A DNA stretch of 64,000 bases from Turnera subulata (taxonomy: Eukaryota; Streptophyta; Magnoliopsida; Malpighiales; Passifloraceae), in NCBI GenBank assembly GCA_028386065.3, contig JAKUCV010002214.1:40894-104893 (forward strand), given 5' to 3'. Of this stretch, positions 1 to 64,000 are shown piece after piece (the stretch's first letter is position 1; each line of letters opens with the position of its first letter). Both the position numbers and the translations under genes were made by a program. The notes beneath the pieces were generated by a model. That model searched no databases, was not told the DNA's origin, and worked only from the letters and a program-made list of their open reading frames with translations.

Positions 1-2627
1 ATTCTTATGATCAAAAGACCCGTCCCTCCATCGGCCGTCTCTCTTTTAAGCAGCTTAGCCCGTTAGATGCAGCTAGTCTTGAGCATCCATTTTCCCTGGA
101 ATAGCTGAAGGCGGCAGTGTGGGCATGTGACAGCTCCAAAGCCCCGGGACCGGACGGCTTCAATTTTGTTTTCTACAAGAAGTGCTGGCAGCAGGTGAAA
201 GATGATCTGTTTGACATGGCCATGCAGTTTTACGAGAATGCAAAGCTTCCAAAAGGGGCTAACAATGCTTTTATTACACTTATACCTAAGAGGTGTGGGG
301 CTGATAATTTGGACGAGTTTTGGCCCATTACTCTTGTCAATGGTCTTTATAAGATCATATCGAAACTCTTGGCTTCGAGGTTTAAGAAAGTCCTGCCTAG
401 CCTTATTGGATTGCAACAATCCGGATTCATGGAAGGACGCAATATCCTGGATGGGGCTTTCCTGGCAAACGAGATAGTCCACACTTTGATGAAAAACAAA
501 TCCAAGGCTGTAATTTGGAAATTGGATTTTAAAAAGGCCTACGACTCCGTGCATTGGCCTTATTTGTTGGAAGTAATGTCGGCCATGGGCTTCGGGCCAA
601 AATGGAGAGCATGGATCTATGAATGCCTATTTTCATCCTCAATGGTTGTCCTAATTAATGGGTCTCCCTGTGATGAGTTTAAGTCGGACCGTGGACTGAA
701 ACAGGGTGATCCCCTGTCTCCTTTCCTGTTCAATATCGCCGCAGAAGGTTTACTAGTCATTCTACAAAAGGCAATACATCTCAACCTCATCAAGCCTATC
801 ACCGTTCATGAGATATCCACCACTATTCTCCAGTACGCGGACGATACGATTCTGCTCTCAACTGCAGACACACAATCCCTTCTCAATCTTAAGCTGTGTC
901 TTAGGGTCTTCGAGGCTTTATCCGGATTAAGCATCAACTTCCATAAAAGCTGCGTGCTTGGTATAAATTTTAGCCAGGACGAATCGACTCATCTCGCCAA
1001 TATGCTGCACAGCAAGCATGAACACTTTTCTTTCAAATACCTGGAGCTACCCCTCGGTGCTAATATGAATCGGGTTAAGAGCTGGCAGTCAGTTCTTGAT
1101 AAGTTCAGCTCTCGTCTTGCATCATGGAAGGGGCGAAACCTCTCCCTCGGTGGCCGGGTTACGTTGATCAAAGTTGTCCTAAGCGGCCTCCCTCTTTTCT
1201 ATATGTCGATGTTCTTATTACCAGTGGCTGTGGCTAAGTGTCTGTTGATGCTACAACGGATTTTCTTCTGGAATGGGTTGAATGCATCCCGAAAAGTCTG
1301 CCTTATTGCTTGGAGAAAAACCTCTCTACCAAAAGACTTTGGAGGTATGGGTATTATTGACTTAAATGTAATGAACCAATGTCTGTTGTTTAAGTGGATT
1401 TGGAATTTCACCCAGGAAAGGGAGTCTGTTTGGAAAAGGTTGATACGGAATAAATGCACAGACCACCTCTCCTCCTTGACGCCGCATTTTGATTTCTCAA
1501 AGGCCTCTATTACCTAGAGAGATATATGTCTCTCTGGCTCCCCTTACAGCGGAACGAAAATAGATCTCTTCGACGGCTCTAAGATCAAGGTTGGCAGGGG
1601 TGACAGTGCCTTTTCTGGCTGGATGATTGGTCGGGACATGGAGTGTTACAAATTCGGTTCCCTCGCCTTATCTCCATCTCCTTGTGTAAACCCTGCACTG
1701 TGGCACAGGCCTTGAATACCGATGATACTGAACCTCACTGGAGATCTTCTTGGCGTAGACCATTGAGACATTGGCAGCTTGATGATGTCCAATCTTTACA
1801 GAATATGATTTCAGATATCAGTTTCCATGCATCCCTGAGCGATTGCAGATCCTGGTTGAACGACTCCAATGGTATGTACTCTGTGAAAGATGGTCGTTAT
1901 TTCATAGTCAGTAGGGTTGGGGAACAGTGCAACCTTCCTCGCCCCTGGCTATCCCTATTTCCTTTCAAGATTGAATGTTGGACCTGGTTAGCTCTCCATC
2001 ACAGCATCCCTACCAAGGATGAGCTTTGCTACCGCGGTATACTACCACTGGAAGACTCTACATGCCCTTTGTGCCTCTCTTCTCCAGAATCTAGGGACCA
2101 CCTCTTAGTATCTTGTCCATTCACATGGAGGGTGCGAGCAAACATTTGCAGATGGTGGGGAGTTACTTGGTGCAGTCTTGTAACTCTCCAAGAGGTATTA
2201 ACTCAGTGGACATCAATATCCCCCTTTGCTGGTAGCAGGGTGATTTGGGTATCAATTGGCTTCTCAATCATATGGGGGATCTGGCCTGAAAGGAACAAAA
2301 GGATCTTTCAACACAAACACGCAGACTGCGACAAATTGTTCGACTCTATCATCATGCACGTCACCACCTGGACCAAAAGTCTACACCCCTAGTTTCCTTA
2401 CAGCGACTCACTAGTGTTATCTAATGCAGATACCTTGAAAGGTTGGAAAGGTGCTTACAGGAACTTCTTGTCTTATGGCCTGTAATGGTGTAGGGAATCC
2501 TTAACGTGCTACCACCTGTGTACGCGCCAAGCTTGTTAGCTGCGCTTTTTGAGATTGTCAATCTCCTTGTGTTCTATATTTGTTAATACATCAATAAATA
2601 TTACCATCGTTAGCATAAAAAAAAAAA
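1..2627 (+). mobile_element. LINE (non-LTR retrotransposon), 3' part, cut by window edge
   Basis: The 3' part of a plant L1-type LINE: reverse transcriptase, then a zinc-binding zf-RVT-like region, then a short 3' UTR ending in an A run at 2617-2628. The endonuclease and ORF1 would lie left of the window. The A tail abuts the ATG-containing sequence of an F-box pseudogene (2628 on) whose undisturbed counterpart at 30432 is preceded by other F-box sequence, so the LINE landed inside that gene. The left target duplication is outside the window. ORF2 has a stop and a frameshift, so it is dead. Confidence 0.93.
3..2392 (+). pseudogene. LINE ORF2 (reverse transcriptase + zf-RVT), broken
   Basis: Encodes the LINE polyprotein that copies element RNA at nicked chromosomal DNA. 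Reading starts open at base 3. A TAG at 102-104 sits where the related LINE at 20.9 k reads DELKAAI. The RT then runs open to a stop at 1515-1517, with GLKQGDPLSPFLF (palm) and the catalytic YADD at 834-845 (QYADDTI). The C-terminal part continues in another frame at about 1643-2392 with WTWLALHHSIPTKDEL and a CPLC...HLLVSCP zinc-like motif, the usual zf-RVT region. The frame change lies around 1517-1640. The closest relative in the window is the LINE at 18425-24964; the two are clearly similar in protein but diverged in DNA. Confidence 0.9.
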
Positions 2628-3339
2628 ATGGAGATGAAGCATAGTATAACTAGTGCACCGGACAACAGGTTACTTGTTGATCAAGCCAAGTCCTCCAATA
2701 CGAAACAACTAGTGATCTCCACCAATATGGCAGCAGCAACAACAAATCGTTGTTATTTACCTCCAGATGGTATGAGGGCATGGGTTTCTTCTTGAATGGA
2801 GCACTTCATTGGAGACCCTCCCGGGAATCATCATCTCGGGGAGAAGAGGGTACTGATGATTTTATCGCCGCTATCGCTTTTGATTTGGAGAAGAAGAAGC
2901 TTTTTCTTGTCCCTGGCCCTTCAGTTCAGATATCTTCTCGTTATAGACCCTCTAGCTTCGGAGTTGTTGGGGAATATCTCTGTTTTTCTCATAGTGATGG
3001 GTACATGAATATTATCTGGGTAATGAAGGAATACAGCAACGAGGCTTCGTGGGTTCCCTTTATTAGATATACTTCTCTTGGAATTACTATTCCTGAATTT
3101 GGAGTTGGTAACGAGGGTGAGGGTCATTGTGCGACTTCATACCACCGTCTTTCAAGGAATATGGTAGATACATGATGCTTCAATTTTCCCATGAACTTCA
3201 TGTGCTAAGGTGGAATAATAATCTTGAAGAAAGTGATAAAGCTTGGAGTACTTCCAAGAAAATCAAATTCGGTAGAGTTTTCGGGAATGCTACGGCCCTA
3301 CCCTACACACCAACCCTAACCTCTCCCTATGTATCTTAA
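2628..3339 (+). pseudogene. F-box gene type B, pseudogene with internal deletion (copy 1)
   Basis: Remnant of an F-box/FBA protein gene, whose product would link SKP1-CUL1 ligase to a substrate. The N-terminal part (MEMKHSITS..., LLVDQAKSS) matches 30432 onward. At about 2768 the sequence jumps straight to the region matching about 31142, so about 575 bp encoding the F-box core and the first half of the FBA domain are gone. The rest matches 31145-31725 closely, including VMKEYSNEASWVPF and the tail ending in TAA at 3337-3339, but in more than one frame. The LINE inserted just upstream of its second ATG. Clearly dead; it marks the left end of copy 1 of the segmental duplication. Confidence 0.9.
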
Positions 3340-4539
3340 GGCTGCTTAATTAAGTAAGTAACCTGGAGGCAAAGAGGACGGGTTTGTGCTTTCAGTTTTG
3401 TAATTTATTTCCTTATCTTTCTTTCTCTGTTGAGTGACCATAAAGTTTGTTTGCCTAGTTAAGATCATCCCGTAATTGTTTGAGACTTAGTGTCAAGGCA
3501 AAACAATTGTTGGAGACTAGATTTAGGGCAATAAGGCAAATGTGTCTTGTTTTATTTTCATATAATAAATCTATGGTCTATTCGCATTTATCTTTTTTTT
3601 TATGCTAATCGATATTTATATTTATATTTTGTAGAAACAAATAAGGAATTACAAGAGATGAAAAAGACAGATCAACAGGAAACTGATCTGTCAATTCGAG
3701 AAAACAAGAATACAAGGATCAACAGATGTCGCATTTATCTTTGTTTTTTGTCAAGATTCAGCTCGCCAACCCGTACAAACCATATGGAGTGCTACTTTTC
3801 TTTAATCCTTAAGCACGACCGAAGCAGGATGCATGCGATCAAATAATGCTTCCCTATACACAAAGTACCCTTTTTTTGTTGAAAATATATAGTCGATGGC
3901 AGCATAGAAAATGGTATGCCCTGATGATCGAGCTCTCCTATAACCACACAATTCGAACTAGGACACAAAGACAGTACAGTTACAGTCTCTGCATCAGCTG
4001 CAAATCTTAGACCACATATTCCAAATAGGTCCGCAATGAAGCTACAGATGATCATGCGTCTCAACTGTCTTTAGAAAGAAAAGAACAAAATTAAAGTTTG
4101 TTTGTCTAGTTAAGATCATCTAGTAATTGTTCGAGACTTAGTGTCAAAGCAAAACAAATATTGTTGGAGACTAGATTTGGGCCATAAGGCATATGTGTCT
4201 TATTTTATTTTCCACAACCCTACAAATATTTAACTGCTCCGTGCTATGTAACGATTCAGTAGATGTCGCCAACCATATGGAATGATTATTAACTTTTATC
4301 CTTAAGCATATGACCGAAGCAGAATGCGATGGCTAGAACCAAATTAACTTTTATGGAACGCTTGGTCAGTTCCTCCGTCAATGGAGCACTGGGCATTACA
4401 ATGGCCATGGCTAGAACCAAATTCGTCAAGAATGGCGGTGTGGATGATGACGAAAGTTTTCGTAGGGCTATTAGTGTATGCCATACATATGGAGGAGAAA
4501 AAGAAAATGACGAAAGTTTGAAACACTTAAAACAAAACA
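3340..4539. other. F-box 3' flank with internal duplication; no gene
   Basis: AT-rich downstream flank of the type B pseudogene. A segment of about 115 bp at 3445-3560 recurs at 4096-4210, and 3725-3800 recurs degenerately at 4261-4330, so the flank holds a diverged tandem duplication with a period near 650 bp. At 4329-4456 there is a patch not found in the duplicate, with ATGGCTAGAACCAAATT twice (4329-4345 and 4407-4423). It opens a 74-codon frame I do not consider a gene. Confidence 0.7.
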
Positions 4540-4751
4540 AAACGAAACAGTGAACCTAACCTATACTTAAGCTTTCCTCCAGTGGTTGGGGTCTCATCCC
4601 CCATAAATATTAACAAGCTAGATTTATATGCAAGAGAAGTAAACTTGCCACCCTGTCCAATACGAATGTAGTAAAAGAATCGAAACTCACAATTCCTATA
4701 AAACGTAATCCTCTGACTATGCAATGAAATAGACCTAAACAAAGACTGCAT
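4540..4751 (-). pseudogene. F-box type C, 3'-end relic (copy 1)
   Basis: Only the last 65 or so codons of a type C F-box gene remain: ISLHSQRITFYRNCEF, GKFTSLAYKSSL and GGKLKYRLG, all present at the C-termini of the genes at 50.5 k and 53.6 k. Homology stops near 4751, where unrelated transposon-like DNA starts. The same relic is at about 38510-38725 in the duplicate block. Confidence 0.85.
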
Positions 4752-5700
4752 ATGTGAAGAAATGCATCATGAGAGTAAAATTGCATACTAGCATCATCAT
4801 TTTCGATATCTGAGCATAGTTTTATTTACGGATTAAAACGCAAGAAAGTCAAAAAATCCGTTCCGGCAAAGTTTGAAATTGACCAAAATTGGGACAAGCC
4901 CATTGATACCCAGTCACCCAACATCAAGAATATGCATTCACAACAACGTAACAACACTCGAATCACCCGAAATCATTCAAATTCGCCAAGAACCCTAAAC
5001 CCCCAATTGGTGAAACTCCAATCCATGACTTCTTGTGTTTATTCCGTAAATTAGGCATGAAGGAAAGCATTCTAGGCATCTTAGGAGTATTTCTAAACAA
5101 TCAAACACAACATGCACCGCATAAAATCGAATTCAAGAAGCCCATTGGGCATAAACCCAAATTTCAACCAAAACGAAAGTTTGATGAGCTTTGATGAATA
5201 AGAATCACTTACTTGGACTTTGTCGCGTTGGGAGGAGATGTGTCTATCAGGAGACTTCAACAATAGGCTCTGATTTTCCTCCGGAATGGATTTTGGGCGA
5301 TAATTCTTCATGGAATATTATTGTGATTTAAAGGGTTTGAGAGGTGTGGGAGTTGAAGGGGGGATGAAGAGAGCTTGAAAAGTGTTCAGAAGTAGGGAGA
5401 AGAAGAGGTTGAGAGGTTTTGGGGTGTTTTGTATGAAATAAGAGAAGAAAGAGGGAAAAGGGGGTTTTAAACCCGCAAGAGTGCGGGCGATCATGTCAAG
5501 AAGACCGCCCAGACTTGGCGGTCATCCCAACATGACCGCCATCAGCTGGCGGGCTTCTTGACATGACCGCCATGCTCCTTCCTTGACTTCTCTCATATTT
5601 TTGTGGACCCCGCGTCCCGGAATGGCCTTTTTCCCAGGATAGGCGTATTTTTGAATCCCAATAACAAACATGTTTGTTTATTTCACCAAGATTTAAGCGT
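4752..5700 (-). mobile_element. Probable LTR/regulatory part of an LTR element, minus strand
   Basis: No coding capacity. Read on the minus strand, a GC-rich cluster of GGCGGTCAT / ATGACCGCC motifs (5487-5575) precedes a TATA-like GGTTTAAAACCC (about 5464-5475) and a pyrimidine-rich leader. The LTR at 6843-8450 has the same order (motif cluster, then TATA) on the other strand, which suggests a related LTR in inverted orientation. I see no defined TG..CA ends. The copy at 38740-39690 is very similar. Confidence 0.4.
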
Positions 5701-6842
5701 TCTGTTAATCCAAGGGTAATGATATGTTACCCCGCATGGTCGAACGAACTTCTTATAAACCTGGGAAAACTTGCCTTCCACGCTTTGAGAAGAGAAAACC
5801 GGATGTGAGTGAGCCCCGTAGAAAATTGAAAACCTGCTTTTGCAAATCTGAGAGAAAACCGAAGGGGAGATGTCCCAAAAGACCAAGGCATATTATCCAC
5901 AGACATGTTTGATCTAGACCAACCGAGACCAGGGGCAGATGCCCCTGAGATAGAAGTAGAACTGTTTGAAAGTTGCTAGGGGCAGATGCCCCTAGGGTAG
6001 AAGTAGAGTCAATAAGAGTTGCTAGGGGCAGATGCCCCTAAGGTAGAATTGATGAAGAAGTTGAGGGATAGATATCCCATGGATGATGTCCCGACGTAGA
6101 GGAGCACCGAGAAGATGTAGACGAACCACCGGATGATTCCCGTTAGCTCTTGGGACTAGGAAAATCCCAAGACCCCCCAAGATGAGATGAAATCTCCATG
6201 GGAGGTTGACAATATCCCTAGCTAACACAGGTGAGATGATCCTTGTTAGCGACTTGTAGATGAAATCCCCACGGGAGGTAGACAATGTCCCTTGTTAACA
6301 CATGTGAGATGATCCTTTGTTAATGACTTTTGGGACTAGGAAAATGCCAAAAGAAATCCCTCAGTAGATGAATTCCCCACGGGAGGTAGACAATATCCCT
6401 AGTTAACACAGGTGAGATGATCCTTTGTTAATGACTTTTTGGACCAGAAAAATCCCAAAAGAAAACCCTCAGTAGATGAATTCCCCACGAGAGGTAGACA
6501 ATATTCCTAGTTAACATAGGTGAGATGATCCTTTGTTAATGACTTTTGGGACCAGGAAAATCCCGAAAGAAACCCCTTAGTAGAAGATTTCCTCATGGGA
6601 GGTAGACAATATTCCCAGTTAACATAGGTGAGATGATCCTTTGTTAATGACTTTTGGGACCAGGAAAATCCCAAGAGATGAGATGAGTCGATCACAAACC
6701 TCGGGATGAGATGATTCTCGAGGTGGAGCATGTGATGCTCCAGCCTTTGGTCCACAATACTCACATCATTACCAAAATTTGGTTGTTCCTTTCTTGCGTT
6801 GCTTCGTCTTTAAGTTTTAAAGACTCACCAACGAGGGGCATC
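5701..6842 (+). mobile_element. Gypsy-type element, 3' internal region with minisatellite
   Basis: Non-coding. It holds three copies of GGGGCAGATGCCCC (5932, 5979, 6025), each a 6-bp inverted repeat around GA, then a minisatellite of about 108 bp in about 4.5 copies (6185-6676; unit core GGGAGGTAGACAATATCCC). Just before the LTR lies a polypurine stretch, ACGAGGGGCATC (6829-6842), placed where a PPT should be. Tandem repeats between the coding region and the 3' LTR are common in Tat/Ogre-type gypsy elements. No pol remains and there is no 5' LTR. Confidence 0.6.
6185..6676. repeat. Minisatellite, unit about 108 bp, about 4.5 copies
   Basis: Successive units begin near 6185, 6258, 6366, 6474 and 6583. 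Each has GATGAA-TTCCCCA, GGGAGGTAGACAAT, TTAACA(C/T)AGGTGAGATGATCC and a GGGACCAG-AAAATCCC tail; the first unit is shortened. The duplicate lies at about 40172-40664. Confidence 0.85.
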
Positions 6843-8450
6843 TGTGAACACCCAAATTTGACCCATGGGAATTATATTGAGATTAGACTCCAGACATGTT
6901 TGAATCATAAGATTGATGAGTTAGTCTTGGGTTGAAGCATAGATGGGGTTTAATTTTAATAGAATTTATACATTATAGTAATTAAGACTTTTATATGCCT
7001 AGGATTAATGAGACGATTTAATCATAGGACATATTAAGGACTAAATTGCTAAAATATATTTTATCTCATTAAATTTGGGCTTGTTTATTTGTTAAATCCA
7101 ATTATATTTATTCTTGGGTTGAAGATAAATATAAGGGTCCAATTTAATGAGGTATGAACTTTACTTCAGAGTTGCACAACCCATTAACACCTTGCTTGTA
7201 GACTAATTTAGCTCTGATTTTCGTGGAAAATCATAGTTAAATCATTCCTTAATAGCAAGAATGTTTTCGGTATGATTTTGGCTTAAAATGAGGAATCAAT
7301 GTGTAATTAGTCAATTAGGAGATGATTGAGGGGAGTAGTAATCAAGAAAGCAGAGGATTTTGAGCAGTCTAGGGGTTAATTACGCGGTAGGATAAATCAG
7401 GGAGGAATTAGGAGAGAATCGGGACCGAAAAAGGAAAGGACGGGTGAGACGGGTCGGCGCAGGCGGTCATCTCGGGATGACCGCCGGGCCTAGGCAGTCT
7501 TCCACCCATAACCGCCCGGCCTGGCTGTCATCCAGAGGATGACCGCCGGCCATGGCGGTCATGCACACCCAGAAACACGTTTTCTCCCCGATTTTCGCTG
7601 TAATCTGATTCTACTCGGTTTTGGCCCAGATTTTTGGCCATTACCTTGATCATTAAGTTGGTCGACGCCCCTAGGCTACCCAGAACACTATAAATAGGAC
7701 CCCCTCTCACATTTCGACACATATTCTATTACACAAACTCTCTTCAAAAAGCTTAGAAGCTTGGAGTAACTCTTTCTCTCCAAGCTTAAGAAATAGTTCC
7801 ATAGGCAAAACTCTGGTAGAATTTCGTGGGTAGCATCACCCATTGAAGGCAGCGAGAGGGGAAAATCAAGAAGAACTCTAAGATTGAATTGAGGAGTGGG
7901 AGGAAATTTTGTGGGAGGCACAACCCAAACCAAGGAGCTAGAGGAGGGCTACAAGATGTAATCTTAATCCCTTTTTGTCTGACCAATTGTTGTTGAGATG
8001 TTGATCTTGATGATGATGTGATTGTTGTGATGCCATGTCAAGAACTACGTGGGCTTTGAACCCGGTCGTCGGGGTACGTAGGTGGTTTCTAGTGGTGGAA
8101 ACTCAAGCCAATCTTCTTCTTCTCTCCTTTCTTTTTAATATTCAGTTATTATGTGTTTTGGTGCTCACACTTGCACACTTGCACAAGGCATACAAAGTCC
8201 TCTAATTGCACAAAGTTTTTCCCCAACATGGAAGGGTGCCGAACACTTTCCCATCCATGACGAATCTCCGGGTCCAACATCTTTTGTTCTCTAATCAGTT
8301 GCCTAAATGGAGTCACATGAAGGGCTTTTCACAAGTTTTTGTCCCTTAATAAAATTTGGGTGGCGACTCTAAAGATGTTGGATGACGGTTATGAAGAAGG
8401 TGTAAAGGAAAGGTGAATAGGCCCAAGTGATTTTGGGTCGGGTATTCACA
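6843..8450 (+). repeat. Gypsy-type LTR (copy 1), 1,608 bp
   Basis: Starts TGTGAACACCC and ends GGGTATTCACA, a TG..CA pair with inverted termini. A TATA box (TATAAATA, 7689-7696) lies mid-LTR. The 3' part has sequence typical of Tat/Ogre LTRs (GGTACGTAGG near 8074 and TGGGTGGCGACTCT near 8358). A PPT-like run sits immediately left, so this is a 3' LTR in plus orientation. No partner 5' LTR exists in the block. The copy at 40833-42423 is a segmental duplicate, not the other LTR of the element. Confidence 0.75.
7689..7696 (+). promoter_or_regulatory. TATA box of gypsy-type LTR
   Basis: TATAAATA followed by a C-rich leader, as expected for the U3/R border. It is preceded at 7445-7565 by a cluster of GGCGGTCAT/ATGACCGCC motifs. 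The duplicate is at 41669-41676. Confidence 0.6.
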
Positions 8451-8621
8451 ATCTGTTTACTCGATAAATCTTTCGGCAGTATTAGTACTTATATATATAA
8501 ATAAATGATAAAAGTAGTAATAAGAAGAGTTTAGAAATAAGTCCCTTAATAGGGTAGAGACTCGTGCTGATAACGTGTTATAAAATGGAGAATTAATCTT
8601 GGTTAAATCCAGAATTGATAT

Positions 8622-10615
8622 TGTCACGCCCCCGCCTAAGCACAACCGGCCAGGTACCATGTGCACCATCATCGTGCCACAAGGCACCCAAAGGCCTATA
8701 CTCAACATCACAGAAGCTTGTTGCCTCTGCCTCGCGGGTTACTAACAAGAACATGCGCAGCATAAACGGAAACTAACAAGGAATGCAAAGGCAACAGAAA
8801 TACCAAAAAGAATTAAACTCCATATCCTCTAATGTTATAGAATTCTTCTACAAGAGGCACTAACTCATACAATGCCAATTATAACCTCTTTTAGTACAAC
8901 TAAATAAATAATACAACTCAGCTTTACCCATTAGTTTACGCTGCCAGTACTCTCATCCTCGCACCTGAAAAACAAGGGGAGGAATTGGGGGGTGAGTATA
9001 AACTCAGTAAGCAGGGGGGACTTACAAGCAACGTTCAACAATACCAAACAAGCGGCAAATAGCATCCAACAGCAAGGTAAACATCCTGACCAAGCGCCCA
9101 TCAGCACCGCAAGGTCCATCGTTACATATATAGTATAACAACGATACATATAGTATAGCATCCGTGCAATGCAATGCATGAATGTGCAAATGCTTAGCCC
9201 TATTATGGGCACATCAGCTTAGCCCTATTATGGGCACATCACAGCTCAGCCAAGGCCTTCAGCAACATCATCAATTAGCACCAGCTGTGCTAATACCAAG
9301 CAATTGAGCATCTACCGAGCAAGTAGCACCATTATTCATCACAAGTAAGCAAACCCCACTTACCAAACCATGAGGCACATCAAGCCATCAAATCAATCCC
9401 TTTGGAATCCTTAGGCATCTAGGGTTCATACTTCTCTTACAGCATCCCGGGTAGAATCTGCCCTGCACCAGCAGAAGCTTCACCGAGGTTGAATACGAAC
9501 CTAGAGGCAGAACCGACCTTGGACATCAACATAAAAGTTGTAGCCCTGCCTCTTAGATTTCCATAGCCACTGATAACACTCAATTCTAAACTATCTAGCT
9601 CCTGATATAGCTCCTACACCAACTCGGGTTCCTGCAGCAGGTCTGCTGCAGAACAGTGACCTTGGAGAGCACATAACTCTCTCCGTTCAGCTCCAAAATC
9701 TACCAAACCGGTGCCCAATTAACGCTATGGAAGTTAACTAACTCTGGGATTTGGTTTCACTCAATTCCAACTGGTAGTGTGGCCGGAATCGCTATTGTAG
9801 TGGCCAGGGGTCTGTCTGGCCGAGAGCAGAACCCCTAGTCTCACTCTCCTCCTTTCCCCTCTTTTCTCTCCTTCTCTCTCTCTCTCACCTATCACGAATT
9901 TGGTCTGATCAGAATGAGTGAGAGCTGCTTACCTCCAGCTCTTAACTGATGGGAAGTAGGTGACTAAGCACCTACTTGCCACACTTGCCAACTTGGTGCC
10001 ACTTGCACCAAGTAGCTCTCCACCTCATGCTTGTTTTCCACCAATAGAACCATGACACTCAACCTACTAGCTTACACACCAAACACATTCAGCAGCATAT
10101 TGCCGAGCCACATGTCGAACCCTGATTGGTCAGTTTGGCAAATGACACATTTACCCTCATCGCACCCAATTGTGCACCGACGGGCACACCAATGCCCCGG
10201 TTGTGCACCATTCCGCACCAAATCGAACCAACCGATAATCCTCTTGGCCAATCATGCCTCTAGTGAATTTATTACACCAACTTATCACATTTCTATCATT
10301 TCCAACCATTAATTGGCCCATTAGACAAGTCGAGCACTCGGGACACCAAACTAGGCCAACCGTGCCATCGGACCACTTCGAGCCCATTTTTGTGCACTAG
10401 GCAAGGCCTATGCGAACCATCTCTTCTCAATCCGATATCAATCATGTTACTGAGCCTAAACCCATACCATCATGTACACCCAACATTATCAACATCACCT
10501 ACTTTCTCTCGAATACCCTATCCAACCTATACGAATGTACCGGAAGGACAAGCTACACCCGGATCTCATCATGCAAATACTTCTCTATATTCTAGGGTGT
10601 ACCTGGGGTATTACA
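8622..10615 (-). repeat. LARD 3' LTR (minus orientation), 1,994 bp
   Basis: Plus-strand ends TGTCACGCCCC and GGGGTATTACA. It contains a CT-rich run near 9870 and a short repeat of CTTAGCCCTA-TATGGGCACATCA (about 9195-9240). No credible ORF. Confidence 0.9.
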
Positions 10616-12467
10616 TCATCCCCTCCTTCAAAGAATTTCATCCTTGAAATTTAGAAGCCATCATAACCTCAAAGGCAATATCAATCTTTATATGTAACTC
10701 TCAATCATCTTCCTGAATATACTCATATGCCATCCTATTATTCCTTTTTCATTTCAAGCTCTATCTTAAGTAGATCACTCAACTATAACTCAATCCTTTA
10801 TATCTCCGAGTTGTTTACCTCGAAATCCATTCTCAAATTCAACCTCAACTCCTCACTTAAACACCTTAAATGACATGTCCATTTCTTCAATGTACATCTA
10901 ATACTCCCTCATGGTCACATCTCATTATGATCCATTTCACTTACCTCAAATTGTCATATCTCTTACACTCGTAACTCTCACACCATTCCGTGTCACACAC
11001 CAGTCCGTGTCACATCTCAATCACAATCCTATAGATTATATCTCAACTTTCTGTCACTTCTGTCTACGGCACAAATGGATAGGCTAAACGGTACTAATGC
11101 CAAACTTGCATAACTACAGGCCTTTAAAAACATTTTCAAAACAATGATTGCAAAAACATTATAAATTGTGGCCACATTGTCAAAGTAGTAAAAGTTGCAA
11201 TGTACCGTTAGCCTTCCAAATGCAACCACACAAGCCTTCACTTAACTTCTCCAATTGATACAGCACTCGATGAGCCACTACAACCTATATACGCGTTTTC
11301 TTATCACTAATAGCTTCTACACTTTATTCACTCCACTACAGTGCACTACCCGTACACAACTACGCCAATTGACCAGCGAGGCCAACTACCCCAACCGAAC
11401 CATAAATTGTGCTATTCGCACATTGGTGTGTGCACTGGCACTTTAATCCGTCAACCAGGCCAATTGCCCCAACTAGGTCATAAGGTGCACTACTCTCACA
11501 CTAATGCACACTAATGCATGCATAAGCACACCAATTACACTAGTTAAGCCACCAAAATATCCACTCGGATCAATTGTATGTAATCAAGTCGATCATGCTT
11601 CCGCTGCGTCACTCCGCTTACCTCAACTCTTTACCATCTCTTTACATAACTCTTCAATATCATCTCCCATCCACTTCTAACCTCAACTATTTCCCATAAC
11701 AAAAGACATACTCAACTTTCGTTCAGTTTAAGGTCATAACTCCCAAAAATATATAGTACCTCACAATCACTCCCAAATCGAACGACATACCTCGTCGACA
11801 TTAATATTCCGTAATCTAACTCCAAGTAATCCAAACCATCTCTATATAATTCAGGGTGTCAACTTCACTCTAATGTATGCTAAGCACCCAAAACATTCAT
11901 AACCATCATCTTCATCCATTACTACTTAAGGCACTTAAAAGCCTAACGTAAACATGAAACATACTTCAGTTACAAACTCTGAACCAACAATCACAGCCTA
12001 TTCCTTTACACTTTACTCTTCCTTAGATTCCACGACACTTCCTACTGCCCTTCTATTACTAATGCCAAACTACAGCCTGCAAAGTGCATCCTTATCTCTT
12101 TATGCGCTCACATCTGCTCACAAACTTCTCTCAGGTACCTCAATTCTACTCCAGTCCAAACCATCCAATCCATCATAAAACTTGTTCACCCATTTCCGAC
12201 ACTTCTTTAAAATCCACGCAATCAACTACTTACTTCCTCTACACTTTATTCCCAACTGCTCCATGTCAATACAATCTGTCCACGAGCTTCCCGAACTACA
12301 CATCAAACAAACATCAAAATACAGCAACGTATAGTACACATATAGCACATAAAAATAAGACAAACGCCTCTCACCAATCCCCCAACCTCTAACTCGATGG
12401 GTACTAGCCAAGACTCAACAGCCTATGCCCCTTAGCAAAATTCTATAACAATGCTCCGCTACCATTC
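10616..12467 (-). other. LARD internal region, non-coding
   Basis: 1,852 bp, strand-biased in composition (pyrimidine-rich on plus, purine-rich on minus). All open frames are short (under about 105 codons) and none shows a zinc knuckle, DSG protease, integrase or RT motif. This is the expected state of a LARD core. Confidence 0.8.
12453..12464 (-). other. LARD primer-binding site
   Basis: TGGTAGCGGAGC on the minus strand, three bases inside the 5' LTR. It differs at two positions from TGGTATCAGAGC, the usual plant initiator-Met tRNA primer site. The copia element at 32108-36730 carries the identical 12-mer at 36476-36487. Confidence 0.65.
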
Positions 12468-14461
12468 TGTCACGCCCCCACCTAAGCGCAACCGGCCAGG
12501 TACCATGTGCACCATCATCGTGCCACAAGGCACCCAAAGGCCTATACTCAACATCACAGAAGCTTGTTGCCTCTGCCTCGCAGGGGTTACTAACAAGAAC
12601 ATGCGCAGCATAAAAGGAAACTAACAAGGAATGCAAAGGCAACAGAAATACCAAAAAGAATTAAACTCCATATCCTCTAATGTTATAGAATTCTGCTACA
12701 AGGGGCACTAACTCATACAATGCCAATTATAACCTCTTTTAGTACAACTAAATAAATAATACAACTCAGCTTTACCCATCAGTTTACGCTGCCCGTACTC
12801 TCATCCTCGCACCTGAAAAACAAGGGGAGGAATTGGGGGGTGAGTATAAACTCAGTAAGTAGGGGGGACTTACAAGCAACGGTCAACAATACCAAACAAG
12901 CGGCAAATAGCATCCAATAGCAAGGTCAACATCCTGACCAAGCGGCCATCAGCACCGCAAGGTCCATCGTTACATATATAGTATAACATCGATACATATA
13001 GTATAGCATCCGTGCAATGCAATGCATGAATGTGCAAATGCTTAGCCCTATTATGGGCACATCAGCTTAGCCCTACTATGGGCACATCACAGCTCAGCCA
13101 AGGCCTTCAGCAACATCATCAATTAGCACCAGCTGTGCTAATACCAAGCAATTGAGCATCTACCAAGCAAGTAGCACCATTATTCATCACAAGTAAGCAA
13201 GCCCCACTTACCAAACCATTAGGCACATCAAGCCATCAAATCCATCCCTTTGGAATCCTTAGGCATCTAGGGTTCATACTTCTCTTACAGCATCCCGGGC
13301 AGAATCTGCCCTGCACCAACAGAAGCTTCACCGAGGTTGAATACGAACCTAGAGGCAGAACCGACCTTGGGCATCAACATAAAAGTTGTAGTCCTGCCTC
13401 TTAGATTTCCATAGCCACTGAGAACACTCAATTCTAAACTATCTAGCTCCTGATATAGCTCCTACACCAACTCGGATTCCTGCAGCAGGTCTGCTGCAGA
13501 ACAGTGAACTTGGAGAGCAAATAACTCTCTCAGTTCAGCTCCAAAATCTCCCAAACCGGTGTCCAATTAACGATATGGATGTTACCTAACTCTGGGCTTT
13601 GGTTGCACTCCATTCCAACCGGTAGTTCGGCCGGAATCGCTATTTTAGTGGCCAGGGGTCTGTCTGGCCGAGAGCAGAACCCCTAGTCTCACTCTCCTCC
13701 TTTCCCCTCTTTTCTCTCCTTCTCTCTCTCTCACCTATCACGAATTTGGTCTGATCCGAATGAGTGAGAGCTGCTTACCTCCAACTCTTAACTGATGGGA
13801 AGTAGGTGACTAAGCACCTACTTGCCACACTTGCCAACTTGGTGCCACTTGCACCAAGTAGCTCTCCACCTCATGCTTGTTTTCCACCAATAGAACCATG
13901 ACACTCAACCTACTAGCTTACACACCAAACACATTCAGCAGCATATTCCCGAGCCACATGTCGAACCCTGATTGGTCGGTTTGGCAAATGACACATTTAC
14001 CCTCATCGCACCCAATTGTGCACCGACGGGCACACCAATGCCCCGGTTGTGCACCATTCCACACCAAATTGAACCAACCGATAATCCTCTTGGTCAATCA
14101 TGCCTCTAGTGAATTTATTACACCAAGTTGTCACATTCCTATCATTTCCAACCATTAATTGGCCCATTAGACAAGTCGAGCACTCGGGACACCAAACTAG
14201 GCCAACCGTGCCATCGGACCACTTCGAGCCCATTTCTGTGCACTAGGCAAGGCCTATGCGAACCATCTCATCTCAATCCGATATCAATCATGTTACCGAG
14301 CCTAAACCCATACCATCATGTACACCCAACATTATCAACATCACCTACTTTCTCTCGAATACCCTATCCAACCTATACGAACGTGCCGGAAGGACAAGCT
14401 ACACCCGGATCTCATCATGCAAATGCTTCTCTATATTCTATGGTGTACCTGGGGTATTACA
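12468..14461 (-). repeat. LARD 5' LTR (minus orientation), 1,994 bp
   Basis: Same length as its partner, with scattered substitutions and compensating small indels. The similarity implies a fairly recent insertion; divergence should be counted by alignment. Confidence 0.9.
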
Positions 14462-14466
14462 GATAT

Positions 14467-15080
14467 CATAGACAAGAGTGATTGGCCCCAATTCTTATCT
14501 TTCTTTTTATGTTATCAAGCTTGAGATTTATGTGATTACACATACCTAAACCTGCTTTTAATCATACTTGCCATCATCCCAAGCTTGACCACTAGTTGCA
14601 AGTAATTGGCTGATGAAGGTATGTGTCAACAAGTGATTGACCAATAATTTAATGCTCGAAGAAAGGGGGGAGGGCTCATCTATTTATAATCATAGGGGTT
14701 GGCTGGTTTACTAGTCAATCCATGACATTCGTGTTCAAAAAAAATCCATGGCATTCACATTTTTATAACATTTGTTACAAAATAAGTTGTCAAGTTTAAA
14801 ACTTTTTGTCACGAATTGAATTAAAGGCAGTCGGTGTTTTCTGTGGCCGCAGTGGTTATTCTTTCTGCTTCATCTTTATGATCAAGGGTGTTGATACGTG
14901 GGCCCTACGTAATTTGGATCAAATTTTTTTTATAATATATGGAGTCCACGTAAGAGCTTAATGTCACATTAGCACAATAGCTAGTTATAGATTAAATAAA
15001 GGATTATTCTTATTATTTTAATATAATAGGGGGACTAAATATATATTTAATCTATTTTTTTAATATTAATTATAACCTTG
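14467..15080. other. Intergenic, upstream of type A F-box gene
   Basis: No gene. AT-rich DNA shared with 42591-43193. Differences between the copies are noticeable up to about 14950 and become very rare from there into the gene. Confidence 0.7.
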
Positions 15081-15092
15081 CTATATATATAG
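15081..15092 (+). promoter_or_regulatory. Candidate TATA box of type A F-box gene
   Basis: CTATATATATAG about 250 bp before the ATG, identical at 43194-43205 before the duplicate gene. Position is plausible for a plant promoter, but the region is AT-rich and the call rests on position and conservation alone. Confidence 0.35.
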
Positions 15093-15337
15093 GATTCCGC
15101 ACTCTTTATTATATATTATTGTTTCCAACTAGGTTTGGGTTTGCTACATTCTTATGGTTTTCATATGTAATACGTACACACCGTGCGTGAGTCGGTTGGG
15201 TCGGTTGGTTAGTTCATCAACATATATATATGCATACAAACATATATTGCTTTTACATCGTAAATTCATTGTTTGTTACGTTGTTGTGTTAATTTTGAAG
15301 TAGTAGTAAGAAGATATACAGAAGCACGCAAATCATC

Positions 15338-16621
15338 ATGGCGCCACTCGAAATTATAGCCAACATACTTAGCAGGCTTCCCTTCAAGAACATTGTTCGG
15401 TGCAAGATGGTATGCAAATCATGGCTCCACTTGATCACCAGTGATCCTTATTTCGCTAAGCTGCACCGGACGCAACAACAACAACGACAACAGTCTCTCC
15501 TTTTTTACCCCGATCCAGGGCGGCTGACGAGGGACAGCCCTAAACCTCGACGAGCTCGACTATATGTCAAGAACATGATAGACCTTAGTACTACTACTAG
15601 CCCAAGCCCTAGCCCTAGCCCTGCTTCTTTCGCCGTCATGACCTTAGAAGTAGGGCCCAAGTTGGAGATCGGAGAGGGAGAGGCAGTCAAAGGGGTAATG
15701 GTTGTTGGTTCTTGTAATGGCTTGATTTGTTCAGCACATGATGATTGTGAAAAACAAATTGGTCCTTATATATGGGTGCGGCGACTGTGGTTTCGTGTGA
15801 GCAACCCCATTACTGGAGAATACTTTGCGATTGAAAGCACAATGAGACGAGAAATGTATACTTTTCCCCGTATGGAGTTTTGTTATTGCCCGTCCAGTGA
15901 TCAGTACAAGATTATGGTATGGACGGAATCTCTAATGATTCACACTCTTGGGAGTAACTTGTGGAGAAGCCTTGATGTTAAACATATCCCGTACCCAATC
16001 TCAGCAGCTTCTAAGGCGGCTTCTCTCAATGGTGCTCTTCATTGGGTTTGCAATGTTCGAGCTGGTACACATGTGTGCGCCTTCGATATAGAGAATGAAG
16101 CAGTCCGGTTTGTTATCCCTGCACCTCCAATCAATAAAGGTGTTTGTTATGTGTTTGGAACTGAGCTCAGTGTATCGGTGTGCCGTGGTTGGCTTAGTCT
16201 ATTCCTGGTACGGAAGAGGAACACATGGGATGAAGGCAATGGCCTTGACATATGGGTGATGAAGGAGTATGGAGAGGCAAGCTCTTGGACAAGGCAACAT
16301 GTTGTTCTATCACCATCCCTGGTGGAAAGATCACCAAAACTTTATAGACTCATACCAATTCATATTAACACTACTACTACTAGAGAAGGAGGAGATGGCA
16401 AGATTCTTCTGGTGAGTCAAAGAAGAGAAGGCAAGAGAGGACGCAAAAGTGGAGGCCCAAGCATTCTGTTATCCTATGATCTCGAGACCAAGAACACCAA
16501 AGAGGTAGAGGTAGATATTAGCTCTATTTCGCTTGTAATTCCCTATACTCCTAGTCTTCTCTCGCTTGGGGATGTGTTTGCCGGAAAAGGCTTCACCATC
16601 CTGAAATTTGAGTCCAAATAG
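15338..16621 (+). CDS. F-box protein type A with FBA-like domain (copy 1)
   Basis: 427 aa, single exon, apparently intact. Residues 1-42 are an F-box (PLEIIANILSRLPFKNIVRCKMVCKSW is split here as LEIIANILSRLP and RCKMVCKSW), the surface that binds SKP1/ASK in SCF ubiquitin ligases. From about residue 110 comes an F-box-associated region: VGSCNGLIC, a VSNPITGEYF strand, YCPSSDQYKIMVW, LNGALHWV and DIWVMKEYGEASSW, typical of plant FBA domains that recruit the substrate. There is a low-complexity patch, TSPSPSPSPA, near residue 90. The ATG is the first in frame, after an in-frame AT-rich leader; an AATAAA signal is at 16673-16678. The copy at 43451 encodes the same protein plus one Glu. The substrate is unknown. 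Confidence 0.9.
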   Translation: MAPLEIIANILSRLPFKNIVRCKMVCKSWLHLITSDPYFAKLHRTQQQQRQQSLLFYPDPGRLTRDSPKPRRARLYVKNMIDLSTTTSPSPSPSPASFAVMTLEVGPKLEIGEGEAVKGVMVVGSCNGLICSAHDDCEKQIGPYIWVRRLWFRVSNPITGEYFAIESTMRREMYTFPRMEFCYCPSSDQYKIMVWTESLMIHTLGSNLWRSLDVKHIPYPISAASKAASLNGALHWVCNVRAGTHVCAFDIENEAVRFVIPAPPINKGVCYVFGTELSVSVCRGWLSLFLVRKRNTWDEGNGLDIWVMKEYGEASSWTRQHVVLSPSLVERSPKLYRLIPIHINTTTTREGGDGKILLVSQRREGKRGRKSGGPSILLSYDLETKNTKEVEVDISSISLVIPYTPSLLSLGDVFAGKGFTILKFESK

Positions 16622-17738
16622 AATTGCATGCAGACGTCTTAATATATTTCCAATCCCACTTTTCCAATTTTCAATAAATTCACGTGTATGTATGTGTGGA
16701 TATTGTGGTGATGGGTTCATGCAACAAATAGCAAAACCTCTTATCACCACAAAATTATGACCTTAGTTAATGCTGCAGATATTCCCTCAAATTTGCTGCA
16801 ACAAAAAGAAAAGAATTAATTTGTTCAAGAATTTGGATCAAATTAAAAAGGATTGATTTTTCAAGCCAAATCAAACTTTTCCTCCCCCATGATCGGAAGT
16901 AGAGTGTCATCTATATAATTCAGATTGCATGAGTGGCTAGGCCACTATTTTTCATTATCTATTGTTGAATTCAAACAATGGAGGAGCCAGGAAGGCTACA
17001 AAACCCGTCCACCCATATGGTTTTGAAAGTTGTAAGAATATGTTATTGCCAAGCCAAAATTACTTATGGCGGTTTAATTAGGAATTGAGTCCATATTGGG
17101 GCTCTGGCGTTATATTAATTAACTTCGATCAAGAGGCAGCTTTCAATATTCCTGCCTGGTACCACTTAGTAGGTGAAAGCTACTCACAACCTAGCTAGTG
17201 CTTGCTCTTGATCACCTGCTTTTATCTTGAGGACTGCCTCTGGCTTGTGGAGAAGCATAGTGAGGTCTGGTGATGACTTTCAAGGCACTCCTGGGAGTCT
17301 GAATTCTCTTACTGAGCTTGATGTTGGGGATGGGAGGGTGAGTAATTAAATTCTGGGTTGATATATAAGCTTATCCGAGAGACTGATCACTGGGTAGGCA
17401 ACCTGCCTTTCCCTATACTCTTTCCAATATTGCACTCATTTGGGCTGATAGTGCTGTTAATTAGCTAGGACTTGGCGTGGTACTGTACCTTTTACTTCAA
17501 CCTTTTGTAAGTTTTTTTGGCTTGTAAGTTGTAAGGGTGTGTGTATCATGGCAGTCGTGTTTTCTGTGTTATTCTTTCTGCTTCATCTTATTCCTAGTAT
17601 AGTACGGACTCTTTAATATTAATGTTTCGGACTAGGTTCGGGTTTCCTACATTCATAGGGTTTTTTTTATGTAATACACAGGCTTATATTGCGTTTACAT
17701 TATAAAGTCATTGTGTGTTACGTTGTTTGTGCTAAGTT
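16622..17738. other. Intergenic, with a possible LINE scrap
   Basis: No intact gene. A region around 17100-17480 reads in places like a LINE ORF2 segment (SLNSLTELDVGDGRV), but stops interrupt it and I hold this loosely. Bases 17079-18019 are absent from the duplicate block because of a deletion there. Confidence 0.4.
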
Positions 17739-18255
17739 TTGATGATGGAGACTCATACCAAAAAAAAGGTGTTGATGATGGAGAAGAACCAGAAGAAGAA
17801 GAAGAAATACAGAAGAAGTGGGTTTGGGAGAGTAAACGATCCGCCAATTGAAATCATGGCCAACATACTTAGCAGGCTTCCCATCAAGGATACTATTCGG
17901 TGCCAGATGGTATGCAAATCATGGCGTCAATTGCTGACCGGTGATCCTTATTTCCCTAAGCTGCACCTCTCTATGGAGCAACAACATTGTCTCCTTTTTT
18001 ACCCCGATCCCGAGCAAATGCAGCCGGCGGGGGACGAGCCTAGACCTCGACTACTATATAAAGAAAACATGATAGACCTTAGTACTACTAGTGCTTCTTC
18101 TTCTTCTGTGGTCATGACCTTAGAAGTAGGGCCTAAGTTGGACAAGGAAAAACGTTCAAAGGGGATTTTGTTGGTTCTTGTAATGTTTCTTTTGCAAACA
18201 TTTTTGTTATCCAATGCATGCTTGAACAGTTCCTCCATATATATCTCTCCACCCA
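17739..18255 (+). pseudogene. F-box type A, broken copy (5' half)
   Basis: Starts with a Lys-rich N-terminal extension (KKKKKYRRSG), followed by a good F-box (IEIMANILSRLPIKD, RCQMVCKSWRQLL) and the MIDLSTTSASS and MTLEVGPKLD segments also seen in the intact type A gene. At about 18170, where the intact gene reads VGSCNGL, the same nucleotides lie in another frame; the ORF then runs on for about 35 meaningless codons into a tRNA-like sequence. Its 3' end appears to be the relic at 25125-25215, beyond the 6.5-kb LINE. Translation, if any, would give an F-box without a substrate domain. Confidence 0.85.
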
Positions 18256-18329
18256 GCAAACATGGTGCTCTAGTGGTAGAATAGTACCCTGCCACTGTAC
18301 AGACCCGGGTTTGCTTCCCGCCTGGTGCA
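18256..18329 (+). pseudogene. tRNA-Gly(GCC)-like sequence, degenerate (copy 1)
   Basis: TCTAGTGGTAGAATAGTACC (A box region), the anticodon loop CTGCCAC and a T-arm, CCGGGTTTGCTTCCCGC, followed by CTGGTGCA, all match plant tRNA-Gly(GCC). The 5' acceptor strand (GCAAACA) no longer pairs with CTGGTGC, the T stem has one mismatch, and in this copy the anticodon stem is GTACC/TGTAC, also broken. It is either a dead tRNA gene or the head of a tRNA-derived SINE whose body would be 18330-18412. Confidence 0.7.
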
Positions 18330-18567
18330 TAGGTGCCATGATATGATACTTGCGCTCCCGTGCTCCTTGTGATTCAATTCAAGGGTTATGTATATGTGCT
18401 TGAATCTTTTATAGAATTGCATTTTCTTTTTTGAAACTAAACGATGATGGTATTATTAAAAAATCAAAAACTGTAGGATACAGCAAGTCATGCGTGAACT
18501 GACCGCCATGACCCAACGCTTACACTGCGATACAAATAAAGATTACAACTGAACGAAATGATCTACC

Positions 18568-21500
18568 TCAGTTAGCATTCAGGGAATTAAAGTTCCTCTT
18601 TGGACATCTCCAAAATTTTAATGTATCAGCGTTGGATAGAACCATTGAAGTGCTAAAGGGGAAGTCAGGCTGCAGTGATCTGATCCAAAAAGAGGCATGC
18701 ACCAGAGCCAGTTCAGCAATCCTGCACACATCTGCGGATAGGTTGTGAAAGATCCTTCGGTTTCGCTCAAGCCAAATCGATCTCAGTACTGCAACGCCAA
18801 TGAGAAACCAACTAGTGCGGGTGCGGTAGTTCGGTGATAAGAAAGTCCACTGAAGAATGAAATCCTCAAGCGTGGCAGGACTACACCATAAAACCCCCCA
18901 CCATTTGCAGACTTTGGACCAGACCAACCAGGAGACTGGGCAGGAAAGCAACAAATGGTCTCTAGTTTCGATTGAGGAGTTACACATAACACATACCGAA
19001 TCACTCAAACCAATGATGCCCCTCTGGCAGAGGTTTTCCTTGGACGGTATACCATTATACAAAGCCAACCAAAGCCAACATTCTACCTTAAAGGGAGGTA
19101 GAGAATACCATATGAATGGTTTGTCTCTTCTGAGACCGAGCTGAGAGTAGATGAAATCTCTACCCCTCTTAACAGTGTATGACCCATCCACGGCATGCCT
19201 CCAGATTCTTTGATCTTGCTGAGTCGGGTGGCCTGGAATGTTGCAAATCATTTCCATGAGTGCATTTTTTCTCTCAACCTCCCACTCCCAAAGGTGGCGC
19301 CTCCAAGCGGAAGCCCAAAAAGGCTGTTGATTAATCATCTTAATGGCTTCACTGACTGAGCAGTCCTTACACGTAGAAAATGAAAAAAGTCTTGGAAAGA
19401 GCTCTTTGAAGGAACCACGACCAGTCCAGTCATTCCCCCAGAAGTTAATATCGGCACCAGATCCAAGTTTAATGGTAGACCCAGCCAATAGAGAGACCTC
19501 GGTTTGGCTGTGATGAGAACCTGACTGCACTATATCAATCCAAGGTGCAGAACATTTTCGTCTGGAGAAGGTTGGGAATAAGTCTGAATTATTTTCACCA
19601 CATTTGTTTTTTAACAAAGGTTTCCACAGCTTCTCTGTTGGGCTAGAATAGCACCATAACCATTTGAATAGGAGAGATTGGTTCATGGTGCACAAATCAA
19701 TAATTCCCATGCCGCCAAGCTCTTTAGGAATTGTTATTTTCTTCCATGCAACAAAACAGGTCTTCTTAGAATTCTCAAAGCCACTCCAGAAAAAATTCCT
19801 CAGTATAGATGTCAATTTTTTTCAACACCCGCAGGCATCTTGAAGAGAGACATGTAGTATACAGGTAATCCACTCAACACCGATTTGATGAGGGTGACTC
19901 TGCCTCCTATTGACAAGAATCTGCTTTTCCAAGCTTTTAGTCTGCAGCTGAACTTGTTCAAGATTGGATTCCAAGTGTTAATCCTCCTCATGTTGGTGCC
20001 GAGTGGCAAGCCAAGGTATTGGAAGGGAAAACATTCAGCCCTGCTGTGTAACCTGCTTGCTATATCCTCCACCTACTGTACGCTTAAGCCAACACCAATG
20101 ACGCTACTTTTGAAACAATTAATGCACAGACCTGAAAGAGCTTCAAAAACTCTGAGACACCTTTTTAGATTTAGCAAGGAAGGAATATCTGCTGGAGAAA
20201 ATAAAATGGTATCATCTGGATATTGAAGGACAGAGACAGATAGACCATGCACGTTCACGTTTTGGATCAAATTTAGAGAAACTGCCTTTGTAAGAATGGA
20301 AGCAAGACCCTCAGCAGCAAGGATGAATAGGAAGGGTGAGAGAGGGTCACCTTGTTTAAGGCCCTTGCCCATAGAAAATTCTTTTGATGGTGAACCATTA
20401 ATCAAAACTGATAACATTGAGGAAGAAAGACACTCGCAACACCATGCACGCCACCTGGACCTAAAACCCTTTGCTTCCAAAACCTGAAGTAAATAATTCC
20501 AATCCACTGAATCATATGCCTTCTTGAAATCCAATTTCCAAATGATGGATTTTGTTTTATTACTTTTCAAGGAGTGGACAACGTCGTTGGCAAACAGGGC
20601 ACTGTCCAGGATGCTTCTGCCTTCAATGAATGTTGTTTCCTGCAAGCCGACAAGCTTTGGTATGACTTTCTTCAATCTTAATGCCAACAATTTAGATATG
20701 ATCTTGTAAAGCCCATTAACAAGTGTAATGGGCCTGCATTCATCAAAAGAGATGTCACTAGATTTCTTGGGTAGGAGGGTGATATACGCATTATTTGCAC
20801 CTATAGGAATCTTTGCTTGATGGAAGAAATGTGTGACTATGTCGAACAAATCCTGTTTTATGAAATCCCAGCAATTTTTGAAGAACAAGAAGTTGAAACT
20901 GTCAGGACCGGGTGCCTTAGAATTATCACAGCTCTAAATGGCCGCTTTCAGTTCATCAATGGTAAAGGGTTCCTCCAAGGCCAACGCATCCTCATGGCTT
21001 AGATTAGAAAACTGGAGTTTGCCAACACTGGGTCTGGTCTGTGAATTTTGAGAATAAAGCTTGGAATAAAAATCAAAGGTTGCATCTTTAATTCTGGTGG
21101 CGTTGTTCTCCAAATGGCCATTGTTGGAATGTAAGTGTGAGTGGTGAATCCCACATCGGAGAGAAAGAGGCCAAGTGAGTAACGTGTAAGTGAAGTGGAC
21201 CCATGTACCCAATACCTTGAGGTTTTGGGTTACAGAGTGGTGTCCTGGTCACGCGTATGGAACTCACTTGGGCCTCGCGTGTTGTCTCCCCAGTTTTCGG
21301 GCGACTCCTGGTTCTCAACAGCCATCCACCAGAACTTGTTCAATTCTATTCTTCCTTCTACGACTACACTGTTTCCATAGGATGTCAAGTTGTCTCATTC
21401 TCGTGTTGATATTGCCCTTCAGGGAATAAAATCTTCTAATCTCTACTTGGGAAAGACTTCTAACCTCTGCCTCCTTGTCCAAAGAGTCAATTTCTAATTG

Positions 21501-22406
21501 GATAGCTTCGATTGACTTATTCACATTGCCAAAGACCTCTTTGTTCCACTTGGCAAGTAGAGTTCTCATCAAACTTAAATTCTTCAAAAGATTATATTTA
21601 CCCAGAAACTTGGAGCACGCATGTTCCCACATGGATTAAATAGTTTTCTGAAATTCAGGGAAATCCCACCAGGCATCAAGAGACCGAAATGGCTTCCAAC
21701 TTTTGTCCAGTACACCTTGGGTTAGAGTAAGAGGGACATGGTCAGAACTCTGCTTGCTACCGGACTTTAGTATAAGAAACGGGAACCATGTGGACCACTC
21801 CCGTTGAGCGAAGATCCTGTCGATATGACTTGCTTATTTCAGGTTGCCCCATGTGAACAATCTGTAAGAAAGGTGAAATTCTAACAAATTCAAACTTTCA
21901 ATGAATTCCCTGAAAGCAGTCGTACCCTGCCTGCACAATCGACCACTCTTTCGGTCTGTAGAGAGTAATGTTTCATTAAAATCACCCATCACCAACCATG
22001 GAGATGGGAATATTTGCTTCAGAGCAATGAGTTCTTCAAACATGTTTCTCCTTTGATGAAGCTAAGAGCCACCGTATACACCACATAAAGCTACCTGTTG
22101 TCTCTTTTGAATAAGCATGCCTTCAATAACATTCCATTTATCCGAACTTTCCACGTGCTTAACCTCAAGGAAATCCGTGTCCCAAATGAATACCATGCCC
22201 CCAGATAATCTGAAAGCATCCATGGAAACAAAACCGATGTTCCCACTGCCCCATAGCCTGTAACAAAATGCAAGATTGATACTGGTCATCTTAGTTTCAC
22301 TAAGAAAAAGGAAATTAGCCTGGACTTGATTAACAAGCTTGCGGACTTACGCCTACTTCCTCTGCGAACAGACACCCCTAACATTCCAGCTAACAATACT
22401 AATCAT
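18568..22406 (-). pseudogene. LINE ORF2: endonuclease-RT-zf-RVT, broken
   Basis: Reads right to left. ATG at 22406 followed by ISIVSWNVRG (start of the APE endonuclease), WLVMGDFNETL near 21990 (catalytic GDFNE), a linker, then RT with GLKQGDPLSPFLF. The catalytic box reads YPDD instead of YADD (codon at 20217-20219), which should kill polymerisation. The C-terminal region has CVMCNSSIETRDHLLLSCP and FWGNDWTGRG. Lesions: stops near 22370 and 21640, the 199-bp solo LTR at 21122-21320, a nonsense codon at 20073-20075, and a 1-nt loss near 19815 that the copy at 46990 does not have. Confidence 0.88.
21122..21320. mobile_element. Solo LTR, 199 bp, nested in the LINE
   Basis: Begins TGTTGGAATG, ends TTCTCAACA (TGTTG/CAACA inverted ends), and is flanked by a perfect 5-bp duplication GCCAT (21117-21121 and 21321-21325). 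It contains ATCCCACATCGGAGAG, a motif common near the start of short plant copia and TRIM LTRs. It interrupts the endonuclease-RT linker of the LINE; without it and one GCCAT the LINE linker is contiguous. It was left by LTR-LTR recombination of a larger element. Confidence 0.88.
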
Positions 22407-22447
22407 GATATGGATAATAACTCTAAGAGTGCAGCTTCTCATGCACG

Positions 22448-24950
22448 CTAGAGCGCTGCCCTACTCTGTACCCATTCAAATGCCTCTTTATCAACTAGGT
22501 CCCCGATCAACTTGTCTGTACTACCTTCCATGTTATTTCGATCCCAGCCTACAAGGTCTCCAATATAACTGGTCTCCTGGATTTCCATATCAGAGAAAGA
22601 AACGGGGATAAGAGCACTTGCAACATCTTCCAATTCGAGTCTTTTATTTACCCTACAAACATCTGAATCAGATGCTCTTTCAAGATTCTCAGGTTGTGAT
22701 AACACACTACCCTTTGTAGAGAGGAACTCCACCCTGTTTTTCTTTTCATTTCGACATTGTTGATTATAGCTAACACTTTCCGCTCAACTGCTAATTGGAA
22801 GGCCGGATCATTGGCCTCATCTACAGATGCCATCCATGAATTTTTCGATGAAGAGACCGAGTTAGGGACATATGGGGAACTGGAGGAAGCCTCATACTCT
22901 GTAAAAAAGCATTTGTAAGGTGATGGGCTGCTCTTAAAAAAAGTCTGGGTTGATGGAGTTTCGGGGTATGGGACCAGATGAAAGGAAAACGGGCTTTTGA
23001 TGGGCTGTTGTGAAGGTAGTGGTGAGTTGTTCTGGGAGAAGAGGATGGGGCCAGAAAAAGAGCCAGTGGACGAGATATAATATGTTTTATTGGGACCCTT
23101 AGTTGCAGCTGAAAGTTGGGATAAGGAGGGGTCAATACTAGGGATAAGAGCAGCATGGTCACTTTGATCATGAGTGGAATATGTTGGGGATTGTGGTGCC
23201 CATAACTCTGTATGTGGCAGTATGGGGGCTGTGACTTTGTTGATGATAGGCCGTATATTAAAGGGGTCATCGGATAGAGTGTTTCCAGAGGAGACAGATT
23301 GGCACCTCGATTTTGATAAGGACCGACGCGGTCCCTCGCTTGAGTCGGAGGTGGCAGAGACGTGTTCAGGGGACGCGCCGCCTCTTTCTTAACTGAGTGC
23401 AACATGGACTGGTGGTTCTTCTGGGATGTCATTGATCTCATCGCCCCCCGCCATTAGAGGTGACTGCTCCCAGTCAAAGGGATCGTACTGTGATTCAACG
23501 ATACCTATATCATAAAGACAACTTCCAATATTAACAGAAACCATAGAGTTGACGAAAGTCATGGATGACGTGAGAATAAGATTCTCAGCCACATCAAAAC
23601 GCTCCCTAGCCCTTGATGCGTGGCTCCAATCGATCATCGATCCAAACTTAGAAGCTAGGCGCTGGAAAAAATTCCAGAGTCCACACATGAGGGGGAACAC
23701 CCTTGACTAACACCCAACAAACGCCCTATCTCCGTCTTTCCAAGGCTTAATAGATATGAATAGTTGCTCAATGCTATTAAGAATGCCATCCAGAAAGAAT
23801 TGCATAAACTCGGAAGTTTGAAATCTGAATATTAAAGAGACACCACCCATAGGAAATACTTCAACTCCTCGTATCCCAGCCTTTTTGAGAACTGATTTGA
23901 CGTTGCTCAACGGCATTGGGTTATGAAGGATACCAACCAGACAGTTCTGAAGCCACCCCAGGGGAGGGTCCTTCGGAATATAGGATTGGATTTGAGAAGG
24001 AGGATGAACTCTGCCATTGATGTCCACGGGTGCTCTTACCGTATCAACGAACGCCCTGCCAGGTGTGATGAAGGCTTGTTGAGAAGCTTCTAGGGTCCTG
24101 TTAGGCAACTTTGCGTCTGAGATCCTGCCTGATTTCGTGACTTTTCGACCTCTTGCGATGTTAGCCACCAGAAAGGATCCATCAGCTTCCACAGAGTTGA
24201 TGCGCCGGAGAATAGGCTGGATATCAATGTTATTTCTGAATCTGACAAAACCAAAGGGTTTCCCTTGTTTTGTTCTGCTTCCGTGGAATGAAGACATCTA
24301 GAACCTCCCCAAAGCTAGACATGACAATGTGGACATCGGATGGAAGCCACCTCTTCGGAAAATTTGCCACGAAGATACTAACCGCCTGATTGTTTGCAAT
24401 AGCTATTTGAATTGTTTTTCGACTCCATTTGGAAAAATAAAGTGCCTTAGGTTGGTGCGGTTGATTGGGTTGTTCAGAAACAAAGTGATAACTATTTTGG
24501 ATGAAGTTAGAAGGGTTCTAGGGAGGCGCAAAATTTGCAAGGTGTGCAGCAGTGTTAGAGGTATGAGGGTAGCAACTAAAAGGTGTGTGTGCGAGCTGTA
24601 AGGTAGAAACTGAGCTGGAAATAGGGTCCTGGTGTCGGGCAAGGCCGTGAGAAGTAACGAGAGTGAGTGGCAGGGTTGAAGAAGGAGGCGGTGGTTGGAG
24701 TGGGGCGACAGGAAGAGGGGAGGGGGCGACACAGGTAGGTCCAGCGATGGAGGAGTGAGGGGGTTGTGCAGCTGGAGTGGAAGCCGGAATGCATGTAGGT
24801 AAGGATGGTGGTGGTGGTCGCTGGGATGGCAGACCAGGTGAAATCGGAGAACATGGAATGGATGTTCTGGCTGGTGTTTGGTGATGCATGGGGTGGGCAA
24901 GGAGGCGTTGCATGGTGAAAAACTTGAGAGAATTTCACGCACGAGTCACG
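22448..24950 (-). pseudogene. LINE ORF1 (RRM RNA-binding protein), broken
   Basis: The nucleic-acid-binding protein of the element. An RRM can be followed across a frameshift near 24290: FVANFP (RNP2-like, about 24360), SFGEVLDVFIPRK, then GKPFGFVRF (RNP1, about 24260). Downstream come GWLQNCLVGILHNPMPL and a C-terminal acidic tail ending at 22448, 42 bp before the ORF2 ATG. Upstream of the RRM is a Pro/Ser-rich, low-complexity N-terminal stretch. Several frames are needed to read it. Confidence 0.75.
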
Positions 24951-24976
24951 CACTATGACTACTCAGAATTGCATTT

Positions 24977-25124
24977 ATAGTTAAGAGTACTTTGTTTAAC
25001 AAGCACCATAAATTAATAAAAGGATTCATGGTTATTATATTTGCTTTTTTAATGCAAATTCATCATCTCGGATAATGTTTGTGATACTTCTGGATTAATG
25101 TATTTACATAAATATTTACAAGAT
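24977..25124. other. Short intergenic stretch right of the LINE
   Basis: AT-rich, no gene. It continues the pre-insertion sequence after the LINE's right target duplication. Confidence 0.6.
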
Positions 25125-25215
25125 TCTTCCGGTGTGTGGAAGAAGAGGAGACAAAAGCGGAGATCCAAGCATTCTGTTATACTATGATCTCGAGACCAAC
25201 AATATAGAAGCACTG
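25125..25215 (+). pseudogene. F-box type A, 3'-end relic
   Basis: GRRGDKSGDPSILLYYDLETNN matches GRKSGGPSILLSYDLETKN near the C-terminus of the type A gene at 15338. Orientation and position suit it being the lost tail of the 17739 pseudogene, separated by the LINE insertion. Sequence after 25216 no longer matches. Confidence 0.75.
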
Positions 25216-26739
25216 ATATGGGGAAGGTGGGGGACATGGGTTCCATTGTGTTTCACTTATGTCATAACAATCAAGTGTTTGTGGGCTAGTAGAAATTGTG
25301 GACCACATAAAATTTTTACTAGTTTTCTTAGGGCTATTAGTGTGTGCCACACACATGGAGGAGTAAAGGACGTGACTAAATTTAATACAACAATCAGAAA
25401 TCTTTTTAGTTGGCTCATATCAGTAGTCTCATTCCTTTGAATGCTACCAAGCTAGATTAATTTATATGCAAGACAAGTAAACTTCCCATCCTGTCCAATA
25501 CATGTGTCTGGGCCCTTCCGTTCTTCACAAATGTAGTAAACGAATCTAAACTCACAATTCCTATGAAACGTAATCCTTTGTCTATGCAATGAAACATGCC
25601 CAACAGAGATTTTCCCTCTCATTTCTGGATTTTCTATCAGGAATGACAATGGAATTATTTTCTTCACACCCTGCAACTTATAACCTTCCTGCAGACAATC
25701 TTGCAACCCTAGTATATGCAATTGATCATTTGTTAGAGCAACGAGGAATAGGAATTCATCACCATAAGCAAGGGAAACATCAGAGCCTTCTTGGAACACA
25801 GACCTCGGCAGGAGTTTATGACCTCGAAAACTTTCGGTATCTAGATCAAATGACTTTGCCTCATAATCTCATGATTGAATCTTGCTCGTCTTGGCAATGT
25901 GAATGACTCCTTTTTCAACACGTATCCAGAGAAGATCGTTTCTGTCAAAGCCACGAAGATAAGTGGAATCAACCGGCCTCCACGAGGGTTTTTCCTCAAT
26001 CCCCAATACAAGGATTTCAACTTTAAAACCATTTCCAACAACGGAGTGATCATATACAAAGACCATCTTGTAAAATTCTGAAGTGGGAGCAAAACCAGAA
26101 AGCATCTTTCGACTCGTTTTCTGTGGATTAGGTACATTGAATACTTGCTCCACTGCTGGATTCCTGATGCGAAAGTCTTTGGGTTTTTGGTACGGATGGT
26201 ACCCATATTTTATGGTTTGAGACAATCATGTACCTACAACTTTTCTCGAGACAATCATGTACCTGGACTTTTAACGGGTAGGTCAGTCATGGGTCTCGGG
26301 CTGGGTATATGCTGATGTGGAGGCTGCCCAAAATTGTGCTGCTGCCCGTAACTCAAAACGACGTCGTTTCACCACAAAATGACGTCGTTTTTACATCCAC
26401 ATGGCAAAGGCGGATCCCACCCATTTCTTAATACCTGACCCAACTACCAACCCGGTTTTACCCTTAAGAGGTTCAACCGAACCCAAATAAGATATTCTAC
26501 ACAATAAAAAATTATTTTTCTTTTACAAAATAAGGGAAAAAATTACTCAACAATTTTCTTTTTACAGAAAAAAGCAAAAAAGAATTTTACTCAATAAAAA
26601 ATTATTTTTTTAACAAAAAGAGCAAAACAAAATTCTACTCAAAAAAATTATTTTTGTTTAAAAAAAAGCGAAAAAATTATACTCATACCCAGGCTTTTTT
26701 CGGGCTGGTCAATTACCTCTTATTAATTAATGAATCCAA

Positions 26740-27060
26740 CGAAAACTTACTATTTTTTCCAACTCTTTCTTTTTTTTAGGAATTTTCCAACTCTTTCTTT
26801 AATTTGACGGAAACTTATTATTCAATGAGTTTTGTGTGTATAATTAATTTTTTCCTACTCTTTCTTTAATTTGACAAAAACTTATTATTAATCAAAGGGT
26901 TTTGTGTGTATTATTAATTTTTTCCTACTCTTTCTTTAATTTGATGAAAAATTATTATTAATCAAAGAGTTTTGTGTGTAATATTAATTATTTTCCAACT
27001 CTTTTAATTTGACAAAAACTTATTATTAATCAAAAGATTTTGTGTATATTTTTCATTATG
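26740..27060. repeat. AT-rich tandem repeat inside the MULE, unit about 80 bp, 4 copies
   Basis: Each unit contains CAACTCTTTCTTTAATTTGA or a close variant (TTTCCTACTC), then AACTTATTATTAATCAAAG and TTTTGTGTGTA. Confidence 0.8.
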
Positions 27061-27109
27061 TCCTTAATCTTTCCTTAATACTTTCTTATTAACTATTTTT
27101 CTGAAAAAA

Positions 27110-27720
27110 GTTAAAAACAAAAAAACAACCCCACCCCCACCCCCACCCCCGACCACCACCACGACCACCACCTGATACGATGCCGCCTCCACCGCCACCA
27201 CCAACAACAACAAAGACAACCACCGTCAGATGCGTTGCAGGCCGCCTCCGCCGCCACCACCAACAACAACAAAAACAACCACCTTCCGAGATCTCCAAAG
27301 GCCGCTCGCAAATGTGCCTCCACCGGAGCAAAAACCGCCACAGCTCGCTCCCGTCCTCACCATGCGTCACCAAACCAGAGAAGCAATAGGAGCAAACGAG
27401 AGGAGGCAGAGAAGGATCCCCTTGTTAGCCCCTGCTTTCGAGCTCTCTCTTACCTCTTGCCGGATGCTGGAATTGGGTGACGGAGGTGGTGGTCCTAGGT
27501 GGCGGTGGCAGTGCGAATTTATGGAAGAAACTGAGGGGGAAGTGAGAGAGAGAGAGAAGGAAGAGCAGACGACGACGGTGGTCGGTAATTTGGGTGGTGG
27601 TGGAAGCGAGGGAAGGCAGGTTGGGTAAGGGAGGGGGTGCGATGGAGGAGGAGGAGGAGGTGGGAAGGGGGGGTCTGAAGGAGGACGGAGGATACGATGG
27701 TGAGGAAGATGATTTTTAAT
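27110..27720. other. GC-rich gene-like block carried in the MULE
   Basis: Sharply GC-richer than the AT-rich DNA on both sides. It begins with CCACCCCCACCCC runs and a duplicated CCACCACCAACAACAAC segment (27190 and 27254), and contains open frames on both strands (for example 27230-27628 plus, Pro/Thr-rich then Gly-rich). On minus it looks like a plant 5' leader, with CAAGAGGTAAGAG as a possible splice donor near 27460. I cannot assign a donor gene. It would fit captured host sequence (Pack-MULE). Confidence 0.5.
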
Positions 27721-28670
27721 TTTTTTATTTATTAGGGAAAAATTGAAATGGAGGTGTGTAATTTTTTTATTTTTTAAAAATGAAAAAATTATTTGAACCG
27801 CTTTGATGAATCCACATGTCTTCTATCAGCACCCTCCATTCAAAAACCGGTTAAACCTGGGGTTGGTTCAAACCGAGGTACTAAAATCTTCAAATAATAA
27901 AATTGAGATGGTTAAATACGGTTTTTTAGTTGAGGTACCAATTTATTTTGTAATTATAAATAATTTCTTTTTTAAAACTTATAATAATTTCAAACCAATC
28001 ATAATTAATTAAATTTCATTTTTTCCCAATTTAATTCGAATTTGTTAAACTCAATTTAATTCTTTGGTTGAACCTCTTCATTCGGGTAAGAACCGGGTGG
28101 GTAACCATTGGGATAGTGGGTTTGGACCCACCCTTGCCATGTGGACGACAAAACGACGCCGTATCGTTGTGATACGACGTCGTTTTGAGCGGCGGGCAGC
28201 AGGTCAAAAAAGGGCAGAATCCATGTCAGCATATACCCAGCCCGAGACCCATGACTGACCTGCCCGTTAAAAATCCAAGTACATGATTGTCTCGAGAAAA
28301 GTTGTAGGTACATGATTGTCTCAAACCATAAAATATGGGTACCATCCGTACCAAAAACCCAAAGTCTTTGGAAACCTTGTGCTAGTATCAATCCATCACA
28401 AGACTGCAATGAAGAAAAAGCAGGTTGCTTTGCCACCGGGAATGAACCATATGGGTTGAGGTAAAGATGCTTTCGAACAAAATAGGGATCCTCAATCAAG
28501 AGCTTCCATTCCTTGGAAACACACTTGAATCTCAACAAATCCTTCACTGCCACACGGCTTAATATCTCAATGATGAGTTCCATTGGGAGAGAGATTGGCT
28601 GTAGCTTGCCCGGGAAGTATTTCTCTCCTTTGCTTTCAATTTTTCTTCGTTTAGATATATGTTGACCCAT

Positions 28671-29130
28671 ACTTCACTGCTCCTGGCTATGTTATTTAAA
28701 GTTTGTTAAAAATATGACAAGACAAAAAAAATGATAGTGTGTCCAAAAATTGTAATGCATGCAGTTTAAAAGCAATCTTAATAATTTGCATGTGCTGAAG
28801 ATATGTATATCCAAACTATCTCCATACCAATATCAACAAATTGTTTCGCTTTAATATTGAAGATATGTATATTCTAATCAATAATAAATCGAAAAAAATT
28901 ATTGAGTGTTATTCCCTCTCTTTCTCCCAATAAATTATCATTAGTATAAAATAAAATCGACAAACTAGCTCCAATTTTGAAAAAGATTAGACTTCTAAAA
29001 AAAGTTTAAACCAAGTATCACAAAATTTCTATTTCTCTGCCCGGTTGGTAGGGTGCTCACATTAATTGGTGTCGGTTGAACTATGGAAGATTAGTTTTGT
29101 ATTGACATTTTGTACTGACTGGATTCTTCT
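28671..29130. other. Upstream flank of type C pseudogene
   Basis: AT-rich 5' flank homologous to 51667-51921 and 54626-55080; no gene. Confidence 0.7.
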
Positions 29131-29425
29131 TCTTTTTTTTTTTTTGATACTAATCGATGGTCTTTATTGAATAAATTGATGAAGTACAAAAAATGCAGTC
29201 ATAGAGTAGATAACTGCAAGAGTAAAACACACATACACTTACCCGTACATTAATGTGAGATGGAACAGAGAGTTTACTTGAATTGTCTAATAGCACCCTT
29301 CCAGCCTTCAGCTGATGCTAGCATATCGCTACATCTATAAGGAAAGTGAGGCTGCAATGCCTTTATCCACCAAGAAGCTCTAGCAATTTTTAGATCAAAC
29401 AAGCAGTCCCACTGGACATCACTAC
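29131..29425 (-). mobile_element. 5'-truncated LINE fragment, 295 bp, 17-bp TSD
   Basis: Starts on plus with a T run then GATACTAA, the 3' end of this LINE family. It reads ALQPHFPYRCSDML and EGWKGAIRQFK on minus, matching the ORF2 C-termini of the two larger LINEs. ACTGACTGGATTCTTCT flanks it at 29114-29130 and 29426-29442. Confidence 0.9.
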
Positions 29426-29442
29426 ACTGACTGGATTCTTCT

Positions 29443-30396
29443 AGTATATAAAAAATAGATATACTATGTACTTTTCTCTATAGTGAAGGCTAATGAACAA
29501 AGTAAAAGGCTTGTAAGAACTAGATTTAGGGTTTACAATGTCAAATAATTGTACTTTTGAAATAGATTCATAATACTTGTAAGCTTAGAAAGTGATAGGT
29601 ATTCATCACATACCTTTTGATGTAGGTTTCTTAGAGTAGATGTGTTGCACCTTCCGGTTCAGCTTTGGTGGATTTGTGAGAATCAAAGTAAGGAGTGAGT
29701 GGTTATTAAACAAATAGAAAATCCAGGGTTTGTGTTGGGCATATATCCACTCTTTCAAAACTAAATTCATAATAATTAAGCATAAATAGGGCGTGGATCA
29801 CATATGTACCTTGTGATATACGTAGGCATGACTTGTACTCAAATTTTAGATTACGAAAACGACTATTGTATCCGTTATTATGAAAAAAATATATACATAT
29901 ACATATATATCTTTTATTGTAATAAATATTTTTTTCTGTACCAAAAAAATAAATATTTTATTGCAGCAAAAAAAAAACCCTCATTATGGTTTGTTTGACT
30001 GCCCAGAATAACCTTACGGTTCGATAGAGAATCACATGACTCAAAATTTTAAGTTTGAGTTTATTTAATAACCTAAGTATTTGGTGTATATATATACACA
30101 AAACTTCCGCATTGACTTCCCATGTGGGATCTGAATCATCACATAATAATTAATTTATTATTTTAGCATTCATATTTAGAATAATCACATAACATAAAAA
30201 AATAAAGAGATCGCGGAAGTGTTAGGAAGTCGGTGCGTTGAATCCAAAACGAAACGGACAATGAATCAATACTGCAAATCTCGTGTCCCACCCGAAGTCA
30301 GCCATATATGCAAAAATTATTACGCAAGAAACAACAAACACACAAATTAAGATTTCTCTTTGAAAAAAAAAAACCATCAGTCTCTTATTCTTCAAT
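29443..30396. other. Intergenic: F-box flanks and type B promoter block
   Basis: 29443-30060 is the type C upstream flank (matches 52130-52690). From about 30070 to 30396 is the upstream block of type B genes (CTTCCGCATT, TCGGTGCGTTGAATCC), repeated before the intact gene at 47090-47422 and, without a gene, at 58620-58800. No open gene. Confidence 0.7.
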
Positions 30397-31725
30397 ATGT
30401 CTTCATCGGAAAACCAAGAAAATAGGGCGTCCATGGAGATGAAGCATAGTATAACTTGGGCAGCGGACAACAGGTTACTTGTTGATCAAGCCAAGTCCTC
30501 CAATACGAAACAACTAGTGATCTCTACCAATATGGCAGCAGCAACACCAACTCGTTGTTATTTACCTCCGGATATTGTTGAGGAAATACTAGATTTGTTG
30601 CCCAACAAATCCATTGAGCGATTCAAGTCAGGTCCAAGTTGTTGTTCTCTTTGCTGGCGATCAAGTTCAACGCACCAAAACTCCTGCATACACCCTTCAA
30701 CATATCACGCTATGGTATGAAATCAACCGATGACCAAGGCCTTTTTATTGGAGTTGTATTATCAGATTATAGCGTCGGCCATGTAAAAAATCAAGGTTAT
30801 ATGGCACCTGAGTTATTACCTGCAGTTCCGGATCAGAGGTTTTATGGTTTTCTCGGATCATGCAATGGATTAGTTTGTTTGAATGATAGTAACCGCTGCG
30901 GCATGATGGAGACATTTGTCTGGTGAAAGGATTCCACCGTAGAAAGTTGCCACATAGGAACTATTATGCCTGTAGCTTCGGTTATGATTCGGCCTCCAAT
31001 GATTACAAGGTCTTTGCAGCTACAGATCATCTTCTTCATCCCCGAACTGCAGGAGAGAGTAAAGTTGAGATTTTCTCATTGAAAACAGGTTCCTGAAAAA
31101 AATTGGAAAATCCTGACAGGGAGTACTTGCAACATATTGTATGGTATGAGGGCATGGGTCTCTTCTTGAATGGAGCACTTCATTGGAGACCCTCCCGGGA
31201 ATCATCATCTCGGGGAGAAGAGGGTACTGATAAAATCATCGCCGCTATGATTTGGAGAAGGAGAAGTTTTATCTTGTCCCTGGCCCTTCAGTTCAGATAT
31301 CTTCTCGTTATAGACCCTCTAGCTTCGGAGTTGCTGGGGAATATCTCTGTTTTTCACATAGTGATGGGTACATGAATATTATCTGGGTAATGAAGGAATA
31401 CAGCAACGAGGCTTCGTGGGTTCCCTTTATTACATATACTTCTCTTGGAATTACTATTCCTGAATTTGGAGTTGGTAACGAGGGTGAGGGTCATGTAGAA
31501 TATGTGTGCGACTTCATACCAATGTCTTTCAAGGAATATGGTAGATACATGATGCTTCAATTTTCCCATGAACTTCATGTTCTAAGGTGGAATAATAATC
31601 TTAAAGAAAGTGATAAAGCTTGGAGTACTTCCAAGAAGATCAAATTCGGTAGAGTTTTCGGGAATGCTACGGCCCTACCCTACACACAAACCCTAACCTC
31701 TCCCTATGTTCTTAAGGCTGCTTAA
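30397..31725 (+). pseudogene. F-box type B pseudogene (copy 2)
   Basis: A good start (MSSSENQENRASMEMKH) and F-box (YLPPDIVEEILDLLPNKSIERF), then a small deletion after FKS shifts the frame. SLLAIKFNAPKLL and FLGSCNGLVCLN follow in another frame. At 30922-30936 the 15 bases encoding WNPFT in the intact paralog are a micro-inversion that creates a TGA. More frame changes occur near 31100 and 31250. The FBA tail (VMKEYSNEASWVPF) is readable to 31725. At least four lesions. Confidence 0.92.
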
Positions 31726-32102
31726 TTAAGTAAGTAACCTGGAGGTAAAGAGGATGGGTTTGTGCTTTCAGTTTTGTAATTTGTTTCCTTATCTTTCTTT
31801 CTCTGTTGAGTGACCATAAAGTTTGTTGGCCTAGTTAAGATCATCCAGTAATTGTTTGAGATTTAGTGTCAAGGCAAAACAATTGTTGGAGACTAGATTT
31901 AGGGCAATAAGGCATATGTGTCTTGTTTTATTTTCATATAATAAATCTATGGTCTATTCGCATTTATCTTTTTTTTTTAATGCTAATCGATATTTATATT
32001 TATATTTTGTAGAAACAAATAAGGAATTACAAGAGATGAAAAAGACAGATCAACAGGAAACTGATCTGTCAATTCCAGAAAACAAGAATACAAGGATCAG
32101 CA
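31726..32102. other. Type B 3' flank up to the copia insertion
   Basis: Near-identical to 3340-3724; no gene. Confidence 0.8.
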
Positions 32103-32107
32103 GATGT

Positions 32108-32346
32108 TGAAAGATTCTTAAACACTCACACAGAAATGTGAAAGAATACTTTGTAAGTTTATTGAATAGCCTCAAGCTTTTATAGCCTTACAAGATATGA
32201 AATACTAGTAACAACCTACGTATGTTTCATGGTGTTTGTTACTGACCAATTCAAAACAAATTCAAACAGATTCTAACTACTTGACTCCTAATGACTAGGA
32301 TTTTATTAGCAGAATACTAACAAACTTGACACAGTCAAACCCAACA
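32108..32346 (-). repeat. Copia 3' LTR (minus orientation), 239 bp
   Basis: Same length as its partner; differences are few over the first 210 bp. Confidence 0.88.
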
Positions 32347-32380
32347 ATACCTCTCCTAAACTGAACTTACACAGTAACAT

Positions 32381-35300
32381 TCAGTTTATACTCAAAGGTA
32401 CTTCACAGACTCCAAGCTCTTCTCGTAGCTTTATGAACACGTCAAGTTTCAGGGGCTTAGTCATTATATCAGCTACTTGCTCCTTTGTGGCACAATGAAC
32501 AAGCCTCACAACTTCTTCCCTCGTAAGATCCCTTAGAAAATGAAATGTTACATCAATGTGTTTACTCCTGCCATGTAGAACTGGGTTCATGGACAATTTG
32601 ATTGTTGAGCTACTGTCGCATAGGATAGTGGTTGGTTGTTGCTGCAGACCACCAAGCTGCTGCAGAATTCTTTGCACCCAGACACACTGACAAGCACAAT
32701 ATGCTGCCGCAACGACTTCAGCCTCCGTTGTTGATAGTGTCACCACTGGTTGCTTCTTTGAAGCCCAAGAAACTGCTCCTCCATTCAGCAAAAACACATA
32801 ACCACTTTTGCTTCTTCTATCATCAATATCTCCGGCATAATCACTGTCTGTATAAGCAACCAATTCTTTTGTATCAACTCTCTTGTAAAGCAAACCTAAA
32901 GACATAGTACCTTTCAAGTAATGCAACACCCTCTTTGCTGCTTATAAATGCACCTCGGCTGGATTGGCCATATATCTACTTAGCAAACATGCCACATACA
33001 TTAAGTCTGGCCTTGTTGTAGTGATGTACATGAGACTCCCAATTAATTGCTTAAACAAAGTTGCATCAACCTTGGCCCCTCCTCCATCTTTTGAGAGTTT
33101 AGCACCTGGTACAATTGGATTTTTGACTAGATTTCCATTATGCAGATGAAACCTTTCTAACAGCTCATTTGCATATTTCCTTTGGCTCAGATAAATACCT
33201 TCTGATTTTTGCATAATCTCAACACCAAGGAAGTATTTCATCTTTCCTAAATCTGTCATCTCAAATTCCTCTGTCATGGAACTCTTAAACTTCTCAATCA
33301 TGTAAGAATCATTACTAGTAAAGATCAAGTCATCAACATACAGACTTACAAATAAAAGTCTCTTACCGCCTTCTTCTGACTTTGTAAAGAGAGTGTGCTC
33401 ATAATTGCACCGTGTAAAGCCTTCTTTGAGAAAGTAAGCCTCAATTCCACTATACCAAGCATGTGGGGCCTGCTTTAATCCATAAAGTGCCTTCCGAAGC
33501 TTGTAAACCTTATGTTCTTCATCTTTTTGAAAATATCCCATCAGTTGCTCCACATAAACATCCTCTTCCAATTCACCATGAAGAGATACACTTCTAACAT
33601 CAAGTTGGTGCATACTCCAACCCTTTTGTGCTGCCAAGGCTAGAATCATTCGAATCGTATCCCATCTTGCAACTGGTGCAAAAACCTCATTGTAGTCAAT
33701 TCCATGCTGTTGAGCATAACCTTTAGCTACCAATCGGGCCTTGTACTTGTCCACCTCACCATTCTCATTCCGTTTGGTCTTGAAAACCCATTTAACACCA
33801 ATTGTCTTTGCTCCAATTGGTAGTTGTGTAAGCTGCCAAGTCTCATTCTTCTTGATAGAGTCCATCTCATTGTCCATAGCCTTTCTCCATTTCTCTTCTG
33901 CTGCTGCCTCCTCAAAGGAACAGGGGTCTTCATTAGAAGTAAACATCACAAGATTGTTTGACTCATCTTCTTCTTCTGAAATACCTTCTCCTGACACGTA
34001 ATCTTGCAGGTAAGGAGGAGGTCTTCGAGATCTAGTTGCTGTCAAAACACGTAGTAAACCTCGAAGACCTAGTAGACGACCACGTTGTTGAAGAACTTGA
34101 AGTCACCGTTGAGGAACTTAAAGTCATCGTAGAAGAAGAAGTAAAAGTCTGAGAAGTCAAAATAGAAGTAGTGTTGGAAGGCAAACCAATACATCTTGTT
34201 CCACTTCTTGCGTAGTTCTTGCCCAGTTCCAGCCCTTATCTTCTTTGAAACTTACATCTCGACTTGTCACTATCTTCTTGGTTGCTGGATCAAATAATCG
34301 ATAGGCTTTTGACTCAGTACTAAATCCTAGTAACACACAGGGGAAGCTTTTATCATCCAACTTCTTTCTTTTATGGTCTGGCACATGAACATGGGCTAAG
34401 CATCCAAAAACTCTGAAGTAATCCACATTAGGCTTAACTCCACTCCACAATTCTTCCGGTGTTTTCTCCTTCTCAACTGACGTGGGACTTCTATTGAGAA
34501 CATGTGTTGTCCATCTTGCAGCCTCGGGCCAAAATCTCTTTGGTACCTCTTTATCAGATAACATGCAACGAACCATATTCATAATTGTTCGGTTCTTGCA
34601 TTCAGCTATCCCATTCTGTTACGGGGTGTAAGCTGCTGTGAGCTGCCTGCTTATACCATTATCTTCACAAAAATTATTAAATTCATGGAAAGTGAATTCT
34701 CCTCCTCTGTCAGTGCGTAAACAACATAGAGGTACTCCAGACTCTTTCTCAACTAGACTCTTATAGTGCTTGAACATTGTGAATGCCTCAGACTTTTCAA
34801 TCAAAAAATGTATCCACAACTTTCTGCTATAATCATCAATGAATGTTAACATGTACCTTCTATCACTGTTAGAGGATGGTGTGATTGGGCCACAAATATC
34901 AGCATGGACAAGCTGCAATTTTTTGGAAGCACGCCATTGACTCCGTTTTGGGAAAGCCTCTCTATGTTGTTTTCCAACCAAACAAACAGTGCATGACCCA
35001 ATTGTAGCTTTGAAAGATGGAATCCCCTTTACCATATATCGAGACCTCAGTGTCTGCAACCCCTTATAACTGAGATGTCCATACCGTTGATGCCACAAGT
35101 GGGAGTCATCCTCTGTCATTGTTTGTAAACAAGTAGAATGCTCTGATACCGCAGTAGCCGATAATGCAAACATCCTATTTGTTGTCATCGATGTCTGCAT
35201 AATCAAGCCCTTTTGTGGATGATAAAGACTGCATACTCCATGCTTTATAAGTATAGCTAATCCTCTTTCCTGAAGTTGGCCTATACTAAGCAAATTATTT

Positions 35301-35413
35301 GTTAAATCCGGCACATAATAAACATCCATAATCACCTGAGTTTTGTCGTTGATTTCCAGTCGGATATTGCCTTTCCCCATCACGTCCATCCTCGTGTTAT
35401 TGCCCAGCTTCAC
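32381..35413 (-). pseudogene. Copia pol: integrase, RT, RNase H, broken
   Basis: Integrase (35413-34157): HLWHQRYGHLSY and CTVCLVGKQ (HHCC zinc finger), then VHADICGPI, FIDDYSRK and LRTDRGGEF (D,D,E core). RT (34045-32942): WVFKTKRNENGEVDKYKARLV and SLYVDDLIFT with the catalytic DD; the usual TAFLHG box reads RSVSLHGE. RNase H (32929-32381): AYTDSDYAGD and KHIDVTFHF. Lesions: a Gln-to-stop at 34619-34621, a frameshift near 34150, and a stop at 32942-32944 between RT and RNase H. The element cannot make a full polyprotein. Confidence 0.92.
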
Positions 35414-35449
35414 TGAATGTCTGTATGCACCATCAAAATCTGAAAATCT

Positions 35450-36378
35450 TTATCTCTTCCCACACATGTGGTTGCTGCATCCAGAATCTAGGTACCACAT
35501 CTCCTCCTTTTCTGCATTATTACCTTCTGTAACAGCCATCAAAAGCATCTCTTCTTCCTCATCTACCTCAGCATAATTGACTTTCTTGTCTTTACTAGAA
35601 CATTCGTATGAAAAATGCCCTAGCTGATGGCATCTATAACATTCCACAGTGGCCTTGTTAAATTGTCTTCCTCTTCGTCTTCCTCTGCCTCTAGTTGCAG
35701 CTCCTCGACCTCTGCTTCCTCTATCATCATAACTCACATTCAGTGCTTGCTCCTCTCCACCATTCTTGCGAAACTTCTGTTCATGGACCTGCAGCGAACT
35801 TTGTAAGGCATCAACTGACAGACTATCAATATCCTCTGATTCCTCAATTGAGCATACAATGTAGTTGAATTTCTCGATGAGAGTACGTAGATTCTTCTCA
35901 ACAATCTTGACATCTGGCATGTCCTCACGACAGTTTCTCATGTCATTAGACACCACCATTACTCTCTCGATATATGCATTCACTGTCTCTCCTGGTTTCA
36001 TCTCCAGTAACTCAAAATCTCTACGAAGAGTTTGAAGCTGAGCACGTTGAACTCGAGCATTACCTTGATATTTGACCTTCATTGAGTCCCACAATTGTTT
36101 GGCAGTTTGCTTTTGAGCAATTGTCTTCAAAATGGTCTTGTCAATAGAGCTAAAGAGATAATTCTTAGCCTTCAAATCCTTCAGCCTTGTTTCTTCTAAG
36201 GTCTTTTTTGGGCTGGTGTCAATGCTTCTTCATTAGCTGGTTCAGTAAACCCTTCTTGGATGACACTCCAGTACTCCTTTGATCTAAGAAGATTTTCCAT
36301 GATCAAACTCCAATGATCATAATCCCCATCAAACTTGGGAATGCATGCTTGTGCAAAGCTATTAGTTTCAGCCATCAC
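35450..36378 (-). pseudogene. Copia gag and protease start, broken
   Basis: Begins MAETNSFAQACIPKFDGDYDHW, a typical copia gag opening shown here only as MAETNSF...FDGDYDHW. A frame break near 36196 is followed by a UBN2-like gag body, a zinc knuckle CYRCHQLGHFSYEC, and WYLDSGCSNHM, the protease active site (DSG). A frame break at 35413-35450 separates it from pol. Confidence 0.88.
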
Positions 36379-36475
36379 AAGCTCACTTACACACACAGTG
36401 TTTCACTCACTCACTTACACTCGCAGTGTTTCGCTCTCTTATTCTTACGCAGGCCTCTCCTTTCTATCTAAGTAG

Positions 36476-36487
36476 GCTCCGCTACCA
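36476..36487 (-). other. Copia primer-binding site
   Basis: TGGTAGCGGAGC on minus, a few bases inside the 5' LTR; the same 12-mer is used by the LARD. Confidence 0.65.
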
Positions 36488-36491
36488 GATT

Positions 36492-36730
36492 TGAAAGACT
36501 TTTAAACACTCACACAGAAATGTGAAAGAATATCCTGTAAGTTTATTGAATAGCCTCAAGCTTTTATAGCCTTATAAGATATGAAATACTAGTAACAACC
36601 CACGTATGTTTCATGGTGTTTGTTACTGACCAATTCAAAACAAATTCAAACAGATTCTAACTACTTGACTGCTAATGACTAGGACTTTATTAGCAGAATA
36701 CATTGTTTGAACTGTGTCAGTTTGGGTTGT
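36492..36730 (-). repeat. Copia 5' LTR (minus orientation), 239 bp, end in complement tract
   Basis: 36492-36701 matches the other LTR directly. 36702-36730 matches 32318-32346 only as a same-direction complement, 29 of 29 bases. Confidence 0.85.
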
Positions 36731-36866
36731 CTACAGCGTAAATAGAAACAAAATACAGTTCTAAGTCGAGCGGTTGGGCATGTTTGGTATACCTCACGAT
36801 GAAAAGAAATTAGGAATTCGTGCTGGCTTCGTCCTACGTACGCTAGTTTATTACGAAGGGATATGT
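36702..36866. other. Non-reversed complement tract 1 (165 bp)
   Basis: Bases 36702-36730 are the complement, same direction, of copia LTR 32318-32346 (29/29). Bases 36731-36866 are the complement of 3725-3860 in the duplicate block, with one mismatch in 136. Direct similarity resumes at 36867 (CAAAGTACCC). The length is conserved. Confidence 0.93.
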
Positions 36867-38206
36867 CAAAGTACCCTATATTTGTTGAAAATATATAATC
36901 AATGGCAGCATAGAAAATGGTACGCCCTGAGGATCGAGCTCTCCTATAACCACACAATTGGAACTAGGACACAAAGACAGTACAGTCTCTGCATCAGCTG
37001 CAAATCTTAGACCACATATTCCAAATAGGTCTGCAATGAAGCAACAGATGATCATGCGTCTCAACTGTCTTTAGAAAAAAAAGAACATAATTAAAGTTTG
37101 TTTGTCTAGTTAAGATCAACTAGCAATTGTTTGAGACTTAGTGTCAAAGCAAAAACAAATATTGTTGGAGACTAGATTTGGGCCATAAGGCATATGTGTT
37201 TGGCTTTATTTTCCACAACCCTACAAATATTTAACTGCTCCATGCTATGTAACGATTCAGCAGATGTCGCCAACCATATGGAATGCTTATTAACTTTAAT
37301 CCTTAAGCATATGACCGAAGCAGAATGCGATCAAATAACGCTTCCCTACACACAACTACCCGATTTTTGTTGAAAATATACAGTCGATGGTAGCATATAT
37401 AGAAAATGGTAAGCCAATGAACTAGGACTCAAAGACAGTCTCTGCATATTCAGCAGGCCTACAATGAAGCAACAGATGAAAACGCGTCCCAACTATCTTT
37501 AGAGCAAAAAGGACATAATTAAGGATTGCTCCACCACCAATATCCTTCTTTCCAAGAGAGGCTTTGCACTTAATTAATTAAGCTTTATAATTCTAGGGTC
37601 CCAGGGTTTATAGGATATAAGAGTTTAGGTTTACGATCTTATTCGTGTTGTTTGTGGGCAAAAATTTGTCAGTGGTAGGTGTCTACTGGCGCATGCCATT
37701 TGTCCAGAAGACTTATTTGTTCAATGGCATGCATTAATTAGCTGGATACCTGTTGTCTAGATCTTCTTGGGTGTTTGAGCAAGTTGAGATGGAGGTTACC
37801 TGAGGTTATAATGTTGAGGTCAATATCCTGGATCGCTTTCCGTTATAACTTCTGGGATGTGCATGTGCTTATTTGTGCAGAAAGTATCAATCCGTCATAA
37901 GACTGCCAAGAAGCAGACAGTATCACTGGGTCTGAAGTGTGAAGGTGTATATGTGCGTTTGATATAGAGAATGAAGGAAAGAGGTAAAGGTAAATGTTAA
38001 CGAGGCAAAATATGGCTGATGATTGGTATGTAGTTCCTAGCTATACTCTTAATCACGATTCTGAATGTTGTTGAGTCGACCAAATAAATATTGTTCCAGT
38101 TTTTTCATTGTTTCTTATATACAAATAAAGAATTTAACGAATAATACCTCTCTGAGTCGCTCTAGGTCTGATTTCAAGGAAGATACTAAGAAACAACATA
38201 TCAGAT
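36867..38206. other. F-box 3' flank and relics, no intact gene
   Basis: 36867-37330 matches 3862-4330. 37330-37500 is a degenerate second copy of that flank. About 37890-37930 (AGTATCAATCCGTCATAAGAC) is a type C scrap. About 37947-38090 has GATATAGAGAATGAAG and a tail ending GAATGTTGTTGAGTCGACC, scraps of a type A gene also seen at 48860, 50190 and 59030. Bases 37500-38430 have no counterpart in copy 1. Confidence 0.6.
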
Positions 38207-38319
38207 CTCTGTGTTTTATGTGTAACGGGAACTGGTCATTCTATTTTGACCGTAACTTTTGTACATAATTTTAGTCATTTTTAATATACATCATCATCGT
38301 TTATATCAAAAAAAAAAAA
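38207..38319 (+). mobile_element. 5'-truncated retroposon, 113 bp, 15-bp TSD
   Basis: Ends CGTTTATATCAAAAAAA, the 3' signature of the local LINEs. The duplication AACAACATATCAGAT lies at 38192-38206 and 38320-38334. The related stretch at 50285-50340 lacks the insertion. Confidence 0.88.
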
Positions 38320-38386
38320 AACAACATATCAGATAATCTTGAATAGGATTATATATCCTGGGCAAATCAGTTGGAAGAGGACAGTA

Positions 38387-38406
38387 ATTTTTTTTTTGAT
38401 ATAAAC
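38387..38406 (-). mobile_element. Minute LINE insertion, 20 bp
   Basis: A T run then GATATAAAC, flanked by GAAGAGGACAGTA (38374-38386) and GAAGAGAACAGTA (38407-38419), a 13-bp duplication with one difference. Confidence 0.7.
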
Positions 38407-38509
38407 GAAGAGAACAGTACTTGAATTTTTACTAGTTTTCGTAGGGCTATTAGTGTGTGCCATACATATGGAGGAGAAAAAGAAAATGACGAAAGTTTGA
38501 AACACTTAA

Positions 38510-38725
38510 AACAAAACAAAAGGAAACAGTGAACCTAACCTATACTTCAGCTTTCCTCCAGTGGTTGGGGTCTCATCCCCATAAATATTAACTAGCTAGA
38601 TTTATATGCAAGAGAAGTAAACTTGCCACCCTGTCCAATACGAATGTAGTAAAAGAATCGAAACTCACAATTCCTATAAAACGTAATCCTCTGACTATGC
38701 AATGAAAAAGACCTAAACAAAGACC
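38510..38725 (-). pseudogene. F-box type C, 3'-end relic (copy 2)
   Basis: Duplicate of 4540-4751, with the same truncation point. Confidence 0.82.
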
Positions 38726-38739
38726 GCATATGTCAAGAA

Positions 38740-40832
38740 ATGCATCATGAGAGTAAAATTGCATACTAGCATCGTCATTTTCGATATCTGAGCTTAGTTT
38801 TATTTACGGATTAAAACGCAAGAAAGTCAAAAAATCCATTCCGACAAAGTTTGAAATTGACCAAAATTGGGACAAGTCCATTGATACCCAGTCACCCAAC
38901 ATCAAGAATATGCATTCACAACAACGTAACAACACTCGAATCACCCGAAATCATTCAAATTCGCCAAGAACCCTAAACCCCCAATTGGTGAAACTCCAAT
39001 CCATGACTTCTTGTGTTTATTCCGTAAATTAGGCATGAAGGAAAGCATTCTAGGCATCTTAGGAGTATTTCTAACAATCAAACACAACATGCACCGCATA
39101 AAATTGAATTCAAGAAGCACATTGGGCATAAATCCGAATTTCAACCAAAACGAAAGTTTGATGAGCTTTGATGAATAAGAATCACTTACTTGGACTTTGT
39201 CGAGTTGGGAGGAGATGTGTCTATCAGCAGACTTCAACAATAGGCTCCGATTTTCCTCCAGATTCGATTTTGGGCGGTAATTCTTCATGGAATCTTATTG
39301 TGATTTAAAGGGTTTGAGAGGTGTGGGAGTTGAAGGGGGGGATGAAGAGAGCTTGAAGAGTGTTCAGAAGTAGGGAGAAGAAGAGGTTGAGAGGTTTTGG
39401 GGTGTTTTGTATGAAATAAGAGAAGAAAGAGGGAAAAGGGGGGTTTAAACCCGCAAGAGTGCGGGCCGTCATGTCGAGAAGACCGCCCAGACTTGGTGGT
39501 CATCCCAACATGACCACCATCAGCTGGCAGGCTTCTTGACATGACCGCCATGCTCCTTCCTTGACTTCTCTCCTATTTTTATGGACCCCGCGTCCCGGAA
39601 TGGCCCTTTTCCCGGGATAGAACCCTGGTATGCGTATTTTTGAATCCCAATAACAAACATGTTTGTTTATTTCACCAAGATTTAAGCGTTCTGTTAATCC
39701 AAGGGTAATGATATGTTACCCTGCGTGGTCGAACGAACTTCTTATAAACCTGGGAAAACTTGCCTTCCACGCTTTGAGATGAGAAAACCGGATGTGAGTG
39801 AGCCTCGTAGAAAATTGAAAACCTGCTTTTGCATTTCTGAGAGAAAACCGAAGGGGAGATGTCCCAAAAGACCAAGGCATATTATCCAAAGACATGTTTG
39901 ATCTAGACCAGCCGAGACCAGGGGCAGATGCCCCTAAGATAGAAGTAGAACTATTTGAGAGTTGCTAGGGGCAGATGCCCCTAGGGTAGAAGTAGAGTCG
40001 ATAAGAGTTGCTAGGGGCAGATGCCCCTAAGGTAGAATTGATGAAGATGTTGAGGGATAGATATCCCATGGATGATGTCCCGACGTAGAGGAGCACCGAG
40101 AAGATGTAGACGAACCACCGGATGATTCCCGTTAGCTCTTGGGACTAGGAAAATCCCAAGACCCCCCGAGATGAGATGAAATCCCCACGGGAGGTAGACA
40201 ATATCCCTACCTAACACAGGTGAGATGATCCTTGTTAGCGACCTGTAGATGAAATCCCCATGGGAGGTAGACAATATCCCTAGTTAACACATGTGAGATG
40301 ATCCTTTGTTAATGACTTTTGGGACCAGGAAAATGCCAAAAGAAACCCCTCAGTAGATGAATTCCCCACGGGAGGTAGACAATATCCCTAGTTAACACAG
40401 GTGAGATGATCCTTTGTTAATGACTTTTGGGACCAGAAAAATCCCAAAAGAAACCCCTCAGTAGATGAATTCCCCACTGGAGGTAGACAATATCCCTAGT
40501 TAACATAGGTGAGATGATCCTTTGTTAATGAATTTTGGGACCAGGAAAATCCCGAAAGAAACCCCTTAGTAGATGAATTCCTCATGGGAGGTAGACAATA
40601 TCCCCAGTTAACATAGGTGAGATGATCCTTTGTTAAAGAATTTTGGGACTAGGAAAATCCCAAGAGATGAGATGAGTCGGTCACAAACCTCGGGATGAGA
40701 TGATTTTCGAGGTTAAGCATGTGATGCTCTAGCCTTTGGTCCACAATACTCACATCCATTATCAAAATTTGGTTGTTCATTCCTTGCGTTGCTTCGTCTT
40801 TAAGTTTTAAAGACTCACCAACGAGGGGCATC
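38740..40832. mobile_element. Gypsy-type remnants, copy 2
   Basis: Duplicate of 4752-6842: the minus-strand LTR-like part with the GGCGGTCAT cluster (39460-39550), the three GGGGCAGATGCCCC hairpins (39921-40030) and the 108-bp minisatellite (40172-40664). Confidence 0.7.
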
Positions 40833-42423
40833 TGTGAACACCCAAATTTGACCCATGAGAATTATATTGAGATTAGACTCCAGACATGTTTGAATCATAA
40901 GATTGATGAGTTAGTCTTGGGTTGAAGCATAGATGGGTTTAATTTTAATAGAATTTATACATTATAGTAATTAAGACTTTTATATGCCTAGGATTAATGA
41001 GACGATTTAATCATAGGACATGTTAAGGACTAAATTGCTAAAATTTATTTTATCTCATTAAATTTGGACTTGTTTCTTTATTAAATCTAATTATATTTAT
41101 TCTTGGGTTGAAGATAAATATAAGGGTCCAATTTAATGAGGTATGGACTTTACTTCAGAGTTGCACAACCCATTAACACCTTGCTTGTAGACTAATTTAG
41201 CTCTGATTTTTGTGGAAAATCATAGTTAAATCATTCCTTAATAGCAAGAATGTTTTTGGTATGGTTTTGGCTTAAAATGAGGAATCAATGTATAATTAGT
41301 CAATTAGGAGATGATTGAGGGGAGTAGTAATCAAGAAAGCAGAGGATTCTGAGCAGTCTAGGTGTTAATTACGCGGTAGGATCAATCAGGGAGGAATTAG
41401 GGGAGAATCGGGACCGAAAAAGGAAAGGACAGGTGAGACGCGTAGGCGCGGGCGGTCATCTTGGGATGACCGCCGGGCCTGGGCAGTCTTCCACCCATGA
41501 CCGCTCGGCCTGGCTGTCATCCATAGGATGACCGCGGTCATGCATACCCAAAAACGCGTTTTCTCCCCGATTTTCACCCGTAATCTGATTCTACTCGGCT
41601 TTGGCCCAGATTTTTGGCCATTACCTTGATCATTAAGTTGGTCGACGCCCCTAGACTACCCAGAACACTATAAATAGGACCCCCCTCTCACATTTCGACA
41701 CACATTCTATCACACAAACACTCTTCAAAAAACTTAGAAGCTTGGAGAAACTTTTTCTCTCCAAGCTTAAGAAATAGTTCCATAGGCAAAACTCTGGTAG
41801 AATTTCGTGGGTAGCATCACCCATTGAAGGCAGCAATAGGGCAAAATCAAGAAGAACTCTAAGATTGAGTTGAGGAGTGGGAGGAAATTGTGTGAGAGGC
41901 ACAACCCAAACCAAGGAGCTAGAGGAGGGCTACAAGATGTAATCCTAATCCCTTTTTGTCTGACCAATTGTTGTTGAGATGTTGATCTTGATGATGATGT
42001 GATTGTTGTGATGCCATGTCAAGAACTACGTGGGCTTTGAACCCGGTCGCCGGGGTACGTAGGTGGCTTCTAGTGGTGGAAACTCAAGCCAATCTTCTTC
42101 TTCTCCCCTTTCTTTTTAATATTCAGTTATTATGTGTTTTGGTGCACACACTTGCACAAGGCATACAAAGTCCTCTAATTGCACAAAGTTTCACCCCAAC
42201 ATGGAAGGGTGCCTAACACCTTCCCATCCATGACGAATCCCCGGGTCCAGCTTCCTTTGTTCTCTAATCAGTTGCTTAAATGGAGTCACATGAAGGGGTT
42301 TTCCCAAGTTTTTGTCCCTTAATAAAATTTGGGTGGCGATTCCAAAGATGTTAGATGACGGTTATGTAGAAGGTGTAAAGGAAAGGTGAATAGGCCCAAG
42401 TGATTTTGGGTCGGGTATTCACA
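40833..42423 (+). repeat. Gypsy-type LTR (copy 2), 1,591 bp
   Basis: Duplicate of 6843-8450 with small indels; TATA box at 41669-41676. Confidence 0.75.
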
Positions 42424-43193
42424 GTCTGCTTACTCGATAAATCTTTCGGCAGTATTAGTATTTATATATATATAAAAATGATAAAAGTAGTAATAAGAAG
42501 AGTTTAGAAATAAGTCCCTTAATAGGGTAAAGACTCGTACTGATAACGTGCTATAAAATAGAGGATTATTCTTGGTTAAATCCAAACAAGAGTGATTGGC
42601 CCCAAATCTTATCTTTCTTTTTATGTTATCAAGCTTGAGATTTATATGATTACACATACCTAAACCTGCTTTTAATCATACTTGCCATCATCCCAAGCTT
42701 GACCACTAGTTGCAAGTAATTGGCTGATGAAGGTATGTGTGAACAAGTGATTGACCAATAATTTAATGCTGGAAGAAAGGGAGGAGGGCTCATTATAATC
42801 ATAGGGGTTGGTTGGTGTACTAGTCAATCCATCACATTCGTGTTCAAAAAAAAATCCATGACATTCACATTTTTATAACATTTGTTACAAAATAAGTTGT
42901 CATGTTTAAAACTTTTTTTCGTCACGAATTGAAGTAAAGGCAGTCGGTGTTTTCTGTGGCTGCAGTGGTTATTCTTTCTGCTTCATCTTTATGATCAAGG
43001 GTGTTGATACGTGGGCCCTACGTAATTTGGATCAAAATTTTTTTATAATATATGGAGTCCACGTGAGTGCTTAATGTCACATTAGCACAATAGCTAGTTA
43101 TAGATTAAATAAAGGATTATTCTTATTATTTTAATATAATAGGGGGACTAAATATATATTTAATCTATTTTTTTAATATTAATTATAACCTTG
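42424..43193. other. Intergenic; uninterrupted LARD target region
   Basis: Matches 8451-8616 joined to 14467-15080. The join at about 42589 is where copy 1 has the LARD. No gene. Confidence 0.75.
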
Positions 43194-43205
43194 CTATATA
43201 TATAG
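43194..43205 (+). promoter_or_regulatory. Candidate TATA box of type A F-box gene, copy 2
   Basis: CTATATATATAG, same position relative to the ATG as in copy 1. Confidence 0.35.
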
Positions 43206-43450
43206 GATTCCGCACTCTTTATTATATATTATTGTTTCCAACTAGGTTTGGGTTTGCTACATTCTTATGGTTTTCATATGTAATACGTACACACCGTGCG
43301 TGAGTCGGTTGGGTCGGTTGGTTAGTTCATCAACATATATATATGCATACAAACATATATTGCTTTTACATCGTAAATTCATTGTTTGTTACGTTGTTGT
43401 GTTAATTTTGAAGTAGTAGTAAGAAGATATACAGAAGCACGCAAATCATC

Positions 43451-44737
43451 ATGGCGCCACTCGAAATTATAGCCAACATACTTAGCAGGCTTCCCTTCAA
43501 GAACATTGTTCGGTGCAAGATGGTATGCAAATCATGGCTCCACTTGATCACCAGTGATCCTTATTTCGCTAAGCTGCACCGGACGCAACAACAACAACGA
43601 CAACAGTCTCTCCTTTTTTACCCCGATCCAGGGCGGCTGACGAGGGACAGCCCTAAACCTCGACGAGCTCGACTATATGTCAAGAACATGATAGACCTTA
43701 GTACTACTACTAGCCCAAGCCCTAGCCCTAGCCCTGCTTCTTTCGCCGTCATGACCTTAGAAGTAGGGCCCAAGTTGGAGATCGGAGAGGGAGAGGCAGT
43801 CAAAGGGGTAATGGTTGTTGGTTCTTGTAATGGCTTGATTTGTTCAGCACATGATGATTGTGAAAAACAAATTGGTCCTTATATATGGGTGCGGCGACTG
43901 TGGTTTCGTGTGAGCAACCCCATTACTGGAGAATACTTTGCGATTGAAAGCACAATGAGACGAGAAATGTATACTTTTCCCCGTATGGAGTTTTGTTATT
44001 GCCCGTCCAGTGATCAGTACAAGATTATGGTATGGACGGAATCTCTAATGATTCACACTCTTGGGAGTAACTTGTGGAGAAGCCTTGATGTTAAACATAT
44101 CCCGTACCCAATCTCAGCAGCTTCTAAGGCGGCTTCTCTCAATGGTGCTCTTCATTGGGTTTGCAATGTTCGAGCTGGTACACATGTGTGCGCCTTCGAT
44201 ATAGAGAATGAAGCAGTCCGGTTTGTTATCCCTGCACCTCCAATCAATAAAGGTGTTTGTTATGTGTTTGGAACTGAGCTCAGTGTATCGGTGTGCCGTG
44301 GTTGGCTTAGTCTATTCCTGGTACGGAAGAGGAACACATGGGATGAAGGTAATGGCCTTGACATATGGGTGATGAAGGAGTATGGAGAGGCAAGCTCTTG
44401 GACAAGGCAACATGTTGTTCTATCACCATCCCTGGTGGAAAGATCACCAAAACTTTATAGACTCATACCAATTCATATTAACACTACTACTACTAGAGAA
44501 GAAGGAGGAGATGGCAAGATTCTTCTGGTGAGTCAAAGAAGAGAAGGCAAGAGAGGACGCAAAAGTGGAGGCCCAAGCATTCTGTTATCCTATGATCTCG
44601 AGACCAAGAACACCAAAGAGGTAGAGGTAGATATTAGCTCTATTTCGCTTGTAATTCCCTATACTCCTAGTCTTCTCTCGCTTGGGGATGTGTTTGCCGG
44701 AAAAGGCTTCACCATCCTGAAATTTGAGTCCAAATAG
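43451..44737 (+). CDS. F-box protein type A with FBA-like domain (copy 2)
   Basis: 428 aa, single exon, apparently intact. Identical to the 15338 product except for one extra Glu in TREEGGDG (a 3-bp GAA insertion). I noticed only one other CDS difference, a silent C/T at 44350. F-box at residues 1-42 (SKP1 contact), FBA-like region from about 110 to the end (substrate contact). The AATAAA signal is at 44789-44794. Intact frame and extreme similarity to its twin suggest recent duplication plus sequence homogenisation, or selection. Either copy could be the expressed one. Confidence 0.9.
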   Translation: MAPLEIIANILSRLPFKNIVRCKMVCKSWLHLITSDPYFAKLHRTQQQQRQQSLLFYPDPGRLTRDSPKPRRARLYVKNMIDLSTTTSPSPSPSPASFAVMTLEVGPKLEIGEGEAVKGVMVVGSCNGLICSAHDDCEKQIGPYIWVRRLWFRVSNPITGEYFAIESTMRREMYTFPRMEFCYCPSSDQYKIMVWTESLMIHTLGSNLWRSLDVKHIPYPISAASKAASLNGALHWVCNVRAGTHVCAFDIENEAVRFVIPAPPINKGVCYVFGTELSVSVCRGWLSLFLVRKRNTWDEGNGLDIWVMKEYGEASSWTRQHVVLSPSLVERSPKLYRLIPIHINTTTTREEGGDGKILLVSQRREGKRGRKSGGPSILLSYDLETKNTKEVEVDISSISLVIPYTPSLLSLGDVFAGKGFTILKFESK

Positions 44738-45093
44738 AATTGCATGCAGATGTCTTAATATATTTCCAATCCCATTTTTCCAATTTTCAATAAATTCACG
44801 TGTATGTATGTGTGGATATTGTGGTGATGGGTTCATGCAACAAATAGCAAAACCTCTTATCACCACAAAATTATGACCTTAATTAATGCTGCAGATATTC
44901 CCTCAAATTTGCTGCAACAAAAAGAAAAGAATTAATTTGTTCAAGAATTTGGATCAAATTAAAAAGGATTGATTTTTCAAGCCCAATCAAACTTTTCCTC
45001 CCCCATGATCGGAAGTAGAGTGTCATCTATATAATTCAGATTGCATGAGTGGCTAGGCCACTATTTTTCATTATCTATTGTTGAATTCAAACA

Positions 45094-45459
45094 ATGGAGG
45101 AGCCAGGAAGGCTACAAAACCCATCCACCCATATGGTTTTGAAAGTTGTAAGAATATGTTATTGCCAAGCCAAAATTACTTATGGCGGTTTAATGCAGCC
45201 GGCGGGGGACGAGCCTAGACCTCGACTACTATATAAAGAAAACATGATAGACCTTAGTACTACTAGTGCTTCTTCTTCTTCTGTGGTCATGACCTTAGAA
45301 GTAGGGCCTAAGTTGGACATGGAAAAACGTTCAAAGGGGATTTTGTTGGTTCTTGTAATGTTTCTTTTGCAAACATTTTTGTTATCCAATGCATGCTTGA
45401 ACAGTTCCTCCATATATATCTCTCCACCCAACAAACATGGTGCTCTAGTGGTAGAATAG
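45094..45459 (+). pseudogene. F-box type A broken copy, F-box deleted (copy 2)
   Basis: Counterpart of the 17739 pseudogene. A 941-bp deletion relative to copy 1 (17079-18019) joins at the 3-bp shared AAT near 45194, removing the start and the whole F-box. By chance the fusion leaves a 121-codon frame that starts in former intergenic DNA (MEEPGRLQNP) and enters the old reading frame at MQPAGDEPRPR. It is an accidental chimeric ORF with no recognised domain. Confidence 0.85.
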
Positions 45460-45504
45460 TACCCTGCCACGGTACAGACCCGGGTTTGCTTCCCGCCTGG
45501 TGCA
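45431..45504 (+). pseudogene. tRNA-Gly(GCC)-like sequence (copy 2)
   Basis: As at 18256, but the anticodon arm here is perfect (GTACC-CTGCCAC-GGTAC). The acceptor stem is still unpaired (ACAAACA against CTGGTGC), so a working tRNA is unlikely. Confidence 0.7.
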
Positions 45505-45599
45505 TAGGTGCCATGATATGATACTTGTGCTCCCGTGCTCCTTGTGATTCAATTCAAGGGTTATGTATATGTGCTTGAATCTTTTATAGAATTGCGTTT

Positions 45600-47074
45600 T
45601 CTTTTTTTGATACTAAACGATGATGATGGTATTATTAAAAAATCAAAAACAGTAGGATACAGCAAGTCATGCGTGAACTGACCGCCATGACCCAACGGTT
45701 ACACCGCGATACAAATAAAGATTACAACTGAACGAAATGATCGACCTCAGTTAGCATTCAGGGAATTAAAGTTCCTCTTTGGACATCTCCAAAATTTTAA
45801 TGTATCAGCCTTGGATAGAACCATTGAAGTGCTAAAGGGGAAGTCAGGCTGCAATGACCTGATCCAAAAAGAGGCGTGCACCAGAGCCAGTTCAGCAATC
45901 CTGCACGCATCTGCAGATAGGTTGTGAAAGATCCTTCGGTTTCGCTCAAGCCAAATCGGTCTCAGTACTGCAACGCCAATGAGAAACCAACTAGTGCGGT
46001 TGCGGTAGTTCGGTGATAAGAAAGTCCACTGAAGAATGAAATCCTCAAGCGTGGCAGGACTGCACCATAAAACCCCCCACCATTTGCAGACTTTGGACCA
46101 GACCAACAAGGAGACTGGGCAGGAAAGCAACAAATGGTCTCTAGTTTTGATTGAGGAGTTACACATAACACATACCGAATCACTCAAACCAATGATGCCC
46201 CTCTGGCGGAGGTTTTCCTTGGACGGTATACCATTATACAAAGCCAACCAAAGCCAACATTCTACCTTAAAGGGAGGTAGAGAATACCATATGAATGATT
46301 TGTCTCTTCTGAGACCGAGCTGAGAGTAGATGAAATCTCTACCCCTCTTAACAGTGTATGACCCATCCATGGCATGCCTCCAGATTCTTTGATCTTGCTG
46401 AGTCGGGTGGCCTGGAATGTTGCAAATCATTTCCATGAGTGCATTTTTTCTCTCAACCTCCCACTCCCAAAGGGGGCGCCTCCAAGCGGAAGCCCAAAAA
46501 GGCTGTTGATTAATCATCTTAATGGCTTCACTGACTGAGCAGTCCTTACACGTAGAAAATGAAAAAAATCTTGGAAAGAGCTCTTTGAAGGAACCACGAC
46601 CAGTCCAGTCATTCCCCCAGAAGTTAATTTCGGCACCAGATCCAAGTTTAATGGTAGACCCAGCCAATAGAGAGACCCCAGTTTGGCTGATGAGAACCTG
46701 ACTGCACTATATCAATCCAAGGTGCAGAACATTTTCGTCTGGAGAAGGTTGGGAATAAGTCTGAATTATTTTCACCACATTTGTTTTTTAACAAAGGACA
46801 GCTTCTCTGTTGGGCTAGAATAGCACCATAACCATTTGAATAGGAGAGATTGGTTCATGGTGCACAAATCAATAATTCCCGTGCCGCCAAGCTCTTGAGG
46901 AATTGTTATTTTCTTCCATGCAACAAAACAGGTCTTCTTAGAATTCTCAATGCCACTCCAGAAAAAATTCCTCAGTATAGATGCCAATTTTTTTCGAACA
47001 CCCGCAGGCATCTTGAAGAGAGACATGTAGTATACAGGTAATCCACTCAACACCGATTTGATGAGGGTGACTCT
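45600..47074 (-). mobile_element. LINE 3' fragment, duplicate of 18425-19901
   Basis: Carries the RT thumb and zf-RVT C-terminus (CVMCNSSIKTRDHLLLSCP), ending at a T run from about 45600. The sequence matches copy 1 up to GGGTGACTCT at 47074, then switches abruptly to the upstream block of a type B F-box gene, which is the right breakpoint of the duplication. It has its own lesions (small deletions near 46690 and 46797). Confidence 0.9.
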
Positions 47075-47422
47075 AATTTATCATTATTATATAAGACTTT
47101 AATTTGGTGCATATATACACAAAATTTCCGCATTCAATTCCCGTGTGGGACCTGAATCATCACAAAATAAGACTTTAATACATTATTTTTCGGGATTCAA
47201 ATATAGAATAACCACAAAACATAAAAAAATAAAGACATCGAGGAAGTTGGTGCGTTGAATCCAAAACGAAACGGAAAAAGAATTATATATATATATATAA
47301 TCAATCTCGCCTCGCACCAAAAGTCACCCATATATACAAACACACAAATCAAGATCTCTCCTTGCAAAAAAAAAAAAAAAGAAAGAAAACCATCAGTCTC
47401 GTCATCGGAAAAACAAGAAAAT

Positions 47423-48757
47423 ATGGCGTCCATGGAGAAAAAGCATAATAAGACTAGGGCACCGGGCAACAGGTTACTTGTTGATCAAGCCAAGTCCACC
47501 CATACGGAACAACCAGTGATCTCCACGAATATGGCTGCAGCCGCACCAAATCTTGGTTATTTACCTACAGATATTCTTGAGGAGATTCTAGACTTGTTAC
47601 CCATCGAATCCATTGGCCGATTCAGGTCAGTCTCCAAGTCGTTGTTCTCTTTGCTGGCGATCAAGTTCAACTTACCAAAACTCCGACATTACCCCTGCAT
47701 ATTAAATTTCCCTACATCGTATGGCATGGAATCTTCTGATGACAAAGGCCTTTTTACTGGAGTTGTATTATCACAGTATAGCGGCGGCGATGATGTAAAA
47801 AATCAAGGTTATAGGGCACCTGATGAGTTATTATTGGCAGCTCCGGGTCAGAGCAGGCATTGTTCTTTTCTCGGATCATGCAATGGATTAGTTGTTTTGA
47901 GGGTTAGTGACTTATTCTGCAGCGCCAAGCAGGAAGAGACATTTGTCTGGAATCCTTTCACCGGTATCTCCAGAAAATTGCCACATAGGAACTATTATTC
48001 TTATGGTTTCTTTTACGGTTTCGGGTATGTTTCGGCCTCTAATGATTACAAGGTATTTGCAGCTACAGGTCCTGATCTTGATCCCCGACCTGAAGACTTT
48101 AAAGTCGAGATTTTCTCACTGAAAACAGGTTCCTGGAAAAAATTGAAAATTACTCTCGGGGTGTACTTCCAATATATTCAATGGTTACTGGGCATGGGCC
48201 TCTTCTTGAATGGAGCACTTCTTTGGAGACCCCGGGAATCATCATCTTGGGGAGAAAAGGGTGAGTTAACCATCGTCGCTATCGCTTTTGATTTGGAGAA
48301 GGAGAAGTTTTATCTTCTGCCTGGCCCTCCAATTCAGATCTCTCGCGGTTATGGATCTAGGTTGGGAGTTGTTGGGGAATATCTCTGTTTTTCTCATATT
48401 GATGGGTACAAGAACAATATTTGGGTAATGAAGGAATACTGCGACGAGGCTTCGTGGGTTCCCTTTATTTCATATACTTTTACTGGATTTACTTGTCCTT
48501 ATCAATCTGGAGATGGTAAGGAGCGTGAGGGTCGTGTAGAATACGTGTGCGACTTCATACCACAGTATTTCAAGGATGGTAGATACATGTTGCTTCAATT
48601 CGGCTATGATCTTCATGTGCTAAAGTGGGACAACAATCTTGAAGAAAGTGATGAAGCTGAAAAGTACTCCAAGAAGATCAAATTCGGTAGAGCATTGGGG
48701 GTTCCCTACGCAGGGGTTCCCTACGCACAAACTCTAGCCTCGCCCTATGCTACTTAA
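47423..48757 (+). CDS. F-box protein type B with FBA domain
   Basis: 444 aa from the ATG at 47423 (MASMEKKHNK). An in-frame ATG at 47255 would add 56 residues, but that stretch is AT-rich leader, and the paralog at 30397 has its start just upstream of the same conserved block (SSSEKQEN). F-box at about residues 44-85 (YLPTDILEEILDLLP, RFRSVSKSLFSLL). The FBA domain follows: FLGSCNGLVVL, VWNPFTGISRKLPH, YGFGYVSASNDYKV, VEIFSLKTGSWKKL, LNGALLWRP and NIWVMKEYCDEASW, a near-textbook plant FBA_1 pattern. Probable SCF substrate receptor; substrate unknown. The only type B member without lesions. Confidence 0.9.
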   Translation: MASMEKKHNKTRAPGNRLLVDQAKSTHTEQPVISTNMAAAAPNLGYLPTDILEEILDLLPIESIGRFRSVSKSLFSLLAIKFNLPKLRHYPCILNFPTSYGMESSDDKGLFTGVVLSQYSGGDDVKNQGYRAPDELLLAAPGQSRHCSFLGSCNGLVVLRVSDLFCSAKQEETFVWNPFTGISRKLPHRNYYSYGFFYGFGYVSASNDYKVFAATGPDLDPRPEDFKVEIFSLKTGSWKKLKITLGVYFQYIQWLLGMGLFLNGALLWRPRESSSWGEKGELTIVAIAFDLEKEKFYLLPGPPIQISRGYGSRLGVVGEYLCFSHIDGYKNNIWVMKEYCDEASWVPFISYTFTGFTCPYQSGDGKEREGRVEYVCDFIPQYFKDGRYMLLQFGYDLHVLKWDNNLEESDEAEKYSKKIKFGRALGVPYAGVPYAQTLASPYAT

Positions 48758-49320
48758 GGCTGCTTATCTAATCAACCAACCTGGAGCTGCTGCTTAATTA
48801 ACCATATGGAAAGCTTATAGCTTCAATGGTTTGTTGTGATTCTCGTTTGCTATGTGACGGTCTATAGAATGAAGCAAAGAGGTAAAGGTTAAAGGTTAAC
48901 AAGGTAAAGTGTGGTTTATTTGTAGTTCCGTTGCTATACTCTTCCTTGGGGGATGTCTTTGCTGGAAATTAGCCTTATAATAAATCAAAGTATATTATAT
49001 GCGTTGCAAACATGTCTGGGTAGAACATGGATATGCGATCGTACTATCTGTGTTGCAAACATGTCTTTGACGATGGGAGGCATAATCCCAACAGAAGCAA
49101 AGCAATGCTTCAAACAACTAACCGACCAATCTGACAAAAGAAAAAAAGAAACAATAAAATCAGTAATTCAAGCCAAACATTACTTGCCAAAGCAGCCACT
49201 CTGTGTTCTGATAAAGTTTGTAGAAGATTTATATTTAAATACCAGCTGACCTGCATCCATGAATGTGCCTCAAGGGCGGATTGAGAGAAGAACTTGCTAA
49301 AATGTGTTCATTTGACATAA
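48758..49320. other. Intergenic with a type A 3' scrap
   Basis: 48860-48970 (AATGAAGCAAAGAGGTAAAGG, CTTCCTTGGGGGATGTC) is a degraded type A 3' end. 49000-49300 shows nothing I can identify. Confidence 0.5.
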
Positions 49321-49323
49321 TAT

Positions 49324-49620
49324 TCACACCAACTCCTGAAACGTACGACCATAATCCTGATGCGGATTATATTTGTTCTTTCTCTTAGCAACTTGCCTTA
49401 TAATCTTCTTGCGGCCGTCGATCACTGCAATACTACGTCTCCTGTCCAAAGCATAGAATTTATCGTTTAGGTATGAAACTCTATCAAACATAAAACGCAG
49501 ATCATTGATAATAGTCCACCTTTCATCTCCCTTCCTCCACACAAACAACGAAGAACAAGGTCGTATCACGGCCATCACCGTAAACCCGGGGTCGTCACAA
49601 ATATTACGAAAACTTGAACT
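49324..49620 (-). pseudogene. Fragment of a DUF295-type F-box/beta-propeller protein
   Basis: About 99 codons: SSFRNICDDPGFTVMAVIR, LFVWRKGDERWTII, FDRVSYLNDKFYALDRRRSIAVID. The order 'W...GD..WT', 'F.D..Y..g.FYALD..G.v.v.d' resembles the DUF295 (KIB-type) domain of another plant F-box class. There is no F-box and no upstream continuation, so it is a stray fragment. Assignment is by motif recall. Confidence 0.55.
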
Positions 49621-49849
49621 AACAGCAACTCACTTGGACTAGGAATGGCCTCGATGGAAATGCCCTTATTTAGGGGAGAGTATTAAGTCCACCAGTTCGA
49701 AATGGAGTTACACAGTTTAGTCCTGTCCTTTGTTTGAGCTATTCAATTTCTGACCAAACCAAACAATTAATAATTAAAACCAGTAATTGGTTCTTCGTCT
49801 GTTGCTTGCTGGTTTAATTTCTTTGTTATATATTATGAATTGAAGGAGT

Positions 49850-50215
49850 ATATATGGAGTGGGTAAGCTCTTGGACAAAACAACATGTTGTTTTATCATC
49901 ATCACTGGCGAGAAGATCACCAAAACTTAAGGAGCAATTGGATCCACCAGTGAAGGTAAAGGGGCAGAAGAAGATGACAAGGTTTTTCTGTTGAGTGAAG
50001 GAGAAGGTTCAAGCATCCTGTTATCCTATATGATCTAATCAGGACAAAGAAGACCAAAAAGGTAAAAAGTAAAAAAAAATATGGTTTTTGATGCTAAAAT
50101 ACAATGGTTTATTTTGTAGTTCCCTCTATACTCCAAGTCTTCTCTCCCTTGGGGATATGTCTTTGCTGGAAAACGCTTCATCAGGACTGAATGTTGTTGA
50201 GTCGACCAAATCATA
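49850..50215 (+). pseudogene. F-box type A, 3'-end relic
   Basis: AAGCTCTTGGACAAAACAAC and the CATGTTGTT, AGATCACCAAAACTT and CTTCTCTCCCTTGGGGATATG segments follow the type A gene from 16270 to its end, with deletions and frameshifts. It runs toward the type C gene at 51666, forming the repeated convergent module. Confidence 0.8.
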
Positions 50216-50507
50216 AATATTGTTCCAGTTTTCATCGTTTCTTACAAATAAAGAATTTAAACAATAACCCCTCTTTGAGTCGCTCTAGGTCGGATTTCAA
50301 GGAAGATACTAAGCACCAGGAAATAAGATAGTCTTGAACAGGATTACATATCCTTGGTGAATCAGCTGGAAGAGATAGAACAGTTGGTGATAAAAGAAAG
50401 TAACTAAATTTTTACTAGTTCTCGAGGGGCTATTACTGTGTGCAACACATTTGAAGAAAAGAATGTAGCTAAATTTAATGTAACATTCAGAAATCTTCTT
50501 AGTTGAC

Positions 50508-51666
50508 TCATGTCAATAGTCTCCAATTTGTCCAGCAAACAAAGATTGAAACACTGAAAGCCAAAACAAAACAGTGAACGCAACCTAGCCTATACTTCAG
50601 CTTTCCTCCACTGGTTAGGAGTCTCATTCCTTTGAATGTTACCAAGCTAGATTTATAAGATAGACAAGCAGATGTCTCTGGGCCCTTAATTTCTTCACGA
50701 ATGTCGGAGATGAATCTAAACAATGACTCACGAATCCTGGAAAACGCAATCCTTTGACTATGCAATGAAATACGCGCAACATAAATTTCTCTTCTCATTT
50801 CTGGATTTTCTTTCAGGAATGGCAATGGAATTATTGTCTTCATACCTTGCAACGCCTTATCGTCCTGACAATCTTGCAGCCTCAATATATGCAGCTCATC
50901 ATTTGCTAGAGCGACGAAATTATGGCCATTCATCACCCTCAACAAGGGAAACATAGGAGCCATCTGGGAACACAGACCTCGGCACGAGTTTATGACCTTG
51001 AAAACTCTCGGTATCCAGATCAAATGACATTACCTCGTGATCCCGTGATTGAATCAAGCTTATTTTTGCAATATGAACGACTCCTTCTACAAGACATGCC
51101 CGGAGACGATCGTTTTTGTCCAAGCTTTGAAGATGGATAGAATCAACATGTTTCCACGAAGGTTTGTCCTCAGTACCTAAAAGAAGAATTTCAACACCTC
51201 CATAACCATTTCCAGTAACATCAGAGTCGTATATAGAGGCCAACTTGTAAAATCCTGATGTTGGAGCAAAACCAAACCGCAATTCTCGAATCCTTTTATG
51301 TGGCTTAGGTACGTAGAATACTTGCCCCATTGCTGGGTTTCTGATGCGAAACTCCTTGGAAACATTGTGCTTCTCTAGTATGATCAATCCATTATAAGAC
51401 TGCAAAGAAGTAAAAGGAGGTTGCTCCACCACCGGGAATGTACCACATGGACTGTGGTAGAGATGCTTTTCAACAAAATAGCGATCCTCAGTTAAGAGCT
51501 TCCATTCCTTGGATACACACTTGAATCTCAACAAATCCTTCACTGCCACACGGCTTAATATCTCAATGATGAGTTCCATTGGGAGAATAATTGGCCGTAG
51601 ATTGCCAGGGGAGTATTTCTCTCCTTTGCTTTCAATTTTTCTACGATTAGACATATATTGACCCAT
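50508..51666 (-). pseudogene. F-box type C gene with a single frameshift
   Basis: Reads right to left from MGQYMSNRRKIESKGEK at 51666. F-box at residues about 28-68 (LPMELIIEILSRVAVKD, RFKCVSKEWKLL), then a substrate domain with RIRNPAMGQVFYVPKP, FGFAPTSGFYKLASIYD, VEILLLGTEDKPSWK and MSFDLDTESFQGHK. After GDEWP (near 50926) an extra nucleotide ends the frame with TAA; FVALANDELHIL continues one frame over to KLKYRLG. Paralogs at 53.6 k and 59.7 k are open here. One base separates this from a full gene of about 385 aa, so a sequencing error must be excluded. Confidence 0.85.
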
Positions 51667-51921
51667 ACTTCAGCGCACTTTGCTCCTGGCTATGTTATTT
51701 AAAGTTTGTTAAAAATATGACAAGACAAAGAAAAAAATGATAGTGTGTCCAAAAATTGAAATACAGGCAGTTTTAAAACAATCTTAATTAATGAATGAGG
51801 ATTTGTATATATTGAAGATACGTATATCTAAACTATCTTCATATCAAAATAAACAAATTGTATACATTCCCTCTCTTTTCCCCCAATTAATCATCATTAG
51901 CAAAAAAAAATCGACATACTA

Positions 51922-52120
51922 CGAAGTTAAACCTTTTTCTAATTTGGTTCATGGTACCTTAAAGATGCGGTGAAAGAGAAAAGGGACGATATATATATCT
52001 ATATGTTGAAAATAAATATCACTACCGACTTACGATGATTTGTTTTCATTGTTGTATTCTTCATCTATATATTCCAAACATTCTTGATCTTAAATACTAT
52101 AGTTTATTATTATGAAAACT
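51922..52120. other. Non-reversed complement tract 2 (199 bp)
   Basis: Lies in the upstream flank of the type C gene. Its same-direction complement aligns with 55027-55236 (for example CCAAGTACCATGGAATTTC and ACAACATAAGAAGTAGATA). Direct homology holds up to 51921 and from 52121 (AATAGATTCATAATACGTG). Confidence 0.9.
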
Positions 52121-52350
52121 AATAGATTCATAATACGTGTAAGCTTAAAAAGTGATAGGTGTTCAACGCATACCTTTTGATGTAGGATTGTTAGAGTAGA
52201 TGTGTTGCAACTTCCGCATTAGCTTTGGTGGATCTATGAGAATCAACGTAAGCAGTGAGTGGTTATTAAACAAATACAAAATCTAGGGTTCGAGGTGGGC
52301 TTATAATCACTCTTCCAAAATTAAATTCATAACAATTAAGCCTAAAAGTT

Positions 52351-52364
52351 TTTTTTTGATGCTC
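52351..52364 (-). mobile_element. Minute LINE insertion, 14 bp
   Basis: TTTTTTTGATGCTC between two copies of ATTAAGCCTAAAAGTT (52335-52350 and 52365-52380). The T run plus GAT is the LINE 3' end; the related stretch at 29780 has no insertion. Confidence 0.75.
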
Positions 52365-52380
52365 ATTAAGCCTAAAAGTT

Positions 52381-53280
52381 ACAGGCGTGGATCACATATA
52401 TACCTTGTGATGTAGTGTAGGTACGACTTGTCATCTAATTTAGATTACGAAAACGACTATTGTATCTGTTATTATGAGAAAAAATTATATATACATATAT
52501 TATGTTTGTTGTAATAAATATTTTATCGCAACAAAAATAAAACGCTCTACAACTCATCCACATTTTACTTAAAAGAAACCCTAATAATTTTGGACTGGCC
52601 CAGAATAACCCTATTGTTGGATGGAAACCATATGGGCCCAAAATTTAGGTTTGAGTTTATTTGGTAACCAATCACTTAATCGTGTATATATATTATTAGA
52701 ACTGGGGAAAAAGAAAACATAGTCAACCTAAACTACAACGGCATGGCAAAACAGGAACCTATAATTTGCAATATTATTTGTTTGTTTATGCGAGTTTTAT
52801 GTTTTATTTTCTTATGTTGCTTTATTTATTTAATTTTGGAGTAAATTAAGTGAGCAAATACGTATATTGGCTCAACGTAGCTTGTATGCTACCTCCTATT
52901 ACAGGTCAGGCCATTTTACATCAAAGTCTGCCTATGCCTTATTGTCCAGCGTTGGTATATATTTTGTACATGCCTTATGGAGACTTGAATGGCAATAGCC
53001 TGGTCCGCAGCGTGTTCATTTGGCTCATTGCTAATAGAAATTGCTCGCTTATAACATGAGATGTAGCGAAAACTTGCTTTGTCCGGCTTGCACAGTCATG
53101 GTAGAGAAGTTACTTAATATTTTTCCAGGATTATTGGCGCGCTAGGAGAGTGTAGCGGAAACTTGTGCCTCTGTGCTAGTGGGGCTCTTTTTCCTCATTG
53201 CCTGCAGAATGCTTGGATTTTTAACAGAAATAGTATTGGTTTTTGTTCAGAATATTTTTAGGACGGCGGAATCCCCTCAG
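52381..53280. other. Type C flank, then unassigned DNA
   Basis: 52381-52690 matches 29790-30080. 52690-53280 has no counterpart in the window. The longest plus frame, 52850-53059 (69 codons), shows nothing recognisable. Confidence 0.5.
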
Positions 53281-53550
53281 TTCTTGTAAGGGCAACCCCT
53301 TAGTTGGAAGAGAACATTCAGAAATCTCCTCAGTTGGCTATTAGCAAGAGCAACGAATTTTACTAGTTTTCGTTGGGCTGTTAATGTGTGGCACACATCT
53401 GAGGAAAAGAAAGTAACTAAATTTAATATAACATTCAGAAATATTCTTAGTTGGCTCATATCAATAGTCTCCAATTTGTCCACCAAGCAATGATTGAAAC
53501 ATTGAAAACAAAACAAAACAGTGCACAAAACCTATACTTCAGCTTTCCCT

Positions 53551-54625
53551 CTACTGGTTGGGGCCGAGTCTCATTCCTTTGAATGTCACCAAGCTAGATT
53601 TATATGCAAGACAAGTAAACTTGCCGTCCTTTTCAACACATGTCTCTGGGCCCTTCCTTTCTTCACGAATGTAGTAAACGTATTGAAACTCGCAATTCCT
53701 ATGGAACGTAATCCTTTGACTATGCAATGAAATGTGCCCAACAGAAATTTTTCTCCGTATTTCAGGATTTTCTTTCAGGAATGACAATGGAATTATTGTC
53801 TTCTTACCCTCCAACTTACCTTCCTCCAGAGAATCTTGCAACCACAATGTATGCAACTCATCATTTGCTAAAGCGACGAGGAATAGCAATCCATCACCAT
53901 AAGCAAGGGAAACATGAACATCAGAGCCATCTGGGAACACAGACCTCGGCACGAGTTTATGACCTCGAAAATTTTCGGAATCTAGATCAAATGACATTAC
54001 CTCATATTCTCGTGATTGAATCGTGCTCGTTTTGGAAATGTGAAAGACTCCTTCTGCAACACATACCTTGAGAAAATTTTTTCTATCATAGCTATGAAGA
54101 TGAGTAGAATGAACTTGTTTCCACGAGGATTTGTCCTCAATACCCAATACAAGAATTTCAACTCCTCCATAACCATTTCCAGCAGTGGAGTCATATATAG
54201 AGACCAACTTGTAAAATCCTGAAGTGGTAGCGAAACCAAACCGCACCATTCGACTCTTTTTTTGTGGATTGGGTATACTGAAATACTTGCTCCACTGACG
54301 GATTCCTGATGCGAAGCTCCCTGGAATGCTCGTGTATCTCTAGTATCAATCCCTGGTAAGACTGCAAAAAAGTAAAAGATTGCTTCACCATTGGAAATCT
54401 ACCAGATGAGCTGTGGTCGAGATGCTTCAGAACAAAACAGCGATCCTCAATTAAGAGCTCCCATTCCTTGGACACACACTTGAATCTCAACAAAACCTTT
54501 ACTGTCGTACTGGTTAATATCTCAATGATGAGTTCCACTGGGAGAATTGCCTGTAGATTGCTGCCAGGGGAGTATTTCTCTCCTTTACTTTCAATTTTTC
54601 TTCGTTTAGATATTTTTTGACCCAT
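53551..54625 (-). pseudogene. F-box type C gene with a single frameshift
   Basis: Reads from MGQKISKRRKIESKGEK at 54625. The F-box (LPVELIIEILTSTTVKVLLRFKC is seen as LPVELIIEIL and RFKCVSKEWELL) and RIRNPSVEQVF follow. One extra base near 54280 shifts the frame after VEQVF; it then continues as FGFATTSGFYKLVSIYD, GGVEILVLGIEDKSSWK, MSFDLDSENFRGHK, VALANDELHTLWLQD and ends at RLGPNQ (53551). The rest of the domain is open. As with the 51.6 k gene, one base decides between gene and pseudogene. Confidence 0.85.
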
Positions 54626-54797
54626 AGTTCACACCACTTTGCTCCTGGCTATGTTATAAAGTTTGTTAAAAATATGACAAGACTAAAAAAAATGATAGAG
54701 CTATTGAGGATTTAAATTATTCAAATTGATATGCAGTTCTTTTTTGTCCAAAAATTGAAATGGATGCAGTTTTAAAACAATCTTAATCAACGAATGA

Positions 54798-54799
<2 letters not shown>

Positions 54800-54873
<74 letters not shown>
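54800..54873. repeat. (TA)n microsatellite, about 36 units
   Basis: Uninterrupted TA run in the 5' flank of the type C gene, in a spot where relatives have only ATGAGGATTTGTATAT. Confidence 0.97.
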
Positions 54874-54876
<3 letters not shown>

Positions 54877-55274
54877 CTATCTTCATATCAAAATCAACAA
54901 ATTGTTCTCTGTAATATTCAAGATATGAATATCCTAATCAATAAATAGAAAGAAATTAATGATGGTCATTCCCTTTCTTTCTCCCAATAAATTATCATTA
55001 GCAAAAAATAAAATCGACAAACTAGCTTCAATTTGGAAAAAAGATCAAACCAAGTACCATGGAATTTCTACGCCTCTTTATCTTTTCCCCACTGTATATA
55101 GATATACTACTTTTCTTTATAGTGAAGGCTTAAGGCTATTAAACAAAGTAACAACATAAGAAGTAGATATATAAGGTTTGTAAGAACTAGAACTAGAATT
55201 TATGATTTCAAATAATTATACTTTTGAAATAGTTTCATAATACGTGTAAGCTTAAAAAGTGATAGGTGTTCATC
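54874..55274. other. Type C upstream flank
   Basis: AT-rich and homologous to 28860-29600 outside the LINE fragment; no gene. Confidence 0.7.
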
Positions 55275-55473
55275 TGCATGGAAAACTACATCCAAACAAT
55301 CTCGTCTACACAACGTTGAAGGAGAAGTCGAAACCACCTAGACACTCTTAGTTTCATTCTTCACTCACCGATAATTTGTTTATCTTTTAACAATACCAAC
55401 TTAGTTGACATTGTCTCTTTTAGTTTCCTTTTCGTTCTTTTCTTTCTTTTCTTACTTATTTGTCTATCTAAGG
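55275..55473. other. Non-reversed complement tract 3 (199 bp)
   Basis: 55275-55389 is the same-direction complement of the type C upstream flank (compare 52165-52279 and 29612-29726). 55390-55473 is the complement of the first 84 bases of the right LTR (58362-58445) with a few mismatches. Direct sequence resumes at CAGAATTTTCG (55474). Confidence 0.92.
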
Positions 55474-56185
55474 CAGAATTTTCGTTAACTGTACAATCTG
55501 ACCCTCAACCTATTTATACTAACACTGTTGAACCAACGACAACTAACTGAACCGGATGACCATTAGTTCACTAACGCCTACACAACCATGCACGAAGATA
55601 CGGATATGACACAACAGCAGAACGGTGTCGTATCAATACTCCAGTCTTGAAAAATGAAACCAGCATCCTGACATCAGAAAGAATTAACAGAGGCGTAATA
55701 TGCTATACAAAAAGCTATGACCAAAATTATCAACCACCAGTAGTTGAATGACAAAAAAACATCACCAACAACTCAAGGAATCAATCTATGATTACATCAG
55801 ACCTCTCAACCCAACAAACATCTGCACCGCAAATACTCAGGGGATCCACCCATGATGCAGACATTACCAGCGATCATCCAAGACACAGACATCACAACCG
55901 CAATCTGCTCAAAAACACAGCAGCCACCCATCCTCCTGGATCAAAGATATAATGCTGCAACTCTCCCTGCATTACTTGTTGCAAGATAGAAAGACTGAAA
56001 GCTGAGCCAAGCTTGCTGGATCTTGAAGAAATTACTCATGCCCTTGCTGCAAACAGGAAAGAATTCCAACGCTGGAACCATTTCATTGCATCCTGCAGCC
56101 TTTGAGCTTCTGCTGCCTTCATTTTATACCTCGTTAAGCCCGCACCATCAATATCAAGAATCAGACAGCCATTGCAAATGCGGAC

Positions 56186-57046
56186 TCACGTTGCAATTGG
56201 AGTGATTTTCCCCTGACTACGTTGTAGATCTACAAACCTTACCAGTGATGTCAAACCCACATACTTCACCAGAACTAGAATGCTTTGCTTCATTAATAAT
56301 CCTCCAGGGTCAAAGAATGTAAAACCAGTCATTTTTCCATCTCTATCTATGACAACTTGCACAAAGACTTTCATATACTTCTGAATGTCAGCTTGAGTCA
56401 TCTTTGGCCATGGAGACTGAGGCTGACCAGAAGTTGCACTCCCAAGTTGGCGTTGCAAAGAGTTCAGGCTACCATACTTAAATGCAGCAACGCGATTGAG
56501 ATCATACTCACTACTCTGCTGCAACGAAGAAGAAGATACGTTGCATGCCTCGACTTTGCCACTTCGACTGCAAATATCTTTTCCTAGTTGAACATCCCAA
56601 GAGCAAGCGCCAGTAATTTGTTTGGTCTCAAAGTCACAAACAGATTTGTTTGGTCTCAAAGTCACAAACAGAGACATCTCTACTTTCTTCGGAAACCCAG
56701 GACAACTCAGAATATGAAGGAAAGCATCAGTACCAAGAATATTACTCGAAGCTTTTGCATCAGCAGAGGCAGAAATCAAAGTTTGTTTACTGTCAGCATG
56801 TTGAGAAGGAACATGTTCATCATGGTTCCAGTCCTGGCCAGACACTACAGATTCATCAGCTAAAGCATCACCCTCAGCGGTCACTTCTTCTTCCCTCTCA
56901 ACATCAAAAATGTTCCCTTCATCTACCTTATCCTCCTCAATGATAGCCTCATCACCAAAGACATACCCCTTTGCTTGCACTCCTCCTCCATCATCATCAA
57001 CCCGATTTGCTACTCCCATTCTCCATTTTTTCCTAACTTTCTTCAA
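56186..57046 (-). CDS. Unrecognised ORF inside LTR element (286 codons)
   Basis: Starts Lys-rich (MKKVRKKWRMGVANR), then an acidic stretch (IIEEDKVDEGNIFDVE), a Ser/Gln-rich middle (SSSSLQQSSEYD), and a C-terminal part with FVQVVIDRDGKMTGFTFFDPGG. No retroviral motif and no family I recognise. Its first codons overlap the end of the upstream ORF by 4 bp in another frame, so the two may be one gene with a frameshift or an unspliced intron. It is probably captured host sequence. Confidence 0.45.
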   Translation of the reverse strand: MKKVRKKWRMGVANRVDDDGGGVQAKGYVFGDEAIIEEDKVDEGNIFDVEREEEVTAEGDALADESVVSGQDWNHDEHVPSQHADSKQTLISASADAKASSNILGTDAFLHILSCPGFPKKVEMSLFVTLRPNKSVCDFETKQITGACSWDVQLGKDICSRSGKVEACNVSSSSLQQSSEYDLNRVAAFKYGSLNSLQRQLGSATSGQPQSPWPKMTQADIQKYMKVFVQVVIDRDGKMTGFTFFDPGGLLMKQSILVLVKYVGLTSLVRFVDLQRSQGKITPIAT

Positions 57047-57591
57047 AATATCAACCTCTTCTTCTTTTGCGTTGCCTTCAATTGAAATGCATGAAGCACA
57101 AACTTCCTAGGTCTACTCCTTCCCAAATTCATTCCTTCCAAAGGATCATCACAAACTTCTATCTCTGTAACCTCTCTCTGCCATTTTTCAAACTCATCCT
57201 CATCATCGTTAGGAGCAATTCTTAATGATCTGAGGTGCTTCTTCTTCCTTGTCTTGCTCGCTTCCCGTTGCCTCTTTGGAACTAAAAACACTCCCTTTTG
57301 CTTCCATTTCTTGACTGATCGACCAACTACATCATATTCATCATCATCACCATATTCTAGAAGCATATCAAATGGCTCATGTACAAACTCCTCCTCCTCT
57401 TCTTCATCGTCAAACTCCCCATCATCATCATCGACCTCTTCCTCATCCTCGACTTCATCGTCCTCATCATCATCATCGTCATTCGCCAAGCCAGTCTCCA
57501 TCGATGTCGAGCGAGAGTACAAGGCTTTGGCCCTGACGTTAGCGTGCACCATCGGTGGTAAAGCCACTGGTATCAAGTCAGGCGGCAACAA
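57043..57591 (-). CDS. Unrecognised acidic ORF inside LTR element (182 codons)
   Basis: After MVHANVRAKALYSRS comes an Asp/Glu run (DDDDDEDDEVEDEEEVDDDD) over about 45 residues, then EPFDMLLEYGDDDEYDVVGRS, basic KKWKQKGVFLVPKRQR, and KTRKKKHLRSLRI. The alternating acidic and basic blocks recall nuclear or organellar chromatin-associated proteins, but I cannot place it. The GAT/GAC/GAA trinucleotide bias could also make a spurious ORF. In tandem with the next ORF (4-bp overlap). Confidence 0.45.
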   Translation of the reverse strand: MLPPDLIPVALPPMVHANVRAKALYSRSTSMETGLANDDDDDEDDEVEDEEEVDDDDGEFDDEEEEEEFVHEPFDMLLEYGDDDEYDVVGRSVKKWKQKGVFLVPKRQREASKTRKKKHLRSLRIAPNDDEDEFEKWQREVTEIEVCDDPLEGMNLGRSRPRKFVLHAFQLKATQKKKRLIF

Positions 57592-58361
57592 ACCAGGTAA
57601 GGTGATTGAGGCATTTTGTCGAGCAGTTGGTGAAGGAGATGAGGAACTTTAAATTGATGGAGGAAAAACGGTTGATGACGCCATAGGTGTTGATTCAACC
57701 ATCAGGGAAGGAACCCTAGCTAGTGAAGGCGGCATTCCTATCACTGAAAATTGACCGGAGTGCAACGGAAGAGAATCAGACGGCGGCACAAGAGGTGGCG
57801 AGAATGACTGATAGTGCCCACCCAGAACAAAACCCCCAATACTTCCAAAAGAATGAACTGATGAAATTGGGGCACCGGAAACCCTAACCTGTGATCAAGG
57901 TGGAATTCCCGGGGCCAGAAACGAATCTGGTATCGTCGAAGAAGAATCGCACCAAGAAGGTTGAACCGGAGGCGTCAAAGACGACCACATCGCCCCTCAG
58001 GACTCGTACCGCTACTGCATCATCGTCAGAGAAGAAGAAATCCATTGCTGCTCCACCCCCCACGGTGAGGAGTGGAAAGGCACATGCGTGAGCTGCGTCA
58101 CCATCACCGGTGAATGAGTAGCTTCCTCCGCGAGCCGCCAGACATCGGGTGAAGGCGGAATAGGAGGCGTAGGATAGGGACCAAACCACTGGCGATGTGG
58201 AGTCTGGTACTGCTGTTCCACCCCCCACGGCGAGGAGTGGCCTGCCTCGGTCTGGAACGGTGACACCATCACCGGTGACGACCACCAGTGATGGCTGTAC
58301 TGTTGCTCCATTGCAAATAGAAACCGCCAAGAACAGCGTGATTCGTAACAGACGGCGCCAA
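57592..58361 (-). other. Interior of LTR element, 5' part
   Basis: Contains a duplicated segment: 58045-58075 (TGCTCCACCCCCCACGGTGAGG with one change) recurs at 58210-58240, giving SSPWGVEQQ twice in the frame 58398-58012. That frame overlaps the LTR and is not a convincing protein. Confidence 0.5.
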
Positions 58362-58607
58362 TTGTTACGGTTAAATCAACTGTAACAGAGAAAATCAAAG
58401 GAAAAGCAAGAAAAGAAAGAAAAGAATGAACAAATAGATAGATTCCCAGAATTTTTGTTAACTGTACAATCTGACCCTCAGCCTATTTGTACTAACACTG
58501 TTGAATCAACGACAACTAACTGAACCGAATGACCAGTAGTTCACTAACGCCTACACAACCCTGCACGAAGATACGGATACGACACAACAGCAGAACGGTG
58601 TCGTACA

Positions 58608-58800
58608 AAATTCTAGGGTTCGTGGTGCATATATACACATAACAAAGTTCACTTCCCTAGTGGGACCTGAATAATCACAAAATAAGACTTTAATTTATTA
58701 TTTTTCAGGAAAATAAAGAGATTGAGGAAGTCGGTGCGTTGAATCCAAACCGAAACGGAAAATGAATTATATATACAAATCTCGCGTCACACCAAAAGAG
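58608..58800. other. Type B upstream block without its gene
   Basis: GTTCGTGGTGCATATATACAC and GTCGGTGCGTTGAATCC match 30070-30260 and 47095-47270, but no type B coding sequence follows. Confidence 0.75.
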
Positions 58801-59060
58801 CATTATGGAGGAGGTTCAAGCATCCTGTTATCCTATATGATCTAATCAGGACAAAGAAGACCAATTTAGAGGTAAAAGTTAAAAAAATATATGGTTTTTT
58901 ATGCTAAAATAATTTTTTATATATAACATGCTAAAATAAAAATATGGCTTATTTTTTGTAGTTTGATAGCTATACTCCTAGTCTTCTCTCCCTTGGGGGT
59001 ATGGCTTTGCTGGAAAATGCTTCATCAGGACTGAATGTTGTTGAGTCGACCAAATCATAA
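58801..59060 (+). pseudogene. F-box type A, 3'-end relic
   Basis: GGAGGTTCAAGCATCCTGTT and CTATACTCCTAGTCTTCTC align to the type A 3' end, like 49980-50200. Frames are destroyed. Confidence 0.8.
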
Positions 59061-59379
59061 ATATCGTTCCAGTTTTCATCGTTTCTTACAAATAACCCCT
59101 CTTTGAGTCGCTCTAGGTCTGATTTCAAGGAAGAAACAAAGCAGCAGGAAATAAGATAATCTTGAACAGGATTACATATCCTTGGCGAATCAGTTGGAAG
59201 AGACAAAACAGTTTGGTGATAAAAGAAAGTAACTAAATTTAATGTAACATTCAGAAACGTCCTTCTAAGTTGACACATATCAATAGTCTCCAATTTTTCC
59301 AGCAAACAAAGAATGAAACACTAAAACCAAAACACAAAACAGTGAACACAACCTAACCTATACATACTTCAGCTTTCCT

Positions 59380-60437
59380 CCACTACTTGGGGTCTCATTC
59401 CTTTGAATGTTACCAAGCTAGATTTATATGCAAGAGAACCCTGTCCAACACATTTCTCCGGGCCCTTCCTTTTTTCACCAATGTAGTAAATGAATCGAAA
59501 CTTTGACTCAAGATTCCTAAAAACGTAATCCTTTGCCTATGCAATGAAATACGCCCAACATAAATTTCTCATCTCATTTCAGGATTTTCTTTCAGGAATG
59601 GCAACAATCTTGCAGCCACAATATATGCAACTCATCAATTACTAGAGCCACGAGGAATGGCCATTCATAAACACAAACAAGGGAAACATTGGAGCCATTC
59701 GGGAACACAGACCTCGGCACCACGAGCTTATGACCTCGAAAACTCTCGGTATCCAGATCGAATGACACTACCTCGTGATCTCGTGATCGAATCAAGCTTA
59801 TTTTCGCAATGTGAACGACTCCTTCTACAGGACATGCCCCGAGAAGATCGTTTTTGGCCAAGCTTTGAAGATGAGTAGAATCAACACGTTTCCACGAAGT
59901 AAACAGGAGTCATGGATTATCATCTTAAAGTTGTGGAGGTAATGGCAAAGGTCGTTGTAATGTCAGTATATCTGTCTAGTTGAACATTTTGGGACTCTAC
60001 CCCCGTTTTGGTATGGCGTTATGAGCTAAGGAAAATACACCTAATCCATACATCTTATGAACGGGGTAACGACCCAAGGAATACGCTTTGAGGAACCTTA
60101 CATTGTGCTTCTCTAGTATCAATCCGTCAGAAGATTGCAAAGCAGCAAAAGGAGGTTGCTCCGCCACTGGAAATGTACCACTTGGGCTGTGGTCGAGATG
60201 CTTTCGAACAAAATAGTGATCCCCAATTAAGTGATTCAATTCCTTGGATACACACTTGAAACCAAACAAATCCTTTACTGCCACACGGATTAATATCTCA
60301 ACGATGAGTTCCATCGGGAGAAAGATTGGTTGTAGATTGCTGGCAGGGTAGTATGTCTCTCTTTTGCTTTTAATATTGCTTCGAGTAGATACATGATGAC
60401 TTTTAATCTTCCTTGGAGTAGATACACAGTGACCCAT
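59380..60437 (-). pseudogene. F-box type C gene, partly unreadable because of complement tract 4
   Basis: Starts at 60437 with MGHCVSTPRKIKSHHVSTRSNIKSKRE, an N-terminus lengthened by a duplicated KSHHVSTRSNIKS-like segment. The F-box is LPMELIVEILIRVAVKD with FKCVSKELNHLI. After LEKHN the read becomes meaningless across 60099-59900 because that stretch is a non-reversed complement of the expected sequence. Recognisable coding returns at 59861 (VEGVVHIAKISLIRSRDHEV, EWPFLVALVIDELHIL). A deletion of about 47 bp near 59603 still breaks the 3' end, so it remains a pseudogene even apart from the tract. Confidence 0.85.
59900..60099. other. Non-reversed complement tract 4 (200 bp)
   Basis: Same-direction complement of the coding stretch seen directly at 51142-51361 in the type C paralog (for example AAACAGGAGTCATGGATT, GTTGTGGAGGTA and GAACGGGGTAACGACCC against their complements). 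Direct homology resumes at ACATTGTGCTTCTC (60100). Confidence 0.92.
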
Positions 60438-60743
60438 ACTTTAGTGCACTTTGCTTCTAGCTATGTTCCTCAATTCAAATTATTGTTAAAAATAAGTAAA
60501 GACTATAAAAACAATGTACTATTGAGAAAAAATTGATATGCACCTTTTTTTTTGAAAAAAATTGATACCTAGTTTTAGAACAATGTTAATAAATGGTTGA
60601 GGATTTGAGGATTTGTATTGAAGATATGTATATCGCTAAACTATATCTTCATATTTCAACCAAAAAGAAACTATATCTTCATATCATCTTCATATTTCAA
60701 CCAAAAAGAAACTATTTCTTCATATCAAAAGTCAGCAAATTGT
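60438..60743. other. Type C upstream flank with a short tandem repeat
   Basis: No gene. CTTCATATTTCAACCAAAAAG occurs twice (about 60646 and 60687). Confidence 0.65.
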
Positions 60744-60921
60744 GAATCTTCTCTTTCTGTGTAGTTAGTTGAAAGGCTTCTGGGTTTGCTTTTCCCTTTT
60801 CAACTTGTTTTCAACCCAGATGTTTCCCAGGTGTGATTATACGTTGTGTACCCTTTCTCACTGTGTACAGACTTTCTTTTAAAATTCTAATTAAACTCTC
60901 GTTTGCATTAAAAAAAAAAAA
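60744..60921 (+). mobile_element. 5'-truncated retroposon, 178 bp, 10-bp TSD
   Basis: Ends CGTTTGCATT plus an A run. AGCAAATTGT lies at 60734-60743 and 60922-60931, and relatives such as 54895 have the unbroken sequence. Confidence 0.82.
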
Positions 60922-60931
60922 AGCAAATTGT

Positions 60932-61854
60932 TTCTCTTTTGTATTGAAGATATGTATATCCATATCCTAATCAACAAGCTTTGCTTCTACTCGGGTAGGG
61001 TAAAAATGGGGAGGGTTACGTTATTGCCTTCACTTTTTTCCAATATATTATCGTTAGTATCCAAAAAAATCAACAAACTTAGCATAAACTAGCGTTCTCT
61101 ACTTTGTAGTGAGGGTTATTAAACAGAGTAAGAAAAACATGAAATAGAGAACCAGGTTTGTAGTGACAAATAATTATAATTTTGAAATAGAATCATAATA
61201 TGTATAAACCTAAAAGGTGATAGCTGTGGGATCACATGTGGTGGCTTATATAGTTCAATTCACAGCTTTAGCGCGATCTTGAGAATCAAAGTAAGAAGTA
61301 GAAACTTTAGGGCTCGTGGTGGCATATAAATATAATCACTATGTACGTAGGTCAATTGGGAATCAGACTTGTAATCAAAATAAGATTGCAAAAAACAATA
61401 ATGATGTACGCAACTCATCCTCTATTTACTTAACAGAAACCGGCCCTAACCCACAGTATCTATGATTGATGCATGTGTAATTTAAGCTTATTTTATTTTA
61501 GTCCTGTGACTTTTCTCTCTACGAGTAGAAGGCGTAAAAGCAGCAAAGAGGTTGCTTAATTACATGGTGCTTGAATTCTTTCTTACAAAAAAAAAAATTA
61601 ACCCCTAGCTCTTTTTTATACAAGATATAAGATAATATATATATAGGAAATCAGTTGAAACAGCCATTATAAATGAAAAAATTAATTGAAGGAGAACAGT
61701 TGTGTAAGGTTTAGCACTGCCAATTTTACTAATTTTCGTGGGTCTACTACTGTGTGACACACACGTACGTAACAAGAAAAAAAAGAAAGAAACTAAATTT
61801 ATTACAATATTTAGAAATTCTCTTAGCTGCATGCCTCATGTCCATCGTCCAATC
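60932..61854. other. F-box flank, no gene
   Basis: Degenerate copy of the type C upstream flank to about 61480; then low-complexity DNA and the type C 3' flank signature ACTAATTTTCGTGGGTCTA (61728). Confidence 0.6.
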
Positions 61855-61905
61855 CCATTCGGGTCTCATTCCTTTGAATGTTACCAGGCTAGGTTTATAT
61901 AGAAC
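61855..61905 (-). pseudogene. F-box type C, terminal 3' scrap
   Basis: GGGTCTCATTCCTTTGAATG and TTACCAGGCTAGGTTTATAT match the last codons of the type C genes (for example 53565-53605); nothing further is left. Confidence 0.65.
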
Positions 61906-61949
61906 AGATGTAATTCATCAGCTAAAAATTATTATACAATAATACTTAA

Positions 61950-64000
61950 AAATATCAATTTGTATATTATATTCTAATTTGTATATCATACAATAACTTG
62001 AAAGAGGTGATAATTTGTATATTATATTCTCTTTATAAAATTAGGTGAAGGTTATGAACATAAAAGTTTTACAAAAATAAATTAGAAAAATATTACAATT
62101 TATTATTGTATAAAAATTTAAAAAATCATTAATATAATTTTTTTGTAATAACCAATGATTTTACATATTCTTATACAAGTAAATAAATAAGTAAAATTAT
62201 TGAATTCTAATTATAGGTAATTGTAAAATTTATATGAACATTGAAACTTATAAAATTAAAAATAGGAGTTGAATATTAAATGTGTAATTATGACTTAAAA
62301 AAGCAACTAAAAAAATATGCCACATAACATTACAATATTAGTGGAGAAAGTAAATGTGCAAATAGATATTGGAATCAAATCGACGTGACATGGACTGAAA
62401 ATAGAACATTATAAAAATTTATGAAATTTTTATTAATATAAAAATTTTATAATGGAAAAAAATTTTAAAAATTAAAGGCACGAGTTAATAAATAAAAACA
62501 ATTATTGAAGTATAAATACATGTAAAATATATAAAAATTAAATGATTACCCAAGATGTACTTGATAATTAAAATATATATGTAAAAAAATAAAAAAGAAG
62601 ATGAAATAGTTATTTTAAAATTATAATATTTTCATAAAAATTTGAATAACATAACCTTTTGAATAAAAATAAGTGGAACCTATGAATTCAATTTTTTTAT
62701 AGAAATAAATTAAAAAAATATCATAGTTTATAGGAAATTAATATAAATTTTATTGTAAAATTAATTAGTAGAATAATTTTATAGTAAAAGATGATCGTAC
62801 GAATTGTAGATAACTAAAACACTTATTTGATGATGAATTGAAATATATATATCATCACGTAATAATTTTGTAAAAAGATAAAAAGAGTCATTATGAGTAA
62901 AATATAAGTTTTGAAATCAATAAATTTGTTAAAAAATAAAATAACAAAATAATTAATATAAAGATCGAACAGAAAATTACATAAAAACTTTTAATAAAAA
63001 ATATTTATAACAAAATAACAATATTTAACATACATTATAATATAATAGGAGTATGGGTGGTTGTAAACCGTATATGTTTTCATTATACAATCAAATAATT
63101 TAAAATATAAATAAATTCTCAAGGCATCAAAGAGGCAATATATTGAGTCATATATTGCACTATCTTGGTACTTAAAATTTATAAAAATATCTACATAAAA
63201 GTGGGAAAAATATATAATATAGACATTTAGAAAATATTTTAATGATTAATTTGTATATTATAGTCTCTTTATAAAATTAGGTGAAGGTTATAAACATAGA
63301 AGTTTCTCAGGCCCAGCTTTTTTTTTTTTTTTGATACTAACGAAAACTTTTATTTAAGTATATTACAGAGTCATAGTACATAAGAACAATCAGGTGACCC
63401 TGCAAACACCCTTAACTCACCAGACCCGTACACGTGAACACATAATTTTAAAGCTACCTATTACAAAGGTGTGGCGAGGATCTTAAAACTTCTCAGGCCC
63501 AGCTTTTTAGCCTTTGGTACTTATAATATTGTGTTCAGTACATATATAATATTTTAATTGTTAAAAATTTTTCACTATGGTAATTAGAAATTGCTGTATT
63601 AGATGTTGTAATAATATGTGAAGAAATGATAAAGGAGTAGACAATAATTGGGGAATAAAGACCTGAAGCATATGATGCTGTGACTAATTGCTTGGTTTGT
63701 TAATAAAAATACATGTGACCTCAAAGCTAATGAAAATACAAGTTTTATAGAATTAAATTAACAGAATATTATAATTTACTATCGTATAAACTGTAAAAGT
63801 CCATTAATATAAAATTTTTATCATAAAATATGAACTCACAATTTTGTATGAATATTGAAACGTAACAAAAAAAATGGAAGGAGACGAATATTAAAGGTGC
63901 GAGTGAATAAATAAAATAAATTATTAAAGTACAATTATATGTAAAATATATATAACTGAAATAATTCCCAAAAATGTACTTAATAATTAAAATTTATATC
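61950..64000. other. Very AT-rich DNA with long-period degenerate repeats
   Basis: No gene. A block at 62011-62068 (TTATAAAATTAGGTGAAGG core) recurs at 63247-63306. A later block at about 62470-62580 (CACGAGTTAATAAATAAAA) recurs at about 63890-64000. Spacings of about 1.24 and 1.42 kb suggest a decayed tandem or duplicated unit. Confidence 0.6.
63319..63489 (-). mobile_element. 5'-truncated LINE fragment, about 170 bp
   Basis: A T run, then GATACTAACG, the LINE 3' signature. TTCTCAGGCCCAGC (plus Ts) repeats at 63305-63318 and 63490-63503. It interrupts the AT-rich repeat. Confidence 0.85.

Follow-up and report, generated by a model that had tools for sequence, protein, structure and literature searches.

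Same-direction complement tracts in a Turnera subulata contig and their probable origin in genome assembly

The locus and its complement tracts

The window, by which we mean the whole stretch of 64,000 nucleotides analysed from Turnera subulata contig JAKUCV010002214.1, carries a copia element, with RVT_2, rve and gag_pre-integrs as pol domains between its two LTR copies, and an F-box gene. Its letters are all printed as capitals. Five tracts within it are in-place complements of what is found in homologous DNA (Table 1). The original prediction had described four of them as same-direction complements of paralogs, which seed diagonals and column-by-column views alike bear out. All four are present, but T5 had been overlooked, and the last tract, placed at 59900-60099 with a length of 200 bp, keeps its right border at 60099 but starts one base later and so measures 199 bp.

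Table 1. Complement tracts and reference LTR copy in the window; no strand is assigned to any of these features
Feature	Position	Length (bp)	Description
T1	36702-36866	165	In-place complement
T2	51922-52120	199	In-place complement
T3	55275-55473	199	In-place complement
T4	59901-60099	199	In-place complement, within F-box gene
T5	34047-34181	135	In-place complement, within copia pol frame
Copia LTR copy	32101-32346		Reference for what T1 crosses; partner LTR at 36486-36730

T1 overruns the end of the LTR copy at 36486-36730, taking in its last 24-29 bp together with adjoining DNA (5 bases are ambiguous with the flank), and thus follows no biological unit. All four stops of the minus-strand frame 0 (34600->33001) of the copia element fall inside T5; the counterpart of this tract on contig C3687 has frame 0 without stops across the tract, its sole frame-0 stop lying outside at offset 69. 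T4 brings four stops into the F-box frame, and the same frame is open there in contig C3258.

Comparison of the window with itself by plain-complement 14-mer seeds, with low complexity filtered out, gave diagonals of up to 141 nt on T1-T4, against up to 17 nt in the plain-reverse control (best 40 of each). In the base-level view identity flips between direct and complement at a single base at 36701/36702, 36866/36867, 51921/51922, 52120/52121, 55274/55275, 55473/55474 and 60099/60100, in agreement with the earlier claim that direct homology returns at the very next base. The left border of T1 was read against the other LTR copy and the right against 3860/3861, and the left border of T4, 59901, comes from the exact plain-reverse match of 59901-60099 to C3258. 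When examined for a biological inversion, the columns match as the same-direction complement of the homolog and not as its reverse complement. A relaxed scan of ~273 kb of sequence returned 20 rows, all in T1, T3, T4 or T5 or their partners; its flank rule did not recover T2, which shows a limit to its sensitivity. Control letter swaps in the same scan (A-G/C-T and A-C/G-T) returned 0 rows each. A stricter version of the scan picked up T3 and T4 only.

For each of the five tracts a Markov score is in favour of reading the letters complemented. Among random 199-bp windows (n=2000), 9-12 % fall below zero in this score and 0-8 %, depending on the tract, score as low as a tract, T2 being the weakest. 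Chance or low complexity as the cause is ruled out by the seed diagonals against their control, the Markov score and the letter-swap controls; self-complement matches of an (AT)n run within 54800-54873 and self-reverse matches of a low-complexity stretch in contig C1685 were disregarded. The complement tracts are therefore confirmed as an observation in the printed sequence. A homolog was present in the fetched sequence for 53,770 of the 64,000 window bases, and further tracts could hide in the remaining 16 %.

Normal-form copies and the 199-base length

The same assembly holds the tract DNA in normal form on other contigs. T1 is the plain reverse of C3687:68813-68977 (165/165), and T2, T3 and T4 are the plain reverses of C3258:5475-5673, C3258:3171-3369 and C3258:2319-2517, respectively (199/199 in each case). 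T5 matches C3687:71498-71632 as plain complement with 2 mismatches, and both of its flanks show direct identity. The description of the tracts as "complemented but not reversed" does not carry over to the other strand, on which they read as reversed without complementing, as when a whole scaffold is flipped with part of its letters left uncomplemented.

Between the surroundings of T4 (59730-60464) and C3258, the only mismatches outside the tract are the adjoining bases 59900 and 60100. Flanking base 51921 of T2 is likewise unlike C3258, on which a lone N adjoins the copy at 5474, as at a scaffold join. A graph vertex at which two paths intersect would be expected to give such differing flanking bases, seen here to either side of T4 and, for T2, on the only side open to comparison. 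The right flanking base of T3 also differs from C3258; its left flank is identical over 60/60 bases, and over 433 bp at 99.8 %, which counts against a simple two-in, two-out vertex.

A sixth tract lies outside the window on contig C1238. As set down in a prediction recorded beforehand, the complement of C1685:1-199 sits at C1238:11454-11652 (199/199). Bases 201-500 of C1685 equal C1238 directly at 100 %, and its bases 1-350 match other copies directly, indicating that the text of C1238 is faulty and not that of C1685. The complement probe of the C1685 start also met T3, at 88 % over 105 bases.

The C1238 tract thus shares with T2, T3 and T4, and not with T1 or T5, a length of exactly 199 bp. 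Between contigs C2003 and C3258 every plain-reverse match that reaches 60 bp is exactly 199 bp long (3/3), a length shown by none of the 21 exact proper-strand matches that reach 100 bp. Exactly 199 bp are also shared by three of seven contig ends, namely the starts of C2003, C3687 and, as complement, C1685. C2003:1-199 equals contigs C2079 and C145 at 100 %, the match going no further than base 199 when 500 bases are queried, and five further contigs match this start at 98-100 % over 1-194 to 1-200; since base 199 is also a repeat end here, the informative point is solely how far it lies from the start of the contig. C3687:1-199 recurs exactly, and no longer, elsewhere within C3687. In the whole genome the end of C2003 matches C6352 over 281 bp at a rounded 100 %, with no cut at 199 bases, and in the fetched sequence the end of C3687 adjoins a 168-bp match; among the fetched sequence no matches were found at either of the two C3258 ends.

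Proposed origin in scaffolding

If DISCOVAR de novo works on a graph with K=200, in which adjacent contigs overlap by 199 bases, the tract length of 199 is K-1 of this graph. SSPACE merges overlapping contigs and, through its -n option, writes the overlap in lower case. Against this background the tracts are very probably overlaps of merged contigs that a later scaffold flip reversed without complementing, and hence an assembly artefact. Neighbouring DISCOVAR contigs would overlap by K-1 = 199, and the scaffolder (SSPACE) would merge them and leave the overlap in lower case. A later level, either a second mate-pair library or a second round, would then flip this merged product with a reverse-complement routine that leaves all but capital letters untranslated. 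The lower-case overlap would thereby be reversed with its letters uncomplemented, a step that we infer. On a flipped scaffold such a reversed-only overlap would appear as an in-place complement on the finished strand. T1 and T5 may represent merges of contig ends with an overlap shorter than K-1.

The 199-bp lengths, the contig starts sharing 199 bp and the C1238 tract that is the complement of a contig end all argue for merge overlaps as the cause, as do the breaking by T4 and T5 of frames open in the other contig and the crossing of an LTR end by T1. Against it stand the lengths of T1 and T5, which are not 199, and the C2003 end with no 199-base cut. A slip in which a minus-strand piece is complemented without being reversed was rejected, as by logic it leaves a plain reverse in the plus strand.

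The tracts resemble the k-1 overlaps of de Bruijn graphs in the number 199, found in T2, T3, T4, the C1238 tract and the starts of C2003, C3687 and C1685; such overlaps are normally kept correct, unlike the tracts, which are complemented in place and in two cases shorter. In likeness to the lower-case merge overlaps of SSPACE they would mark gapless joins, a comparison to which the lone N beside the C3258 copy of T2 also belongs. They are set apart by reversal without complementing, of which phrase searches, whose results concern other subjects as judged by title and opening of the abstract, and listings judged by title brought up no earlier printed account. Inversion errors of assemblies likewise involve wrong strand handling but give the reverse complement, whereas the tracts keep the base order and swap letters only.

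The Turnera subulata genome was produced from DISCOVAR de novo contigs by SSPACE mate-pair scaffolding, GapCloser and an additional scaffolding round (PMC9862265, section 4.1), with the program of the last round unnamed (PMC9862265). The use of GapCloser between rounds may have turned the letters into capitals; the flip would then have to fall inside one multi-library SSPACE run. The value of DISCOVAR's K is not stated in the available portions of PMC5411782, PMC4779211, PMC9215042 and PMC7216774, the last of which, in the portion available, has w2rap, a fork of DISCOVAR, run with k = 180, 200, 224 and 240; PMC5604175, examined for the combination of DISCOVAR with SSPACE, was of no help.

The earlier suspicion of a software or editing fault is supported in a form involving contig ends, to which the 199-bp lengths and the C1238 tract conform, and loses support for the 199-bp tracts in the form of gap fills. 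Another software step, be it the filling of gaps by GapCloser or a post-processing script, in which pieces were reversed with their letters uncomplemented, is an unlikely source: GapCloser was indeed used between scaffolding rounds (PMC9862265) and the lengths of T1 and T5 are predicted by no graph constant, but nothing would make gap fills measure exactly 199 bp, the length of three of the five window tracts and of the C1238 tract, or coincide with a contig end in the way that the C1238 tract does. The fixed length and contig-end match rule out gap filling as the main cause of the 199-bp tracts. That the feature was planted, the window having been changed after the assembly was made, is highly improbable; the searched whole-genome copy may share its source file with the window, but the same defect on C1238 fits the contig-end structure of the assembly. 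A biological event, in which parallel-strand copying, for which we know of no mechanism, puts a same-direction complement into the chromosome, would account for just such a pattern printed five times with sharp borders, but can practically be dismissed given normal forms on other contigs (for three tracts without a mismatch in 199 bases), a length equal to an assembler constant, one tract equal to a contig end, a tract crossing an LTR end, and broken frames that are open in the other contig.

Consequences and frequency

As flipped merge overlaps the tracts would have no biological meaning and be a matter of data quality: letters likely absent from any organism stand in the genome with no gap mark and break the frames of the F-box gene (T4) and of copia pol (T5). 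A normal homology search misses them, since the query is compared as it stands and as its reverse complement, and not as its plain complement; an unreversed-complement search combined with a check for 199-base lengths would seek such tracts in similarly made assemblies. Whether multi-round scaffolding of DISCOVAR-type contigs silently inserts overlap complements with a 199-base signature, as a systematic error to be expected in many public drafts and with genes broken at two-haplotype joins, is in our estimate evenly balanced.

In the whole genome a complement probe from the F-box exon (507 bp) matched T4 alone and one from the copia pol region (1105 bp) gave no match, results that bound the frequency poorly since very common words were skipped and there was no positive control. 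A protein search with the frame entering T4 did not find the swapped codons of this tract in public annotation; it returned three proteins at 49-61 % query cover, including one from a different gene of the window.

Extent of the complemented tracts

The four tracts that the original prediction described as complemented without reversal (T1 to T4) are real: in each, direct identity gives way to same-direction complement identity and then resumes, every switch falling at a single base. The list was incomplete, however, as there is a fifth tract (T5), and the start of the fourth is corrected in the table below. Plain-complement diagonals (letters swapped, order kept) reached 141 nt, against a maximum of 17 for the plain-reverse control (order flipped, letters kept) inside the window, among the best 40 of each. 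A relaxed scan, whose flank rule misses T2, returned 20 rows, every one of them in T1, T3, T4 or T5 or in a partner of these; the same scan with either of two control letter swaps gave none. All five tracts had Markov scores below zero, compared with 9-12 % of 2000 randomly chosen windows. An F-box exon and a copia region were each used as a complement probe, without a positive control, and revealed no further tracts; others may be hidden in the 16 % of the window that has no homolog. A phrase search of open-licence papers found no published report of such tracts.

The window contains F-box genes together with LINE-type and copia elements. Large direct duplications are also present (4599-8473 and 38577-42446; 14803-18742 and 42916-45921; 94-99 % identity in the 300-base samples compared), both duplicated blocks carrying a tandem repeat with 108-bp spacing (6148-6771 and 40137-40760). 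The contig listed for two window-encoded proteins is 107,542 bp long; the window itself spans bases 40894-104893 of contig C2003, which has 104,893 bp as searched. The assembly searched comprises 518.7 Mb in 7125 contigs, versus the 7877 scaffolds counted in a passage of PMC9862265.

Normal copies on other contigs

The DNA of the tracts is present in normal form on C3258 or C3687, two contigs of the same assembly oriented opposite to C2003, with matching pieces of 94.7-100 % identity (cut-off 94 %). Plain reversal of the opposite strand's text is equivalent to complementation in place.

Complemented tracts in the window and their matches on other contigs
Tract	Window position	Relation	Match	Context
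T1		plain reverse of C3687 segment	165/165	
T2		plain reverse of C3258 segment	199/199	
T3		plain reverse of C3258 segment	199/199	
T4	59901-60099	plain reverse of C3258 segment	199/199	
T5	34047-34181	match to C3687	135 bases, 2 mismatches	inside copia pol frame

Paralogs (T1 to T4) and reading frames (T4 and T5) place the fault in the window copies. All four frame-0 stops in the stretch of T5, and four of the five frame stops in that of T4, lie inside the tract, versus none inside the tract on the other contig. T1 crosses a copia LTR end into flanking DNA, so its limits match no genetic element. Immediately to its right (window 36877/36878), a 24-bp unit is present in one more tandem copy on C3687.

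The length of 199 bases and contig ends

Comparing C2003 with C3258 in plain reverse gives three matches of 60 bp or more, each exactly 199 long. None of the 21 exact matches on the proper strand that span 100 bp or more has this length. In an assembly graph with word size K, neighbouring contigs have K-1 bases in common. At the start of C2003, bases 1-199 match contigs C2079 and C145 at 100 %, the match to a 500-base query stopping at base 199. Five more contigs match this start at 98-100 % up to base 194-200, and base 199 is therefore also a repeat end, exactly 199 bases before which C2003 begins. In C3687, the opening 199 bases have an exact second copy at C3687:5947-6145, which extends no further. 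No such sharing was found at the end of C2003 or, within the fetched sequence, at the end of C3687 and both ends of C3258.

Direct matching of contig C1685 to C1238 begins only at C1685 base 201. As predicted before the search, C1238:11454-11652 is the complement of C1685:1-199 (199/199, 100 %). C1685:1-199 matches several other copies directly, indicating that the C1238 text is faulty; the same fault is thus present on another contig, in a sixth tract that equals a contig end. On this evidence, the pattern is real in the file and is an assembly artefact, as the original prediction favoured, rather than a biological event.

Assembly pipeline and proposed cause

DISCOVAR de novo uses a graph size of K=200, and SSPACE merges contigs with overlapping ends, giving the overlap in lower case. 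The assembly was produced with DISCOVAR de novo, followed by SSPACE scaffolding with two mate-pair libraries, GapCloser and a further round of scaffolding (PMC9862265, section 4.1); a passage of PMC7216774 reports w2rap, a DISCOVAR fork, used with k = 180 to 240. We infer a code step in which a merged scaffold would later be flipped by a routine translating A, C, G and T but not a, c, g and t. Such a flip would reverse all letters and complement capitals only, leaving the overlap with its place, length and order and each base replaced by its complement, which would match the pattern seen. The left flank of T3, identical in C2003 and C3258, fits this explanation poorly. The 165- and 135-base tracts are consistent with merges of ends overlapping by fewer than 199 bases. 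On C3258, the normal copy of T2 is immediately adjoined by a lone N at position 5474, which fits a scaffold join at which apparently no overlap was found.
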